A DNA stretch of 64,000 nucleotides from Hypomyces perniciosus (Eukaryota; Ascomycota; Sordariomycetes; Hypocreales; Hypocreaceae): positions 124,001 to 188,000 of the forward strand of contig SPDT01000011.1 of NCBI GenBank assembly GCA_008477525.1. The letters are read 5' to 3'. The notes under the pieces are model-generated. The model made no database searches. It saw only the letters and a program-made list of their open reading frames with translations, and had not been told where the DNA came from. Positions 1 through 64,000 of this stretch are shown piece after piece. A program made the translations under genes and the position numbers. How positions within the stretch are numbered: position 1 is the stretch's first letter; every line of letters starts with the position of its first letter.

Positions 1-801
1 ATTTTTAACTTTTAACTTGTACGTATGCGTACATACATACTGGGTCTTGTGTGTGTGGAATTGTATCTTTTTATTACAGTTATAATTTAACATCAATATA
101 TCGGATCGATTATTGTATTCTAGATATGTTTACTTGACACGATAGATGCCATCGTAGAAATTACTACGGCAGCAAGCTGTGAATTCCATTCTATCGCCCC
201 TCCCAGATAGTACCTATGCATTCCTCCTAAGGCGTTCGAGTAGCAGGCTGCTGGTGGGCTGCCTGGTTGCCATCCTTCTTTACCCCTCCTTCGTCCAACA
301 CAGAATCGACGGGAGACATGCCCGCCACCCATTCCTCCACCACATCCCTGTCAACGGATTCCATTGGCGACTCGGATATTGGTACAAGCAAAGGTAGTCT
401 AGTGGTGAATCTCCGAAGTGCTGGGCGTCGAGTGGAATTTGAGCGCCGTCGTTATTTCCACCTGACCTTTCATATTGAACCGAAATATAGTGTAGTGGTT
501 GAAGGATAAGCGATGATAACTTCGCTCGCATATGCATATACATATGTATCTCACACACACATACATATATATATATATTATGGAACGCCTTGTTGTCACC
601 GTTTCTTGGGAATATATTCCGCAAATAAGAGCCTCTAAAATAAGAATACGGCTGATTCAGGTTCTTGAAATATCCAAAAGGTGACTTTTAGACCATGATC
701 AGTAACTGACAAATCCGCCACTCAAATATGTACCATATATTATCCAAGTCTCGAAACCACTTCGACGTTTCGACTGGTTGTAGAAACTGAAGTCAGTGAC
801 C
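1..801. other. intergenic, AT-rich, microsatellite near 540-580
   Basis: No gene is supported here. Short open frames on both strands lack start codons in good context and have no recognisable domains. A mixed CA/TA microsatellite (alternating cacaca and tatata tracts) lies at about 540-580. The last 100 bases would hold the promoter of the gene starting at 802. Confidence 0.5.
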
Positions 802-2430
802 ATGGAAGAATACGAGAAGTTCAGACAAATGTCACTTGGCGCATTTTCCTGCGACTCCCTTTCCCTGCTGGGGGTAGCTTTGAGCGTGATTCAGAGGCGA
901 TACCCCAATGCTATCCGCTCATTGGCCACCAATGGGTCTGTGGTGTATCCATCTTTAGAAGATATTTCAGGTTTTGAAGTCCCGATGCCGCATACTGCCC
1001 CAGAATGGATAGGGTATACTTTTGGAATTTCACTTTTGCCTCCCATTGATGGCGGCAGCGTCATTGATGGCAGCAACATCAAAAAGTCAATATGGCATCT
1101 AGCCCGAGGCGATTGCGTCGAACAGGGCACGGTAGAGGCATATCTCAAGCTTCTTCGGCCAAAGTCTCTCAGTACACAGATTCTAAAGGTCCGAAATGTG
1201 CAGGATGTCATCGAGATCCAGGATGAAGGACTCGATCGGCCCACAATAATACCGTTTCAACGCGGAGATAATTGGGCCTTTGCTGTCGCGTATTCAGACT
1301 GCATTCACTGGTACAATAGCAGCGAGCACAACGACATACCAACGCCCTCAACTAGAGATTCAAGGAGTGTTGTAACTTGCTGGACCGGGCCAAGGCAGCT
1401 CAAGCCCGAAGACTCCGGGATATTCATGCTGTTGGGCATTCGGTGCATTCAACAAGGGACCCCACACCTGAGTCAACGAGCTGCTGATGCGGTGGCATCC
1501 TCCTTCCGTGACCGTATTATAATTGAGCTTCTCTGTGAGAAGATAGACCCGAGTGATGACGACTTCCAGGAGTTTCTGAGACAGGATGAAGAGCAGAGTC
1601 TCTTCGTCCACGATGCCATAAATACCACAGACCCCAGGCCACATGAAATCTCCGTGACTCCACCTCACATCCCTGGGTCTTGCACTACTCAAGATGTTGC
1701 TTCTCCATCGGTTGTTGAGGAATCGAGTTGGCCATGCCAGTCTTCCACACCTACCCCAGAGCGCTCACTGAGTCGTTCGTTGTCGGTTGCCTCCTGTCAA
1801 GCCTTCCCTGATCTCCGTAGGGATATCCTGCAGCACCTGAGCGAGGCGGCCTTTGCGTGTCGCTCTATGAGAGCCTCCACAGCCAATGACTTGGTGGTGC
1901 TTTGGCAATCGATGAAGAGAGGGCGTATAGGCAGTACACTCCACGAAAGATATAATGCCGTGTTATTCTGCGACAAGATGGACCAACTCCGGGGCGACAA
2001 CGATATAGACAGGGCAACGAGTTATCAAATAGATCAGCAATGTATCAAGGCCATGAGATCCATGCAGTCGCGATGTAAGTTTTGGAGAGACCTGTGCGAC
2101 CTTCGCCGGGAATGGGAAACAGGAAAGTATGCGTTGCTTCTCGCGATCCCAGACATCCCGGCCCGGAAATTACAGGAACAAAAAGATCAGCTCCTCTGCG
2201 AGTTAAGTTCCCGTCTTGAAAACAGAGTGGACCCACTTGGGGGTTGGCTCCAACAGGCACAGAGTCTGTGCAGCGCTATTGTTAACCACACGCTTCCCAA
2301 AGAAAACCTGATGATTGATCTCTATCATCTGAAGCAATATGAACCTATGACCGATTCTGCCTATCAAGCTTTCATGAGCCTAGACCCTCAAGCCAAAGTA
2401 CCAATTCCACGAGCTAGAGCTTCGAGCTGA
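802..2430 (+). CDS. Ulp1/C48-fold protein with substituted catalytic residues
   Basis: Single exon, 542 aa. The first in-frame ATG is at 802. Residues about 95-215 follow the layout of the Ulp1/SENP (C48) cysteine-protease core: a W.L..GD...Q..V..YL stretch, then NWAFAVAYSDCIHWYNS, then PRQLKPEDSGIFMLLGIR. In active family members these carry His-Trp, Asp and Gln...Asp-Cys-Gly. Here the aligned positions are Asn157, Asn172, Gln199 and Ser205, so the Cys, His and Asp of the triad are all replaced and only the oxyanion Gln remains. Active proteases of this family remove SUMO-like modifiers; this one is more likely a binding pseudoenzyme or a decaying copy. Residues 280-540 are a low-complexity Ser/Thr/Pro stretch and then a helical region with no recognised family. 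Fold assignment is by motif spacing only. Confidence 0.7.
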   Translation: MEEYEKFRQMSLGAFSCDSLSLLGVALSVIQRRYPNAIRSLATNGSVVYPSLEDISGFEVPMPHTAPEWIGYTFGISLLPPIDGGSVIDGSNIKKSIWHLARGDCVEQGTVEAYLKLLRPKSLSTQILKVRNVQDVIEIQDEGLDRPTIIPFQRGDNWAFAVAYSDCIHWYNSSEHNDIPTPSTRDSRSVVTCWTGPRQLKPEDSGIFMLLGIRCIQQGTPHLSQRAADAVASSFRDRIIIELLCEKIDPSDDDFQEFLRQDEEQSLFVHDAINTTDPRPHEISVTPPHIPGSCTTQDVASPSVVEESSWPCQSSTPTPERSLSRSLSVASCQAFPDLRRDILQHLSEAAFACRSMRASTANDLVVLWQSMKRGRIGSTLHERYNAVLFCDKMDQLRGDNDIDRATSYQIDQQCIKAMRSMQSRCKFWRDLCDLRREWETGKYALLLAIPDIPARKLQEQKDQLLCELSSRLENRVDPLGGWLQQAQSLCSAIVNHTLPKENLMIDLYHLKQYEPMTDSAYQAFMSLDPQAKVPIPRARASS

Positions 2431-3004
2431 AGTACCAATTTCACGATAAATAGACTTTCTATTCTCGGAACATACGCAATCTATATAATACGCTTACTAT
2501 TCCTATGTATATTAGATATAGCGTTTTTTTTTTCTTTTTTTTTTCAGTTGTTAAAATTTGCATAATGTTGTTGGTTTGAAGATTCGGACCCTTCGCTGTT
2601 AGCTTAGTTAAATAGCAATGAAGCGCAATACAGACCTCCCTACTCACGCAGCCTAGCCCGCTACGCATTGTATCTGTCTTTGGGTAAATGGCAGGCAGAA
2701 ACCTTTCCTGTATGGTTCTTGCTATGCTGCGCAAATTGGCCTACCCCTGGGCTGAATGTTTCCGTCCCACCATCAGCGTATAATTTAGTCTATTATTGTT
2801 GCCGATTGATGGCAATGTGACTTTGTCCTCTGACTGTGTATTCTCACTGCTGTCAGCATTTAGACTAGCGGACGAAAAGCACTGGGAGTGACAGCGCTAG
2901 ATAAGAAAAAGAGCCTATTGGAGCAAGATGCTATTAGTACCCACCATTCCCTGTCCCGTATCCCTCATGCGAAGAGTAACGAGACAGGTTATCTCACCAT
3001 CAAA
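2431..3004. other. intergenic with poly-T tract
   Basis: No supported gene. A T-rich tract (about 24 bases, with a single C) lies near 2526-2547. The 150 bases before 3005 are the likely promoter and 5' leader of the secreted protein gene. Confidence 0.5.
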
Positions 3005-3875
3005 ATGATTCCGATATTTCCCCTCCTTTTCGCCATCTTAGCCAACGCTACATGCACTCGCTGGTCCGATGTCTGGGAAGTCTTGCGAAACGACACGGTC
3101 GACGAAGCTGCCAGGATCCTTGGCCTTCCTGACTATCGAGCCATCCAAGAAAGAAATCCGGGGATAAATACGGCATTCATCGCTCCGGGGCAAACCTACG
3201 ATGTCCCATTTACAACCCCCATCGCTCCACCAGGAACTTGGGTAACAACTGGTTGCTCGCACATTCTCTATCTGAGAAGCCAATCAGACCCAACCCATCG
3301 AAATACAGACGTATCTACGGAGACGTCTGAATCGTCTTTATGTCCTTCCACGACAACGGAATCGTCAAACAGAAGGTCTACATCATCTACTCGGACCTAT
3401 TCGCCAACGTATTCGAGCTCGCAAAGTAGTCAACCAGCCAGCCGCACCGATGCCCCTAGAGTGATAAGTGCGTGCCACCCCTCAGGGAAATTCCCCAAGA
3501 TAAAAGACACCCAAAGTGATTTCGCGACGCGATTCTGCAGCCATCATGAAAACTCTACACTGAACAGTAACAGCCACATGATCGTCGATTTATTTGACGC
3601 TGATGGTCAGGGCCACTTTCATCTCTATTCTGTCGGGTGGATCACAAGTTGCCAACTCAAGTCTTCCCAGACCGTCAAAGGTCCACCACAAATGCGATGT
3701 GGCTTTGCCATGAAGACGGTAGCCTTCGAGGCATGTGCGTAACAGTAGCATGTAGAAAAGGCATTAATAATTCCAAGCTAATAAGCTAATAGGCGACAAC
3801 GGAGGCATGGGTGGCTTCGTTGACATAGACTGTTTGAGATATGATTACCGGCCCCTTTCACCAGTCAAATATTAG
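3005..3875 (+). CDS. secreted LysM-like protein with six-cysteine C-terminal domain
   Basis: Two exons (3005-3734, 3793-3875), 270 aa. The start is the ATG that opens a signal peptide (MIPIFPLLFAILANATC); the longer open frame upstream has no ATG. Residues about 18-75 resemble a LysM fold: WEVLRNDTVDEAARILGL, ERNPGINT, then APGQTYDVPF, matching the family's GDT...N...GQ.Y.VP skeleton. A Ser/Thr-rich linker follows, then a domain of about 110 residues with six conserved Cys that recurs at 48.1 and 54.1 kb. The intron (58 nt, GTGCGT..TAG, CTAAT branch site) splits the fifth Cys codon (T|GC) and is supported because exon 2 restores DNGGMGGFVDIDCLRYDY, which is matched in the paralogue at 54.1 kb. 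LysM proteins bind chitin or related glycans outside the cell; a role here is inferred. Confidence 0.75.
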
Positions 3876-4813
3876 TGACGCTCTCCTACCTCATTGTTAT
3901 GACCGGCAAAGAGGTGGGATGAAGTGTGGTCTAGTAGGTATGCGACTATACGGCAGCAAACCGGTTTAAGGAGCCTAAACAGTGATACTATCTTACGTGA
4001 AATACGTGTTCAATTTTTTTTTCTTGGTGTCTTTTTCTTCTTTGTACAAATCGAGGCGGAAGCTACGTGTTGGCCGTGGGGCGTAAAGACGTATGACTCG
4101 GTAAAGGGATTCTTAAATGTAGCTGTTCCTCATTGAAAAGGCAGCATCGCTTTATAAATTATTGTCGCTTTTCTACTTGCTTGTTTTCATCCACAGATGC
4201 TGGCCCAACTGAACCCGCTTCGCTGGATGATAGCAGCGCAATTTATAACCTGTTAAAGTGACCATTGTACCATGTGCACAAAGTAGAGCTATTCTGTATG
4301 TTCTTATGTACACACAGTAAATAAAGACTATGTCCAACACCTTCCTCAAACTACTTTATGCAGTCAGCTAACTTGGATCTGAGAAAAGTCAAGGCAATAA
4401 ATTCTATCCACAGCGCTCCAGTCACGCATCTATCCACGCCTATGGCCAGAGTCAGTAGCCCAGCCCTGTACGTCTGCGCCACACGCGGCCTGGCTCAATT
4501 AGCGCAAGCTAACGTTGCGCGCAGGCCAAATAGCAAGTGTCCAGTGCGGCTGTCGCGTACAAGCCAGCGCCCAAACAGAACGAGGCCAATACGCACACCC
4601 ATCATACAGCCCAGTCCTCTACTCATATGTTACGGCAACTGCGCGTGTCAACGCATTCGCGCCTGTTGGCCTTCGACGTCCAGTAGATGCTTGGATCTGC
4701 TCACAGAGATCCTCTGAATGAAACATAACACGCTAAGAAGCCTTGGTATATTATTACGTCATGGGCGTTTTGGATGCGATCACGACAGCTTAGGCAACTT
4801 GATCTGCGCTTTA
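3876..4813. other. intergenic, no supported gene
   Basis: Several overlapping open frames around 4358-4721 sit in a locally GC-richer patch, but none has a recognisable domain and they overlap one another in different frames. The segment also holds the 3' flank of the minus-strand DUF3723-like pseudogene. Confidence 0.4.
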
Positions 4814-7708
4814 TTATCTCTTGTGTCTGCCACTATCTTCATGTCGACCGTCAGTAGCCTGAGACGGGCGCCGCACCACAATCGTATGACTACCATTACT
4901 AACAACGTTGCGGAAACAATTTTCTGCGCTCAATATATTACCCTCCTTGTCAAACAGATAGTAACCCTTGTTCTCATACTTCAGCGCCAGCCGCCCTACC
5001 GGCGAAGGATCCAATGGGTTCACTTCGACAGTATCTGCAATAACCAGCGTTTCATCAGGTTCTAGATTGATGAAGTCGATGCGCACCGTCGGTGTTGACT
5101 CGCTCCCATTTCCTCTAGCTACTTCTTCTGCTGCAGCCACTATGGCTTCCTGGTGTTCCCTGTTGGGATCGTGCGCCAAAAACTCGTCAAAGGTGAGCCG
5201 TGTGCTTCGATCTGTCCGATGCAGTACAATTTGAGTCTCTGCTCCTCTTGGTTTCGATGTGACCGGTATAGGTTGTATCGGAGCGTCTGCTTCTTTTGGC
5301 GTGGGTTGCGTGGCTAGCTCAACTGTATGTTCCCTAGCCATGTGAGCCAGCTGCTCTCTTTCCCTTTCCCTTTCCCTTTCCCTCGTAATATCGGCTTGTT
5401 TTTCTGCAAGCAATTGAGCTACCGCCCTTCGCTCATCCTTCAGCTTACGTTTCTCCTGGTCCACCATTACCTTTAACCGATCCAACCTCTCCTGCTCCAA
5501 AACTGAGTCTTTCCGTAGTTTCTTGAGTCGCACATTCTGGTCATGTATCTGTTGATTGATCCTGTCTAGCCTTTCCTGCTTTGAAACTTCATCTTTCCGT
5601 AGCTCCTCGAGTCGCAGACTCTGATCTTGTATCTGTTGATTGATCTTGTTGAATCTTTCCTGCTGTAAAGCTTCGTCTTGCGCCAACTGCTCGAGTCTCG
5701 ACCTCTTGTCCTGCACTTGCCGGGACGCATCGCGAAGGTTTGCCTGCTCCGATTCGAGCTCCTGCCTTGTGGCAGCTAAGGTTATGTCCTCCTCACCGAT
5801 CGTCATCAGCTTGCTGCTGTTTCCAGAGAGCTCAGAGAGCTCAGACTGCTCGCATTCGATGGACGCATTGCCTGCCATTACCACGTCCTCTCTCGCAGTA
5901 TTCTCATCTGTAGAAATATCTCCAATGGACGGAGGAACTCCAAAATACGCACAGTAAACGGACCATTGAACAAACGTCGATGTCATTTCTCCCATCTCGA
6001 CATCAACCTCATCGTGCATCCGTGGTAAAAAGAGCCGGACTTTGACGTAATCATGATCGGTGTTGTTTGGTCGGCCGTGTCGCTTTGGTGGCTGGTCGAC
6101 CTCTCTTATTCCATCTCCCGCTTCGTCTGCCGTTCCGTCCGCAGAAGTTGGCACAGCAGCCGCAAAGGCATCTAGTATTTGCTGTATGCATCTCTCCGGA
6201 TCACGAAACTCATATCGTCCGGGCTTACGGGCTGTGAGGAGCGCGCTTTCGGCAATATTTCGGTCGGTAGATTTGCGTAAGATCTCGTCGAGCTTGTCTG
6301 ATTCGAACCCAAGCTGCGAAGCGAGAGACGCGAACTCGTACAATGCTGTTTGGTCCGCCTTCGTCCGCGAGAGTGCCAAAAGATCTTTCCTTTACGTATC
6401 GGCAGGCAAATCTTTGTAATTGCGAAAGGCTGCTAGCCATAGCTGTCGAATCCCAAGATCCAGACGAGTGTTGCTGTCGCCTGCAACGCTTCCAAAGGTT
6501 GTCTCAGACAGCTGAATGACGCACCGATCCCTCCTTTGGTTCGCATCGCTGAATATTCCTTCCAGACAGCCAGCTATTGTGTCTTTTCTCCCCACGTCCA
6601 GTATATTCCTGATACAGCTGGCGGCATCACCAAGTAATTTTCGGTCTTCAAAAAACGTGAATAGAGACGGGATAAGGCAGCGCCGGGAAGCGCTGCAAAC
6701 CCTCGACCAAAGCTCTTGACGCTGCGGGGCAGAGAAGTTCTCAAAAATTCCACCACTTCTCAGCCGCGCTAGGAGCATGTTACGGTCTCCCGAGTGATCT
6801 GCCGCATAGCTGCCTTGTTACCGTCGCAAACGTCATGCCACCATCTGTAAATATGTTTCAAGTACGCCAGGTTTTGCTATGTAATTATGAACGTTAATGC
6901 CAACGGTGAACGAATTCGGGTGCACTACCTCGTCACACTTCATGCCCAGCAATTGGTGTATAACGCTTAGTCGGAAGCCCCCGAACAGCCCCGGCATGTC
7001 GAGAAGGGCATCAAATGCAGCGCTGTATTTTTTATTCTTCGAAAGTTGGTCGAAGAGTCTCCGGCTATTAACATTCGTTGCGAGTCGAGCTAACCATAAG
7101 TTTTCGAAAAAAGTGTTTTCCTCTCCATGATATCCTTGGAACTGCCTGATCGTAACATAAAATTCTCCATCGTCAGGCTTCTTCTGGTAATCATAACCAT
7201 CAGCGAGTAGAAGTCGCAAGTCGTCACTTAGGTCTGTAAAAAGTGAGTACGGACAACCAGATTAGCCATGCGACGCACCATCAAGGTAGAGATCGACTAC
7301 CCATCTCTTCTTCGAGCCTTGAAGCACCTCGTCAGCTGCCGAAAGTCGATCGTGACCGTCAAGGCACTGTATTTTAACGTCAGGAGGGAATTCTAGTTCC
7401 GGGTATGGTAGAGTGTCAGCCATAAGACTTCCGCTGGGAATCGAGACGCTAGCTATTGCCGCTTCTAGAACCTGCTGGCTAACAAGAGCCTTGACATGAT
7501 GGCGTCTATCCTCCTTGCGACAACCATTCTCTTGGCGAAACATCCTCTTCATCGCGTCGACATGGCTGTTCTTAGAACCCGCGACGTTTTCATGCGCCAG
7601 ATCTCTATACTGCAAAGCCGTTATGCGTAGGCTTGCAGTTCCACAGTACTTTGTTCGTCGTTCCTCCTCAATACGACGATTTACCGTCGTGAAATTTTGG
7701 ACAGTCAT
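4814..7708 (-). pseudogene. DUF3723-like fungal gene, disabled by a stop and a frameshift
   Basis: Minus-strand gene starting at the ATG at 7708. Exon 1 (7708-7279) holds KYCGTASLRITALQY and IQCLDGHDRLSAADEVL. A 45-nt intron (7234-7278) joins it to DLSDDLRLLLADGYDYQ and the following helical repeat-like region. A second intron (6845-6911, weak GTTCAC donor) is needed to reach WWHDVCDGNKAAMRQITRETV; otherwise there is a 1-nt shift. At about 6779-6783 the frame breaks before MLLARLRSGGIF. An in-frame TAA at 6392-6394 is followed by 524 open codons in the same frame with no nearby ATG, so it is a true internal stop. The C-terminal half has a long coiled coil built on a repeated QERLDRINQQIHDQ unit, an (RE)n run from a TTTCCC hexamer tract (5358-5383), and a folded tail ending in an ENCFRNVV stretch. 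The family call is from memory of the motif order; its function is unknown. DUF3723 genes are reported as Starship cargo. Confidence 0.65.
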
Positions 7709-9140
7709 GGCATGGGGTTTCGCAGAGATCAGAGAAGACAGGACGATCGAAGCATCAATACGGGTTTACAAACCTTCTTGTATGCCCTAGTGTTGCTCGC
7801 AATTCATCCAAATCTGGCTGCTGGTGCTGGCTTTTGCCCATTTCAAGCCGCGCTAGCTAGCAATTGTCTACTCACAAAATGGCGCTTCGATCTCCATCGA
7901 AGCCACAGGGCCTAACTTTTATAGACTTTCTCAAATCGCGGTACATAAAGAAATAACATGTTAAAGACACCGAATCGACTCTAGAAACGCAGCATAACCC
8001 AGGTTGAGCCACACCAGGATCGTCAAGGCGAATTAAGACGGCCGTTGGCAACCCTTATTGATAATCCCAAGTTTGCTGCTATTACAGGGTAAGTGCGCAG
8101 CCTTGAAGATGGAGGATAACACTTCGGCTCGATGCACCAGTTCATCTTAGTGGGGGGGGATCAAACTATGTCTTCGGATTTTGCATGCCAAATGAACCAA
8201 AGGCCTTTCTAATCTAGTTTATCCCGCATTAGGTACTCCGTAGTCTAAGCTCTAAACTTAATAATGAACGTGCACTCCCGTCTCAAACACGAAAACAGAA
8301 CAATATTGACAAATAAAGAAAACGGAGCTAGGGAAATAACTGCAGCTTAGACGTCCTTCATGGCTCTTCGCCGCACCCGATTCTTTTCAACTTTTGCCGG
8401 GCATCATAGGAACTCACCGACCCAGCTTCCCATGGTAGCAGGATTCAGTCCCTGCGGCAGACTTTTTCAATCCCAGCCCTCGCGCTCGTTTCTCCAAGGA
8501 CCTTACTGAGGCTCGACACGGTAAGCATATGGATACCCTTCTCGCGAAACCTCACGCAGCAGTCTGCGGGTAGATCCTTCCAGTTAGCAGCCACGTTCTT
8601 CCGCTGCACCTGTGACTTTGTTACCCAGAGGGGCTCGTCAAAGAATCCGACCACAACTGGCGGAGGCCCTCACTTCTCCCAGCTTTGTATCCTATCACGT
8701 TGGAGGAGGGTAATACCACCATTCACGCAGTGTAAGATGTAAGAAAGTAATGGCAGTTCCGCAAGTTCTCAAGCTGGTGTATAATATATTAAGGAGAATA
8801 TGGCCTTACCAACCTCGCTCACATAATCGTGTTGCGTTGCTGTGTCGTTGAGCTGCCTTCCTAACGCATGGATACCACCTAATACCCCACGAAGTCCTAC
8901 CCCACGAAGTACATGTAAAAACATGCTCTTGTGACTGAGCTCCCGAGTTAACCTACAATACATGGGCAATTGCGACGCGCTAATTGATAGGTGTTATTTA
9001 CACAAGATGTATAAAAAATATCATATTTTATCTCATTTCTTTAGGCTGGCTTGTTCACCTAATATGTAATGTCGTACAAGAACCCTATCCAAATCAGAAA
9101 CAAATACATTGAATTGGGTTGTTATTGTACCGATATCCAT
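7709..9140. other. intergenic, no supported gene
   Basis: Short minus-strand open frames at 8445-8654 and 8769-8969 have no recognised domain and no clear splice partners. A copy of the 9-mer TACTCCGTA lies at 8234-8242. Confidence 0.4.
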
Positions 9141-9452
9141 TTAAATGGCTGTGGAATTTGCCAGCCACTTCTTACGCTCCCGATCCATGCAACTCTGAGC
9201 ATCTCTGCAAACAATCGACATCTTGCCAGCTACATCGGCCGACTCCATCATGATTTGGTAGAGTGAGTTCCACACAGAACGGCTTGCATCCAGCTCACGC
9301 TGTATAGCATCCCGCTCATCTTGAAGGGCCTTCATCTCGTATAATTCTTGAATTTTGGCTTGTTCAGATAGTCTGTCGACAAGTTCTTCGAGTTCAAAGG
9401 CGTCTGAGTAGACACTCGACGTCGGTCTCGGTTGGAAATATTGGGAAGCCAT
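9141..9452 (-). CDS. small coiled-coil protein, unknown
   Basis: Single open frame of 103 aa from an ATG at 9452. It is strongly helical and charged, with a heptad-like stretch (LEELVDRLSEQAKIQELYEM and DERDAIQRELDASRSVW) predicted by eye to form a coiled coil, and no signal peptide or membrane segment. No family is recognised. A similar-sized coiled-coil gene lies at 56872. It could be an exon of a larger gene; no upstream exon with a good splice site was found. Gene status rests on the good ATG, the amphipathic pattern and the lack of a competing frame. Confidence 0.45.
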   Translation of the reverse strand: MASQYFQPRPTSSVYSDAFELEELVDRLSEQAKIQELYEMKALQDERDAIQRELDASRSVWNSLYQIMMESADVAGKMSIVCRDAQSCMDRERKKWLANSTAI

Positions 9453-10563
9453 TACAAATCATTCAAGACCCCACGCTGTCCGGCTGAAAATCTGGCTATT
9501 GAATACCAGGGAATGAAATCTATAAGCCCAGTTTATATACTCCGTAGGACGCACGGGAATAAGGCTGTAACAGACAGTCCTATTTTATCCCCATCACCAG
9601 GATTTGCCCATTAGTAACCTTTCGCTTTAGTGGGTCCACGGGTCAAGGCTAAACAAATTTAAAAGCAAACTTCAATACTCCATACATTGTACAAATTATG
9701 TCACTGCCCCCATTGGCTATGATGAATCTAACGCTTAATGTATAATCGTTGTGGCATAGAGGCCTGCATAGTAATATTATGTTTAATTGATGATTCCGAT
9801 ACACTGTACATATGCCCCTTGAAACCCTTTTAAGAATTATGTGAGGGTAACTTGGAATGCTTGAGGGCGCCCGGTAATACTTTCTGACCGTTACCCACTC
9901 TTTCTTTATTTGCTTCACCCTTTCTGGATTTGGCATTTCGCCTCTCAGAATATAGTCAAGGGAGGCTAGTGTAAATCACACTATCGGAACTTTCCTTGAA
10001 AAAGGACACCAAACAATGGTCGAGTGGTCCGCCTTGGTTGGTTTCCGTCATTACTCTAACTGTTATATACATCAAACCTCTCCATCTTTATGTATCTTCA
10101 GCATTGCGCTGTCGTGCGCTTCTAGCTTTCAAAGGCAGCCCGTATATGACCCAAATGTAGGTTCACCTTTCAAACTGCATGTAAAAGTAGACAAGAGGGT
10201 GCACAACCATAACATATAAAGTACTACAACAGGCCAGGACCACATTCTCTGCTAGGCAATCGCAGCATAGCCTGATGCCGAGAAGCAAGTTGTCGACTCT
10301 TTGCCTCAATCACAACAAGGTCGGAAGCGTCTGAGTAGGGCGTGAGAGCCGGACAAAGAACGGTGGTTCAAATGCCATATGTAATGTGAGGGCGTGTGAT
10401 AATTGTGGATGTGACGGTACGTACTGTGAGCTGAGTGCGGACAGCATCTTATTGCTATGCACGAATATATATACATAACCAAGTAGACCGTAAATCTTCA
10501 CTTACGAGCACATTTAACTCTTATTCGTCTTTTTCTCCCTGGTGATTTCCTCCGGCAGAAAAG
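9453..10563. other. intergenic, no supported gene
   Basis: No supported gene. A TACTCCGTA 9-mer is at 9538-9546. The 60 bases before 10564 contain TATA-like and CT-rich stretches that could belong to the promoter of the next gene. Confidence 0.4.
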
Positions 10564-11375
10564 ATGAGTAGTTCCGACCAAGAGCTAGTTACTGATGCAC
10601 TTGATGTTGAAGCTCAGTCAACCGAAAATTCTGGTAACGTCCCTCAATCGTCACTCTGACTGGGCATTTCAGCACTGACTAGCTCTAAGATAGCGATTGG
10701 TCGGGCACAGCAAGTGACAACATGGGCAGTCTGGCCGATTTCATCGTTCCTGATGACGCAGACCCCGCCGACGCCCCTCAAACGCCGGATGGACAACCAC
10801 TAACGTCAAGCGATGACTCTAGCCCAGATGAGGAGACTTCTTTCAAAATGGAGAGGGACCCGAGGCGTGGAAGACACCGGCGAAGGATATCCGCGTTAGA
10901 TAGAGCTGTCGAATGCAGCAGAGCATTGCACAACACCATCATCGGCACTTCAAGCACGTCTCGCAGCGCAAGATCCAGGCAGCCGATGCAGCGCTGTCTT
11001 CGTCAGTGTGCTAAGCACATGGAGGAAGCGATTCTGACCTTTGAAGCAGTCGTGCGCAGTATGCGAAAACTGAGAAGCGAGATGTACCTGTATTCCGCGA
11101 TAGAGGAGCAGTACAGCGATCGTATCGAATGCTGTCCCCGACACCCTCGTGCTTCTGGATCGTGGCATCCGTCTGCGTGTCGTGATGATTCGCGAACTTC
11201 AAGTGGCGGCCTCTCGGAAGGTGAATGTTGTGCGAAAACACTTAACGAGCCAATACAGTTGCGCGCGGTCGGCAATGGCACAGATTGTGATAGGCCATCA
11301 CTGCGGCGAAGTTCAGGAAGGCGGAGAAGCAAGCGGCTGTTGTTGAACCTTAATGCGCGCCCTGCGGCTGCATGA
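10564..11375 (+). CDS. acidic N-terminus, basic C-terminus protein, unknown
   Basis: Two exons (10564-10633, 10690-11375), 251 aa. The 56-nt intron (GTAACG..AAG with a CACTGAC branch site) is supported because it joins an acidic N-terminus (SSSDQELVTDALDVEAQ) to DSDWSGTASDNMGSLADFIV without a frame break, and the exon-2 frame is open well past it. Residues 1-75 are acidic and disordered. Residues 90-150 are helical (CSRALHNTIIG, MEEAILTFEAVVRSMRKL). The C-terminus is Arg-rich (RRSSGRRRSKR), possibly a nuclear localisation signal. A short acidic exon followed by a SLADFIV-like phrase is something I associate with nuclear fungal proteins of unknown role, but no function is claimed. Confidence 0.55.
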
Positions 11376-12596
11376 GGGTATCCCAGAAGAGCAACATGAG
11401 CTGCAGCTATGTTTTTTTTAATACGGAAGATACAGAAAAAATAAAAATAAGACTAGATACATAGTAAGAGCAGAGGAGCAGAAAATAGCAGCCCACCCAA
11501 ACTAGGCTTCTCCAATACATTGCCAGGTGCTGAGGGATTGTCGGTTGGTGAGAAGCACCTCCTCCAAGAAAATAGGAGGGTTTAATAGGAAATACTCCCT
11601 GCCGTTGAAGCCATTCACACAATACCCGCTCTGACGCTCATCTGAGAAGAATCCTTCATCGCCAGACAACACATATTGCTTTTCTGGCTTTCGTTTTATA
11701 GCTGATTACGGCAAGCCGTTGAGGAATGGAGCTCTTTTGATGCTTTTTAAGATAGGGCATCGGGGCCAAAAAAAGGCCATGGCAGCTCACCACGGATGGT
11801 ATTCTACTCTCGAACTTCCGAGAGTGTGTATATATGGAAACAGCAGAGTAATCAAGTAGGAATCAAAAACGAGAAATACCACTCTTCGAGATCTATTGAG
11901 ACCACAAGATGGCTTGGGGATCTCACAACTCTGCCGGCTTCAAGTCAGTTTCGAACTCACATAGCCGATCGGGGACTTAAATTTACTTGGCAGGCTGTAG
12001 TTACCCTGCTCCCTGAAGCAACATGCCGACGATTTTGATTCATCGTCAATAGTATGGAGTGAGTGACGTGTTCTGCTGTTGATCCAAGTGACTGCGGCCC
12101 CGCTCACTGTTGTGAAGTACTTAAAGGAGGATTCCCCCCCATGTCTCTATTTTGCTCTCACCCATTTCATGCCATCCACTCACAAGCCGGAAACGCTACA
12201 TTCGCACACAGATCAAAGAATATTCTTGCAACTTGCACTCTGAAGATGAGCGCAAAGACAACGCTGATGGTCTCGACCTCAATCTCGCGGACAAACAAAG
12301 CACAATCTGGGAGAGCGACGGTTCTAGCTGTCCAAAGTGGCAGAACCTCAAAGCGGGTGAAGCAGGCTGGATGTATCTTGAAGCCAAAAAGGCGGACGAT
12401 GGGCTTTATTGATCTCACAACTGATCACCAACAGTGTCGTTCATGTCGCAAGACACTCTGCAACGGACCGAAATACCGCTTAGGCGGGGAGGCGAGTAAA
12501 TCTATGATATATGCTTAGGTTATTAGTTCTAATTTGTTTCAGCTTCTCTGTGATACTTGCGCTTGCGCCTCTGCAGGAGAGACCATCAGACAGTAT
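11376..12596. other. intergenic, possible unplaced exons
   Basis: Frames at 12063-12518 and 12152-12412 are open for 86-151 codons and one contains a CRSCRKTLC cysteine cluster. A GTAAAT..CAG intron-like segment (about 12496-12542) would join this area to the RING gene, but the frames do not connect without a stop, so no exon is called. Confidence 0.35.
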
Positions 12597-12853
12597 ATGT
12601 GGAAATACTGCCCTATATGCGAATCAGAGGAACTTGAGTTTACAGACTGTGGTAAGATTCCATCCCCGAATAGAAGCTGTGGATCCTGAATGAAGCAGGG
12701 CATGCATTTTGCGGCGATTGTTGGAGAAGATGGGCCGCCACCACTGCTTCGGAACACCCCTTGTGTCCGGTTTGTAAGAAGAGACAGGATAGGCCTCTTG
12801 TTGAAGCGCGTCCGCTGAGAGTTGGGATTGACACAATCGATTTGACTTGTTAG
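12597..12853 (+). CDS. small RING-finger protein (C3HC4), possibly partial
   Basis: Two exons (12597-12651, 12699-12853). The 47-nt intron has a consensus GTAAGA donor and a CAG acceptor, and removing it creates a perfect C3HC4 RING: CPIC, then DCGHAFCGDCWRRW, then CPVC, with spacing C-x2-C-x9-C-x-H-x2-C-x2-C-x13-C-x2-C. The reading frame is open upstream to about 12543 behind a CAG acceptor, so the ATG at 12597 (69 aa product) may not be the true start. RING domains of this type bind two zinc ions and recruit E2 enzymes for ubiquitin transfer; the substrate is unknown. The tail after the RING (RPLVEARPLRVGIDTIDLTC) has no recognised motif. Confidence 0.65.
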
Positions 12854-13714
12854 CCGTTATCTATACCATGTCATCAAGGACAATGCTAGGGTGATGGATT
12901 ATTTGTGGAGTGCCAGAAACCAGGCAAGATGCCATTTTCAACAATATCTTGACGTTGAAGTCTATCAGGATCTTAAAGAGGATCAGAAAAGCCATCCAGA
13001 ACTTCCTTATTTCAGGCGGCACGCTTATCACCACATTCGGGTTCGTGCTGGCAGCGTCTTGGGGTCCCGTGAAAACTACCCCTTTACCCTAGACAGTGGT
13101 ACTACATCAACAAAAGTCCAAAGGCCAAAGTGGCATATTAAGAAAACGTTCGGAAATTTTGAAACCCTGTGGTGAGCATGGAAATGATCTAGGCCAATGG
13201 GCGAAAAGAAAATAGTCTGTTGACTTGCTATTACTTTTTGTTGGCTGTACGTAGAATTGCCACTGGGATGTCTTGACAGCGGCCTGTGGAATGGTTTCAT
13301 TTACCTCTAACACTGTAAACTCAAAACATCCTGTAAAGTACATACAAATTACGATCTCTAATATGTTAATATGTGGCCGAATAGAATAAGCCGCTACCGC
13401 TTTTAACCCGGGAAGGCTTCTGTTTATACATATTGGGATCGGAATCTTGCTATGTACATATTCATATGTACATGTACCTGTAACTAACTTGATTTAATGC
13501 AATAATCTCTCATTTATTGGCTATGTCGTTGGAACTCGTTCTCGCAGGTCCCTTAAGGATCCTAACATAGCCTAACATATGAAAGCCATATCCGGCTCTT
13601 GGAAACTTGTTCAAATCGCCCGCCTATTTACGGCGGGGCACTCTTATATGGACTTTCCTATAAAAGACCAAATTCAGAGCTTCCAAATAGAGCATTGCTT
13701 GCTCTGCCTACAAG
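12854..13714. other. intergenic, no supported gene
   Basis: Overlapping frames at 12891-13175 have no recognised domain. A short AT-rich stretch with repeated tacatat/gtacat words lies near 13450-13480. The last 100 bases, with a TATAAA at about 13661, fit a promoter for the secreted protein gene at 13715. Confidence 0.4.
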
Positions 13715-14347
13715 ATGTTTATGTCTCTCTTCGCTTTCACTGCGCTCCCAATCTTTGGTACGGCCGCTATCTCCGTTAACATCACACCACATGAACAATA
13801 CTCTTCCTCAGTAGGCGTTTTGGGCTGCAAAATTAATACAAACCGGGTAGCTTACTTCCCTGGTGCTGTAAGCTGTGATAATATCTGCGTCAATGTCACG
13901 TACGCGGGTTTGCGGTCCCTTAATCTACTTCGCGTTGATTCTTCCGCTGGAGCAAATGATATCTCCTACGATGCCTGGAATTACTTGGCATTTGGGACCT
14001 CAGCTGCCGAGCAGCCACACATGGGTGGAGGCGTCGCGATGGATTACGAGCATGTCCCCATCGAGGAATGCATAGACCTGCTTGATGATGGCAAGCTACC
14101 TCTTTCTGCTGCAAACAGCATAAACTATCTATCATTTTGCCTTCGGAGCAATACTTGGGTCGGCAGAAATTTTCAACTGCGAAATATTTTTGATCCAGCT
14201 TGCAAGTACGGCTACGACGAGGTCTGTACGCTCGATGCGGCTTTACAGCCACACTGCCCTCATCCAGTGGGGAGTATGCAGGATCTTGGTGATCAAGTCG
14301 TGAAAAATATTGTATATGGCACAGGAAAGCAGGGGTCTGCAGCATAG
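13715..14347 (+). CDS. secreted Cys-containing protein of a conserved fungal family
   Basis: Single exon, 210 aa, starting at an ATG that opens a signal peptide (MFMSLFAFTALPIFGTAAIS). A TATAAA box lies about 50 bases upstream of the start. The mature part carries SSVGVLGCKINTNRVAYFP, SYDAWNYLAFG, MGGGVAMDYE, then SFCLRSNTWVG and CKYGYDEVCTLD, with about eight Cys that could form disulphides. The motif order matches a secreted family common in Aspergillus- and Penicillium-type genomes that I remember as barwin/double-psi-barrel-like, though I cannot confirm the fold. Expected location is the cell wall or extracellular space. The frame is intact, unlike several neighbours, and the gene ends only about 40 bases before the 3' end of a LINE copy. 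Confidence 0.65.
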   Translation: MFMSLFAFTALPIFGTAAISVNITPHEQYSSSVGVLGCKINTNRVAYFPGAVSCDNICVNVTYAGLRSLNLLRVDSSAGANDISYDAWNYLAFGTSAAEQPHMGGGVAMDYEHVPIEECIDLLDDGKLPLSAANSINYLSFCLRSNTWVGRNFQLRNIFDPACKYGYDEVCTLDAALQPHCPHPVGSMQDLGDQVVKNIVYGTGKQGSAA

Positions 14348-14384
14348 AATTCATTTATAAAGTTGTATTCAATATGGTTCCCAA

Positions 14385-17212
14385 TACATTACTATTTATT
14401 AACGCCCGGCGGCTAAGCCGAAAGGGCAACTTTAGCTAGTGTACATTTTGTTTCTCAAGTTTGTCGTAACTCCCAAAAGCCCATGCGCGGTATCCTTCTT
14501 CTGTCTATCATGTCTTGCAAGTCTTGTGTCTTTCTACGTGTTCCCGTGGTTTAGTAATTTTTTATTAGCAAGCCAGCTTGGAGGCGATTCTACGAGTGTT
14601 CAGCGTCCTACCTTCGGCGAATGAAGCGTTGCCTGCTGTTCGTGCCACGAGGTGGTGAGTGTGGTTTGGGTCAGCTGTAAAGTGGGTTAGTGGGTTAGTG
14701 GGTTAGTGGGTTAGTGGGTCAGCTGTAAAGTGGGTTAGTGGGTTAGTGGGTTAGTGGGTTAGTGGGTTAGTGTGTTAGTGGGTTAGAGGTGCGGGTTCAT
14801 CCCCCGCCGTTAATTTGCATCTAGTCGGCCTGTGGCCATCGCGCACCGGATTGTCGCTCGCACTACTTTTAGGTTTGGTGTCCATTTGTCGTTATCTGGC
14901 GGCGACTTTCCTCCCAAGTAGAAGGAGATGTTGCCTCTTCGTGTTTCTGTGCATTGGAGCATCTCTGTTCGTTGTGTTGTCCACTTTCTGCATCGGAAGA
15001 GGAAGTGGTCAACCGTTTCTTTCGCTTGTCTGCATTCGCATTCACCTGATGGTGCTGCGTTGATCCGATAGAGGTATTTATTCTCGCCATACCTGTCCTA
15101 AGTTGGGCGAACACCCTAGCTTCGAGCCGTGATAGGCAGTCATAGAGCAGTCGCGTATGTTTCCCTGGTATGTAGTGCTTTGTCTACTCTCTTAGAGTGC
15201 TTTCCAACGTCTTCAAGTAAGAGTCTATCCTTTTGCTGTTGTGACCGCGCAAGATTGAGCGTTGTTGATTGCATTCTGGGGAACTGGGCTTGCTGGGCAG
15301 CACCTTGTTGGGTGGCATTCCGTGCTTTCTCTTTGGCTCTCTTAAGCAGATCGTTCTCGTCGCTTGTAGGAATCCATAAGGCTGTCGCTGCGTTTCCGCT
15401 GCTTCGCAACTCTTCGATCGAGTCGCAGATGCACCGAACATACTCTTGCCCTGACTGTTGGCGCGGTTGTTTGAGCGCAAGCACCGCTGCTTTGTTGCTC
15501 GTTAGCAGTATGACGCTCCAGTAGCTGACCCTTGGTAGGTGTCGTCTTAAGGCGTACGCTATGGCTGCTAGTTCTCCGCTGTATGGATTCTGCTCTGTTC
15601 TCTTGCCTGTGTGAACGAGAAGGTCTCGGTCTTCGGGCCGCCGCGTACGGATGCCGGAATCCGGATGGCCCCGCCCACTCCCACTATACCATTCCGCGCC
15701 GAGCTGCTCACTGCTATGCGAATGGCCCAGCCTGCATCTGCTTTCGTTGCTGCCGCTTCGTCGGCGATAGCTTCTAGTCGTTCTTCCCATGGTGCTAGTG
15801 TGAACGGGCTAATAATCTCTAGCCCTTCCACCTCAATGTCCTTAAGCGCTACTGTCACTTGATAGAGTGGCGATCGGTGGGATCTTCTAAATACTCGGAT
15901 ACGAGAGGCTACTCGACGGAGAGGGTTGGTTTCAGGCAATGTGTGAATGTCTATCCACATTTTAATTGCCTTCCTCCAAAACCACTCACGCGCAGAGGCG
16001 ATATGTGCCTCTGCTTCCGCCACGCTCGTCGCTACCGTGAGGAATGTCCCGGTAATTGCCTGTGCTCCCACTCTCTGTACTCGATTGATCGGTCCTGCAA
16101 CTTTATCCTTGACCGCGTGCATCCACACGTTGGAGGCGTAGTCCATTACTGGGGCAACAGTGGCCGTAAATAACTGCCGTGCTGTAGAAGGAGATATGTT
16201 CTTTAGGCGTTTTAGCTCCATCGCTGCCTGAAGGCCCTTGGTCGCTGCTCTTGCGATATGCTTCTTATACTTAAGTTCGGCGTCCATGATCACTCCTAGT
16301 ACTTTGACCTTCTTTTTGGGCTGGATGTTCTGGCCTTTAATGTCGAAGAGTTCTGAGTCACTCTTGTACTTTTTCCGAGTAAAGTGTATGATCGCTGTCT
16401 TGCTTGCTTCAAAGGTTGCTCCGCTTCTCTTCTCCCACTCTAGGGCATCCTTGATGATTGCTTCGATGCCCTCGCGGTTGCTCTGTGCCGTCGGTCCCGT
16501 GACTCACGCCGTGAAGTCATCCACAAAAGCCATCGCTCCTCCGTGGCAGTCAATATGCCGTTGCACTAAGTCTGCGTTGAAGAAAAGAAACAAGATCGGC
16601 GATAGAGGGGAGCCTTGAGGTAGACCTGCTTGTGGCAGGCTTCGCTTCTCGGCTAACTGCCCGTTGACTTAGATTGTTGCTGTGCGCTGCGAGCAGAAGG
16701 CCTCGGTCCATCGAAGTAGCTTCTCTGGTATACCTCGAGCTCTCATCCTTTGAATCAGCCTTTCTTTACAGACGCCGTTGTACGCTCCTTTAACGTCAAA
16801 GCTCACTAAACTGAGGACTCATCGACCCCGCCAGGCGGCATACACCTGTTCCTGCAGTAGCAAGAGTGCTTGTTCGGATGATCGTTGTTTGCGCGCTCCG
16901 AAATGGTTAGTCGGGAGCAGACCATATGTTTCTACTGCGTGCGATACTCTCTCGGCAATTACTGACTCTAGCACTTTGCCAAGCGTGGCGAGCAGCGAGA
17001 TCGGCCGCCAGGCTTTTGCAATTGTGTAGTCCTCTTTGTCGGCTTTCTTGAGCGGAATGATCTTTGCATGTCTCCATTGATCGGGCAGTACACCCTCCTC
17101 TAGAGATGCATGAAATATCGCGAGCACGTGGTGTTTGACCGCCGGCCACGTTTGTTCCAAAACGATCACAGGCAGGCCGTCTTCTCCGGGTGCTTTCCAT
17201 GATTTTGCCATG
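14385..17212 (-). mobile_element. Tad-like LINE copy A, 5'-truncated and mutated
   Basis: Minus-strand non-LTR retrotransposon, clearly homologous to the copy at 33.7-38.06 kb. The 5' break is inside the reverse transcriptase ([13 protein letters not shown] at 17210) and the 3' end is the shared GCCGGGCG-type tail at about 14390. The reverse-transcriptase and RNase H frames are broken by stops at 16504-16506 (TGA replacing Trp after the FVDDFTA motif), 16669-16671 (TAA replacing Gln) and 16819-16821 (TGA replacing Arg), plus a frameshift near 15600. All three stops are C-to-T or G-to-A changes relative to the intact copy, fitting RIP or methylation decay. The 3' UTR has an expanded 8-bp repeat (separate entry). 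Confidence 0.9.
14682..14787 (-). repeat. GTGGGTTA tandem repeat in LINE 3' UTR
   Basis: About twelve 8-bp units reading GGGTTAGT on the plus strand, split into two blocks by a GTCAGCTGTAAA phrase. The other LINE copies in this window have only about two units at the same place, so this copy expanded. It resembles, but is not, the fungal telomere repeat TTAGGG. Confidence 0.9.
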
Positions 17213-17910
17213 GGTGTGGAGTACATTGCTAGCCAGAAGCGGTAGCGAACGCCGCCAACAATCGCCGACATGGACTACCGAATCCCCTGCTGAATTGGTG
17301 CATTGGTATTGGTTACTTGATTTCGAAAGCTCTTGCATTAGCGGCGTTGGTCAGCGCCTATATTTTTTGTCTGAATTTTGCTTTGGTTAAACGGAGGGTG
17401 TGTGTGTAGTAGCTTGCTCTGGGTTGGCTTACCACCCGGTCGCCGGTATCGCCGTGCCGCGAAACGGTGCCCCTCAAACTCCGTTAAAAAACATAACGGT
17501 AGTACCTATTCATGTATTATTAGTCAGCGCAACATGAGAGTGTGGGAAATGGCCGGGTGGTGGCTGGGCCCGGGAAAACCCATCACCGACGCCAATGCCT
17601 TTTGCCCAGACCGCGACGCGGCTCGAAGAACACCTACAATTTCAACACTCCATACCGACGCGGTAATGACCAACTATGGACTGCCATAGCCATCGCCATC
17701 TTGGGCTTTCACCCCAATGCGGGATATGCGCAGATGTAATCGCGAGGCACGAAAGGGTGATAGCACGTATGAGAATATTCTCTTGACGTTCTTGTTTTTG
17801 CGATCTTGCCTCAGCTCCTTGATTAACATGGTTTTGCAGTCTTCCGCGATGATAATTCGGCTTCCTATGGTCGCACCCGGCCATTTCCTTTCCCACAACC
17901 AGGCCATGCT
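17213..17910. other. intergenic, no supported gene
   Basis: Frames at 17378-17689 and 17642-17907 on both strands lack domains. The segment separates the 5'-truncated LINE copy from the gene at 17911 and includes that gene's promoter. Confidence 0.4.
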
Positions 17911-19543
17911 ATGACGCGGGTCGATGATTTTCTACTATGCCGCTACCCGGACTGCAAGAAGTGCGCCGCATCGCCCGAGTTCGCTCCGATACACTATGAC
18001 TGCTACAAGATTTTCAGGAAGGAATGCGCCATCAAAGGCGCTGATGCTTTGTGTCGGCTCTGGGTATTGGCTGCGTGGAGAAACCCTTGGCGAGGAGCGC
18101 AGCCTATCTATCGATCGAGTAGGGAATTCGATACGGATACACTTCGAACAATAGCCAAGCTATGCAGATTACCACAGCTATACAAGTTGCCAGTAGAGCT
18201 GCTTCAGATGATTCAAGGCTACTCTAGGCATTCCTTGTTTTGGAGGTCCATGTGGGCGCTTCGGCTAGCAGGTTATGTGTCAAGTACAAAACAACAGTCG
18301 CTCCAAGTTGTTCGACTGAGTGAAATTCTCTCTTGGGAGCGCAGTGGCAAACTCAAGCATGCCGAATCCCCGTCGCCACCTCCATCGATAAGAGTAACAA
18401 TCGATTCCAGCGGGATTAGCAAAGTGGAACGCCTTTCTTGCATTCCCCAATACTCGGGAAGGTGCTCGAACCAGTTTGCCTTCGTCGTCGTGGATGGGGC
18501 GTTGATCTCTGGAGTAATGGCGCAGCTTCAGGTAAGTATTAGTTACCATTCTCTCCCAGATATGCCGTGTGATCTCATTCGTCTTGAAGGATGGTCTCCT
18601 ACGCCTCCAACTACCCCATGAACAGCAGACACTACCTATATGGAACACTCCATCCCCGCCCAGGTTGCGCTTTTGCAAAGCTTACCCTGCAAAGTTCACT
18701 TCTTGGCAGCGTTTCTCTGCTATTGAAATGGACAAGATAAGAGGCATTACCTTCTTTTACTCCGCAGGCCAGCCCTTCGGCATTCACATCCATCAGTCGA
18801 AAGAATCTTCTGCTTTATCGACATACGAACGTTTCTCAAATCGACGTCGGCGAGGCATCGTGTGGATCTATTTACCTATCGCGAAGGGTGATCGGTTGCT
18901 TGTTCTGGGTGTCCGTGAAAAACCGCGCCAGGGCTTCAATATCCTTGCTCGGATGGAAAAAATTGGCGATGTCATTATTGGACGACACAGCACAGGTAGC
19001 TACAAGGACCGGTGTCTGGGCAGAGCTGCGCCTGTGACCTTGGTTTACGGTGAGCCGAGAGAGGGGTTCCCAATACCATTCTTCGGCGCATACTCCAGCC
19101 TGCCAGAGGATCCAGATCTTCCAAAGCCAGATCTTCCAAAGCCATTTCCCCTGGAAATGCATGGTCCTAACCCGATCGGTGAGGATTCCTACTTCTCATG
19201 GGCACCCTTGGACGGCGTTTCGTCAGCTCTTATCTTTTATGATCAGAGCACTGCCTTTTGCAGAGGTATCTTGTTTCAGTATCGTGATGGCGGATCCCGG
19301 ACTATTGGGCAATGTCGACTACATGTGGATCGAACAGAAAGGGTTGTTGGGCCGCTCAAGCTTTGTTTCCGAGCCGAATTATATCCCTCACGTTGGGATC
19401 GGCCGCTCCACGCTGTACAAGTCAGATTCAGGCGCGACCCTCGACACGAACGATGCGATGAAGGATGGAAGTGCTATCCGCTCGTGGGAGTTGCAAAGTT
19501 CTGGTTCACGAACGAATATTCATTTTTAGCAGTAGAGGCTTGA
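17911..19543 (+). CDS. large conserved fungal protein, F-box-like N-terminal helix
   Basis: Two exons (17911-18531, 18590-19543), 524 aa. The 58-nt intron (GTAAGT..AAG) joins ALISGVMAQLQ to DGLLRLQLPHEQ in frame. The N-terminus has a CRYPDCKKCAASPEF cysteine cluster followed by HYDCYKIF. Residues 90-115 (LPQLYKLPVELLQMIQGYSR) look like an F-box-type LP.EL...I helix. The second half has a beta-rich pattern with GITFFYSAGQPFGIHIH, RRGIVWIYLPI, and STAFCRGILFQYRDG...IGQCRLHV. This layout occurs in a large family of filamentous-fungal proteins of unknown function. If the F-box is real it would link to SCF ubiquitin ligases. A short in-frame direct repeat (DLPKPDLPKP) sits near residue 390. The frame is intact. 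Confidence 0.65.
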
Positions 19544-19862
19544 TTGAAACAGATGCATCTTGCAATGCAATAGCTTCTCCTACTTCTGCACTGGTAGGCC
19601 CTATATCACCTCCGATACCCATATCCGCTACATGGGGCGCAGCTTGTTGCGCAGCCCAACTACGTCACTCACGGAGGATACGACACTGGATTTGGAAACA
19701 ATGAACTGGCATTAAACTAGCTTCTTGGTCCAATAGGTTGTCCTCTTCCCCATGACAAGTCACAATAATACCACACAATTCGCTACCTGAAGCTTCCCCT
19801 TGAACCATTCATTCATTCATCCTTCTCATATGAGAAATTCTCCTTACTCCCTCGACGTCACT
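19544..19862. other. short intergenic between convergent genes
   Basis: 319 bases between the 3' ends of two convergent genes. Nothing recognised. Confidence 0.4.
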
Positions 19863-20708
19863 CTAATAGTACCCCCCTTGGCGTTCTTGTGGATTTGTGA
19901 ATGGGGGTTCTGTATCGAGAAGCCCCTCCTCTGTGACCCAAACCTCTCCCTCGGCAGCCCATTCATCGCATTGAGGACCGGCGGCAGAATGGTAATCCGG
20001 ATTTGGCCCAAAGCCCATACCACCGGTAGAGGCTGAGGCGGCAGCCGGAGCTGAAGCCCAGCCGCCGCTTCGTTGATGCTGCGTGTCCAACTGAACGACT
20101 TCGTTATCGTGCCAATTCGTTGGGAGTGTTGTGTGTGCAGGCCTTGGAGATGGAGGCATGTCGAGTAGTTCCCTTGGCGGCGTTGGGTGCTTCTTGATGT
20201 AGTTCAGGGCGTCGACGATGACCTGGCCGTCAGTGTTAATCTCGAGATATTCACTCTTCTCCGCCAATCCTAGTCCAGCAGGTATATAAGGGATTAAATA
20301 GGTGCTCTCCTCATTGAAAATCCACAGCCGTGCCGTACTACCGACACAAGTCATGGTCCAGACATGCTTTTGCCCGGTCTCGACGTAGTATGCACAGGCA
20401 GCCGTGAAGGCCTGGTATTCTACCTCTTGAATGTCGGAGGTTGATGCGCTTGCTCGCTTAGCCTCCATGAAAAGCAAAGTCCTGACAGTTCCATCGTTAT
20501 TATCGCTATCCATCTCGACAACGAGATCGACCCGTCTTAGCTCCCCCGGTTTGTGTGTTGGTGGCTGTTGAGAGGATACGGCCCATTTTTCATCCTTAAA
20601 GATGATGTGGTTGAAGATGTACTCCCATAGCCGTGTAGTTGCCCACTCTGGGTGATTCTGGGCGTCATCCCAAAACCGCTTTAAGAGACGAGTTTTAATC
20701 ATGGACAT
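19863..20708 (-). CDS. PD-(D/E)XK nuclease-like protein
   Basis: Single exon, 281 aa, from the ATG at 20708; the open frame extends six codons further but without an ATG. Residues about 1-120 carry a restriction-endonuclease-like core: helix (RLWEYIFNHIIF), then VDLVVEMDSD, then RTLLFMEAKR, giving the D...(E/D)xK catalytic signature, followed by an alpha-beta stretch (YQAFTAACAYYVE, HVWTMTCVGSTARLWIF). The C-terminal third is low-complexity (Ala/Ser/Gly/Pro) and acidic. Fungal genomes hold many such stand-alone proteins of unknown role, some within mobile elements or near NLR genes. A nucleic-acid-cleaving activity is inferred from the motif only. The gene lies next to the PNP-NACHT-WD40 gene, transcribed away from it. 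Confidence 0.6.
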   Translation of the reverse strand: MSMIKTRLLKRFWDDAQNHPEWATTRLWEYIFNHIIFKDEKWAVSSQQPPTHKPGELRRVDLVVEMDSDNNDGTVRTLLFMEAKRASASTSDIQEVEYQAFTAACAYYVETGQKHVWTMTCVGSTARLWIFNEESTYLIPYIPAGLGLAEKSEYLEINTDGQVIVDALNYIKKHPTPPRELLDMPPSPRPAHTTLPTNWHDNEVVQLDTQHQRSGGWASAPAAASASTGGMGFGPNPDYHSAAGPQCDEWAAEGEVWVTEEGLLDTEPPFTNPQERQGGYY

Positions 20709-21454
20709 GGTATGAGAACTGTACAAGATAGGATAGTATCAATGAAATGTGTATGGACAAGCAGATAGAAGTATACGGTTCAACAGAATCAGTTACGCCC
20801 GAGAGTCAATTTTTGGGGTGTATATAGTTTTTCCAGGGCACCATTATAAAGCGCACGGACATGTAAATCACAGTGCTGATTACTGTTTATGTACACATGG
20901 AACTTAAGCTACATATAACCATGACCCAGGTACAAATTTCGTCGAAATCCAGCAGGCAGTGGCGTGATGAAGCGCAGCATAGTCAATGTACCAACTAGCT
21001 GTCAGGGTAGCAGGAATGCCCATTGCCATCGGTCATCTCAATTACCATGGCGCCGAACCTTTAACTCCCCCAGCAATGCCTGGGCAAGCACCGGTCTATG
21101 GCTGACCGCACGGCAGGAGACTGTCGGCTGCGGTGTCGACAAGCTATCTATTTGATTTGATACTTTCTGAGTTCTCTCAGATCAATCCAGGATCGGCAGC
21201 CGACGCAACAAATGCCTGCAGCTGAGAAATTCTGCCCAACCCCACCTGGTCCAGCCCAATGCTCAGCGGGGTCGCGACAGCCAGCCTCATCTCCTCATTT
21301 TTGAGGTCTCTGCGTTTTATCTCTCCCGTCTATGAGAGGAGCTGAACGTTTGATATCTTTCAAGCCGCGCTATTCGAATCTTCCGCAGCCCCAGATTAGC
21401 GCAAGTTGACCCAGCCAAATTGCCATCGACAAGACCTCGATCCCGCAAACGAAT
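20709..21454. other. divergent intergenic region
   Basis: About 750 bases between the divergent starts of the PD-(D/E)XK-like gene and the NLR gene. It should hold both promoters. No other feature seen. Confidence 0.5.
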
Positions 21455-24400
21455 ATGTCGAACCCCGAAGATTACACTATTGGGTGGATCTGCGCTATCA
21501 GCACGGAGCGCGTCGCCGCAGAAGCCTTTCTTGACGAAGAGCACGATCCACCTGACTCTCTCTCTCTCCATGATAGCAATGATTATATGCTGGGCAAGAT
21601 TGGGAAACACAATGTGGTTATTGCTGTGTTGCCCGAGGGCGAGTATGGAATAGCTTCTGCGGCCAGCGTCGCAAGGGACATGCTGCATAGCTTTCCTAAT
21701 GTCAGAATCGGTCTGATGGTAGGCATCGGCGGCGGTGTGCCAAGTACGAAGCATGACATCCGTCTAGGCGACGTTGTTGTTAGTGCTCCTCGCGATGGGG
21801 AGGGTGGCGTATTCCAATACGATTTTGGTAAAACCTTACAAAACCAGAGCTTCCAACATACACAGTTCTTAAACCAGCCACCAATGGTCTTAAGAACTGC
21901 TATGAACGGAATCAAGGCCCATTATGAGAGGAAGGGACATCGGCTTGAAGAGACAATCAACACTATTCTTCAGGAAAACCCAAGATTACAGCAGAAATAC
22001 AAGCGACCAGACCCAAATAGCGACAGGCTATACAAAAGCGGAGTCGTCCATCCTGTGGATGAAAAAAGCTGTGCAGCTGTTTGCGGTGATGATCCATCGA
22101 GCTTACTACCTCGAACTGAACGGACAGAAAACCACGATAATCCGGCCATTCACTACGGCATAATCGCTTCGGCGAATCAGTTGATGAAGGACGCTGCAAT
22201 AAGGGATAGACTTGCGGAGGAGAAGGGTGTTCTGTGTTTTGAAATGGAGGCGGCAGGGCTGATGAACCACTTTCCCTGTCTGGTCATTCGTGGTATTTGC
22301 GACTACTCAGACTCGCACAAGAATAAGGAGTGGCAAGGGTATGCAGCAATGACGGCAGCTGCATACGCAAAAGATCTTCTCATCCGAATCCCTCCCAATA
22401 AAGTTGAGGCTGAGAAAAAGATTAGCAGCCTACTTACTGAAGGTTAGTTCTCGGCCTCCTCGCTTAGTGTATTAGTATAGTACTAAATAGGGCCTTTGAA
22501 GTCGATCAGAAGATGGATACTATTAGCCAGAAGGTAGATACTATTAGCCAGAATATTTCGTTCGACAGACTCCCCGGTGCTGTGGGAGCCTCCTTCGACT
22601 CCCGTGCCGAAGAGCAAAACCCAACCTGCTTGCCAAATACCCGAGTCGAACTTCTTAATCAAATAATGGAGTGGGCCAAGAATTCGCATACTGAGCCCAT
22701 TTTCTGGCTGAATGGTATGGCGGGGACTGGGAAGTCAACTGTTTCCCGCACTATTGCACATTCTTTTGCTAGCACCGGCCATCTAGGCGCCAACTTTTTC
22801 TTTAAGAGAGGGGAGGGTGACCGAGGGAGCTCAGCCAAGCTTTTTACGACAATGGCCGCTCAACTAGCAACGAGGAAGCCCGCTATCGCCCCTTATATTA
22901 AGAACGCAATTGATGCCGACTCCGCTATCAGCGACAAGGGACTAGAGGAGCAGTTCGACAAGCTTATCTTGCAGCCTCTATCCGCGGTTTCACTAAATGC
23001 TGGAAAAGCCGAATCTCTTGTCATTGTTATCGATGCCCTAGATGAGTGTGAGCCGGAAGATGAAGTCAAATTCATCATTCGTCTCTTTGGGCGTGCTAAG
23101 ACCTTGGGGTTGAGAGTTTTTATTACCAGCCGGCCGGAGCTTCCAATTCGTCTCGGCTTTTCTGCAATCAGGCGCGGATATCAAGACGTCATTCTTCATG
23201 AAATATCGGAGGCCGTAATTAAGCGCGACTTATCGGTTTTCTTCAGGCATGAATTGGCGATAATCCGAGCAGAGTACAATAGCTCAGTACAGGAATACCG
23301 ACAACTGGACACAGACTGGCCCGGTCAATCTAGTCTTGATACTCTAGTGAACATGGCAATTCCACTCTTTATCTTCGCCGCCACGGTGTGTCGCTTCCTC
23401 GCCGATCGCAAATGTGGAAACCCCGACAAACGACTTCGCAAGGTTTTGGACTACCAGACCAAAAGTCAAGAGTCCAAACTTGATGCAACTTATCTACCCG
23501 TCCTTTATCAACAGATCGCTGGGCTTTCGGAACGGGAGAAGAACGAGGTTCTGCAACAATTTCGACATATCGTTGGCTCAATCGTGCTTCTCGCAAGTCC
23601 CTTATCAACATCTGCCCTAGCACAACTCCTTGACATTCCTAGAGACAGTATCGATGATGGATTAGATATGCTTCATTCGGTCTTAAGCATTCCACCATCA
23701 GCTGAGTCTCCGGTGAGGCTACTACATCTCTCCTTCCGCGAATTTCTGGTGGATCCCGAGAACCAGGGACAGAACCCGTTCTGGATTAACGAAGCACAAA
23801 CTCATAGACAGATAGCAGCTCACTGTCTGCGCGCTATGAAAGAATTCCTCCGAGCAGACATCTGTGGTCTACGATCATTAGGATTGGAAGGTTCCATAAT
23901 TGACAGTCAGGAGGTCAATGCATATATCCCTGCTGCAGTCCAGTATTCCTGCCTAAACTGGGTATTCCACCTCCAAGGCGCACGAGATCACGCTGGTGAT
24001 TATGAGGAAGTTTTTCAATTCCTGAAACAGCATTTCCTGCACTGGATTGAGGCGCTAAGCTTAATGCGACGAGCACTAGAGAGCGTCAAGATAATTAAGA
24101 GTCTACAAGCTCTTCTACAGGTAAGTCTATACAATAATATATCAGATAGGTTTACTGACTTTATAATAGGAGGAGAGTAATAATGCACTATCTAACTTTT
24201 TAAAGGACTCCCTGCGGATTCTTCAACCTAATTTATCAATCATTAGCAGCGCACCTCTTCAAATATATTCTTCAGTCCTTATATTTGCTCCACGCACAAG
24301 TGTTGTTAGGAACCAATTTAAGAGCGCGATACCTAACTGGATAGATCTCAAGCCAAGGGTTGAGAATAATTGGGATCAATGCGTACAGAAACTCGAGGGC

Positions 24401-25177
24401 CATGGCCACTGGGTTCAGTCAGTGGCCTTCTCACACGACTCATCGCTCGTGGCATCGGCTTCAGAAGACGAGACGGTGCGGCTATGGCGCGCCGATACGG
24501 GCGAGTGCGTGCAGAAACTTGAGGGCCATAGCGGCTCAGTTGAGTCAGTGGCCTTCTCACACGACTCATCGCTCGTGGCATCAGCTTCAGAAGACGAGAC
24601 GGTGCGGCTATGGCGCGCCGATACGGGCGAGTGCGTGCAGAAACTCGAGGGCCATAGCGGCTCGGTTGAGTCAGTGGCCTTCTCACACGACTCATCGCTC
24701 GTGGCATCGGCTTCAGGCGACGAGACGGTGCGGCTATGGCGCGCCGATACGGGCGAGTGCGTGCAGAAACTCGAGGGCCATAGCGACTGGGTTCAGTCAG
24801 TGGCCTTCTCACACGACTCATCACTCGTGGCATCGGCTTCAGAAGACGAGACGGTGCGGCTATGGCGCGCCGATACGGGCGAGTGCGTGCAGAAACTCGA
24901 TACCGGCCTTATATCTCACTTATCGTTTAAATCTGATAATTTGCATCTCCTTACAAACGTTGGGGCATTAACTACGGTGGGAACTAATTATATTTTCCAT
25001 GCTACTGGCTATGGATTCAGCAGAGACCCCTACTGGATTACATGGAATGGGAATGATTTGCTCTGGCTGCCAGTGGACTATCGGCCGTCTTGTATGGCAG
25101 TCAGTGAGTCAACTATCGTGGTTGGCTGTTACTCAGGGAGAGTTTGGGTAATGGCATTTTCAACCTCTGGTAGTTGA
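21455..25177 (+). CDS. PNP-NACHT-WD40 NLR-type receptor
   Basis: Three exons proposed: 21455-22442, 22481-24120, 24170-25177; 1211 aa. Residues 1-320 are a purine-nucleoside-phosphorylase-like domain ([43 protein letters not shown]). A short linker repeats DTISQ. The NACHT domain has Walker A (GMAGTGKST, about residue 410) and Walker B ([10 protein letters not shown]). A C-terminal WD40 tract has four near-identical 42-residue repeats and a diverged tail. The second intron (49 nt, GTAAGT..TAG) is well supported. The first is unusually short (38 nt) and could instead hide a small frame disruption, though the paralogue at 60-62.8 kb has an intron at the same place and phase. NLRs of this layout act in fungal non-self recognition and cell death. 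NLRs are also frequent Starship cargo, and the captain lies 1.4 kb downstream. Confidence 0.85.
24398..24901 (+). repeat. four 126-bp near-identical WD40 repeats
   Basis: Four in-frame 126-bp units encode 42-residue WD40 repeats. They differ almost only at the loop after GH (GHW / SGS / SGS / SDW), the next Val-Gln or Val-Glu pair, and one E/G position. High identity with variation at surface positions is the pattern known from the HNWD (HET-D/HET-E/HET-R) receptors. Confidence 0.9.
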
Positions 25178-25459
25178 AAAATGGGCCTTAAATTGTATAT
25201 ACAGGCCTCGGCTTATTCTCTCTTTTTTAATAACTTTGCAAAGGAGGGTTTAAGGGAATGGGATTACTTTATATTCTAGTGATATTGTATGGGAGTATAC
25301 GCCGATAACGCTCAGCCACTGGGTGTTAATTGGAGGGTTATACAACCTCATATGTCATAGAGGTGTCATAGAACAATAATCAATAGAATGGGTAATTCTG
25401 AAGTCAGTTTCGGCTATTCAGTAATAGCCATCTCTATATATATATATGTAATGCAGGTA
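25178..25459. other. intergenic after NLR gene
   Basis: AT-rich 3' flank of the NLR gene with a TA microsatellite at about 25430-25450. No gene seen. Confidence 0.4.
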
Positions 25460-25526
25460 ACTTGTGCCCTATGCTTAGAAATCCGGAAAGTGTGTAAAGA
25501 GGACGGCGATTTCGCTCCGAACTGTA
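25460..25526. mobile_element. right end of TIR family 2 DNA transposon
   Basis: The inverted end reads CGCTCCGAACTGTA, the reverse complement of the TACAGTT(C/G)GGAGCGAAAT ends at 31231 and 59151. It ends at a TA that also belongs to the adjoining LINE fragment, as expected for Tc1/mariner-type insertion. The left end of this copy was not found. Confidence 0.65.
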
Positions 25527-26200
25527 TGACAGGCTGTCGGTGAATGAACCTAGCGTGCTTGCCCAACTTAGGACAGGTATGGCAAGATTGAACGCCATCT
25601 CTCTCGAATCAACGCAGCACCATCAGATCAGTGCAAATGCGGATATGAAAGAGAGACGGTTGACCACTTCCTATGTCAATACAGAAAGTGGACAACATAC
25701 CGAACAGAGATGCTTCAATATATAGAAACGCAAAGAGGCAATATCTCCTTTTAATTAAGAGGAAAGTCGCCCGCAGATAACGACAAATGGATAGCAAACC
25801 TAGAAGCAGTGCGAGCGATAATCCGGTTTGCAATGGCCATCGGCCGACTAGAGGCAAATTAACCGCGGGGGATAAACCCGCACCTCTAACACACTAACCC
25901 ACTTTATAGCCCACCCAACCCACACTCATTACCTCGTGGCACGAACGGCAGGCAACGCTTCAGTCGCCGAAGATAGGACGCTGAACACTTGTAGATTCGC
26001 CTCCAAGCTGGCTTGCTAATAAAGCACTACTAAACCACGAGATCACGGAGAAAGGCACAAGGCTTGCAAGATATGATAGATAGAAGAAGGACACCGCATG
26101 GGCTTTCAGGAGATATGGCAAACTTAAGAAACGCATATGTACACTAGCTGAAGTTGCCCTTTCGGCTCAGCCGCCGGGCGTCAATAAATTGTGTTGTATG
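25527..26200 (+). mobile_element. LINE copy B, 3' fragment
   Basis: Plus-strand 3' piece of the same LINE family: degenerate RNase H tail and zinc-cluster region (QCGY-like), the shared 3' UTR with one to two GTGGGTTA-type units in reverse complement, and the terminal CAATAAATTGTGTTGTAT tail. It has indels and substitutions relative to the copy at 33.7 kb, so it is older. Its 5' boundary abuts a DNA-transposon inverted end. Confidence 0.85.
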
Positions 26201-26620
26201 CAGCTAGCAGAGGAATCACAGTCACTTGACAAATAGGAAGCCAAAGATTAATAGATGGCAAGGCGGGGTTGGCAAACACCGAAAGCAAGAAGTGGCAGTC
26301 CCACCCCGCCCAATATCGCGCGTCGTCGCCTTCTACCTATATGTAGGTAGGTACCAAGCTATATACCCCGCTATGAGTGGCAAGAACACCAAATTCTCAT
26401 CTCTCTGGCGAGATGGCACGTATCTCATCCATGGGCACGAGATTAACGGCCTTGCATAATTAATATTGCAATAGATAACTTAGATGAGGCCTGAGCTGCG
26501 GCATAAGGCGAAACGAAAGGTTGGATTCACCATCAGTGGACGAGGATGCTGACACTGGCATAGAGAAATCGAGATGTTTATTCCAGATGTTACCGTAGTC
26601 ATTTAACCCCGCGACGGCAA
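26201..26620. other. intergenic, captain 3' flank
   Basis: No gene seen between the LINE fragment and the stop of the DUF3435 gene. Confidence 0.4.
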
Positions 26621-28985
26621 TTACGTATTTACTTTATATCTATCAAATATGTCATATTTATGAATGCTGGTCAGATGATGCTGGACGGCTCCAAGAGACT
26701 TGAGTGTGGTTCCCTTTTCCTTGCAATGTGGCTCAGGGCACACCACGCAGTTCTCAGCAACCCCTTTGAGGTGTTTGGCAATGAGATAGTCTCGTGCTCG
26801 ATAAGCGGAGAAGAACCTATGGTGTCGTTGGCTCTGGGGCAATGTCTCATTCCAAAAGCACATAAAGCACTGGTCTTTGTCACATTCCCTTGGCAAATCC
26901 TCCTTTGCGATTGTTACCGCCACCGCCAATTTTGGTCGCCTCGGCTCTGTCTTCCCCCCGAGCGTCATCATCGCATGTGTTGTAAGCCTTCGGTGTCGTA
27001 GTTTCGTCTCTTCATCCAAGGCGCTGGTGTCGGCACAAATGAGTTGGGCTAGTAGCCTTCGCTCCTCCAAACAATATGAGGGCTGGGGTTGCCAGGCTGC
27101 CGTCTCTAAGTCGAGGAATTGGCTCTCGTCCTTGAGCTGTGCGTTGATCTCGATGGTGTTGATTGTGTCGAAAAAATTCTTTCTTGTGTTGAGTTTCGCC
27201 GATTTGCGAAGGTACGCTCTCGCTGAGAGCACCTTGGCCTGCGCATCGTGGTACATCCTATACAGCGGGGTGTCGGCTACCTTGGCTGCCTTGATAGTCC
27301 CGGACTCGTTGCGAACTTCTCTCGCGTAAATGTCACGTTTTTTTATTAGGTGAGCGAGATTCGGGTCCGTCTTGATCTTCTCAAGTTCGGCAGGGCTGGC
27401 GATGGTAGGGGCTCTTGGGTCGGCAAACCGGCTCATATGTCCCGCTGCTTTCAACAGAGCCCCGTTCGAGGGGCGCCCGAGGAAAGCGGCTTGGGTGTCA
27501 CACTGAACCCGCTGGTTGATATACATTTGATATGTCGACGCACTTATATGATTCATGACCTGTTGAAGCTGCGCCTGCGTGGCCACCGCTAGTCAACGTT
27601 AGTTCTGCTGAGGTTCATGCACCAAAAGATCAATCTCTCACCTTCCACACCCTCGCCTGCGCCTCGGCGGATTGTATACGGCCTCAAGATCTGCATAAAG
27701 CCCGTCATCTCGCCCAGTCTTTGGAGGTAATAAAGGTAGGTATGGTACCGAAGGGCTTCTGTGCCGGATGTACGGACGGTTCCGTCATATTGCGATACTG
27801 CTTGTCGGAAAACTGGCACATCTTTAATATCCTTCCGCCAGTGAAACTCCAGCGAGCGTCGCGGTTCCTTGACTTTGATCTTATAAAAGTCTTCAACCGA
27901 GCGGATATCCGCCTCGAATGCTTGGTCAAGGAGGGCGATGGCCAAAAAAAGAAGCACTCCATCAAACAGCAGATTATCCACCTCATAAAAGATGAAGGTC
28001 TTCCTGCCCAGATGGTATTAGCAGTTGTCCGGTATGGCATTCTGAGATGACTTACGGGTTTTCCCTGCGTTTCCAGCCTTTAGTATATCTCAGCGTCACC
28101 TCCATCGCCGGCAGATCCCTTCCACCTTCAGCGTTCCTGAGAAGGATCAATTTGACGTCCCTGTAGCAAATTGTCTTGAAATCATCCTCTTCTGGGTCCC
28201 ATTCCGCCTCAGACTCTGTCTTTGTATCCTCATCCGTATTCGTATCTTCATCTGTCTGGCCCAAATAATGATCGTCAAGAGCACTCTTGTTCAGCTTCCT
28301 GTAAACGAGGACTCGGGGCCGCGTTGCTGTATATGCCTGGATCAGAATCAAGAGTGCCAATTGTATTCGTTGGCGCTCATCAGGAAAGACCGAGTTATTA
28401 TGGACCCAGTGATGATAATGAACGAGGTACACGTCATCAACATTCATGACAGGCTTCTCATTCACCGATGTGTCGAGCTTGTACACAGTCGTGAGATGTC
28501 CGTTGATATACTAATTGCATGTGAGCAGCCATTGCAGAATCATATTATAAACCAACACCAGGGACAGACACACATTCATGATCTCTTCATTTCCCTCTCT
28601 ATCAAAATCGACGCCCACAGACTTCCGATAGACTTGAAAGAGAATTCTCTTATATGTCTGTACAGTGCTCCTCTTTTTTATATCGGCATAGTTATCTAGT
28701 ATCCATTGTAGAAATGTCATTAAATCTTCTTTTGTCGAATTTTGAAGATGGATTTTTGGGTCAAATTGGAGGAAAGCGCAATATCTGGTTTGCATTAGCA
28801 TCATGAATAGTGAACAATATGACTTCAGCATACTCTCTCCATTTTTTTACCACACAATTCATATTGACCTTCGTGGTATCCGAATGCTCCCTTTTCACAG
28901 CGCCTTGTTTAGTGAGGCGGCGCTGTGTTGATCGATAGTAGTCGGGCGAGTGTTGCACCCGCGGTGCTCTTTTTTGGACGGCCAT
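26621..28985 (-). CDS. DUF3435 tyrosine recombinase (Starship captain)
   Basis: Five exons on the minus strand: 28985-28834, 28784-28574, 28510-28056, 28003-27642, 27588-26621; 715 aa with no stop or frameshift. All four introns (49, 63, 52, 53 nt) are GT..AG and each restores family sequence: KKWREY-CAFLQFDP; EEIMN-YINGHLTT; KGWKRRENP-KTFIFYEVD; GAGEGVE-AVATQAQLQQV. Hallmarks of DUF3435 are present: LALLILIQAYTATRPR, YHTYLYYLQRLGE, LRPYTIRRGAGE, and the C-terminal catalytic region QVMNHISASTYQMYINQ followed by AAFLGRPS and AAGHMSRFADPRAPT. The last 90 residues carry Cys/His pairs (CFMCFW; CPEPHC...HHLTSIH) like a zinc finger. This family catalyses Starship movement; the captain is the first gene and points into its element, so cargo is expected on the lower-coordinate side. 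Catalytic residues are placed by motif only. Confidence 0.92.
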
Positions 28986-30319
28986 TTCTCGTCTTTGTGT
29001 CTTGTCCTCGTTGGAAAAGAAGGTCTAGCCATGATGCATCTATAGTGCGTAGCCAAGTGGTTATTTAATACTTGGATTACTTAAATAAAATAAGCGTGAG
29101 GTGGTGGGCCGCCCCTGGATGGCGCCGGCGGCAAGACCACGGGGGAGTGGGGGGAGGACGGCGCCGGCGCGTAGCAAAATGTCCTCCAAAAGCGGCATCC
29201 CATCCTCCAAAAACAGATGCCACTTCCTCCAGTAAAAGAGGACCATTTGCGGTAAACCTGTACTTTTGCTGTAAGTCGGGCAATTTGTGAAGACTGCGAA
29301 AAGTTCATCAAACATATTGAAGAAAAGCTCGGTATACATTTTCAGGTAAAAGTTGTTTGATTCGGTTCAGTAGGTTGACAGATGGTTAGCTTCACCTTTT
29401 AGATGCTGTAGTAAGCATCACATCCTGTACAAACAGTGGCCAAACCCAACGAACCTCCTCCAGATGCTCACTATTCCCGTGACATGTGCTTTCACACCCG
29501 TTTCTGTTCCCGTTCCCGATACCAGGTCTGCAAGTCTATTAACGCAGTTTCCTCCAGCCTTGTTAACTAAGATGGAGGCCCCTGCCACGGCGCCCTAGGT
29601 ATGAAAGGCTGCACTTCCCAATGTATGTATGTCGATAACGTGGACACTTCCAAAGGCCGTCTCTGGGATAAATTAGCACTGTCAATAAAGAAACATTCCC
29701 ATCCCTACTAAGGTGCTCCCCTACGTTGTCAACGTACAATGGAGGCTGCAGGACTCACATCCAAGTGTTCTGGCATACTACCTAGTTAGCAAGATAGCTA
29801 ACCCCTTTTAGTGTGTTTATGAAATAAAGATCCTTTATTGTGGTGATTACATATGTACGATTCAGGATATGTACTGTATGTAAAGGCATTTACATAGGGT
29901 CGACAACAGGATCCTCAGATTAAAGAAGCCCAATTCAACTTGCATCATAGGGGTTAATGACGTATTTACCCCGCTCAATACTACAAAACTTGTTGAGCGA
30001 ACGGGTGTGACAATACATAGAATGACCGAGTACAGAATTGTTATAAATTTTTGTAACAGTACTTCAGAGCTACAAGGTGGAGGGCTGTAAGCCACAAGTG
30101 AACGCCAATAAAGTAGCGATTCACGCATACCTTTAGCGGTCATATGATATGTCACGAGGTGCCGAACTCTTGATGTCTTTTGTACCTCCCAGTATGGGTG
30201 GCACTGTCTAATTTGCTATTTACCCGCTAGTACGGAGTACTTTAGGGTGACATTGCTTTTTGCCGCCAGTTTGTTCCTAAAATATACAGTATTGCTCATA
30301 TTCTGTTTCCTCTTTTATA
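28986..30319. other. captain upstream region, possible Starship edge
   Basis: No gene seen. If the captain marks an element end, the boundary should lie here or slightly beyond. Visible structure includes an AT-rich palindrome (29061-29088), a GC-rich patch with GGCGCCGGCG at 29121-29130 and again at 29160-29169, and two TCCTCCAAAA words (about 29180-29215). A TACGGAGTA 9-mer is at 30231-30239. No terminal or direct repeat could be proven. Confidence 0.4.
29061..29088. repeat. AT-rich inverted repeat upstream of captain
   Basis: TTATTTAA and TTAAATAA form perfect 8-bp arms around a 12-base spacer. A second overlapping pair, CCAAGT (29053-29058) and ACTTGG (29070-29075), is also inverted. The site is 76 bases upstream of the captain start codon and could be a regulatory or terminal structure. 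Confidence 0.6.
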
Positions 30320-31220
30320 CAATACAATACAATACAATTTATTGACGCCCGGCGGCTAAGCCGAAAGGGCAACTTTAGCTAGTGTACATGTGTCTTTCTC
30401 AAGTTTGTCATATCTCCCAAAAGCCCATGCGGTATCCTTCTTCTGTCTATCATGCCTTGCAAGTCTTGTGTCTTTCTACGTGTTCCCGTGGTTTGGTAAT
30501 CTTTTATTAGCAAGCCAGCTTGGAGGCGATTCTACAAGTGTTCAGCGTCCTATCTTCGGCTGCTAAAGCGTTGCCTGCTGTTCGTGCCACGAGGTGATGA
30601 GTGTGGGTTAGGTAGGTCGTAAAGTGGGTTAGTGGGTTAGAGGTGCGGGTTCATCTCCCGCCGTTAATTTGCGTCTAGTCGGCCCGTGGCCATTGCGAAC
30701 CGGATTGTTGCTCGCACTGCTTCTAGGTTTGGAGTCCATTTGTCGTTATCGGATGGCGACTTTCCTCCCAAGTGGAAGGAGATGTTGCCTCTTTGTGTTT
30801 CTGTACATTGAATCATCTCTGTTCGGTATGTTGTCCACTTTCTGCATCGGAATAAAAAGTGGTCAACCGTCTCCCTTTCATATCCGCATTCGCACTGATC
30901 AGACGGTGCGGCATTGATTCGAAAGAGGTATGAGTTCAGCCTTGCCATACCTGTCCTGAGTTGAGCAAACACACTAGATTCGTTCCGCGACAGACTGTCG
31001 TAGAGTAGTCGTGTGTGCTTTCCTGGAAATGCTTTATCTATTCTCTTAGAATGCTTTCCGATGTCTTCCGGTAAGCACCTATCCTTTCGCTGCTGTGACT
31101 GTGCCAAGTTGAGCGTCGTCGATTGCATCCTGGGGAACTGAAGTTGCTGGGTAGCACCCTGTCGGGTGGCTTGTCGTGCTTGTTCTTTAGCTCGCTTAAG
31201 CAGTTCGTTTTCTTCGCTCG
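30320..31220 (-). mobile_element. LINE copy C, 5'-truncated, recent
   Basis: Minus-strand 3' piece of the LINE. The open frame at 31128-30664 encodes 154 residues identical to the C-terminus of the ORF2 at 33.96-37.72 kb, including the [13 protein letters not shown] zinc-type cluster, and the 3' UTR differs by only a few C/T changes. The tail is a (TTGTA)n run. The 5' boundary is cut in the RNase H/C-terminal linker about 10 bases before a TIR family 2 end. Confidence 0.92.
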
Positions 31221-31230
31221 TAATTAATAA

Positions 31231-31560
31231 TACAGTTGGGAGCGAAATAGGTGTCCTCTTTACGAAGTATAGCCCCCCAAATTTCTGTGAACGGACCAGG
31301 AGTACCTAAGGGACACTTTTCTATACAAAGTTATCGAAAGTGGCTTTAAAATTCCTTGACAAAACAGACCTTGTTCTAAATTTTTGCAGCTGCAGGTTGC
31401 TAACAGAAAGTGCCTGTGAAGTACTACGAGGTATATAAAGCGATGGGCAAACCGCATGAACTGGAGACGGTGCAGGCTGACACAAAATACGAAGTACCCT
31501 GCCAGGTACGCACACGTGCGCTATCATGCGACTTTAAAATAAAGTGTGTCGCAAAAGACC
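31231..31560 (+). mobile_element. TIR family 2 DNA transposon remnant
   Basis: Begins TACAGTTGGGAGCGAAAT, shared with 59151 and (inverted) 25526. A second stretch (about 31420-31510) is alignable with 59360-59440, so the two are copies of one non-coding element. No transposase frame is visible and the right end is uncertain. Confidence 0.6.
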
Positions 31561-31988
31561 GCGTGAATGATTAAACTACGGAGTACTGCTGGCCAAGCTT
31601 GGTCGTTCATTGTTCAAATTTAGGCTCTGAGGTATCTTCCAGAAAGCCCTTATCTCCTTGAGGCCTGCAAGGCAGCAACGAGGTCGGCCCAGTGATTTGG
31701 TCCAACTAAACAATAGGAAATTAAAGGTACTTTTTTACTCTGTCAATCAAAACAGGGTCACGTGGGGCGAATACCTGCCTGCTTTTTGCACAGCCACTAC
31801 TCCGTACCCGTCCGCAAGTCAGAGTTGTACGTAACTACAACTATCTCTGTTCCTTTCAATGCTCTCTCGACTAGGCAGAATCCAATAAATCACCAGACCG
31901 CTTAAGACAGCACACGTACGTCTTCCTGACACCAAAACTCCAAGACCCGAGCTCCTCATTTATAACAATCCTCTCCCAGAACACTTCA
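31561..31988. other. intergenic, no supported gene
   Basis: Two copies of the 9-mer TACTCCGTA (31577-31585 inverted, 31798-31806) lie here. The last 100 bases are the probable promoter of the gene at 31989. Confidence 0.4.
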
Positions 31989-32777
31989 ATGCCAATAAAC
32001 GAGAATCAAGTCATTGCCACCTGCCAGCGGTTTGGCGACACTCTCACCATGAGCCCCAACACCATAAACAAGATCACGGTATCCATCGTCCCATCATTTC
32101 TTGACAAATTCCGTGACACGACCTATATATCGCAACTCAGTATAAGACCTGGAGGGATAAAGTTCCTCGGGCTAGCGGCCGCTCTCCTCACAACTATGAG
32201 TGTATCCAAAAGCGCTAGAATACTCTCCGATTTATTTCACAGCACAGAGGAGGATTCGACACTTGTACCTTCCGCCAAATATCTAGAGTCCTTTCTCCAT
32301 ATCGTCCAGAGGACATGTAGCAAGGCTGGATTCGTGGATGAAATTGTCCGTTGGCAAACGTTCTTGAGACAAACTGGTCCGGATGGAGTTCAAAACCCCG
32401 ACCACTTCGGAGATACCAAGTACTGTCCCGATGAAACAAGCATCAAAAATCTTGTGAAAGCATTCTGCCGTGTCGGCGGTGGAGTCACAGTGCGGGCGGC
32501 TGCTTGCGCTCTGTGGGTGATAGCCCTTACAACATGGTTACTAGGAGTACAGCCATCAGTGCGTAAGAACGATACTCAACTTCTGGAAAGTGAGTCCAAG
32601 GTTTTGGTCACCATAATACAACCCGATTCCGGCGATCTTGGAGTGATGCAAAACGTGGAGGTTACTACTAATAACCTCAACGCCGGTATGCATCCAGAAT
32701 ACCCACGCCTTAGCCGGTCTTACCCCAATTCGGTGGGCGAACTCGATGGCCAGCTGCGATTTGCCGACGCCGCCTAA
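31989..32777 (+). CDS. conserved fungal protein, C-terminally truncated
   Basis: Open from an ATG at 31989 for 262 codons. Residues 1-215 (NENQVIATCQRFGDTLTMS, FLDKFRDTTYISQLSIRPGG, AALLTTMSVSKSARILSDLF, RVGGGVTVRAAACALWVIAL) match a filamentous-fungal family I recognise by motif but cannot assign a function. It looks like a larger helical protein; the usual form continues well beyond this point. After about residue 220 the sequence has no family resemblance and overlaps, on the opposite strand, a truncated NB-ARC gene. The simplest reading is a rearrangement breakpoint at about 32650-32690 that removed the rest of the gene; the last 40 residues are read-through into the other gene's antisense strand. 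Confidence 0.55.
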   Translation: MPINENQVIATCQRFGDTLTMSPNTINKITVSIVPSFLDKFRDTTYISQLSIRPGGIKFLGLAAALLTTMSVSKSARILSDLFHSTEEDSTLVPSAKYLESFLHIVQRTCSKAGFVDEIVRWQTFLRQTGPDGVQNPDHFGDTKYCPDETSIKNLVKAFCRVGGGVTVRAAACALWVIALTTWLLGVQPSVRKNDTQLLESESKVLVTIIQPDSGDLGVMQNVEVTTNNLNAGMHPEYPRLSRSYPNSVGELDGQLRFADAA

Positions 32778-33089
32778 GCCCACAAGGGCTACACGGCCGG
32801 CAGGCTTGGAGTATTGTTGGTCGATATGGTCGAGAATATCTCCACGGTCAACGAAATCGGGGTCGCGGCAAAATGGGATTGATGCAAATGGTATTGATGG
32901 CGTTTCAGGCCGCTCTAAGCATATTAGCCTTAACCTAGATATCAGACTAACTTTGCATAGGCGAGGTTGCTTACCGCTATAGAAATTATTGTTAACTGTT
33001 CCCCCATAGACCTGTAAGCCCGCGAGGACATTGTGGGCTTGGATATTCCCAAACGTAGGGCCTGCTATGAACATCTGAGATGCTGCCAT
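32690..33089 (-). pseudogene. truncated NB-ARC NLR gene, N-terminal part only
   Basis: Two exons on the minus strand, from the ATG at 33089: 33089-32975 and 32914 down to about 32690, with a 60-nt intron (GTAAGC..TTAG). Exon 1 encodes a short N-terminus with TFGNIQAHNVLAGLQVYGG followed by TVNNNFYS, Asn/Gly-rich and similar in style to amyloid signalling motifs of fungal NLRs. Exon 2 starts the NB-ARC domain: CRDPDFVDRGDILDHIDQQ, Walker A VALVGLGGVGKSQLAIEFAHR, then AWVFWMH. The family would continue with the remaining nucleotide-binding domain and TPR repeats, but sequence identity ends right after WVFWMH, where the frame runs into the antisense of the neighbouring truncated gene. It is therefore a fragment. 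Confidence 0.75.
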
Positions 33090-33653
33090 TATAGGGTCGG
33101 CCTCGGTTAAGCTGTTTTCCTTCCTTTGTATCGTTCGTTGTTCAAAGTAGTTTTCGCAATGATAATATATGTTGTCGGGTTGCTCTAAATATAATGCTTC
33201 TGTATTTGCTCGAGCGGGCAGACGTGTGTCTAGAGGCCTGTGCCCAAGGTCTACCCCGCACATCACAGTCTTATGGATCTTGGTATGGCGAGGCGAACGC
33301 ACATCGACCTTCGCTGCCTGGCCGGATGCCGGCCAACCCTGGGCGACATCCTTTTCCGCTTGTGTAATTCGGTGCTGTTGGGAAGATATTGGGTTATGTA
33401 TCTCTTACTCCGTAGATCGTTATGAATTTCGGTGTATGTTTCCTATCTGGAATCCGCCGCTGCCGTCAACTATCACATCGCATCCCCGAGGGAATTCATC
33501 GTTCCTGTCCAGCGCCTGTCGTTTATTGCCATGTCAAGGTAGAGCGCAGCGCTAGCCATTTTCGGTCGCTGTTGGCAGAAATGCATTCATCTGCGCACAA
33601 GCCACATGCCCCATATGGATGGTCTGTGCGGAGAATCTTTTAACACTGAAAAA
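33090..33653. other. intergenic, no supported gene
   Basis: Upstream region of the NB-ARC fragment. A TACTCCGTA 9-mer is at 33406-33414. No gene seen. Confidence 0.4.
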
Positions 33654-33681
33654 GCCGACACTATTTTCGGCCCCTACTGTA
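33654..33681. mobile_element. TIR family 1 end abutting LINE copy D
   Basis: GACACTATTTTCGGCC followed by CCTACTGTA matches the right inverted end of the element at 48763-49230. It ends at the TA where the LINE sequence begins. Confidence 0.6.
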
Positions 33682-33684
33682 TAA

Positions 33685-33966
33685 AAGAGTATCCTTCGGG
33701 AAGAGCATTTCTATGCCGGAGGACTTTCAGGGTTCACCTCCGTATTCGAACCACGAGAGCGCCCAAAGCAATGCTACAACTGCCAGGAAATCACCAACCA
33801 TAAAGCCTATCAATGTCGTAATCCCCAAGCGTGTGCCAGATGCGCCAAGGTAGGACATCACCACAGCGTATGCACAGAAACGATCCTCAAATGCATCCCA
33901 TGCGGAGGACCGCATGAATCGTTTAGCAAAAACTGCCGGAAGCTCTTCCCATCTCAGCATGAGTAG
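33685..33966 (+). pseudogene. LINE ORF1 C-terminus with three zinc knuckles
   Basis: Open frame without a start codon, cut at its 5' end by the junction at 33682. It carries three Cys/His clusters: CYNCQEITNHKAYQC (C-x2-C-x5-H-x4-C), [14 protein letters not shown] (C-x2-C-x4-H-x4-C) and [15 protein letters not shown]. These are the gag-like RNA-binding knuckles of Tad/I-type ORF1. Its stop overlaps the ORF2 start in the string ATGAGTAG at 33959-33966, suggesting coupled re-initiation. Confidence 0.85.
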
Positions 33967-36900
33967 AACGTTCCGCATGATACAACTGAATGTGAGAAAA
34001 CAAGGAGCGGTGCACGATAGCTTGATAAACGATACTAAAACTGAAGATGCAACGGTATTGGCTATCCAGGAGCCTCAAGCGCGGCGGATACAAGGGCAGC
34101 TCCTAACGACGCCCATGTTTCACCACAGGTGGGTGAAAATGGTTCCGTCTGCATGGAGAGAAGGCAGATGGGCGTTTCGGAGCATGCTTTGGGTGAACAA
34201 AGATGTGGAGGCGGAGCAGGTGGTGATAGAGTCGCCGGATATGACGGCTGCTATCATACGGCTCCCGGACCGATTGGTCCTGGTAATATCGGTGTACGTG
34301 CCAGGAGGGGATGCTCAGGCACTCCGAGAAACGTGCGATACACTACGCAGTGTTATCATGCAAGCAAGACGAGACGCAGGCAAGGTGGTGGATGTGGTGA
34401 TAGCTGGAGACTTCAATCGACACGACCAGCTATGGGGAGGAGATGATGTATCACTGGAAAGACAGGGGGAGGCGGATCAGGTAATCGACCTGATGAACGA
34501 CTTCGGCCTAAACAGCCTGCTCCGCAGGGGAATAAAGACATGGCACGGTGGAGACCACGAGTCAACAATCGACCTGGTCTTGGCCTCGGAAGATCTCGCG
34601 TCATCAACAATAAAATGCGCGGTCCTTGGCTCGAACCACGGGTCGGACCACGAGGCGATCGAGACGGTGTTTGATACCGCCGTTCCCATACCGAAACAGC
34701 AGGAGCGTCGTCTTTTTAAAAATGCGCCATGGAAAGAGATCAACGCGAGGATTGCAAGCGCACTGGGGCCCACCCCGCTAAAGGAAGGCACAGTGCAGCA
34801 GAAAACGGACAAGTTGATGTCGGTGGTGCTAGAGGCGGTCTACGCCCTGACACCAAGAGCCAAGCCATCACCATATGCAAAGCGATGGTGGACGGATGAT
34901 CTAACACAGCTCCGTCGAATATACACATACTGGAGGAACCGTGCTCGATCGGAGAGACGCGCAGGGAGAAGAAGACCGGATCTAGAGGACACGGCAAAAG
35001 GTGCTGCCAAACAGTACCATGACGCCATCCGAAAACAAAAGAAGACCCATTGGGAGGAGTTCCTGGCGGATAATAACAACATCTGGAAAGCAGTCAAATA
35101 CCTGAAGTCGGGAGACGACACAGCATTTGGCAAAGTGCCGCAACTTCAAAGAGCCGACGAGACGTTCACGACTAATAACATGGAACAAGCTGAGGAACTT
35201 CTAACCACTTTCTTTCCTCCTCTCCCAGAGAATATTGAAGACGAGGGACAGCGGCCCCAGCGCGGCGCGGCGGTCCCGATGCCTGATCTAACGATGGAAG
35301 AGATTGAGCGTCAACTTCTCGCAGCAAAACCATGGAAAGCGCCTGGAGAAGACGGTCTACCCGTGGTCGTTTGGAAACAAACGTGGCCGGTGGTCAAAAA
35401 CCAAGTACTAGATATATTCCGTGCGTCTCTCGAGGAGGGTGTGTTGCCCGACCAATGGAGGCATGCAAAAATCATCCCGCTTAAGAAACCCGACAAAGAT
35501 GACTACACAGTTGCAAAAGCCTGGCGGCCGATCTCGCTGTTAGCCACGCTTGGCAAGGTGCTGGAGTCAGTGATTGCGGAGAGAATTTCGCATGCAGTAG
35601 AAACATATGGCCTGCTTCCGACTAACCATTTTGGAGCTCGCAAACAACGATCATCAGAGCAAGCGCTTCTGCTACTGCAGGAACAGGTTTATGCTGCCTG
35701 GCGGGGTCGACGGGTCCTCAGTTTAGTGAGCTTTGACGTTAAAGGAGCGTATAACGGCGTTTGCAAAGAAAGGTTGATTCAAAGGATGAGAGCTCGAGGC
35801 ATACCGGAGAAGCTACTTCGATGGATTGAGGCCTTCTGCTCACAACGCACAGCGACAATCCAAGTTAACGGACAGACAGCCGAGAAGCGAAGCTTGCCAC
35901 AGGCAGGCCTGCCTCAAGGCTCACCTCTATCGCCGATCTTGTTTCTTTTCTTCAATGCAGATCTAGTACAACGACGCATCGACTGCCACGGAGGAGCGAT
36001 AGCTTTCGTGGATGACTTCACGGCGTGGGCCGTAGGACCGACAGCTCAAAGCAATCGCGAGGGCATCGAAGCAATCATCAAGGATGCCCTAGAGTGGGAG
36101 AAGAGAAGCGGCGCAACTTTCGAAGCAAACAAGACGGCAATTATACACTTTACTCGGAAAAAGTACAAAAGCGACTCGGAACCCTTCACTATTAAAGGAC
36201 GAATCGTCGAGCCGAAGGAGAGTGTCAAGGTTCTAGGAGTGATTATGGACTCCGGTCTCAAGTACAAGGAGCATATTGCCGAAGCAGCCTCCAAGGGCCT
36301 ACGAGCCGCGATGGAGCTGAAACGACTGAGGAATGTATCCCCATCTACGGCACGGCAGCTGTTCACGGCCACCGTGGCCCCAGCAGTGGACTACGCTTCC
36401 AATGTATGGATGCACGCAGTCAAGGATAAGGTCGCGGGGCCTATCAACCGGGTCCAAAGAGTAGGTGCACAGGCTATCGTCGGGACGCTCCTCAAGGTGG
36501 CGACGAGCGTGGCGGAAGCGGAGGCTCATATCGCCCCCGTACAAGAACGGCTATGGAGGAAGGCAATTAAAATGTGGACGGATATCCACACGCTGCCCGA
36601 GACCAACCCTCTCCGTCGAATAACCTCCCGCATCCGAGCGTTCAGGAGGTCCCACCGGTCGCCGCTCTATCAGGTGACAATAGCTCTCAAGGACATAGAG
36701 ATGGAAAAGCTAGAAACCATCAACCCGTTCACATTAGCACCATGGGAAGAGCGTATGCATGCCATCGCCGACGAAACAGCAGCAGCCAAAGCAGAGACAG
36801 GTTGGGCCATTCGCGTAGCAGTCAGCAGCTCAGCGCGGAACGATATAGTGGGAGTGGGTGGGGCCATCCAGATTCCGGCATCCATACGCGGCGGCCCGAA

Positions 36901-37723
36901 GACCGAGACCTTCTCCTTCACTCTGGGCAAGAGAACGGAACAGAACCCCTACAGCGGAGAACTAGCAGCGATAGCATACGCTCTAAGACGACACCTACCA
37001 AGGGTTAGACACTGGAACATTGCGCTGCTGACAAGTAACAAAGCAGCCGTGCTCACGCTCAAACAGCCGCACCAACAATCGGGACAAGAATACGTCCGAT
37101 GCATCTACGACTCGATTGAAGGGTTGCGTGAAAACGGGAACACAGTAACAGCCCTATGGGTTCCTACGAGCGAAGAAAACGAACTGCTTAAGCGAGCTAA
37201 AGAACAAGCACGACAAGCCACCCGACAGGGTGCTACCCAGCAACTTCAGTTCCCCAGGATGCAATCGACGACGCTCAACTTGGCACAGTCACAGCAGCGA
37301 AAGGATAGGTGCTTACCGGAAGACATCGGAAAGCATTCTAAGAGAATAGATAAAGCATTTCCAGGAAAGCACACACGACTACTCTACGACAGTCTGTCGC
37401 GGAACGAATCTAGTGTGTTTGCTCAACTCAGGACAGGTATGGCAAGGCTGAACTCATACCTCTTTCGAATCAATGCCGCACCGTCTGATCAGTGCGAATG
37501 CGGATATGAAAGGGAGACGGTTGACCACTTTTTATTCCGATGCAGAAAGTGGACAACATACCGAACAGAGATGATTCAATGTACAGAAACACAAAGAGGC
37601 AACATCTCCTTCCACTTGGGAGGAAAGTCGCCATCCGATAACGACAAATGGACTCCAAACCTAGAAGCAGTGCGAGCAACAATCCGGTTCGCAATGGCCA
37701 CGGGCCGACTAGACGCAAATTAA
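33959..37723 (+). CDS. LINE ORF2: endonuclease, reverse transcriptase, RNase H
   Basis: Intact frame of 1254 residues from the ATG at 33959 (an upstream in-frame ATG at 33914 overlaps the ORF1 zinc knuckles and is less likely). Order of domains: APE-type endonuclease ([41 protein letters not shown]), about residues 5-225; reverse transcriptase with [44 protein letters not shown] and the catalytic FVDD, about 450-760; RNase H-like region with [13 protein letters not shown] and SNKAAVL (an Asn where Asp is usual), about 970-1090; and a terminal [17 protein letters not shown] zinc-type cluster. It copies its own RNA into nicked genomic DNA. This is the only copy in the window able to encode a complete ORF2. 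Confidence 0.93.
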
Positions 37724-38068
37724 CGGCGGGAGATGAACCCGCACCTCTAACCCACTAACCCACTTTACGACCTACCTAACCCACACTCATCACCTCGTGG
37801 CACGAACAGCAGGCAACGCTTTAGCCGCCGAAGATAGGACGCTGAACACTCGTAGAATCGCCTCCAAGCTGGCTTGCTAATAAAAGATTACCAAACCACG
37901 GGAACACGTAGAAAGACACAAGACTTGCAAGACATGATAGACAGAAGAAGGATATCGCATGGGCTTTTGGGAGATAGGACAAACTTGAGAAAGACACATG
38001 TACACTAGCTAAAGTTGCCCTTTCGGCTTAGCCGCCGGGCGTCAATAAATTGTATTGTATTATTAATG

Positions 38069-38247
38069 AAGGCGAAGCGTCCAACCTAAAGACCTCGTCA
38101 AGATCCTAGGTGTTATCATGGACTTCGGACTCAAGTACAAGAAGCATATTGCGAGAGCGGCCTCCAAGGGCCTTCAGGCTGCGATGGAGTTGAAACGACT
38201 TGAGAATATATCCCCATCCACAGCACAGCGGTTGTTCACGGCCACTG
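38069..38247 (+). mobile_element. LINE copy E, internal fragment
   Basis: About 180 bases homologous to the segment after the reverse-transcriptase core of copy D ([29 protein letters not shown]), with many differences. It starts a few bases after the tail of copy D, suggesting that copy D inserted in or next to an older LINE. Confidence 0.8.
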
Positions 38248-41200
38248 AATGGCGTCCGGGGCAGCAGGCACAGATGAGGCAATTGGGCTTTTGTGATTGA
38301 CTTTGTGCTAAGATAAAGAATCCGGCTTGGGTAGCCGGCTATCGGGCTGCAGCCAAGCACGCATTGGAGGAGGGGTCGGCATCTGGGACGTAGGGTGGTA
38401 CAGAGACTGCTAGCTCCCAACGTTCCGTTGCTGGTTGAATGGTGTCGCCGGGATCGGCTGGCTTCATGCAACATCCCGTTGAGACTGACATCAATATAAG
38501 CAATACGGCATCCGACAATCAAGCATGTCAGAGTATGGCTCTGTGCATTGACATTGTTTGCGTTCGTTTTCCAGGCACGAATTGAGGAGTAAACAGGGCT
38601 GTTGACGAGGCGTTAAAGGTCTTGGGATGACGCGCAAACTCAGCTCACGTGTCAAGGGCCATTCTGTCAATGGTAAATGAATCGCTTATTTCTCGGCCAA
38701 ACACATCCCCACCCAAATACGCCGCTATTGAGTAGAGTTGAAGATTCCTGCCCTGTGTGGCTGAAGACGGCGGGCTGGAACGAAACACCATCAAATAATT
38801 CTAGGGTCATTCTCCTGTTGGAAAACACAGTTAGTAGTCAGCTTGAACACATCACGAAGAAAGAGGACATGAATTCCACTCAATTAACCACATCTCCTCT
38901 TCTTCTAATTTGGTTGCCCTTCCAGCTCTTTTATATAACAAGAGAATGATGTGTTCCGTTTCATCTCCGCTCAGCTCCTCCGGTGACGCTAACCTTCTTC
39001 CATATCCAATCTCCACCACGAAGACCGATATATGCCTCTAGATAGGTTGATAGGTGGCTGTAGGATTGCCGACAGCCGGGTCGGCCGCATCTGTAAATCT
39101 CCATACCATTTGTACCTCTAAGAACTCACGTTTGAGATCATTGACGTCAAGTCTGAGTCCAGTAACCTCACGTTTGAGATCGGTGATCCTGTCTCTCTAA
39201 GTCAGCAGGATTCACAATGCCGGGGCAAACACAAACATCTCTTGAAGATGATTGATCCTTCAACACCAATACGTTAGCTGAGGGGTGCACGTCACTGGAC
39301 CGGTCCACTCACATCTCAGGTACGACTTCATTTGGTTCTAAAATGCTATATATGAGAATCGATTAGTCACTGAATGCTTAGCATCTCGGTGATCCCGGTG
39401 ATGACTGACACGCCGTCTTGGTCATTGATCACATGACTGTTGTTCATTGGCCTTAATTTTTGTGAGCATAACCAGACAGATAGAGTGGATGGTCGCACAA
39501 ACATCGAGCCCTCCACATGCACAAACTGGCTTGGCGCTAAGCGCGCTGCAGCATGAGTATAAGCAGCGCCTAGCACTGGCTGGCGTGAAACAAGGGTAGC
39601 GTTCCGGCGCCTGCCCTGAACCATTGGAGGCGATGGCATCTGGGGCAGCTGCCCTGCGAACCGCTTTGTCGCTTGTGAGTGTTGGAGCATTTCAGTTGTA
39701 CAAAAAGTTTCGGTGACTTGCTTAATGAAATAGAACAATGGTGGTTGCACGCCGAAGCACAACTGTTCTCTCTTATATATGTTGAACCAAAAACCGACAG
39801 TATGGTTAAGCTAGAAATCCTTAGGCCTTCTTCCCAAGCACAACCAACAACAATATGATGGTCCACCGAATGTGTGATCAATCACCAAATTGTGCATGGA
39901 CGTAGTATAGACAGAGAGGGGTGTAACAACCTGAATATCTTCATACACCATGTCCGAATGCACAAGGCCATATCTGAACAATTTGCTACTGCATTGTGAA
40001 TTAGACAGCAGTTCAACGTGTGTAGATTTGAGAAACATGACCATAAGGTACATGCGGATTATTGGTCTACACAGGATTGAAAGGGAACGTTTGAACCACT
40101 ATAGCCTTGTTTAGGAAATGGACCGGTTGGGCCGGGCCTTGTTGTGACTGGATCCCTGTTTAAGCGGATTGGGAAATGAATTTCGAGGACAGTGTTCAGG
40201 GTCCTTTTGCTTTACGTTGTTGGCTACAATCCCTGCAGGTCGGTTTTCTTTGTACGCCCGACGCTGTTAGCCGGTCACCTTTCCTTGCTCTAGACACACA
40301 ACCAACAGTCGGGCGATTTATCACAGTTATAAACAAAAGCATGCCATTGCGCCGTTTAGTGTGTATAACAGCTGCGCAACCAGTCATTTGTTCACGTCGT
40401 GTTTCTGCGTCAAAGTAGCAAAAGTAAACGCTGTCATCATCCTGAATAGATTTGTCCTCAACAACCATAGGCTGACGACATGATGTTTTGACCAGGCGGC
40501 TGCGAATGCGTTCACTTTGCTTTTTCAGGATACGAAAACGCCTTCAAAGCAAGCTTTGACACGGAAGTCCGGTGCTGACGGATGGGCTCGGTCATACCAC
40601 CGGATTAAGAGCCAACAAATCGCTCAATTCCCAGCGTCATCCGGTGCAACTTTAGGGGGCTGAGTGTTGTTGGTTCCTGTCAGTCAAAATTGCACCGATA
40701 ACCATTCTGCCAACCCCGGTCGGCCGTTCACCTTTCACTGCCTAACTTCGGAACATGATGCGACCAGGTCGCAATATCTGTTCGGTCCTGTGCGTCAGCT
40801 GTGATATTTTACGTCCGACAGAGCAGGGATTATAACGCCGACTGATGTGCACCTACGTAGGACGAATCTTGTGATGTCGAAGGCTTAATGAAGGCACAAT
40901 CTCGCCTCGTCAGTGCACAACTCCAAGTAAAGAAGCCGTTTGTGATATATACACCAATCGTGAATGCCTTTTTATGCCTTTTCAACGCTTTCATGCGCCT
41001 TGAGAATAAACGGCGACGACCCAGAATATTAGTTGGTATATACCTCAGTCGTGGAAAACGTCTACTTATGCTGCTGTAGTTTGAGCCAACCAGTGTCATC
41101 AAAACCACAGGAGCAACCGCCTAATTCACCTACTCCGTACGAACGTTCATCTCACAGTAAAGGCTTCAGCCGACACCTACTGGGTACTTGTAGCACAATG

Positions 41201-41404
41201 CGTGTCTTCGTCTCAGCAGCCTCCCTGCGTGACGACGGTAGCTCGGTAGCTTTGTCGCTTGGACTGTTGAATTGTCATCCAAGAAAACTCGTCTGCTATC
41301 TGCCGTTGCTATCAGCCATAGTGAATGGAGCACATGTCCAGTAGTGGTTCTGAGCACTAACCAGACTGTTCACGTCCGGAGCAATCTCCCCCTCTGGAAC
41401 ATCA
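38248..41404. other. gene-poor region, no supported gene
   Basis: About 3.2 kb with only short frames on both strands (for example 40176-40418 plus and 40196-40468 minus) and no recognisable domain. A TACTCCGTA 9-mer is at 41131-41139. It looks like degraded repeat or intergenic DNA. Confidence 0.4.
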
Positions 41405-41866
41405 TACAGTAGAGGCCGACATGAGTGTCTGCATTTTGTATGTGTAGAAAATTTCCAGGCACAGACCATGCCTCTGGTTTCTGTAGCCGAGACTTCTATG
41501 AACACAGCCTAACTGTGCTTTATTAATATTTACCTAACATTATATAAGAACAATTTCGCCATTGCTATATAGAGGGGAACGGCAAAAAACTGCCGAAAGT
41601 CGCTCTAGGCTCTTTATTAATAGAAAAACCTTTAGGTCCAGAAGTACTGTATTTTAAAGTTGCTGCTCCTGACGTTTAAGAATAAGAAGGATCAAAATTT
41701 CAATTTTTAGCATTTAAAAGCCATAAATGGCTTTTGTTAGGCTAATATTAGAGAACAACCTGCCAAGCTTTATTGTATAGTAGTGGCTACAACAGGCAGC
41801 AGTCTGGTCCGTGCCCAGAGAGTTTCTAAATACGCAAATGGCGGACTGGTTTCGGCCGCTACTGTA
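41405..41866 (-). mobile_element. TIR family 1 MITE-like element
   Basis: 462 bases bounded by TACAGTAGAGGCCGA at the left and its counterpart TCGGCCGCTACTGTA at the right, with TA at both ends. Alignable along its length with 48763-49230 in inverted orientation. No transposase frame, so non-autonomous, probably of the Tc1/mariner group. Confidence 0.75.
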
Positions 41867-42574
41867 TTACTCCCTGAGCGGTTGATTTCAACTTCCAAAG
41901 GCACGCCACGACGTCCAAAAACGATGCCGTGTGGAGATTCGTAAACTGGAAACCTTTCTATTTTTTCGATTGCTAATTGTATTTGTGCCATTGTCAATAA
42001 GTTGCCATGGAACGTTGGCAAGTTCTAATTCCTCGTCCGGGGCCTGTTAGCTAGAGACCAGCGGACCAGGGTGTAAAATCCACTACAGATGGTTGTTGGA
42101 CGAAAAGCTTGACGTCCAATTGTGGCCTGCTGCCCCCTGTCGAATCCCTTCTTGCAAACTGCTACGCCCTTACCTAATAGTTCATCTCTTGATTCTTGGC
42201 ATTGATACTTTTTTCTTGTCTGTGGGTTTTTGTGACAAAGAGAAATCCACAATCCAGCCCCACGTTGATTCCTTGACTAAACAGGCCCGGAACTTGATTT
42301 TCATGACAAAGTAGAGAGATATTATCTCGTAAAAATGTCCGGTTCCCGTCCCTGCCTCATCTCCCACTCTCCCTTTATCATCCAAAGTCCGAAGGTACAC
42401 AATTACAGTAGCCCATATTTTCTCAAAACTTACGTATTTCCGTGTCGCTATTAGGTACAAACGGCCGTTGCACTAGTCATTACTCCGTAGAATGAGTAAA
42501 ATGGCTCCCCGCTAATTTACAGATGTGGATAGCCACTAACGGTTTTCAGCGTTAATGCTTGCAAAGTGAGGCAA

Positions 42575-43137
42575 CAATGTCAGTTTATGTACCTAGTATT
42601 ACATAATAACAATTTCGATAGAAGAGAACGGCAAGGAAACAGCCGAAAGTCGCCCTAATAGCCAAAACCTTAAATCCATAAATACTCTGTTTTAATGTTG
42701 CTGTTTCTGACTTTTAGGTGTAAGAAGGATTAAAATCCATTAAAAAGCAATAAATGGCTTTTGTTAGAGAATGACCTGTTCCGTGCTCAGAAAGTTTGGT
42801 TTCGGCCACTACTGTGCTCCGTGATTAATCACGACTGCAAGAGATTGCCCGTTAGTGGGACCGTTGGTGACGGGAAGAATCACAGAAGCAAGAAAAGACA
42901 GCTTTGCCGCTACGGCTGAGGTATTTTGAAACGCAGTTTACGCGGCCTTCTATATTGATAAATAAGGCAGAAAAGGAAGCATACATAGAAGGAGGGTCAA
43001 TCGGTAATGGAATTCATGGGTGCTGAGATCTCCCCACTATCGTGATATGTTGTTGGGCTGTGTTAACAGAAATACATCAGAGGCATGGTCTGTGCCTAAA
43101 AACTTTCTATACGTACAAAATGCAGACCTCTACTGTA
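42575..43137. mobile_element. degraded TIR family 1 pieces
   Basis: 42575-42815 matches the right half of the 41.4 kb element and ends GGCCACTACTGT. 43050-43137 matches the other end, including a TGGTCTGTGCCT word and a final CTCTACTGTA. The DNA between is unrelated and holds nothing recognised. These are probably two broken copies. Confidence 0.55.
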
Positions 43138-43416
43138 GTTCTTCAGCTCGGCCATTATGGTACCTCGTATTTCTGTAATCCAACTAGTAGACTTTTCCAA
43201 CAACGTATTTTGTATCCAACACCTGCGGTACAAATCAATACTTGTACAAACAACAGTAAAACACTGTGTACGTATAATAGTACGACTCTTATTCCTATTC
43301 AAGCCCCATTCTCTGCCAACCTCATCTTCCCTAATTCTTGCAGGATTAATTTGCAGGCAGATTTGGTGTGGGACTGCCTATGACATTCCATGGCAAGGTC
43401 TTGCCCCCACAGGTAC

Positions 43417-44997
43417 TTACAGAGAAATGCCATGTAGAATGCCCAGAACCTTTTCAATGTACCTCACACCCACCGCTACCCCGTCCTCATCCTGGAATTC
43501 TCGTTCGTCACCAAAATCAAAGTTGCCCTCGTCCAGACAAGTTAAGCACGTCTCGACCACCTCGCTGTATTTGGTACCCATCTTGACTCTCAACACGTTG
43601 CTACGGCTAAGACTAACCAGGTGCTCCTGTAGTACCTTGAGATTCTTAAGCTGCGCCCCATCTTCAGAGAGTCCAAGAGCTCTCGATGGCTGTGCAATAC
43701 CATCGGAATCATAAGCAACGAGTGACTCCCACAGACCAATCTCTAGAAGGCATACTCCTAGGCTATAGATATCGTGCTGCATCACGTAATAGTCAACGTT
43801 GTTTCCCTGCCGCTGCGGATGTCTGTACATATTGGTTTCCCACTTCAGGTCAGTCACTGGGTATGTCCTCCCATCCGCATTTCGGATGACCTGGAATCCG
43901 ACTAGGCATGCCATGCTCGGGAGTCTCCCCTCCTCTGACTTGCTGAGACTCAATATCGTCTCAGGCCGGATATTCTTGTGTACGAACCCGTACAAGTGAA
44001 CATAGTAGACAGCGCTGACAAGCCGTTTCGCCATCTCGAGACGGTCGGAAAGCGAGTCATGGGCTTGACCAGAGAGCAGTAGTTCCCGAACGCTGCGGAT
44101 GGCTGTGTATCCCTCTGGAACTCGGAAGAGGAAAGCCATGCTGGAGGTCTTGACCTGCGGCACGACCCCCTTGCAGCTAAAGATGCCGAAGGTAAAGGGA
44201 TCCGAGTCTCGAAGACGGCGCGCAAAATCCCGTGCGTCTTTTCTCTCCACCGCTCCGTTGGTGACCGCATCTATGATGAGTCGTCTGGACTCCCCCGAAC
44301 ACGTGGCTACCTGGGCCGTAGAGTACGGAATGTCTACTCTGTCGTAATCCTTTAGACTTTCTTCACTGATAAAGACGCTCCGGGATTCTGCCAAGGTCTC
44401 CTTAAAAGCTCGACGAAACTTCCGGGCTACCATACTGGGCTCTGCTGCACTTGTAGGCCCGTTTTTGATGACATTGTTGAGCATCCCATCAACACTCGGA
44501 GGAGCAAGTTTGATCAAGTAAAGCCAAGAAGGCTCGTATCGTTTCTGCCAAGATTCCAGTTCTTGTATGGTCTCCTCCAGGGTACCCTTTAGACGTAAAA
44601 AATGAAGCTTTCTCGCCTTGGACGTTGAGCGCTTGTCACATTTGGAGAGATTTTGCATAGCGCCCTCCAATTTGGCGCGGAGGATGCAAAGCGTCTGTTG
44701 TTGAACATCTTTGTCTTCGTCGGTCATGGTGCTTTCCAGCTCTTTGGTCACTTCTAGCTGGGTGAGGACTCGTGACCAACAGATATCAATCCGGAGATAC
44801 ATCTCGGCTAGCCTGTCGTCAGCTTCCCGATAGTCCTTGCATGCCTGGACTAAATCCTTTCCCCATCTTTATTTTTTCGTTTGGTCAGTGTTTACGATTA
44901 CGGGTTATATGCACGGAGTAATAGAGCTATCTACTTACTTCATACACAGGTCGACAGTCCCGGCAAGGCCCGCGATTCCAAGAGCGAGCTCAGCCAT
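43417..44997 (-). CDS. HeLo-like domain - pseudokinase protein (MLKL-like layout)
   Basis: Two exons (44997-44939, 44866-43417), 502 aa. The 72-nt intron (GTAAGT..AAAG) joins MAELALGIAGLAGTVDLCMK to WGKDLVQACKDYREADDRLA, the characteristic start of HeLo-type domains of fungal STAND and cell-death proteins. Residues 1 to about 200 form this helical domain. Residues about 220-500 have a protein-kinase fold: YRHPQRQG and QHDIYSLGVCLLEIGLW are typical of the fungal family. The catalytic loop reads HKNIRPET in place of HRD..PEN and the DFG position reads GFQ, so it lacks both the catalytic and the metal-binding Asp: a pseudokinase. HeLo domains permeabilise membranes on activation. The order helical bundle then pseudokinase is that of animal MLKL, the necroptosis executor. 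It is divergent from the kinase gene at 45455. Confidence 0.8.
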
Positions 44998-45454
44998 TGT
45001 GTGCTACAACCGGGCTGGGTATTTTGAACGTTGTGCAAAGGCAAAATGAGGGATTTGTGGATTGCCAAGAATGACTTGACCTGAATAACTGCCACCACTT
45101 GATCCGAATGGAAGCGGGGGTAGCTGAGTGGCAGCCAATCCGTTTCACCAAAACATTGATTTGCGTGCATACAAACACGTGTACCGACCAATTAATCATT
45201 ATTTTGCTTCCTTCAAAAACTGGCGACCCAATTCGAACCCCTCATCTTGCTGAAAAAACTTCGACACGTATAGATAACGGCCATTACACTTGGTTACTGA
45301 CGCGTTTCTGTCTCCCCCTTTTTGCTCTTTTTACAAAAGCGCCAACATCTAGCACCCGTGGTATCCTGGAATGATCGCGATGTTCTGAGAGTGAATTGTA
45401 CACACCCCACACCAAGATTCACCTAGCACCGAATTCCGTAGAAATCCTACCTCA
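44998..45454. promoter_or_regulatory. shared divergent promoter region
   Basis: 457 bases between the start codons of the minus-strand HeLo-pseudokinase gene and the plus-strand kinase-ankyrin gene. No specific factor sites were identified. The arrangement would allow co-expression. Confidence 0.5.
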
Positions 45455-47168
45455 ATGGATGACGACGTGCCGGATCATGTGCGGGACTACAGATTGGAAA
45501 CCCAGTTCCCCAAGAAACGCGAAATCGTCCACATCTATGATGACCCTGATGCGCCTCCATCGTCCCAACGACGGTTGGAATGCTGGAAGAGCGAGAAACG
45601 GCCCATTGGCCATGGTGGACAGGGCAAAGTGTTCTTACAAACATGTACCAGTGGCAGTCGATATTATACCCAGCGCGCTGTGAAAATCATCCCACTTCAG
45701 GATGTCAGTGGGAGACGACGTTACATACGAGAGTTAGAGACCATGGTCAAATTTTCTCACGACAAGGTACCTGTTCGTCGGGATTTTGACGTCCTATTAT
45801 AGTATGACCGTGAATCGAGATAACGGTCTATGAACGAGCCCTATGCTAACTTACGTAAGTAGTACTCCAAGTACTTCGTGAAGTCGCTTGGATGGTACGA
45901 GTCAAATAGCTCGTTGTGCATTGCCATGCAGTATTTCCCTATGGGAGATTTGCAGACATATCTTCTCGAACATCCGCTCTTGCCTGAAAACGACGCCTGC
46001 CAGATCACCAGTCAAGTGCTGCGAGGCTTGGCGGTCATGCACGGAGAAGGTTTTGCTCACCGTGACATAAAGCCGAAGGTGCGTGAACTCCAAGAAACTT
46101 AGCCATCGCTGAATGGGGTGGGTGGCAAGCGTCTGACATCTGGCACAAGAATGTCTTAATTCAACAACATCCAACAACTATAGAACCCAGTTCTTGGTGG
46201 GTCAAGCTTGCAGATTTCGGTATCAGCAAGAGGCTGGGAGCAGTTACTACCGGCACAAGCACAGTGATCGGGACTCAGGAATACATCGCGCCTGAGCTTT
46301 TGCGGGTTGACCCAAAAAGCCTTCCGGATATTAAATACCCGGCGGCAGACATGTGGGCCTTGGGTGTCATGGCCTTCTTTATATTGACGAAGTCTCATCC
46401 ATTCCCGAATTATTGGCGCGTTTTTCAGTATGAGGATAGCCCAGATACACTCTTTCCTCGTCGCTTGTTAGATGAATGTTATGTCAGCTTAGATGGACAG
46501 TCTTTCATTCGTCATTTGATGAAGCCAAAGCCAAATGAGCGACTAGACTCTAACGCAGCTATTCATCATACATGGGTTCGGTCTTGGTTGCCAAATGCGT
46601 CAATAACCCTAGACAGTCGCAGCGAGTAAGTGCAGCGACTCATAGAATACGCCGAGCTAATAGCTAACTTTATAGGCCCTCGACCTCATCCTCCGGAAGG
46701 ACTTCGTTCGATAAAGAGAGGGGGATGACAACAGAGGTGTCAGATATCACTGATCTCCCGACTGCTTTCCAAATGGGCCCAAGCACCCAACTGCCTTTCC
46801 CCATCATTCCAACGGAGTCGTCCAACGAGGTGCTTAGCGATAAAATATCAATCTCCGTCATCGAAGGATCCAGCAGCCGGCCATCTATACATGATCAGGT
46901 TCGGGCACGGCTATTGCGGGCAGCAGAGGAGGGGCATGAAGACGTAGTCAAGCTGCTTCTTGAGAATGGGGCCGATATTATGATTCCAAATGAGAATGGA
47001 TGTACACCAGTCAATGCAGCATCAAGCAACGGACATATCGAGGTAGTCAAGCTACTTGTTGAGAATGGGGCCGATATCACGATTCCGAGCAAGAGCGGAT
47101 GGACACCAGTCAATGCAGCATCAAGCAACGGACATATCGAGGTGGCCAAGCTGCTTCGGCCGTCGTAA
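45455..47168 (+). CDS. Ser/Thr protein kinase with ankyrin repeats
   Basis: Four exons (45455-45766, 45863-46078, 46150-46625, 46676-47168), 498 aa; every junction restores kinase sequence. Motifs: glycine loop IGHGGQGKVFL, AVKIIP (catalytic Lys), hinge MQYFPMGDLQTYL, catalytic loop HRDIKPKNVLI, metal-binding DFGISKR, GTQEYIAPELL, DMWALGVMAFF. All key residues are present, so it should be active. A Ser/Thr-rich linker (about 335-405) leads to two or three ankyrin repeats (about 415-498) with an almost duplicated unit, ENGADI.IP..G..PVNAASSNGHIEV.KLL. Ankyrin repeats would bind a partner. The gene shares a promoter with the HeLo-pseudokinase gene, so that protein is a candidate substrate. Introns are 96, 71 and 50 nt; the second has a GTCTGAC branch site. 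Confidence 0.88.
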
Positions 47169-48066
47169 CCTTTCGGGGAATATTGTCAGACTCCTCCATC
47201 ATGGGCCGCTCTCCGATTTGAGTACGGTGCTCTGATGCATGATTCTCTGTCTTGCTTTCACAAACTAGTTAACCGCATCACTTGATGTTGAAGAGATACT
47301 CTGATGGAGCAGATACGATAGTGAACTCAGAGTGTGAAGTTGCCTTACTATGTTGTTCCTTGGACACCTCACTCCTGCACAGTCTCGTATCCGACAGTAA
47401 TATACTGTAGTTACCAGCAAACCACTACGCGCTAATCATTGCTACCTGTAACTAGCTATTCATTTCCACGCGTGGATAGCGTGGACAGTAGACGTGGAAT
47501 AGTTGCCCACCTTGGTTGGACCTTTCCTCTGCGGCCTCCCGTTGGCTCCTCACATAGTTGTTCCTCATGTATTCACACAGTTTCTTTACAGACCCAAATG
47601 AAGATGCATAGCAAGAGCCGTCAGTTCAATAATTTCCTAGTGATCTATGTGTTCCCAAATTATTGTTTTATGTTCAATATCATAACGGGTGGGTGTTTTG
47701 AATATACCCAAATATTAATCGCAGATCAGCAGTACGAAAACACATAAGTGGCTAGGAAATGATTGAACTAGACACTCTTGCTGATATAAAGCTAGGTGAG
47801 CAAAGCTGCTGCTTAACTACACAGAAAATAGCTAACAACATGGATATGTTTCGTGATTCTACCAGCCTGGGTCCTTGGGAGTCATAAAACGAGCGCTATT
47901 GACTTACGGACCCGATCAATGACTGGAGATGCGTTCCTTCTGGTTGATAGAGGATTTTGTTGCGTGACAGATCCTGTCGTGGATTCATGCCTTATATTGA
48001 TACCAAACTCCTAATGAAACCACAATGCATTCAATCCATTTACCTTGCTTCAAGATTCTATGTTGT
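47169..48066. other. intergenic between convergent genes
   Basis: No supported gene. AT-rich with several short open frames. Confidence 0.4.
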
Positions 48067-48636
48067 TTACGAGCCGTAAGTCACGGCTTGGAGTCCGTAA
48101 CTGATACAGCCATCATATATGTAACCTCCTCTCATTGGACCTATATTGCTCAATGGTTAGCCCAGGCTATGCCCTTAATATGAATGCTTACAATCTTTGA
48201 GGTTCTGAGACATAAGACTCTCGCATTTCTTGAAGTTTATTTCGGGCCGAGGGTCTGTACAGTTACCCCAACTAATGGAGTACATGTACATGTAAGATTC
48301 ATTTCCAGGATAATATATTCTCACTAGACTATCACCGATTATCGAAAGCTTCGTACGCCAGCCAGAGCAAAAGTCCTTAGTAAACTGGTTAGCTTTTATC
48401 TCCTCGATCGGCAGCTCTTGATCCTCGAAACAATGAGCGCGGCCATCGTTGTGATGTGGCAATTGGGTTGCTGTGTCTGAGGGTGATGATGACACCGCAC
48501 TTGCAGACGTAGACTGCGCTGCGGTAATTATTGAAGTTGGCTGTGTAGTGGTCGTATTGAGACTTGTTGGCATGGTAGAACAAGATGTGGACCCGACTGC
48601 AAGATTAGCATATAAGAGAACTAATATTGAAAACAT
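48067..48636 (-). CDS. secreted six-cysteine-domain protein
   Basis: Two exons (48636-48192, 48140-48067), 172 aa. The start is the ATG opening a signal peptide (MFSILVLLYANLAVGS); the frame extends upstream without another ATG. After a Thr/Ser-rich linker comes the domain shared with the genes at 3.0 and 54.1 kb: C....(18)..FC, Y.YSISWGNC, KKCESLMSQNLKDC, then DGCISYG. The 51-nt intron (GTAAGC..TAG, CTAAC branch site) splits the fifth Cys codon after its first base, exactly as in both paralogues. It lacks the LysM-like region of the 3.0 kb protein. Its role is unknown; small secreted Cys-rich proteins of this kind are often effectors or wall proteins. Confidence 0.7.
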
Positions 48637-48762
48637 GGCTGATGTTGAAGACCAAAACACCAAGGAATTCGTTAAGTTTTATACTGTGATGACGCCTAAT
48701 TTACCGTGAAAGAGCCAAAAGTGTCAACTGGTGGAAGCCGGAAATCCGAATTATGTACATTA

Positions 48763-49230
48763 TACAGTGGCGGCCGAAACCAGTGTCCGCCATTTACGTA
48801 TTTAGAAACTCTCTGGGCACAGACCAGACTGCTTGCTGCCTGCTGTAGCCACTACTACACAACAAAGCTTGGCAGGTTGTTCTCTAACATCAGCCTAATA
48901 AAAGCCATTTATGGCTTTTTAACGTTAAAAATTGAGATTTTGATCTTTCTTATTCTTAAAAGTCAGGAACAGCAACTTTAAAACACAGCACTTCTGGATC
49001 TAAAGGTTTTTCTATTAATAAAGAGCCTAGAGCGACTTTCGGCAGTTTCTTGCCGTTCCCCTCTGTATAGCAATGGCGAAATTGTTCTTATGTAATGTTA
49101 GGTAAACATTAATAAAGCACGGTTAGGCTGTGTTTATAGAAGTATCGACTACAGAAACCAGAGGTATGGTCTGTGCCTGGAAACTTTCTATACATATAAA
49201 ATGCGGACACTCATTTCGGCCTCTACTGTA
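48763..49230 (+). mobile_element. TIR family 1 MITE-like element, intact ends
   Basis: 468 bases including TA at both ends. The 26-base inverted ends start CAGTGGCGGCCGAAACC (left) and CAGTAGAGGCCGAAATG (right, reverse complement) and match at 22 of 26 positions, with similarity continuing to GGCACAGACCA. No coding capacity. Just outside the right end, a TACGGAGTA 9-mer (49243-49251) is followed by another partial end (about 49257-49292). Confidence 0.8.
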
Positions 49231-50020
49231 TTTAAGGCGTAGTACGGAGTACATAAAAGGCCGACTGAAATGAGTGTCCGCTTTTCTGGGTTATAGTTAA
49301 TATTAGAGAAGACCATTTATGGACGAAGTGTGGCTGGTATACGGAGGAGTTTTGTCCAATTGAAGCAAGAGCTAGACCTAATAAAGAAATAATATATGTA
49401 TATAAATTACTTACCTAGGTTTAGCCCCTTGTTGAATGAGACAAAACACTCCTCCGTAGTGCGAACATAATACTTACACATTCACACAAAGTATGTAACG
49501 TCAAAAGGCTCTTTTACCTTGTGAATCTAACATGTGTTTGAGCGAGTTATGTGCACAAATGGCTTCCTTTGCACACAGTCTCTCTTTTTTTAAGGCCATG
49601 GTGGATACTTTAGGGTACAATTGCCTACTTACGTATAGCCGAAAAGCCAAAAGTGGATGAAATATTTGGGCCTAAATGCACGGCTCTTGACTCAAACTAG
49701 ACAGCTGGAGCAGTATTTTTAAGTACGTACAAGTATATTGAACAATGCAAGCTAAAATCCCCAATAAACCTAGCCTCTTTTAACAATATAATTGAAGAGG
49801 AAGCCGTTTATGCTCATGACTGTATGTCAGAGATATTATTGGAGAGGGCCGCCGTTACCACGAACCTAGCAAGCATCGCCGTCTCCCACGCTTTAAGACC
49901 CTTGCGCCTGTAGCGCCTGTTTAGCCCCCTGTTGGTAGCTCTCCTCCCTCGTTATTGCAGAATATTGTCTAATAGGGTCTAGCATCTTTGTTGTTGCCCA
50001 GCGGTTAGACAACATACAAA
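49231..50020. other. intergenic, no supported gene
   Basis: Contains a partial TIR family 1 end at about 49257-49292 and otherwise AT-rich sequence with no gene seen. Confidence 0.4.
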
Positions 50021-50584
50021 ATGCCTGAAGGGAAGAATGATAGCATGTTAAACTCTTCTCAGAGCCCGTCGTGGCGTGTTCAGAACTTGGCAGAGCACGG
50101 GCCAGTTTGTCTTTCCAGCCGCTTAATGGCTCTTCAAAAACAGCGGAAAGACTCGTTTGCATTTGACTTTTATCAAGCTTTGTTCTCAGAAATACCGTTG
50201 CCTGATAGCGTTAGCGAGGCATGGTTAGTGTTGCATCTTACTTTCACTGCTCAGAGGGATCTGGCTGTATTTGCCAAATCCATGAACACGTCAGGGGGAC
50301 AGGTATTCCTCACCTTTTCTGAGGTCACACAAGCTCAGGCTAGGCTGCCTACTAAGAAGGATGGTGTTTGCTCCATTGTCTTTATCCTGCGGGAGTTGTG
50401 CAGTCTAAGTGGACCAAAGGCTCTTGGTAGTGTTGGTAAATGTATGTGGACTATCCTTGGAAGTCCGGCAATTACTTCTAACAATCCTGCGTCTATCATA
50501 ATGGAGGTGGTGCCTGCGGTCGGGTTTGAATGTTGGCGTACTGGTAGAGAGCTGTTTTTGAACGATACATCTGCTTGGGAGTAG
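50021..50584 (+). CDS. hypothetical protein
   Basis: Open frame of 187 codons from an ATG at 50021, with no recognised family. The middle is alpha-beta in character (FDFYQALFSEIPLP, AWLVLHLTFTAQRDLAVFAK, GVCSIVFILRELCSL). No signal peptide or membrane segment. The length and the ordinary amino-acid composition argue for a gene or exon; no flanking exons with clear splice sites were found. It may be a fragment of a larger gene. Confidence 0.45.
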   Translation: MPEGKNDSMLNSSQSPSWRVQNLAEHGPVCLSSRLMALQKQRKDSFAFDFYQALFSEIPLPDSVSEAWLVLHLTFTAQRDLAVFAKSMNTSGGQVFLTFSEVTQAQARLPTKKDGVCSIVFILRELCSLSGPKALGSVGKCMWTILGSPAITSNNPASIIMEVVPAVGFECWRTGRELFLNDTSAWE

Positions 50585-52296
50585 CTTAGTATGCTTGCTC
50601 CAGTTGCATGTCGTCCAACTATGTACATAGATCTTATATTTAGATAGGCTCGATATTCCGTAGATGTCTTTCATGGCAGTATGTTAACAGCCCACGTAGG
50701 AGCAAGTACCTTGAATATAGTCGCTATCTGTTGCGCGCTAGAGTAAAAACATCGTGTGTACTCATTCCCTTTGCGCTTAGTATCCTTCCCTCTGTCGGCT
50801 CTTAGCTTATTATCTCCACCGACCTATGTGTATGGAAGAATACCTTAATTCTGTTTATTTGGTTAGAAAAAATAATATCATTTAATTATTTGCTTTCGAG
50901 ACCATACTTGATACGTCGTCCCTCGCAATGGGGTTGCAGAAAGGTTGGCTGGTCTGTGATAGTATTATTGTGGGCTAGATCGGCCATCCTTTTTACAACC
51001 CGCATGCCTAGCTATCCTCGAAAGTTTTTTGTGTGTCACTACTACTATAAATCACAGATGAACAGTATAGTGGAAAATTAGAAGACTTGAAAATGATTGA
51101 ATTCGACACTCTTTCTGTTCCCAAGTTAGGTGGGAAAAGCTACTACTTAAATACATAATAATTAGGCTCTCAGTTGTTGAAGGATTAATTAATAGCCGTT
51201 CTGGCTGAATGAGGAAGAGCAGGATAAATGAAATAGCCAAAAAATTACATAATTAGGGGGAAAATATAGTTGGATAGATGATGGTAGGTTCACTATGGAG
51301 GTTGACAACTACTAAAGAACAATTTGAAGCTGATACGTAGTATGATCCAGAGGAATTCGATATGATAAATCACTTGTACACTTAGTGGGCTCCGAATTGT
51401 CTACCTTCAATAAGACTTCGTTGGATTGATGTGATTTCTGTAAACAGGCTCAGGACGCTTATATGTAACCGTGGAGTTGTTGGATAACGTGGATTGGTGG
51501 AAAAAAGCCCGATGAAGATAAAACGAAGGAGATTGCGATGTGGAATTCAGGGGTGGCCTGAAAGGGTGGAGAAGAAGAACGCGACGCGTTCTTCTAGCAC
51601 TATAAATTGGCTGGCCGGGACACCATTGGTGATCGCGGACATGATCCCTCAGACATCAGCCGGAGCGATGAATAGAGATGGAATTCAGGTGCCATTTGAT
51701 CCCTATAGAGTGAGATGACTGCTGACTACACGAGCACCTTATACACAACAGGAGTAGTGACAAGTTGCGCAACTTTCTGCCAACTCTGGCTTCGCAAAGA
51801 CCAGTAGCCACCCTGCCTTTCTTTGCAGGACGATCTTGCCACACTTTGATTGGCCCGGAGAGGTTCCAATTTAGCAGGTCGCCAATCTCAGTTAAATGGT
51901 TCAGTTCGGCGCAGGCAGACCATACTTGCTACCTCGCTCTTCGTTGCATCCGACGCACCGGGGATGGGCACAGAAGTCATGCGCTTTAGGCCACTGTTTT
52001 CCATTCCATATCCATCGCAATAGTGGTATTAGTAGGAAGGCACCAAGAAACTCTGTTTCTTGTGAATGATTTTAGGTGTCGCTTGAGATCTCCCGTGGTC
52101 TCCTGTGCTGCTGCTGAACCTGTCTTTTTTCCAAAACCGGCCATCATGTGGGCGCTCATAGGGCCCAGTATGAGCCTCGTGATGCTTGCTGGCTGTGTTT
52201 TAGTAAATTGTCAGAAATGCTTAGGATGTATAAATATAGTCACCCTGCTTAAGTAGCTAATGGTTTTTCAATATATTCTAGTGTTCGCAATAGAGA
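50585..52296. other. gene-poor region
   Basis: About 1.7 kb of AT-rich sequence with only short open frames and no domain recognised. Confidence 0.4.
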
Positions 52297-52641
52297 CTAT
52301 GACTTTCGATCCAATCCGAGCCAGGAAGGCCATTCATTATTTGTTCTTTCTGGTCCAAGAACGGGGCTAGCTGGTAGCTCTGCGTAGTAGTTCGGCGATG
52401 AACGGCCGCGACCGTTGTGGAAGTAGTGATGATGCTCGTGAATAACTTTGGACGTCATGTTTCGTTTGGGCCGGCACCGCGAGCAGACATCGTCAATGAT
52501 AATATTCCCACGGCCAAGGAGGTGAAAGAGCCAGCTTCGCCAGTTAAAGAGAGGGATAAAACTAGGACAATCGTAATATGTCCTCATTCGCTCTCTTTTG
52601 CAGTGCTTGCAGATTGCACAAACTTTCAGTCCCGAATTCAT
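52297..52641 (-). CDS. possible small Cys/His-rich protein
   Basis: Open frame of 114 codons from an ATG at 52641. It has a CAICKHCKRERMRTYYDC cluster near the N-terminus, a second CSRC pair, and a HEHHHYFH run, which could bind zinc. No family recognised. The frame remains open upstream to a GTGAGT, which may be the donor of an intron, so an additional 5' exon is possible. Treat as tentative. Confidence 0.3.
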   Translation of the reverse strand: MNSGLKVCAICKHCKRERMRTYYDCPSFIPLFNWRSWLFHLLGRGNIIIDDVCSRCRPKRNMTSKVIHEHHHYFHNGRGRSSPNYYAELPASPVLGPERTNNEWPSWLGLDRKS

Positions 52642-53176
52642 TTTGGTGATATGCTTAATAAACTGCTGGAGTATAGCATCAAACACCAGCTCGTGTTTAT
52701 GTATACTCACTCGGGTGAAAATTAGTGGGTAGCTGACCTGTGAGGGTGTTATTAATGTATCTTATTTTGGATCTGCTTTGGTTCCTCAGTGGCGACCAGT
52801 TTAGCATCCACGTTTGGTTGTTATCAAGGCAATTTTTGGGCAACCCCAATGATGCTGGCTGCGTCATTGGGGAAGAGCGAGGTGATCACTCAGCTCGACA
52901 CCATGGGTGCTAGCATCTAAAAGATTCTAATTGTTTAGGTCAAAGCCTTGTATAGTGATAGAGCTCTATTAGTATTCAATGGCAACATTCAATGGACTTT
53001 ATCACAGTTAGCTGGGCAACAATAGCGAGACTGAACAAACAACATTCTGGCAGCTTCATGTACATACATACCAACGTGACTATGATTGCTCAAATCCAGT
53101 GACGCGATTGCCTCCTGCTGATATTAGTCAGCGTACTGATATCTTGCTGGAACCTTTTAGTTTGCCACATACGGAG
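52642..53176. other. intergenic, no supported gene
   Basis: No gene seen. A TACGGAGTA 9-mer at 53170-53178 directly overlaps the start of the next transposon end. Confidence 0.4.
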
Positions 53177-53990
53177 TACAGGTCCGAAACGAGTGTCCGC
53201 CTGTTTTGGTTCAGAAAATTGGTCAGAGCACAGATCATGTGCCACATGTGGCTTTTACCGCGCCCTCACTGTAGTCCATTTGTGCTCATTAAGCCAGAGG
53301 TAGCCGTTTGGTGGAGCGGAAACAGGACTTACCCAAAGGCAAGCAACGTATTTTTCCTGCTTTCCCACGAGGCAATTCGTGGATTCTTCGTACCACAGTC
53401 AGTACTGGCTATTGTAAATCATACTGATGGCACAGCGGCTAACCAATTATGTACATCTACTTTGTGTGAGTGTGCACTGTAACCCCCCTTATGCGAGACG
53501 AGCGCGTGGGCTGCGCGATTAGTTCCAATGCCTTCGTTACTGTACATGGCATAAGTTTGATCATATCACGCGCTGCGGCAGACAGCTGTGGCGCCATGTT
53601 CCTAAAGTCAACAACCGAGCCAAAGGTTCTGGCTATTGGGAAGAGGTGGGAATAAGCGGGAGTACTGTTGGATACTGCTTTATGCCATAGGGGCGTATGC
53701 CGAGATCAGGGTGTACATAACACAGATGATCCACCTGAGGAAAAGGGGCTGAAGGGAGAAAAGCTTCGACGAGAGGAACAACTCCCGTGCATCTGACAAA
53801 AACGAGAGAGCGCGTGCGAGGTGTCCTGCTGAACGTTGGGCAGCCAGTTCTTGCCTTAACAAAGGCATGCTCACGCGGTAACAGGGGGAGTACCGGCCCG
53901 CTGCATATAAGCCATACGGGCCACAGATCCTCCTGGTTTTAGGTAATGCAAATTTCGTATACCGGGGACACCCATTTCGCCTTTTACTGT
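53177..53990. mobile_element. TIR family 1 diverged element
   Basis: About 814 bases from TACAGGTCCGAAACGAGTG to GGCGAAATG-type right end finishing ACTGT. The ends are diverged from those at 48763-49230 but recognisable, and internal AGCACAGATCATGTGCC matches the family. No transposase frame. The right end lies 128 bases before the ATG of the secreted protein gene at 54119. Confidence 0.55.
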
Positions 53991-54118
53991 GCTTGGCCTT
54001 ATGCTATGCTACACACTGCATAAAACGAGTTACAAGCCTGCTTAGTACGAAATTGTGGACACACAATATTTCGCACCCTCTAGAGTATGGAGCAGTATGT
54101 CTAAGCTCCACCCTAACC

Positions 54119-54677
54119 ATGCTGCCGCCCTATATCATGTCTTATCTTGCATTTGTATCAAGATCCATGGCCAACCCTGACGCACGGCCGCGAGATGTGT
54201 CTACTGCACCTAGGGATGCGATTTGTACCGAATCCATAGGATCCCCTAAAATATTCCAGGGATGCCACCAACGAGGAGGGCTATTAGCAGTGGGCTCAGC
54301 TCAGGCCGAATATGCAGACAGATTTTGCAAAACAAACGAAGCTAAGACACTTGATAATCAGACTGATAGTATATCAATAACATTTTGGCGTGGAAATGGA
54401 CAATTCTATTGCTATACGGTTAGCTGGATACCAAACTGCCCCCTTGCCATCAACCAGTCAGTTACGTCGTCAACGGACTGTGCCAAAATCATGAGAGAGA
54501 ACTTTCAACGATGTGGGTCAATGCCCTTAAAATAAGTCGAACGCTGACACCGGTAATGCAGGCAATAATGATGGCCAAGGAGGTTACACCGACATTCAAT
54601 GTTTACGATACGACTATCAACCTATACGCATTGTTCAGCCCACGCCCATTCCTTTTACTCTCATCCCTCCGCAATAG
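54119..54677 (+). CDS. six-cysteine-domain protein, N-terminus possibly lost
   Basis: Two exons (54119-54512, 54562-54677), 169 aa. The C-terminal domain matches the genes at 3.0 and 48.1 kb: GCHQRGG, YADRFC, FYCYTVSWIPNC, DCAKIMRENFQRC, then NNDGQGGYTDIQCLRYDYQP. The 49-nt intron (GTGGGT..CAG, GCTGAC branch site) splits the fifth Cys codon as in both paralogues. The N-terminus MLPPYIMSYLAFVSRSMA is only a weak signal peptide, and a transposon end lies just upstream, so the original start may have been replaced. The rest of the frame is intact. Confidence 0.6.
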
Positions 54678-55392
54678 CTCATCTAGACGGTAAATAAGGG
54701 TACTTATGTTGAAAACAGCACTGGGGTTAAATAACGGGAAGTGTAGTGGAGATTGAAGGGATCTAGGTAGATAATGTAGCAGCTAATAGGAAGTTAGCTC
54801 GCTGGGAACGCGCAGTAGGGATGTTGAGGCTCAGGTGGAATTGAGTGTAACTAATAAGGGGTGAAAATAAACTCAAACGACGATTTTGCTGCATAATATT
54901 CTAAAAGTAGTGAAATGTCCTCTCATCCACAGATCTGTACGTGACAGATAATGGGCATTGAGGGTTATAACAAGAGGTGTACCGTGGCGTCTCGTAACCC
55001 CAAGGGAGCTGCCTCCCAACCTGCTGTATCGGCCCAGGTTTCCATTTGATAAGTAACTTTTGAGGGGGGGGCACCTCTTAACTATTAATACATCTGCATA
55101 CCCTCTTCATGATGGTTTTGTTTCTTCTCTCTCCTCATCCTCCTCCTCATCTTCATCCTAACCCTCTTCTTTCTGCTGCCCAGAGAGTAGCACGCACAGT
55201 ACAGTACCACGCAGAGTCGTCACGACAAAGAGGCAGCCAAGCGCAAATTGGCTCTTATCTAGCCAGTAACACCTGGCCCAGGTGCACCTGCACATTCTGC
55301 CCTATACACAACACGGGGATGATGAAAAATAATCCATGTCCCGAAAACCAACTTGTGTCTGACGGTGATACCGGCAACAATTCTGGCTCTCG
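54678..55392. other. intergenic, no supported gene
   Basis: Contains a CT-rich stretch near 55120-55170 that could lie in the promoter of the following gene. No gene seen. Confidence 0.4.
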
Positions 55393-56352
55393 ATGGACAT
55401 CTCCCCCGTAGCATTCAACCTGACGAACGGCAAGGGAATAAGGTCTCAGGTTGCTCTAGCCAGGCCGACAAACGTGCGGCATGGTAGTCGGCAACAAAAG
55501 ACGGTGATGGTGACGGCTCAGAGGACGAAAATACCGGTGGATCCTAAACCGAACGGCCATCCGAAACATATATCACGCCTCGAACTCATCTGCATATGCC
55601 ATGGACCAATTCTGGAATCCATTCTATCCAGCCTGTCGGCGTCTGACTCATCTCTTTTTCTCTCACTCATTGGTCTCCGAGACGCGACGGGCTGGCAAGG
55701 CATGGTCAAAAAGTACGTAACGCCGATCAGAGACATTCCGGAATATGCCTCCTGGATAGAAGCTACAATAAGCAAGGGTTATACGGCCATGCTTATTGGG
55801 GCCGACCTAGACGACCTCAAGCAACGGCTCAATGATCCTCTGCAATACTGGAATGATGGAAAAGGTAGCAAAACCCTGAGGCTATGGCTAGCCGTCAGAG
55901 CATCGAGGCAGGATTATTAGAGGCACAAGAAACTTGAGAAGCCAAGGAAAAACATAACTAATACAACCATCATCCCTATCCCTGGTACTAGCTGTGCCGT
56001 CGACACATCATATGGCTCTGGGGTCTGTTGGGAATGTTCGAGCTTCCCCAATGACAACAGGATAGAGGTCGTTTGTGCATACAGTCAGACTGAGGGACGG
56101 ATTCCGACGATTCAAATGTGTCCAGTCAAACATGAGAACCGAAACGGAAACAAAGATCATGAGGGAATCATGATTCACACCCCAGGCAGCGACCCTTATG
56201 ACTGTAGCTTGTCGAGTCCAGGAGCTAAAGACAAAACGAAGCCACCACTTTTGGGCCGGTACTGCGCTCGGCTTCACGTTACCGTATTTCAATATGGGAA
56301 GCATGAAATATTCCACCAGTCACTCACTGCAAAGAGACCACGACCAAGGTAA
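55393..56352 (+). pseudogene. F-box-like fungal gene with one in-frame stop
   Basis: The frame opens at the ATG at 55393 and runs 175 codons to a TAG at 55918-55920, then continues open in the same frame for 143 more codons to 56352. The first part has LELICICHGPILESILSSL followed by Ser-Asp-rich helices, WIEATISKGYTAMLIGADL and LRLWLAVRAS, which I associate with an F-box-like fungal family. The second part is Cys-containing (CWECSSF, IQMCPVKHE) and has HTPGSDPYDCS. A 143-codon open run by chance after a stop is unlikely (about 1 in 1000). A single C-to-T change from CAG to TAG would explain it. The protein, if F-box type, would act in ubiquitin ligase recruitment; this is tentative. Confidence 0.5.
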
Positions 56353-56871
56353 CACAGACTCCATCGCATTTCATATTGAGTTTAGGTGTTTTGGAGGAAA
56401 AAGCAGTATCTACGACGAAATTCAAGGTATATGCTGGTGATCGTGGTAAATATTATGTTACCTGGGCGCTCCTTGTGGGAGCTTGGCCACGCTTCATGCA
56501 GGCGTTAGAATAAAAGGGCAGAGACGAACAGTCACTATGGTGATACCCTCTGATTATTATTATATGTGCAGTATTTATGTAACAACTTCAATCTTCAATA
56601 TTATAGTATCTAACTTGACGCTGACCTGCTAAAATGGTCTTTGAAATTTACACTGTTTGGAAGTACGCGATACATAGTATATAATCTCTGGATAAGGACG
56701 GGACCAAATAGAGGAGGAGCCACATATGGTCCCGTTGGATGTCCAGTTCTGGGTCTATGCATGAAGTAAGATTCGATTAAGAGAATGAAATTCTGATTCT
56801 CTGGCACTACGCCATGTAAATGGTCTTTGAGCTGCGATTTCAGTTTCACGACCAACCCACCCAACTCAACA
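56353..56871. other. intergenic, no supported gene
   Basis: Nothing recognised; promoter region of the following small gene. Confidence 0.4.
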
Positions 56872-57234
56872 ATGAAAACTTTCAGCTTCAGAGACCGCAT
56901 CTCACGCTATCTAGACAAGGACAGGCCTCCATCTACAAGCCCGATTGACTTTGAAATTAGGGCCCTGGGGGGCAGCACAAACACAATCCAGCTCAACCAG
57001 CTACCTCCCAAGACTGTGACTGCCTCGCCACAACAACGCATTGCACAGCTCAACGATGAAATTCGACAGTTGACATGCGAGCTAGACTACTACAAAAGCC
57101 TGACCGAAGATGTACTCTTACATATCATGCCTGAAGTTCTATTCCATTCACGTGGGCTATATTCAAAGGTTCAGGAGTGCAGCACAAGTATCGAGCAGGC
57201 ATACACTCAACGGGGGCAATTCTGGAATAGCTAG
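56872..57234 (+). CDS. small coiled-coil protein, unknown
   Basis: Single open frame of 120 aa from an ATG at 56872; the frame is open 15 codons upstream without another ATG. A basic N-terminus (TFSFRDRISRYLDKDRPPS) leads to a helical stretch QQRIAQLNDEIRQLTCELDY with leucines at heptad spacing, then a second helix. No signal peptide. No family is recognised, though small coiled-coil genes of this size are common in filamentous fungi. Confidence 0.5.
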   Translation: MKTFSFRDRISRYLDKDRPPSTSPIDFEIRALGGSTNTIQLNQLPPKTVTASPQQRIAQLNDEIRQLTCELDYYKSLTEDVLLHIMPEVLFHSRGLYSKVQECSTSIEQAYTQRGQFWNS

Positions 57235-59150
57235 TCGATTGGCACGAGCACTCTCTACCGAGTGCACTGGCAGAGAGCGATTGGATGGTCGTCACGAAAC
57301 CTATTTGCATTCATTATCGAATCCGTTCGTAGCTTATTGGCCTCGGCAGAAAGCCGTTCAACTACAATCATTTGCACACTCAGATTCGTAACTGGGGGTC
57401 ACGAAGGAGCGTCTATGGCTACCCTGCACCATAGCTCATCCTATATACATACAGCCCGTGGCTTCTTTCGCCATATGATGGCCTATCCATGGTGGCTCAT
57501 GGATTAAAAAGAATGTCCATAATGAATTTTTCCCCTTTTAGCTTTATCACCTGTAATTATCTCGTATTTTTGTTCCTGGTATTGTAAGGTGCACGTCTGG
57601 CTTGTACAGTCTCTAACATCATCGTGTTACTGTTATTCAACTTGTACCTTGTCGTACAGTACATACCCCTGCTCAAGCTTCTACAAGCTGAATGATTTCC
57701 ATTCCTATGCTATTCGTCTAGCGCCTAAGTTGCTCCTTGGAATGAAGTGCTTCAGCCGACCACATCATAATCATAGGCACGAATGACTCCATCAGTAGCC
57801 AGTTGTCAACACAGCTTGTTCTGGTTTTCACGATGCCCCGGAAGTTATTGACTTAACGGGTGGTAATAGAGGTCATGATGAAGCTCCATGAACCAAAGCA
57901 GCAACCAGTGTGACATCAGAAATGGGCATTCATGAAATGCCATGTCCACCTGGCAAGTTTTGGCTCAAAACTGCTTTGTGCCTCTCTTTTGGTCAGTTAA
58001 CACTATCCGTCGTCTTGTAGCGGTTGTTGATACATCAATAGCATATCCAGGACATGTGTTTCATCAAAGATATGTGTGCAGAAAGGCGTATGTATGGTAA
58101 ATAACAATAACAATAGTTGCCCTGCTCGTAAATGGTCATTGGAGGGGAACATCCCATGGGTGATTGGGACCATAAATAGTCAGTCCAACCGTGAGGGTAT
58201 GAGGGAAATGGGACACAAGGTGTGGTGACTAAAGGCGCACAGGAGTTAGGCTGGCCATTACCTGGGCTCTATCAACCTGACCACAAAAAGGTGTCCGTTC
58301 ACCCGGAAAGCTAGAGTTATCACACTGCCTTCTCCTTTGTTCTACGATGATGGAGGTTTTTGCTTATGTGTTGAGGATCGCTTGTTTGCGGTGTGCGACG
58401 TGGACGGAGTTGATGTCGACTGACGATGTAACTCTTTATGGATTTATGAGCATTGGTTACAACCTGTGGTATTGCACCGCCTGTGCAAAGACGACAGGCT
58501 ACGGAGAGGACACGGAGAAGTATTGATACTATGTACATATTTACATGTATGTACATACATAAGCCAAATCGAACTGTTTCATAAATTTCTCATCAGCATG
58601 ATAGTAATCATGTAGCTACATGAAGTCGCACGCTTGCAGAGGTGGGTTTGCATGTGCATCGCCCAGAGGCGGAAGTGAATAGTGAAGATTTGATTGGCCT
58701 ATATGAAGTACTTTGTAGGCCAATCTGGCTCGCCCTTTCTCTGCCAGCTTCCAGCCTCTAGACACAACTTAGACATCCAACTATGGTGATAGGACCCATC
58801 GAGAAATTGACTTGAGCTGTAGACGGAAGCGGGGCAATGAAGATCCATTATGAAAGTGTTTACTCCGTACTTGTCCATTTCTTGCCTTAGGTGGCACGTG
58901 CTCTAAAAGTCCAGAAATGGAAATTGTCTTTTTGTTAGCTTCGGGCCTCGACGGTAAGGAAAGAAATAGACAATAACCTGCGGTAGGAGATTGGGTGGTA
59001 CGAAGTACGTAGTACAAGCAGACCCTTTATCTGCATAAACACAAAATCACAAGGTTTTCTGCCTTATAGGGGGGAAAATTAGGTAGACCGGTCTCCAGAT
59101 TTAAGATATTTTTATACTGCAAAAAAAAGTGTCTGAAAAAAACATTACTG
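57235..59150. other. gene-poor region
   Basis: About 1.9 kb with only short frames. A TACTCCGTA 9-mer is at 58861-58869 and an ATGTACAT-rich tract at about 58530-58560. Confidence 0.4.
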
Positions 59151-59490
59151 TACTGTTGGGAGCGAAATCGCCGTCCTCTTTACACTCTTCGAGAATTTTG
59201 AAGCACAGACCATCGGTATCTGCTGTATACATTTATATACATTGCCATTTCTAGACAGCCAGAACTAGCCCCAAATTACCCCATAAACCCTGGCCTATTT
59301 TGGATTTTTACACGTAAGGTCTCGGAGAGGAAGTATCTTGAAGGTCTTCTAAAGTATATAGGGCCAGCGGCAAACCACGTGAATTGTAGACAGTGCCAAA
59401 GCCAACGCAAAATACGAAAATATGCTGCTTCGGTATGTATTCTTAAAATGAACTACATATCAAGTCATATAGTTAAGTGTTCGTGTTAAT
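59151..59490 (+). mobile_element. TIR family 2 DNA transposon remnant
   Basis: Begins TACTGTTGGGAGCGAAAT and continues TCGCCGTCCTCTTTACA, matching the ends at 31231 and 25526. Internal sequence at about 59360-59440 aligns with 31420-31510. No coding frame. Right end not determined. Confidence 0.6.
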
Positions 59491-60008
59491 TTTCCCCACT
59501 AATATGCCTTAGCGCCACAGATAGCGATATTAAATTCCTAAAATGCGAGCTTGCATTTTCAATTATAAGAGAAAGAGATAATGACTACGGAGTAAAGGTT
59601 AGTGAATTCGTCTCTCTATACGACGTACAAGCCGGATAATTGCTCGCCACTGTAGTATGTGTAGGTAGCATAGCTCTCCAATCAACACGCATATACATAT
59701 CAACTCCCAAACTTTAAATTCTAGAGGTTTCTTATCAAATGCTTGGGAGTGGCGACTCATGAAAGCAGGACGGCGGGAATAATTGGGTCAATTCAGTATT
59801 ATAATAGCGTAATATATAAACTCAATCGTACTGCAATCGCCACTCTCATGCATCTGACAAGAGGTTATGATAATAAATAAGACGTACGGGGTATAAATTA
59901 ATCCAGTCCCCTTTAACCCTACGTCGCAAAGTTATAATAGAAAGAGAAGAAGTTCAGGCTTACACACTTTAAAGACTAGGTGCTTACCTCTCTTATTTAT
60001 GCTTGTGG
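59491..60008. other. intergenic, 3' flank of NLR gene
   Basis: AT-rich; a TACGGAGTA 9-mer is at 59586-59594. No gene seen. Confidence 0.4.
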
Positions 60009-62802
60009 TTATCGAAATTTTTGTTGGAGCAGCTTGACGACGGCCTCGTGCCCCTCAGAGGCGGCCCACCATAGCGACGTCCGACCGTACTCATCCTTGG
60101 CCTCGACGTCGGCGCCCTTGTTGAGCAGTAACTTCACGACAGCACGATGGCCATAATGCGACGCTACCATGAGATCCGTAAAATTCTCAGTCTTAATCAA
60201 GCCTGTGACCTGCCAATAGATCCTAAACCATACCGAGTAGCTCTTTGAATCCGGATCACAAATTCTCAGAGCGGAGCGTACAATAGCAGCATCATCGACA
60301 ATACCGGCCTCGCGGAAGTGAGCACCCCAAGCTTTTGCCGAGTAATCTAAAAAGGCATTGCTATTGGCGTAGTGGCGGGTTTCCTTGTCTGTACCTGTTG
60401 GGAGGCTAATGTCGGAGTTGAAAAAGTTCAGATAGAGCACGCAGAGCTCTGCAAGAACAGTGTGTGCGTGGCGAGTAGTGATGGAGTGATGCCAGCGCAG
60501 CTTCGATGGGACAGTTGTAGGCGATGCCAAATCTGTAAGGAGAAATTCGCGAGCTGTTTGATGAAGGAAATAAATCTTGTCATGATAGATTGAGATGAAT
60601 AACCCACACCAAGATCTAAGACGCGACTTAAAGTCCTTTTCATCCTCTAAGTCGAGGTCGTGAATACTCTGTGATGTATCGTCTATATTCACGGCAATAT
60701 TCATTTCCGAGAGGTTCAGTGGCCGACTAGCTGCTAAGATGATACATAAGGTCTTCCGAACCATCGGGTGTTCCTTGGATCGGGCAAGAATCTGCTCGTA
60801 TGCCTCATTGATACTCTTTGGAAGTGTTGTAATAGTGGACTCGACTCCCTCCAGTGTCTTTTTAAAGTCTTCTTTCTTTAAGTAGTCGAATACAAGGTGT
60901 ACCCAGAGATAAGTGCGGTGGGGAGTCTCCTGTAGTTTTTTCTCTAGGTAGCTCATGATTTGGGGGGAGAGGCCTTTTTCCTCTGATAGCTGATTAATCC
61001 GATGTGTAATGACGCGATTAACCTCCTGGCTAATAGCTTCTGACTCTTCCTCTCCTGATATACGGATATTTGGAAAGGCATCTAATAGGCTGCGGAACTT
61101 GGACACAATCTGCTCATACGGGCGGCATGTTAGAAGGTACTTGAGCTTGCCATGGCCCAACTGGTCGCGGCGGAATTGGCTCTCTATATTCCGCATCAGG
61201 TCCGCAAACTCGGATTCAGCACATTCATCTAGGGCATCAAGGACCATAACTACAGGTCCTGCCCGGGGATCCTTGATAGCGTTTCGTAGAACCTTCCAGA
61301 GCGATTCCGTAGAGTTGATCAACCCTTGCCCATCCCTGCGGAATTCTGTCATGGCATGTTCGATCAGACACGGCTTCTGAGAGAAGAATTGGTGAAGCAG
61401 TGCGCAAAGGGCTTGCCGGACGGTGTTCTGGTCTTGGTCTTTGAAGAAGAAGTAGCAGATAGTTGCTGATCGTGGCAGGTCGTAGTCGACCAGGTACTTG
61501 GCTAATACTGACTTTCCACAGCCAGGATCCGCTGATACCAGCAGGGGGCCGTAGTCCTGTTCTAACCACATCTGGAAGTGCTCGTGCTTGAGGAACCACA
61601 TACACGTGTCTTCAACCCTTTCTTCCACTCGGTCTTTATACCACTCGTATGTGGCGTCCCGATTGCCAGTCGTGAGGCGGAACAGCTGGTGACACTCTTC
61701 TTCTTTTTCGGATAGCCTCTTGTTGGCGAAATCTTTCTGGGCTTGGAGATGCTCCATTGCAATGTCCTGATGCTTCTTTGCAGTATCACGCTGCTCCTTT
61801 GCAATGTCTCGATGTTCTGTACGTAGAATTAATATGTATTAATAGTACGATTTAGATACCCTCCGACTGACCAGATAGAATATCGCTGATCTTCTTCTCA
61901 GCTTCAACTCTATTGAGCGCGATTCGATTGAGAAGGTCCTTTGTGTACGCCGCCGCCACCATTGCCGCATATCCCTGCCACTCCTTATTCTTGTGGGAGT
62001 CTGAATAGTCGCAAATGCCGCGAATGACGAGACAAGGAAAGTGGTTCATTAGCCCTGCCGCCTCCATTTCGAAACACAGAACATCCTTCTCTGCTGCAAG
62101 TGTATCCCTTATGGTGGCGTCCTTCATCAACTGGTTCGCCGAAGCGATTGTGCCGTAGTGAATGGCCGGATTGTCGTCATTTTCTGTCCGTTCAACTCGA
62201 GGCAGTAAGCTCAATGGATCATCACCGCAGACAGCTGCACAGCTTTTTTCATCCACTGGATGGATGACTCCGCTTGTATATAGCCTGTCGCTGCTTAGGC
62301 CTGGTTGCTTGTACTCCAGTCGTAATCTTGGGTTCTCCTGAAGAATAGCGTTGATTGTCTCTTTAAACCGATGTCCCTTCCTCTTGTACTGGGCCTTAAT
62401 TCCGTTCACAGCAGTTCTTAAGATCATTGGTGGCTGGTTCAAGAACTGTGTATGTTGGAAGCTCTGGTTTTGTATGGTTTTGCCAAAGTCGTATTGGAAC
62501 ACGCCACCTTCCCCATCGCGAGGAGCACTAACAACAACATCGCCTAGACGGATGTCATGCTTCGTGCTTGGCGCACCACCGCCAATGCCCACCATCAGAC
62601 CGATTCTGACATTGGGAAAGCTATGCAGCATGTCCCTTGCGACACTGGCCGCGGAAGCTATTCCATACTCGCCGTCGGGCAACACGGCAATAACCACATT
62701 GTGTTTCCCAATCTTGCCCAGTGTATAATCATTATTGTCATGGGGAGAGACATATTCGGGTGGATCGTGCTCTTCGTCAAGAAAGGCTTCTGCGGCGACG
62801 CC
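60009..62802 (-). pseudogene. PNP-NACHT-ankyrin NLR gene, 5' end lost to LINE
   Basis: Minus strand. Exon 1 piece (62802-61872) encodes the PNP-like domain, closely similar to residues 20-325 of the gene at 21455, but its first 20 or so residues are replaced by LINE sequence and no in-frame ATG remains at the start. A 55-nt intron (61817-61871, GTCAGT..CAG) sits at the same position and phase as in the other gene. Exon 2 (61816-60009, 602 codons) is intact: a charged repeat linker (RDIAKEQ..DTAKKHQDIA), a NACHT with Walker A ADPGCGKSVLA and Walker B VVMVLDALDEC, and two C-terminal ankyrin repeats (LMVASHYGHRAVVKLLLNKG; GRTSLWWAASEGHEAVVKLL). The NACHT and repeats are unrelated in detail to those of the other gene. 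Such proteins trigger cell death on recognition; this copy is probably non-functional unless driven from a new start. Confidence 0.8.
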
Positions 62803-64000
62803 ATGTCGTCCAGGAGACAGACAAAATCTCACCCTGGCTTTCAAGCATTCAACCCACTCAACGACTGGAGGGAGACCAGACCCTCCGTCCTCACTTACAT
62901 CAGAAAATCACCAAATCTACCATGCCGACAACTCTCGCCCCCGGGACTGGAGAGCGACTGCGTCTGCTGGGTGGAAGTCTGCGGCTACGTCGTCACCAAC
63001 GTCTACCGCAGGGCTTCCCTCGACACCGCAACAGAAACCCTCGAGAGGTGGGGTCGGCCCCCCCCGAACTCAATCATTGCAGGAGACTTCAATGCATCAT
63101 ACTGGACGTGGCAACCAGGCCGAGTCCCGGACGCTGCGGGCAACAGACTGGCTGAGTGGGCGGACGGACACGACCTGATCCCCGCCCTCGTGGACGCCCC
63201 CACAAGGGATTCCGGAAAGTGCATCGACCTCGTTTTCGCCAACTGCCCCGTGTCGACGACCGTTGCAAGAAACCTAGACACGGGCTCAGACCACTACACG
63301 GTCACCACCTCGCTCCCGAGCCCTGTCAGGCCGATGGCCGACGCAGGAAAGAAATACGTCCCTTTCGAGAGCCTACAGGAGTTCAGCCAGCTGATGCACA
63401 CACACGCCTGGCTCCTCCCGGAGGTGAACACGACCAATCCAACCAAGGGAGACCTGGACGCGGCCGCACAAGCACTTCAGAGACTCTTCGCGGACTGCAT
63501 ACAGTGGGCGGGCAAAAAGAGACACCAGAACGGACACAGCGCCCCCTGGTGGGACAAAGACTGCCGGACGGCCCACTCGGCCTACGCCACGGCGCCCCCC
63601 GGGACTGACGAACAGACTGAGGCAAGGAAGACACTGCGCAACACGGTCAGGCGTAAGAAACGCGAACACTGGGACAAAATCATAGCTGAAGCCAGCCCGG
63701 GCAGGGGCATCTGGCAGGTGGCCAAGTGGCGCAAGGCCACGGACCGGTTCCAACCCCCCCCCCCCTGGTGGACGGCGACAGGAGTATCTCAGACCCCGGA
63801 GAACGAGCGGCCTTTCTTGGGGAACGCCTGCTGCAGCGAAAGGGAGCAGAAGAAGACATCGAGAACCCATGGGAACCCCGAGCACCGGAGAACCCTCGAA
63901 TACTGTGGGACGAGACAGTCACCAAGGAGGAGGCAAAGAAGGCCACGACTGGAGCGGGGAACACCGCGCCTGGCGCGGACGGCATATCGGTTGCCCTCCT
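62803..64000 (+). mobile_element. second LINE family, 5'-truncated, GC-rich, runs off window
   Basis: The frame from 62803 to about 63750 encodes an APE-type endonuclease: [56 protein letters not shown] run of 12 C (63754-63765) shifts the frame; beyond it DPGERAAFLGERL and TTGAGNTAPGADGISVALL begin a reverse transcriptase. The sequence is far GC-richer than its surroundings and is not closely related to the other LINE. Its left edge lies inside the PNP exon of the NLR gene, and the endonuclease N-terminus is missing, as expected for a 5'-truncated insertion. Confidence 0.88.

Follow-up and report, generated by a model that had tools for sequence, protein, structure and literature searches.

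A Starship captain gene at a supported element end and its possible fusion to part of another element

The window, i.e. the whole stretch of 64,000 nucleotides that was analysed (C12:124001-188000), lies on contig C12 (325,907 bases) of a 44.0-Mb genome in 23 contigs. The features found in its left part are compiled in Table 1; positions given without a contig name are those of the window. The searches of the organism's own genome scored the best candidates only, so that the match lists are incomplete. These were the best 36 of 42 candidates for the left part of the window, 40 of 81 for positions 17209-25520, 32 of 35 for the left edge, 31 of 34 for the DNA left of the window (C12:110-120 kb, “block A”), and 39 of 377 for C12:1-10 kb. 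The search with the left part misses a copy on C20 that was found by the search with the left edge.

Table 1. Coordinates of the features at the locus (window positions).
Feature	Position	Strand	Evidence
Left edge, TGTAT; candidate 3′ end of an element just to the right	62..66	+	Copies on C20 and C3
ORF of 541 aa, weakly Ulp1/C48-peptidase-like (below the Pfam cut-off)	805..2427	+	ORF, Pfam
ORF with a signal-peptide-like start by eye	3005..3739	+	No Pfam match at E≤0.1
DUF3723 gene in two ORFs; central part of the domain outside the long ORFs	4817..7765	-	E=5.5e-30 and 9e-25
Breakpoint; copies on C20 and at C12:277-283 kb agree with the window to 13304, then share other DNA	13304..13305	.	Sequence comparison
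Small protein with a signal-peptide-like start by eye, captain half	13706..14344	+	No Pfam match at E≤0.1
Truncated LINE copy	14383..17208	-	Sequence comparison
ORF called PD-(D/E)XK-like in the original prediction	19866..20738	-	No Pfam match at E≤0.1
NLR-type series, PNP_UDP - NPHP3_N/NACHT - WD40 repeats, three ORFs	21410..25174	+	Pfam; tandem 126-nt repeats
Truncated LINE copy just past the 3′ end of the captain	25521..26199	+	Sequence comparison
Captain, 715 aa: DUF3435 tyrosine recombinase with five exons, unbroken	26621..28985	-	Splice model, PF11917, catalytic residues
5′-terminal non-coding region of the element, 284 bp, three TGGAGGA repeats	28986..29269	-	Similar region in the C16 captain relic
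TGTAA (TTACA on the captain strand), target side of the 5′ edge	29270..29274	+	Same first bases as in the uninterrupted C9 copy
Right flank: end (91 bp) of an ankyrin + SsdA_C-deaminase-like gene, downstream DNA, small repeated element	29270..30319	+	C9 copy, Pfam

The gene that had been predicted to be an undamaged five-exon DUF3435 recombinase, the captain of a Starship, is intact and real. Its exons (28985-28834, 28784-28574, 28510-28056, 28003-27642, and 27588-26621 on the minus strand) form a spliced frame of 2,148 nt that encodes 715 aa and contains no internal stops. The last exon matches PF11917 with E=3.1e-32, and the protein has a captain-like catalytic pattern, i.e. R185, K265, Y382, R385, and Y416. 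At least 44 related proteins were found at E≤0.001 when the best 7,995 candidates were scored. The closest of these, from Conoideocrella, is 65% identical over the full length, and the nearest proteins include further Hypocreales, Torrubiella (64%) and Metarhizium (55-67% identity). The structure model of the nearest relative (P0001; mean pLDDT 73, pTM 0.60, with the stretch 392-424 below 50) resembles Cre and XerH in a second comparison after Foldseek; Foldseek alone retrieved XerH only, at E=0.1. No relatives of the captain were found among the PDB sequences, the best E being 0.47. A captain phylogeny, which had been proposed as a test, would not discriminate, because captains are reported to be spread among solo recombinases in the DUF3435 tree instead of grouping in a single clade (PMC12134995).

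A genome-wide profile search, in which 33 of 33 candidates were scored, yielded 34 DUF3435 match rows. The matches on C12 are inside the window only, and there is none on C20. Another DUF3435 element is present at C4:678661 and C8:1155703 (L042 and L043); starting from a common 5′ end, ACTACCTTAAACAATGAGACGG, the two copies are 99.99% identical over at least 8.8 kb. The identity of 99.99% together with unlike flanks suggests that this element moved recently. Its captain family is found at eight places, all on the plus strand, and two partial copies without a captain are both on the minus strand. The many DUF3435 loci and the two nearly identical elements on C4 and C8 look like recent Starship activity.

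Typical Starship cargo had been predicted in the DNA that the captain faces, and this holds in part. Both the DUF3723-like gene and the NLR-type series are present, and NLR, PLP, FRE, and DUF3723 genes are described as common, not required, accessory genes of Starships (PMC12506042). However, the cargo is not one block: the NLR lies in the captain half (13305-29269), and the DUF3723 gene lies in a left part (62-13304) that is repeated in the genome. Copies of the DUF3723 gene are found on C3 at 82-95% (best 36 of 42 candidates scored). The 541-aa, weakly Ulp1-like ORF has at least 18 scattered relatives (best 7,995 candidates scored), and the seven with organism names belong to Beauveria, Trichoderma, Fusarium, and Ilyonectria. 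The stretch 896-2658 is lacking in the copy at C3:5.2 Mb and present on C20. The predicted PD-(D/E)XK protein and the predicted secreted proteins were not confirmed by any tool; an E-x-K-like motif in the former was recognized by eye only, as were the signal-peptide-like starts of the latter.

The ORFs at 17.8-19.5 kb, also in the captain half, have copies of 83-86% on C4 and C22 (C4:3664599-3666713 and C22:1081503-1083596 for window positions 17556-19400), about 77 and 44 kb, respectively, from other DUF3435 matches on these two contigs. A second NLR-type gene (PNP_UDP / NPHP3_N / ankyrin) is located at 60012-62907 on the minus strand, and its PNP part is 89% identical, in inverted orientation, to 21510-22426. 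Protein-kinase and ankyrin pieces are found at 43420-47165 on both strands (43420-44868, minus; 46087-47165, plus), and an inverted repeat pair (41404-41801 / 48834-49231) lies around them. Left of the window, C12 carries a second DUF3723 gene (109933-111456), a GH18 gene (72868-74022), and a large DUF6606/DUF3638 gene (15531-24664).

The captain faces inward, as had been predicted, and is the first gene inside a sharp element edge, which lies at TTAC; its ATG at 28985 is 284 bp inside the boundary 29269/29270. When positions 28950-30325 were compared with the genome (17 of 17 candidates scored), one long relative was found, C9:483439-484741, which is 97.8% identical to the right flank over 634 columns and 94.6% over 391, and which holds about 290 extra bases of repeated DNA. 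The similarity ends at 29270. The C9 reading frame across the equivalent position is unbroken and has at least 508 codons. This gene (C9:482001-483529, L044) encodes a protein with ankyrin repeats and, at its C-terminus, a single-strand DNA deaminase domain of the SsdA_C type (Pfam), and its copy in the window is cut at the captain edge, so that only the last 91 bases are retained. The stretch of the C9 gene before the edge (L044:600-1450) is found nowhere else in the assembly. On the captain strand, the junction reads ...GACTTACA/GCAAAAG in the window (the slash marks the edge) versus ...GACTTACACGGATTG on C9.

C16 carries the relic of a captain (C16:3361531-3362144; interrupted by stops, its pieces 41-70% identical) that bears on the same edge. 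The DNA upstream of the relic (L035 from about 9261) aligns with the 5′ region of the window over about 120 columns, beginning with AAGTACAGG, four bases inward of the edge; the alignment scores 77 versus a maximum of 34 in 200 shuffles. Beyond the edge, the flanks of the relic and of the window are unrelated (score 14 versus a mean of 17.7 in 300 shuffles). Two independent lines of sequence evidence, i.e. the interrupted C9 gene and the C16 relic, support 29269/29270 as a Starship 5′ end. TTAC is given as a target consensus of Starships (PMC11623449), the target of Hephaestus is TTAC(N7)A (PMC12153272), and the captain of Sanctuary starts about 350 bp from the edge (PMC12506042). The TTAC target is only a hint toward a captain family such as Hephaestus. 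DUF3435 genes are reported to be more usually solo than in cargo-carrying elements (PMC12134995), and the gene could accordingly be a solo copy that is not at an element end, with 29269/29270 as a mere duplication breakpoint from C9. In contrast, similar 5′-terminal DNA has been retained in the C16 relic from this edge inward, next to another flank, and both the TTAC at the edge and the 284-bp spacing are at odds with a solo gene, which we regard as very improbable.

The DNA behind the captain (29-43 kb) had been described as transposon debris. This is correct for the LINE copies at 30326-31222 and 33.85-38.06 kb, but the first 1,050 bp (29270-30319) are the copy of the C9 locus. The LINE at 33854-37720 (plus strand) has a 1,289-codon open frame with endonuclease and reverse transcriptase, and the fragment at 30326-31222 (897 bp) is 99% identical to it.

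The far end of the element had been expected to the left of the window, which the analysis does not support. The best candidate for a 3′ end is at 62-66, where a sharp left edge was found. Block A has at least three further copies at 95-98% (best 31 of 34 candidates scored). Among the best 32 of 35 candidates scored for the edge, a copy of the left flank (C3:4611664-4615726, 93%) ends at position 66, and a copy of the DNA to the right (C20:52410-58398, 95%) begins at position 62. The letters in common are TGTAT, i.e. GGAAT/TGTAT/CTTTTTATT on C12, ATA/TGTAT/CTTTTTATT on C20, and GGAAT/TGTAT/GTATAGAG on C3. A further copy, C3:5206279-5208112, crosses the edge; because it shares both this left edge and the flank beyond it, it represents a duplicated neighbourhood and no independent insertion. 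The start of the C20 copy and the stop of the C3 copy suggest that the left edge would be the 3′ end of a transposon.

TGTA is present at 62-65 and at 29270-29273. The edge letters are TGTAT and TGTAA, so that four bases agree only, and the flanking loci differ. TGTA starts at 0.4% of the positions of C12:1-198000, and its placement exactly at the second edge is therefore unlikely by chance. The candidate unit with TGTA at both edges extends from 67 to 29269 and has 29.2 kb, versus 16.0 kb if it comprised the captain half only; Starships range from about 20 to 700 kb (PMC12153272). No terminal inverted repeat above chance was found at the two ends of the unit, the observed scores being reached by 338, 342, 631, and 968 of 1000 shuffles in four settings. 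Such repeats were present in 18 of 20 Starships and are common, not defining (PMC12153272); their absence here may mean that the left end comes from another element.

Other positions for the far end were rejected. Inverted repeats or GTAA alone gave only chance-level candidates in C12:1-153269. The copy C3:5207189-5215477 stops at window position 9886, but three other copies continue past it; one of these, the C20 copy, which was compared by eye, skips about 135 bp. A 186-kb element with the eight-copy captain family of C3 at its head and C12 up to 133886 as its 3′ part was also considered; this idea was dropped because it relied on 9886 as an end and because C12:1-10 kb resembles other loci (C3:18-29 kb, C9:1.14 Mb, and C16:25-33 kb; best 39 of 377 candidates scored). 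Separately, C3:5146061-5206278 is a 60.2-kb insert with a 5-bp repeat TGTAT, the ends GTATA...TATAC, and no DUF3435 match; C12:123094-123098 is the empty site. The DNA that follows TGTAT at C3:4.6 Mb begins with GTATA, like the end of this insert, and may therefore be another insert and not the original flank.

Pieces of the left part, with the DUF3723 gene, recur elsewhere in the genome without a DUF3435 match close by (all 33 candidates scored); the C3 match nearest to the left-part copy at 5.21 Mb is about 175 kb away. Positions 12568-13304 are found at 95-96% on C20 and at C12:277764-278502 (best 36 of 42 candidates scored). The C20 and C12:277-283 kb copies were compared piecewise, and past 13304 both carry the same other sequence (90 bases of each were read, about 61 of them beyond the joint). 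In the bases read at the joint, the captain half does not follow the left-part copies. Positions 17209-25520 have gene-level relatives at many places; among the matches listed (best 40 of 81 candidates scored), none is on C20, and the only one on C12 outside the stretch itself is the NLR relative at C12:185885-186801. The insertion into the left block of an element whose own 3′ end is at 13305 is disfavoured, as there is no TGTA at the joint and the remainder of the block was not seen in the window, where it gave low scores only.

The breakpoint at 13304 and the lack of DUF3435 matches near the other left-part copies are compatible with a truncated Starship, whose captain would own only 13305-29269 (16.0 kb) or less and which would have lost its 3′ end, the left part being an unrelated repeated DUF3723 block. 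However, the left edge has TGTA in the same strand sense as the captain edge, and DUF3723 and NLRs are both listed as Starship accessory genes (PMC12506042), so that we find truncation rather improbable.

No single empty site with both flanks was found: the left flank is block A, the right flank is the C9-like gene, and neither continues into the other at the point that a single empty site would require. C9 holds the right flank unbroken, and C3:4.6 Mb holds the left site without this element, at separate loci. If 67-29269 were one ordinary Starship that arrived in a single insertion, these unlike flanks would have to result from later damage, i.e. from an added rearrangement that coincides precisely with the element edge. 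On this view, the copies on C20 and at C12:277-283 kb would be sisters with other cargo that have lost or swapped the captain-side half. TGTA at both edges and the polarity, with the left edge as the end away from the captain, fit such an element, and turnover of cargo and captains between Starships has been reported or proposed (PMC12134995, PMC11623301); nevertheless, the additional rearrangement makes a single insertion unlikely in our view.

With a probability of roughly 55%, we favour an undamaged captain gene at a genuine Starship 5′ end, with a fusion at about 13304 to 3′ sequence from another element. In this model, the captain would cleave both ends of its element and link them to a TTAC(A)/TGTA target in the manner of Cre-like tyrosine recombinases. 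The captain half would once have inserted into a copy of the C9 gene; later it would have become connected, at about 13304, to positions 62-13304, the 3′ part of an element with a similar target preference at a different locus. The present unit would be 67-29269 (29.2 kb), bounded on either side by the 4-bp core TGTA, and it may still be able to move. A single joining event at about 13304 would explain the unlike flanks, the breakpoint, the distribution of the relatives of the captain half, and the distribution of DUF3435. The left part may, however, not be Starship DNA at all, since DUF3435 is lacking on C20 and on C12 outside the window and is about 175 kb away on C3. A more far-reaching reading, which we consider less likely than not, is that two Starships from different loci recombined inside their cargo. 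The product would be a 29-kb element with an unbroken captain gene, an end from each parent, and the same TGTA core at both ends, a putatively mobile unit that would carry the flanks of two loci as a record of its birth. The joint, the captain end, and the likely far end are each placed to a few bases in one genome, so that the fusion can be tested by PCR.

Cryptons are fungal DNA transposons with a tyrosine recombinase that are small and not known to carry cargo of this kind. The captain of the Starship Sanctuary has the spacing Y424-R427-Y458, which equals that of Y382-R385-Y416 here. As in the Starships Hephaestus (HhpA) and Sanctuary, the captain comes first at the 5′ edge and faces inward (284 bp versus about 350 bp in Sanctuary; PMC12506042), and TTAC is the target (PMC12153272, PMC11623449), with an NLR and DUF3723 nearby. 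Unlike in these Starships, the flanks stem from two loci, there is an internal breakpoint, and no inverted repeat was found. Starships are implicated in gene movement between fungi, and cargo exchange has been inferred by comparing elements (PMC11623301). Among the matches listed, there was no paper dedicated to Starships in insect-pathogenic fungi, which is no proof of absence. Cargo-swapped Starships resemble the present case in that parts of one element lie beside a different captain (PMC11623301), and nested Starships are described in Verticillium (PMC12289983). In contrast to both, the left part has no known captain here, the joint is placed to the base (13304), and the flanks of both parents may be visible. 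Exchange of Starship cargo and nesting are thus already in print (PMC11623301, PMC12289983), and the present locus adds a placed joint together with an intact captain at a supported end.
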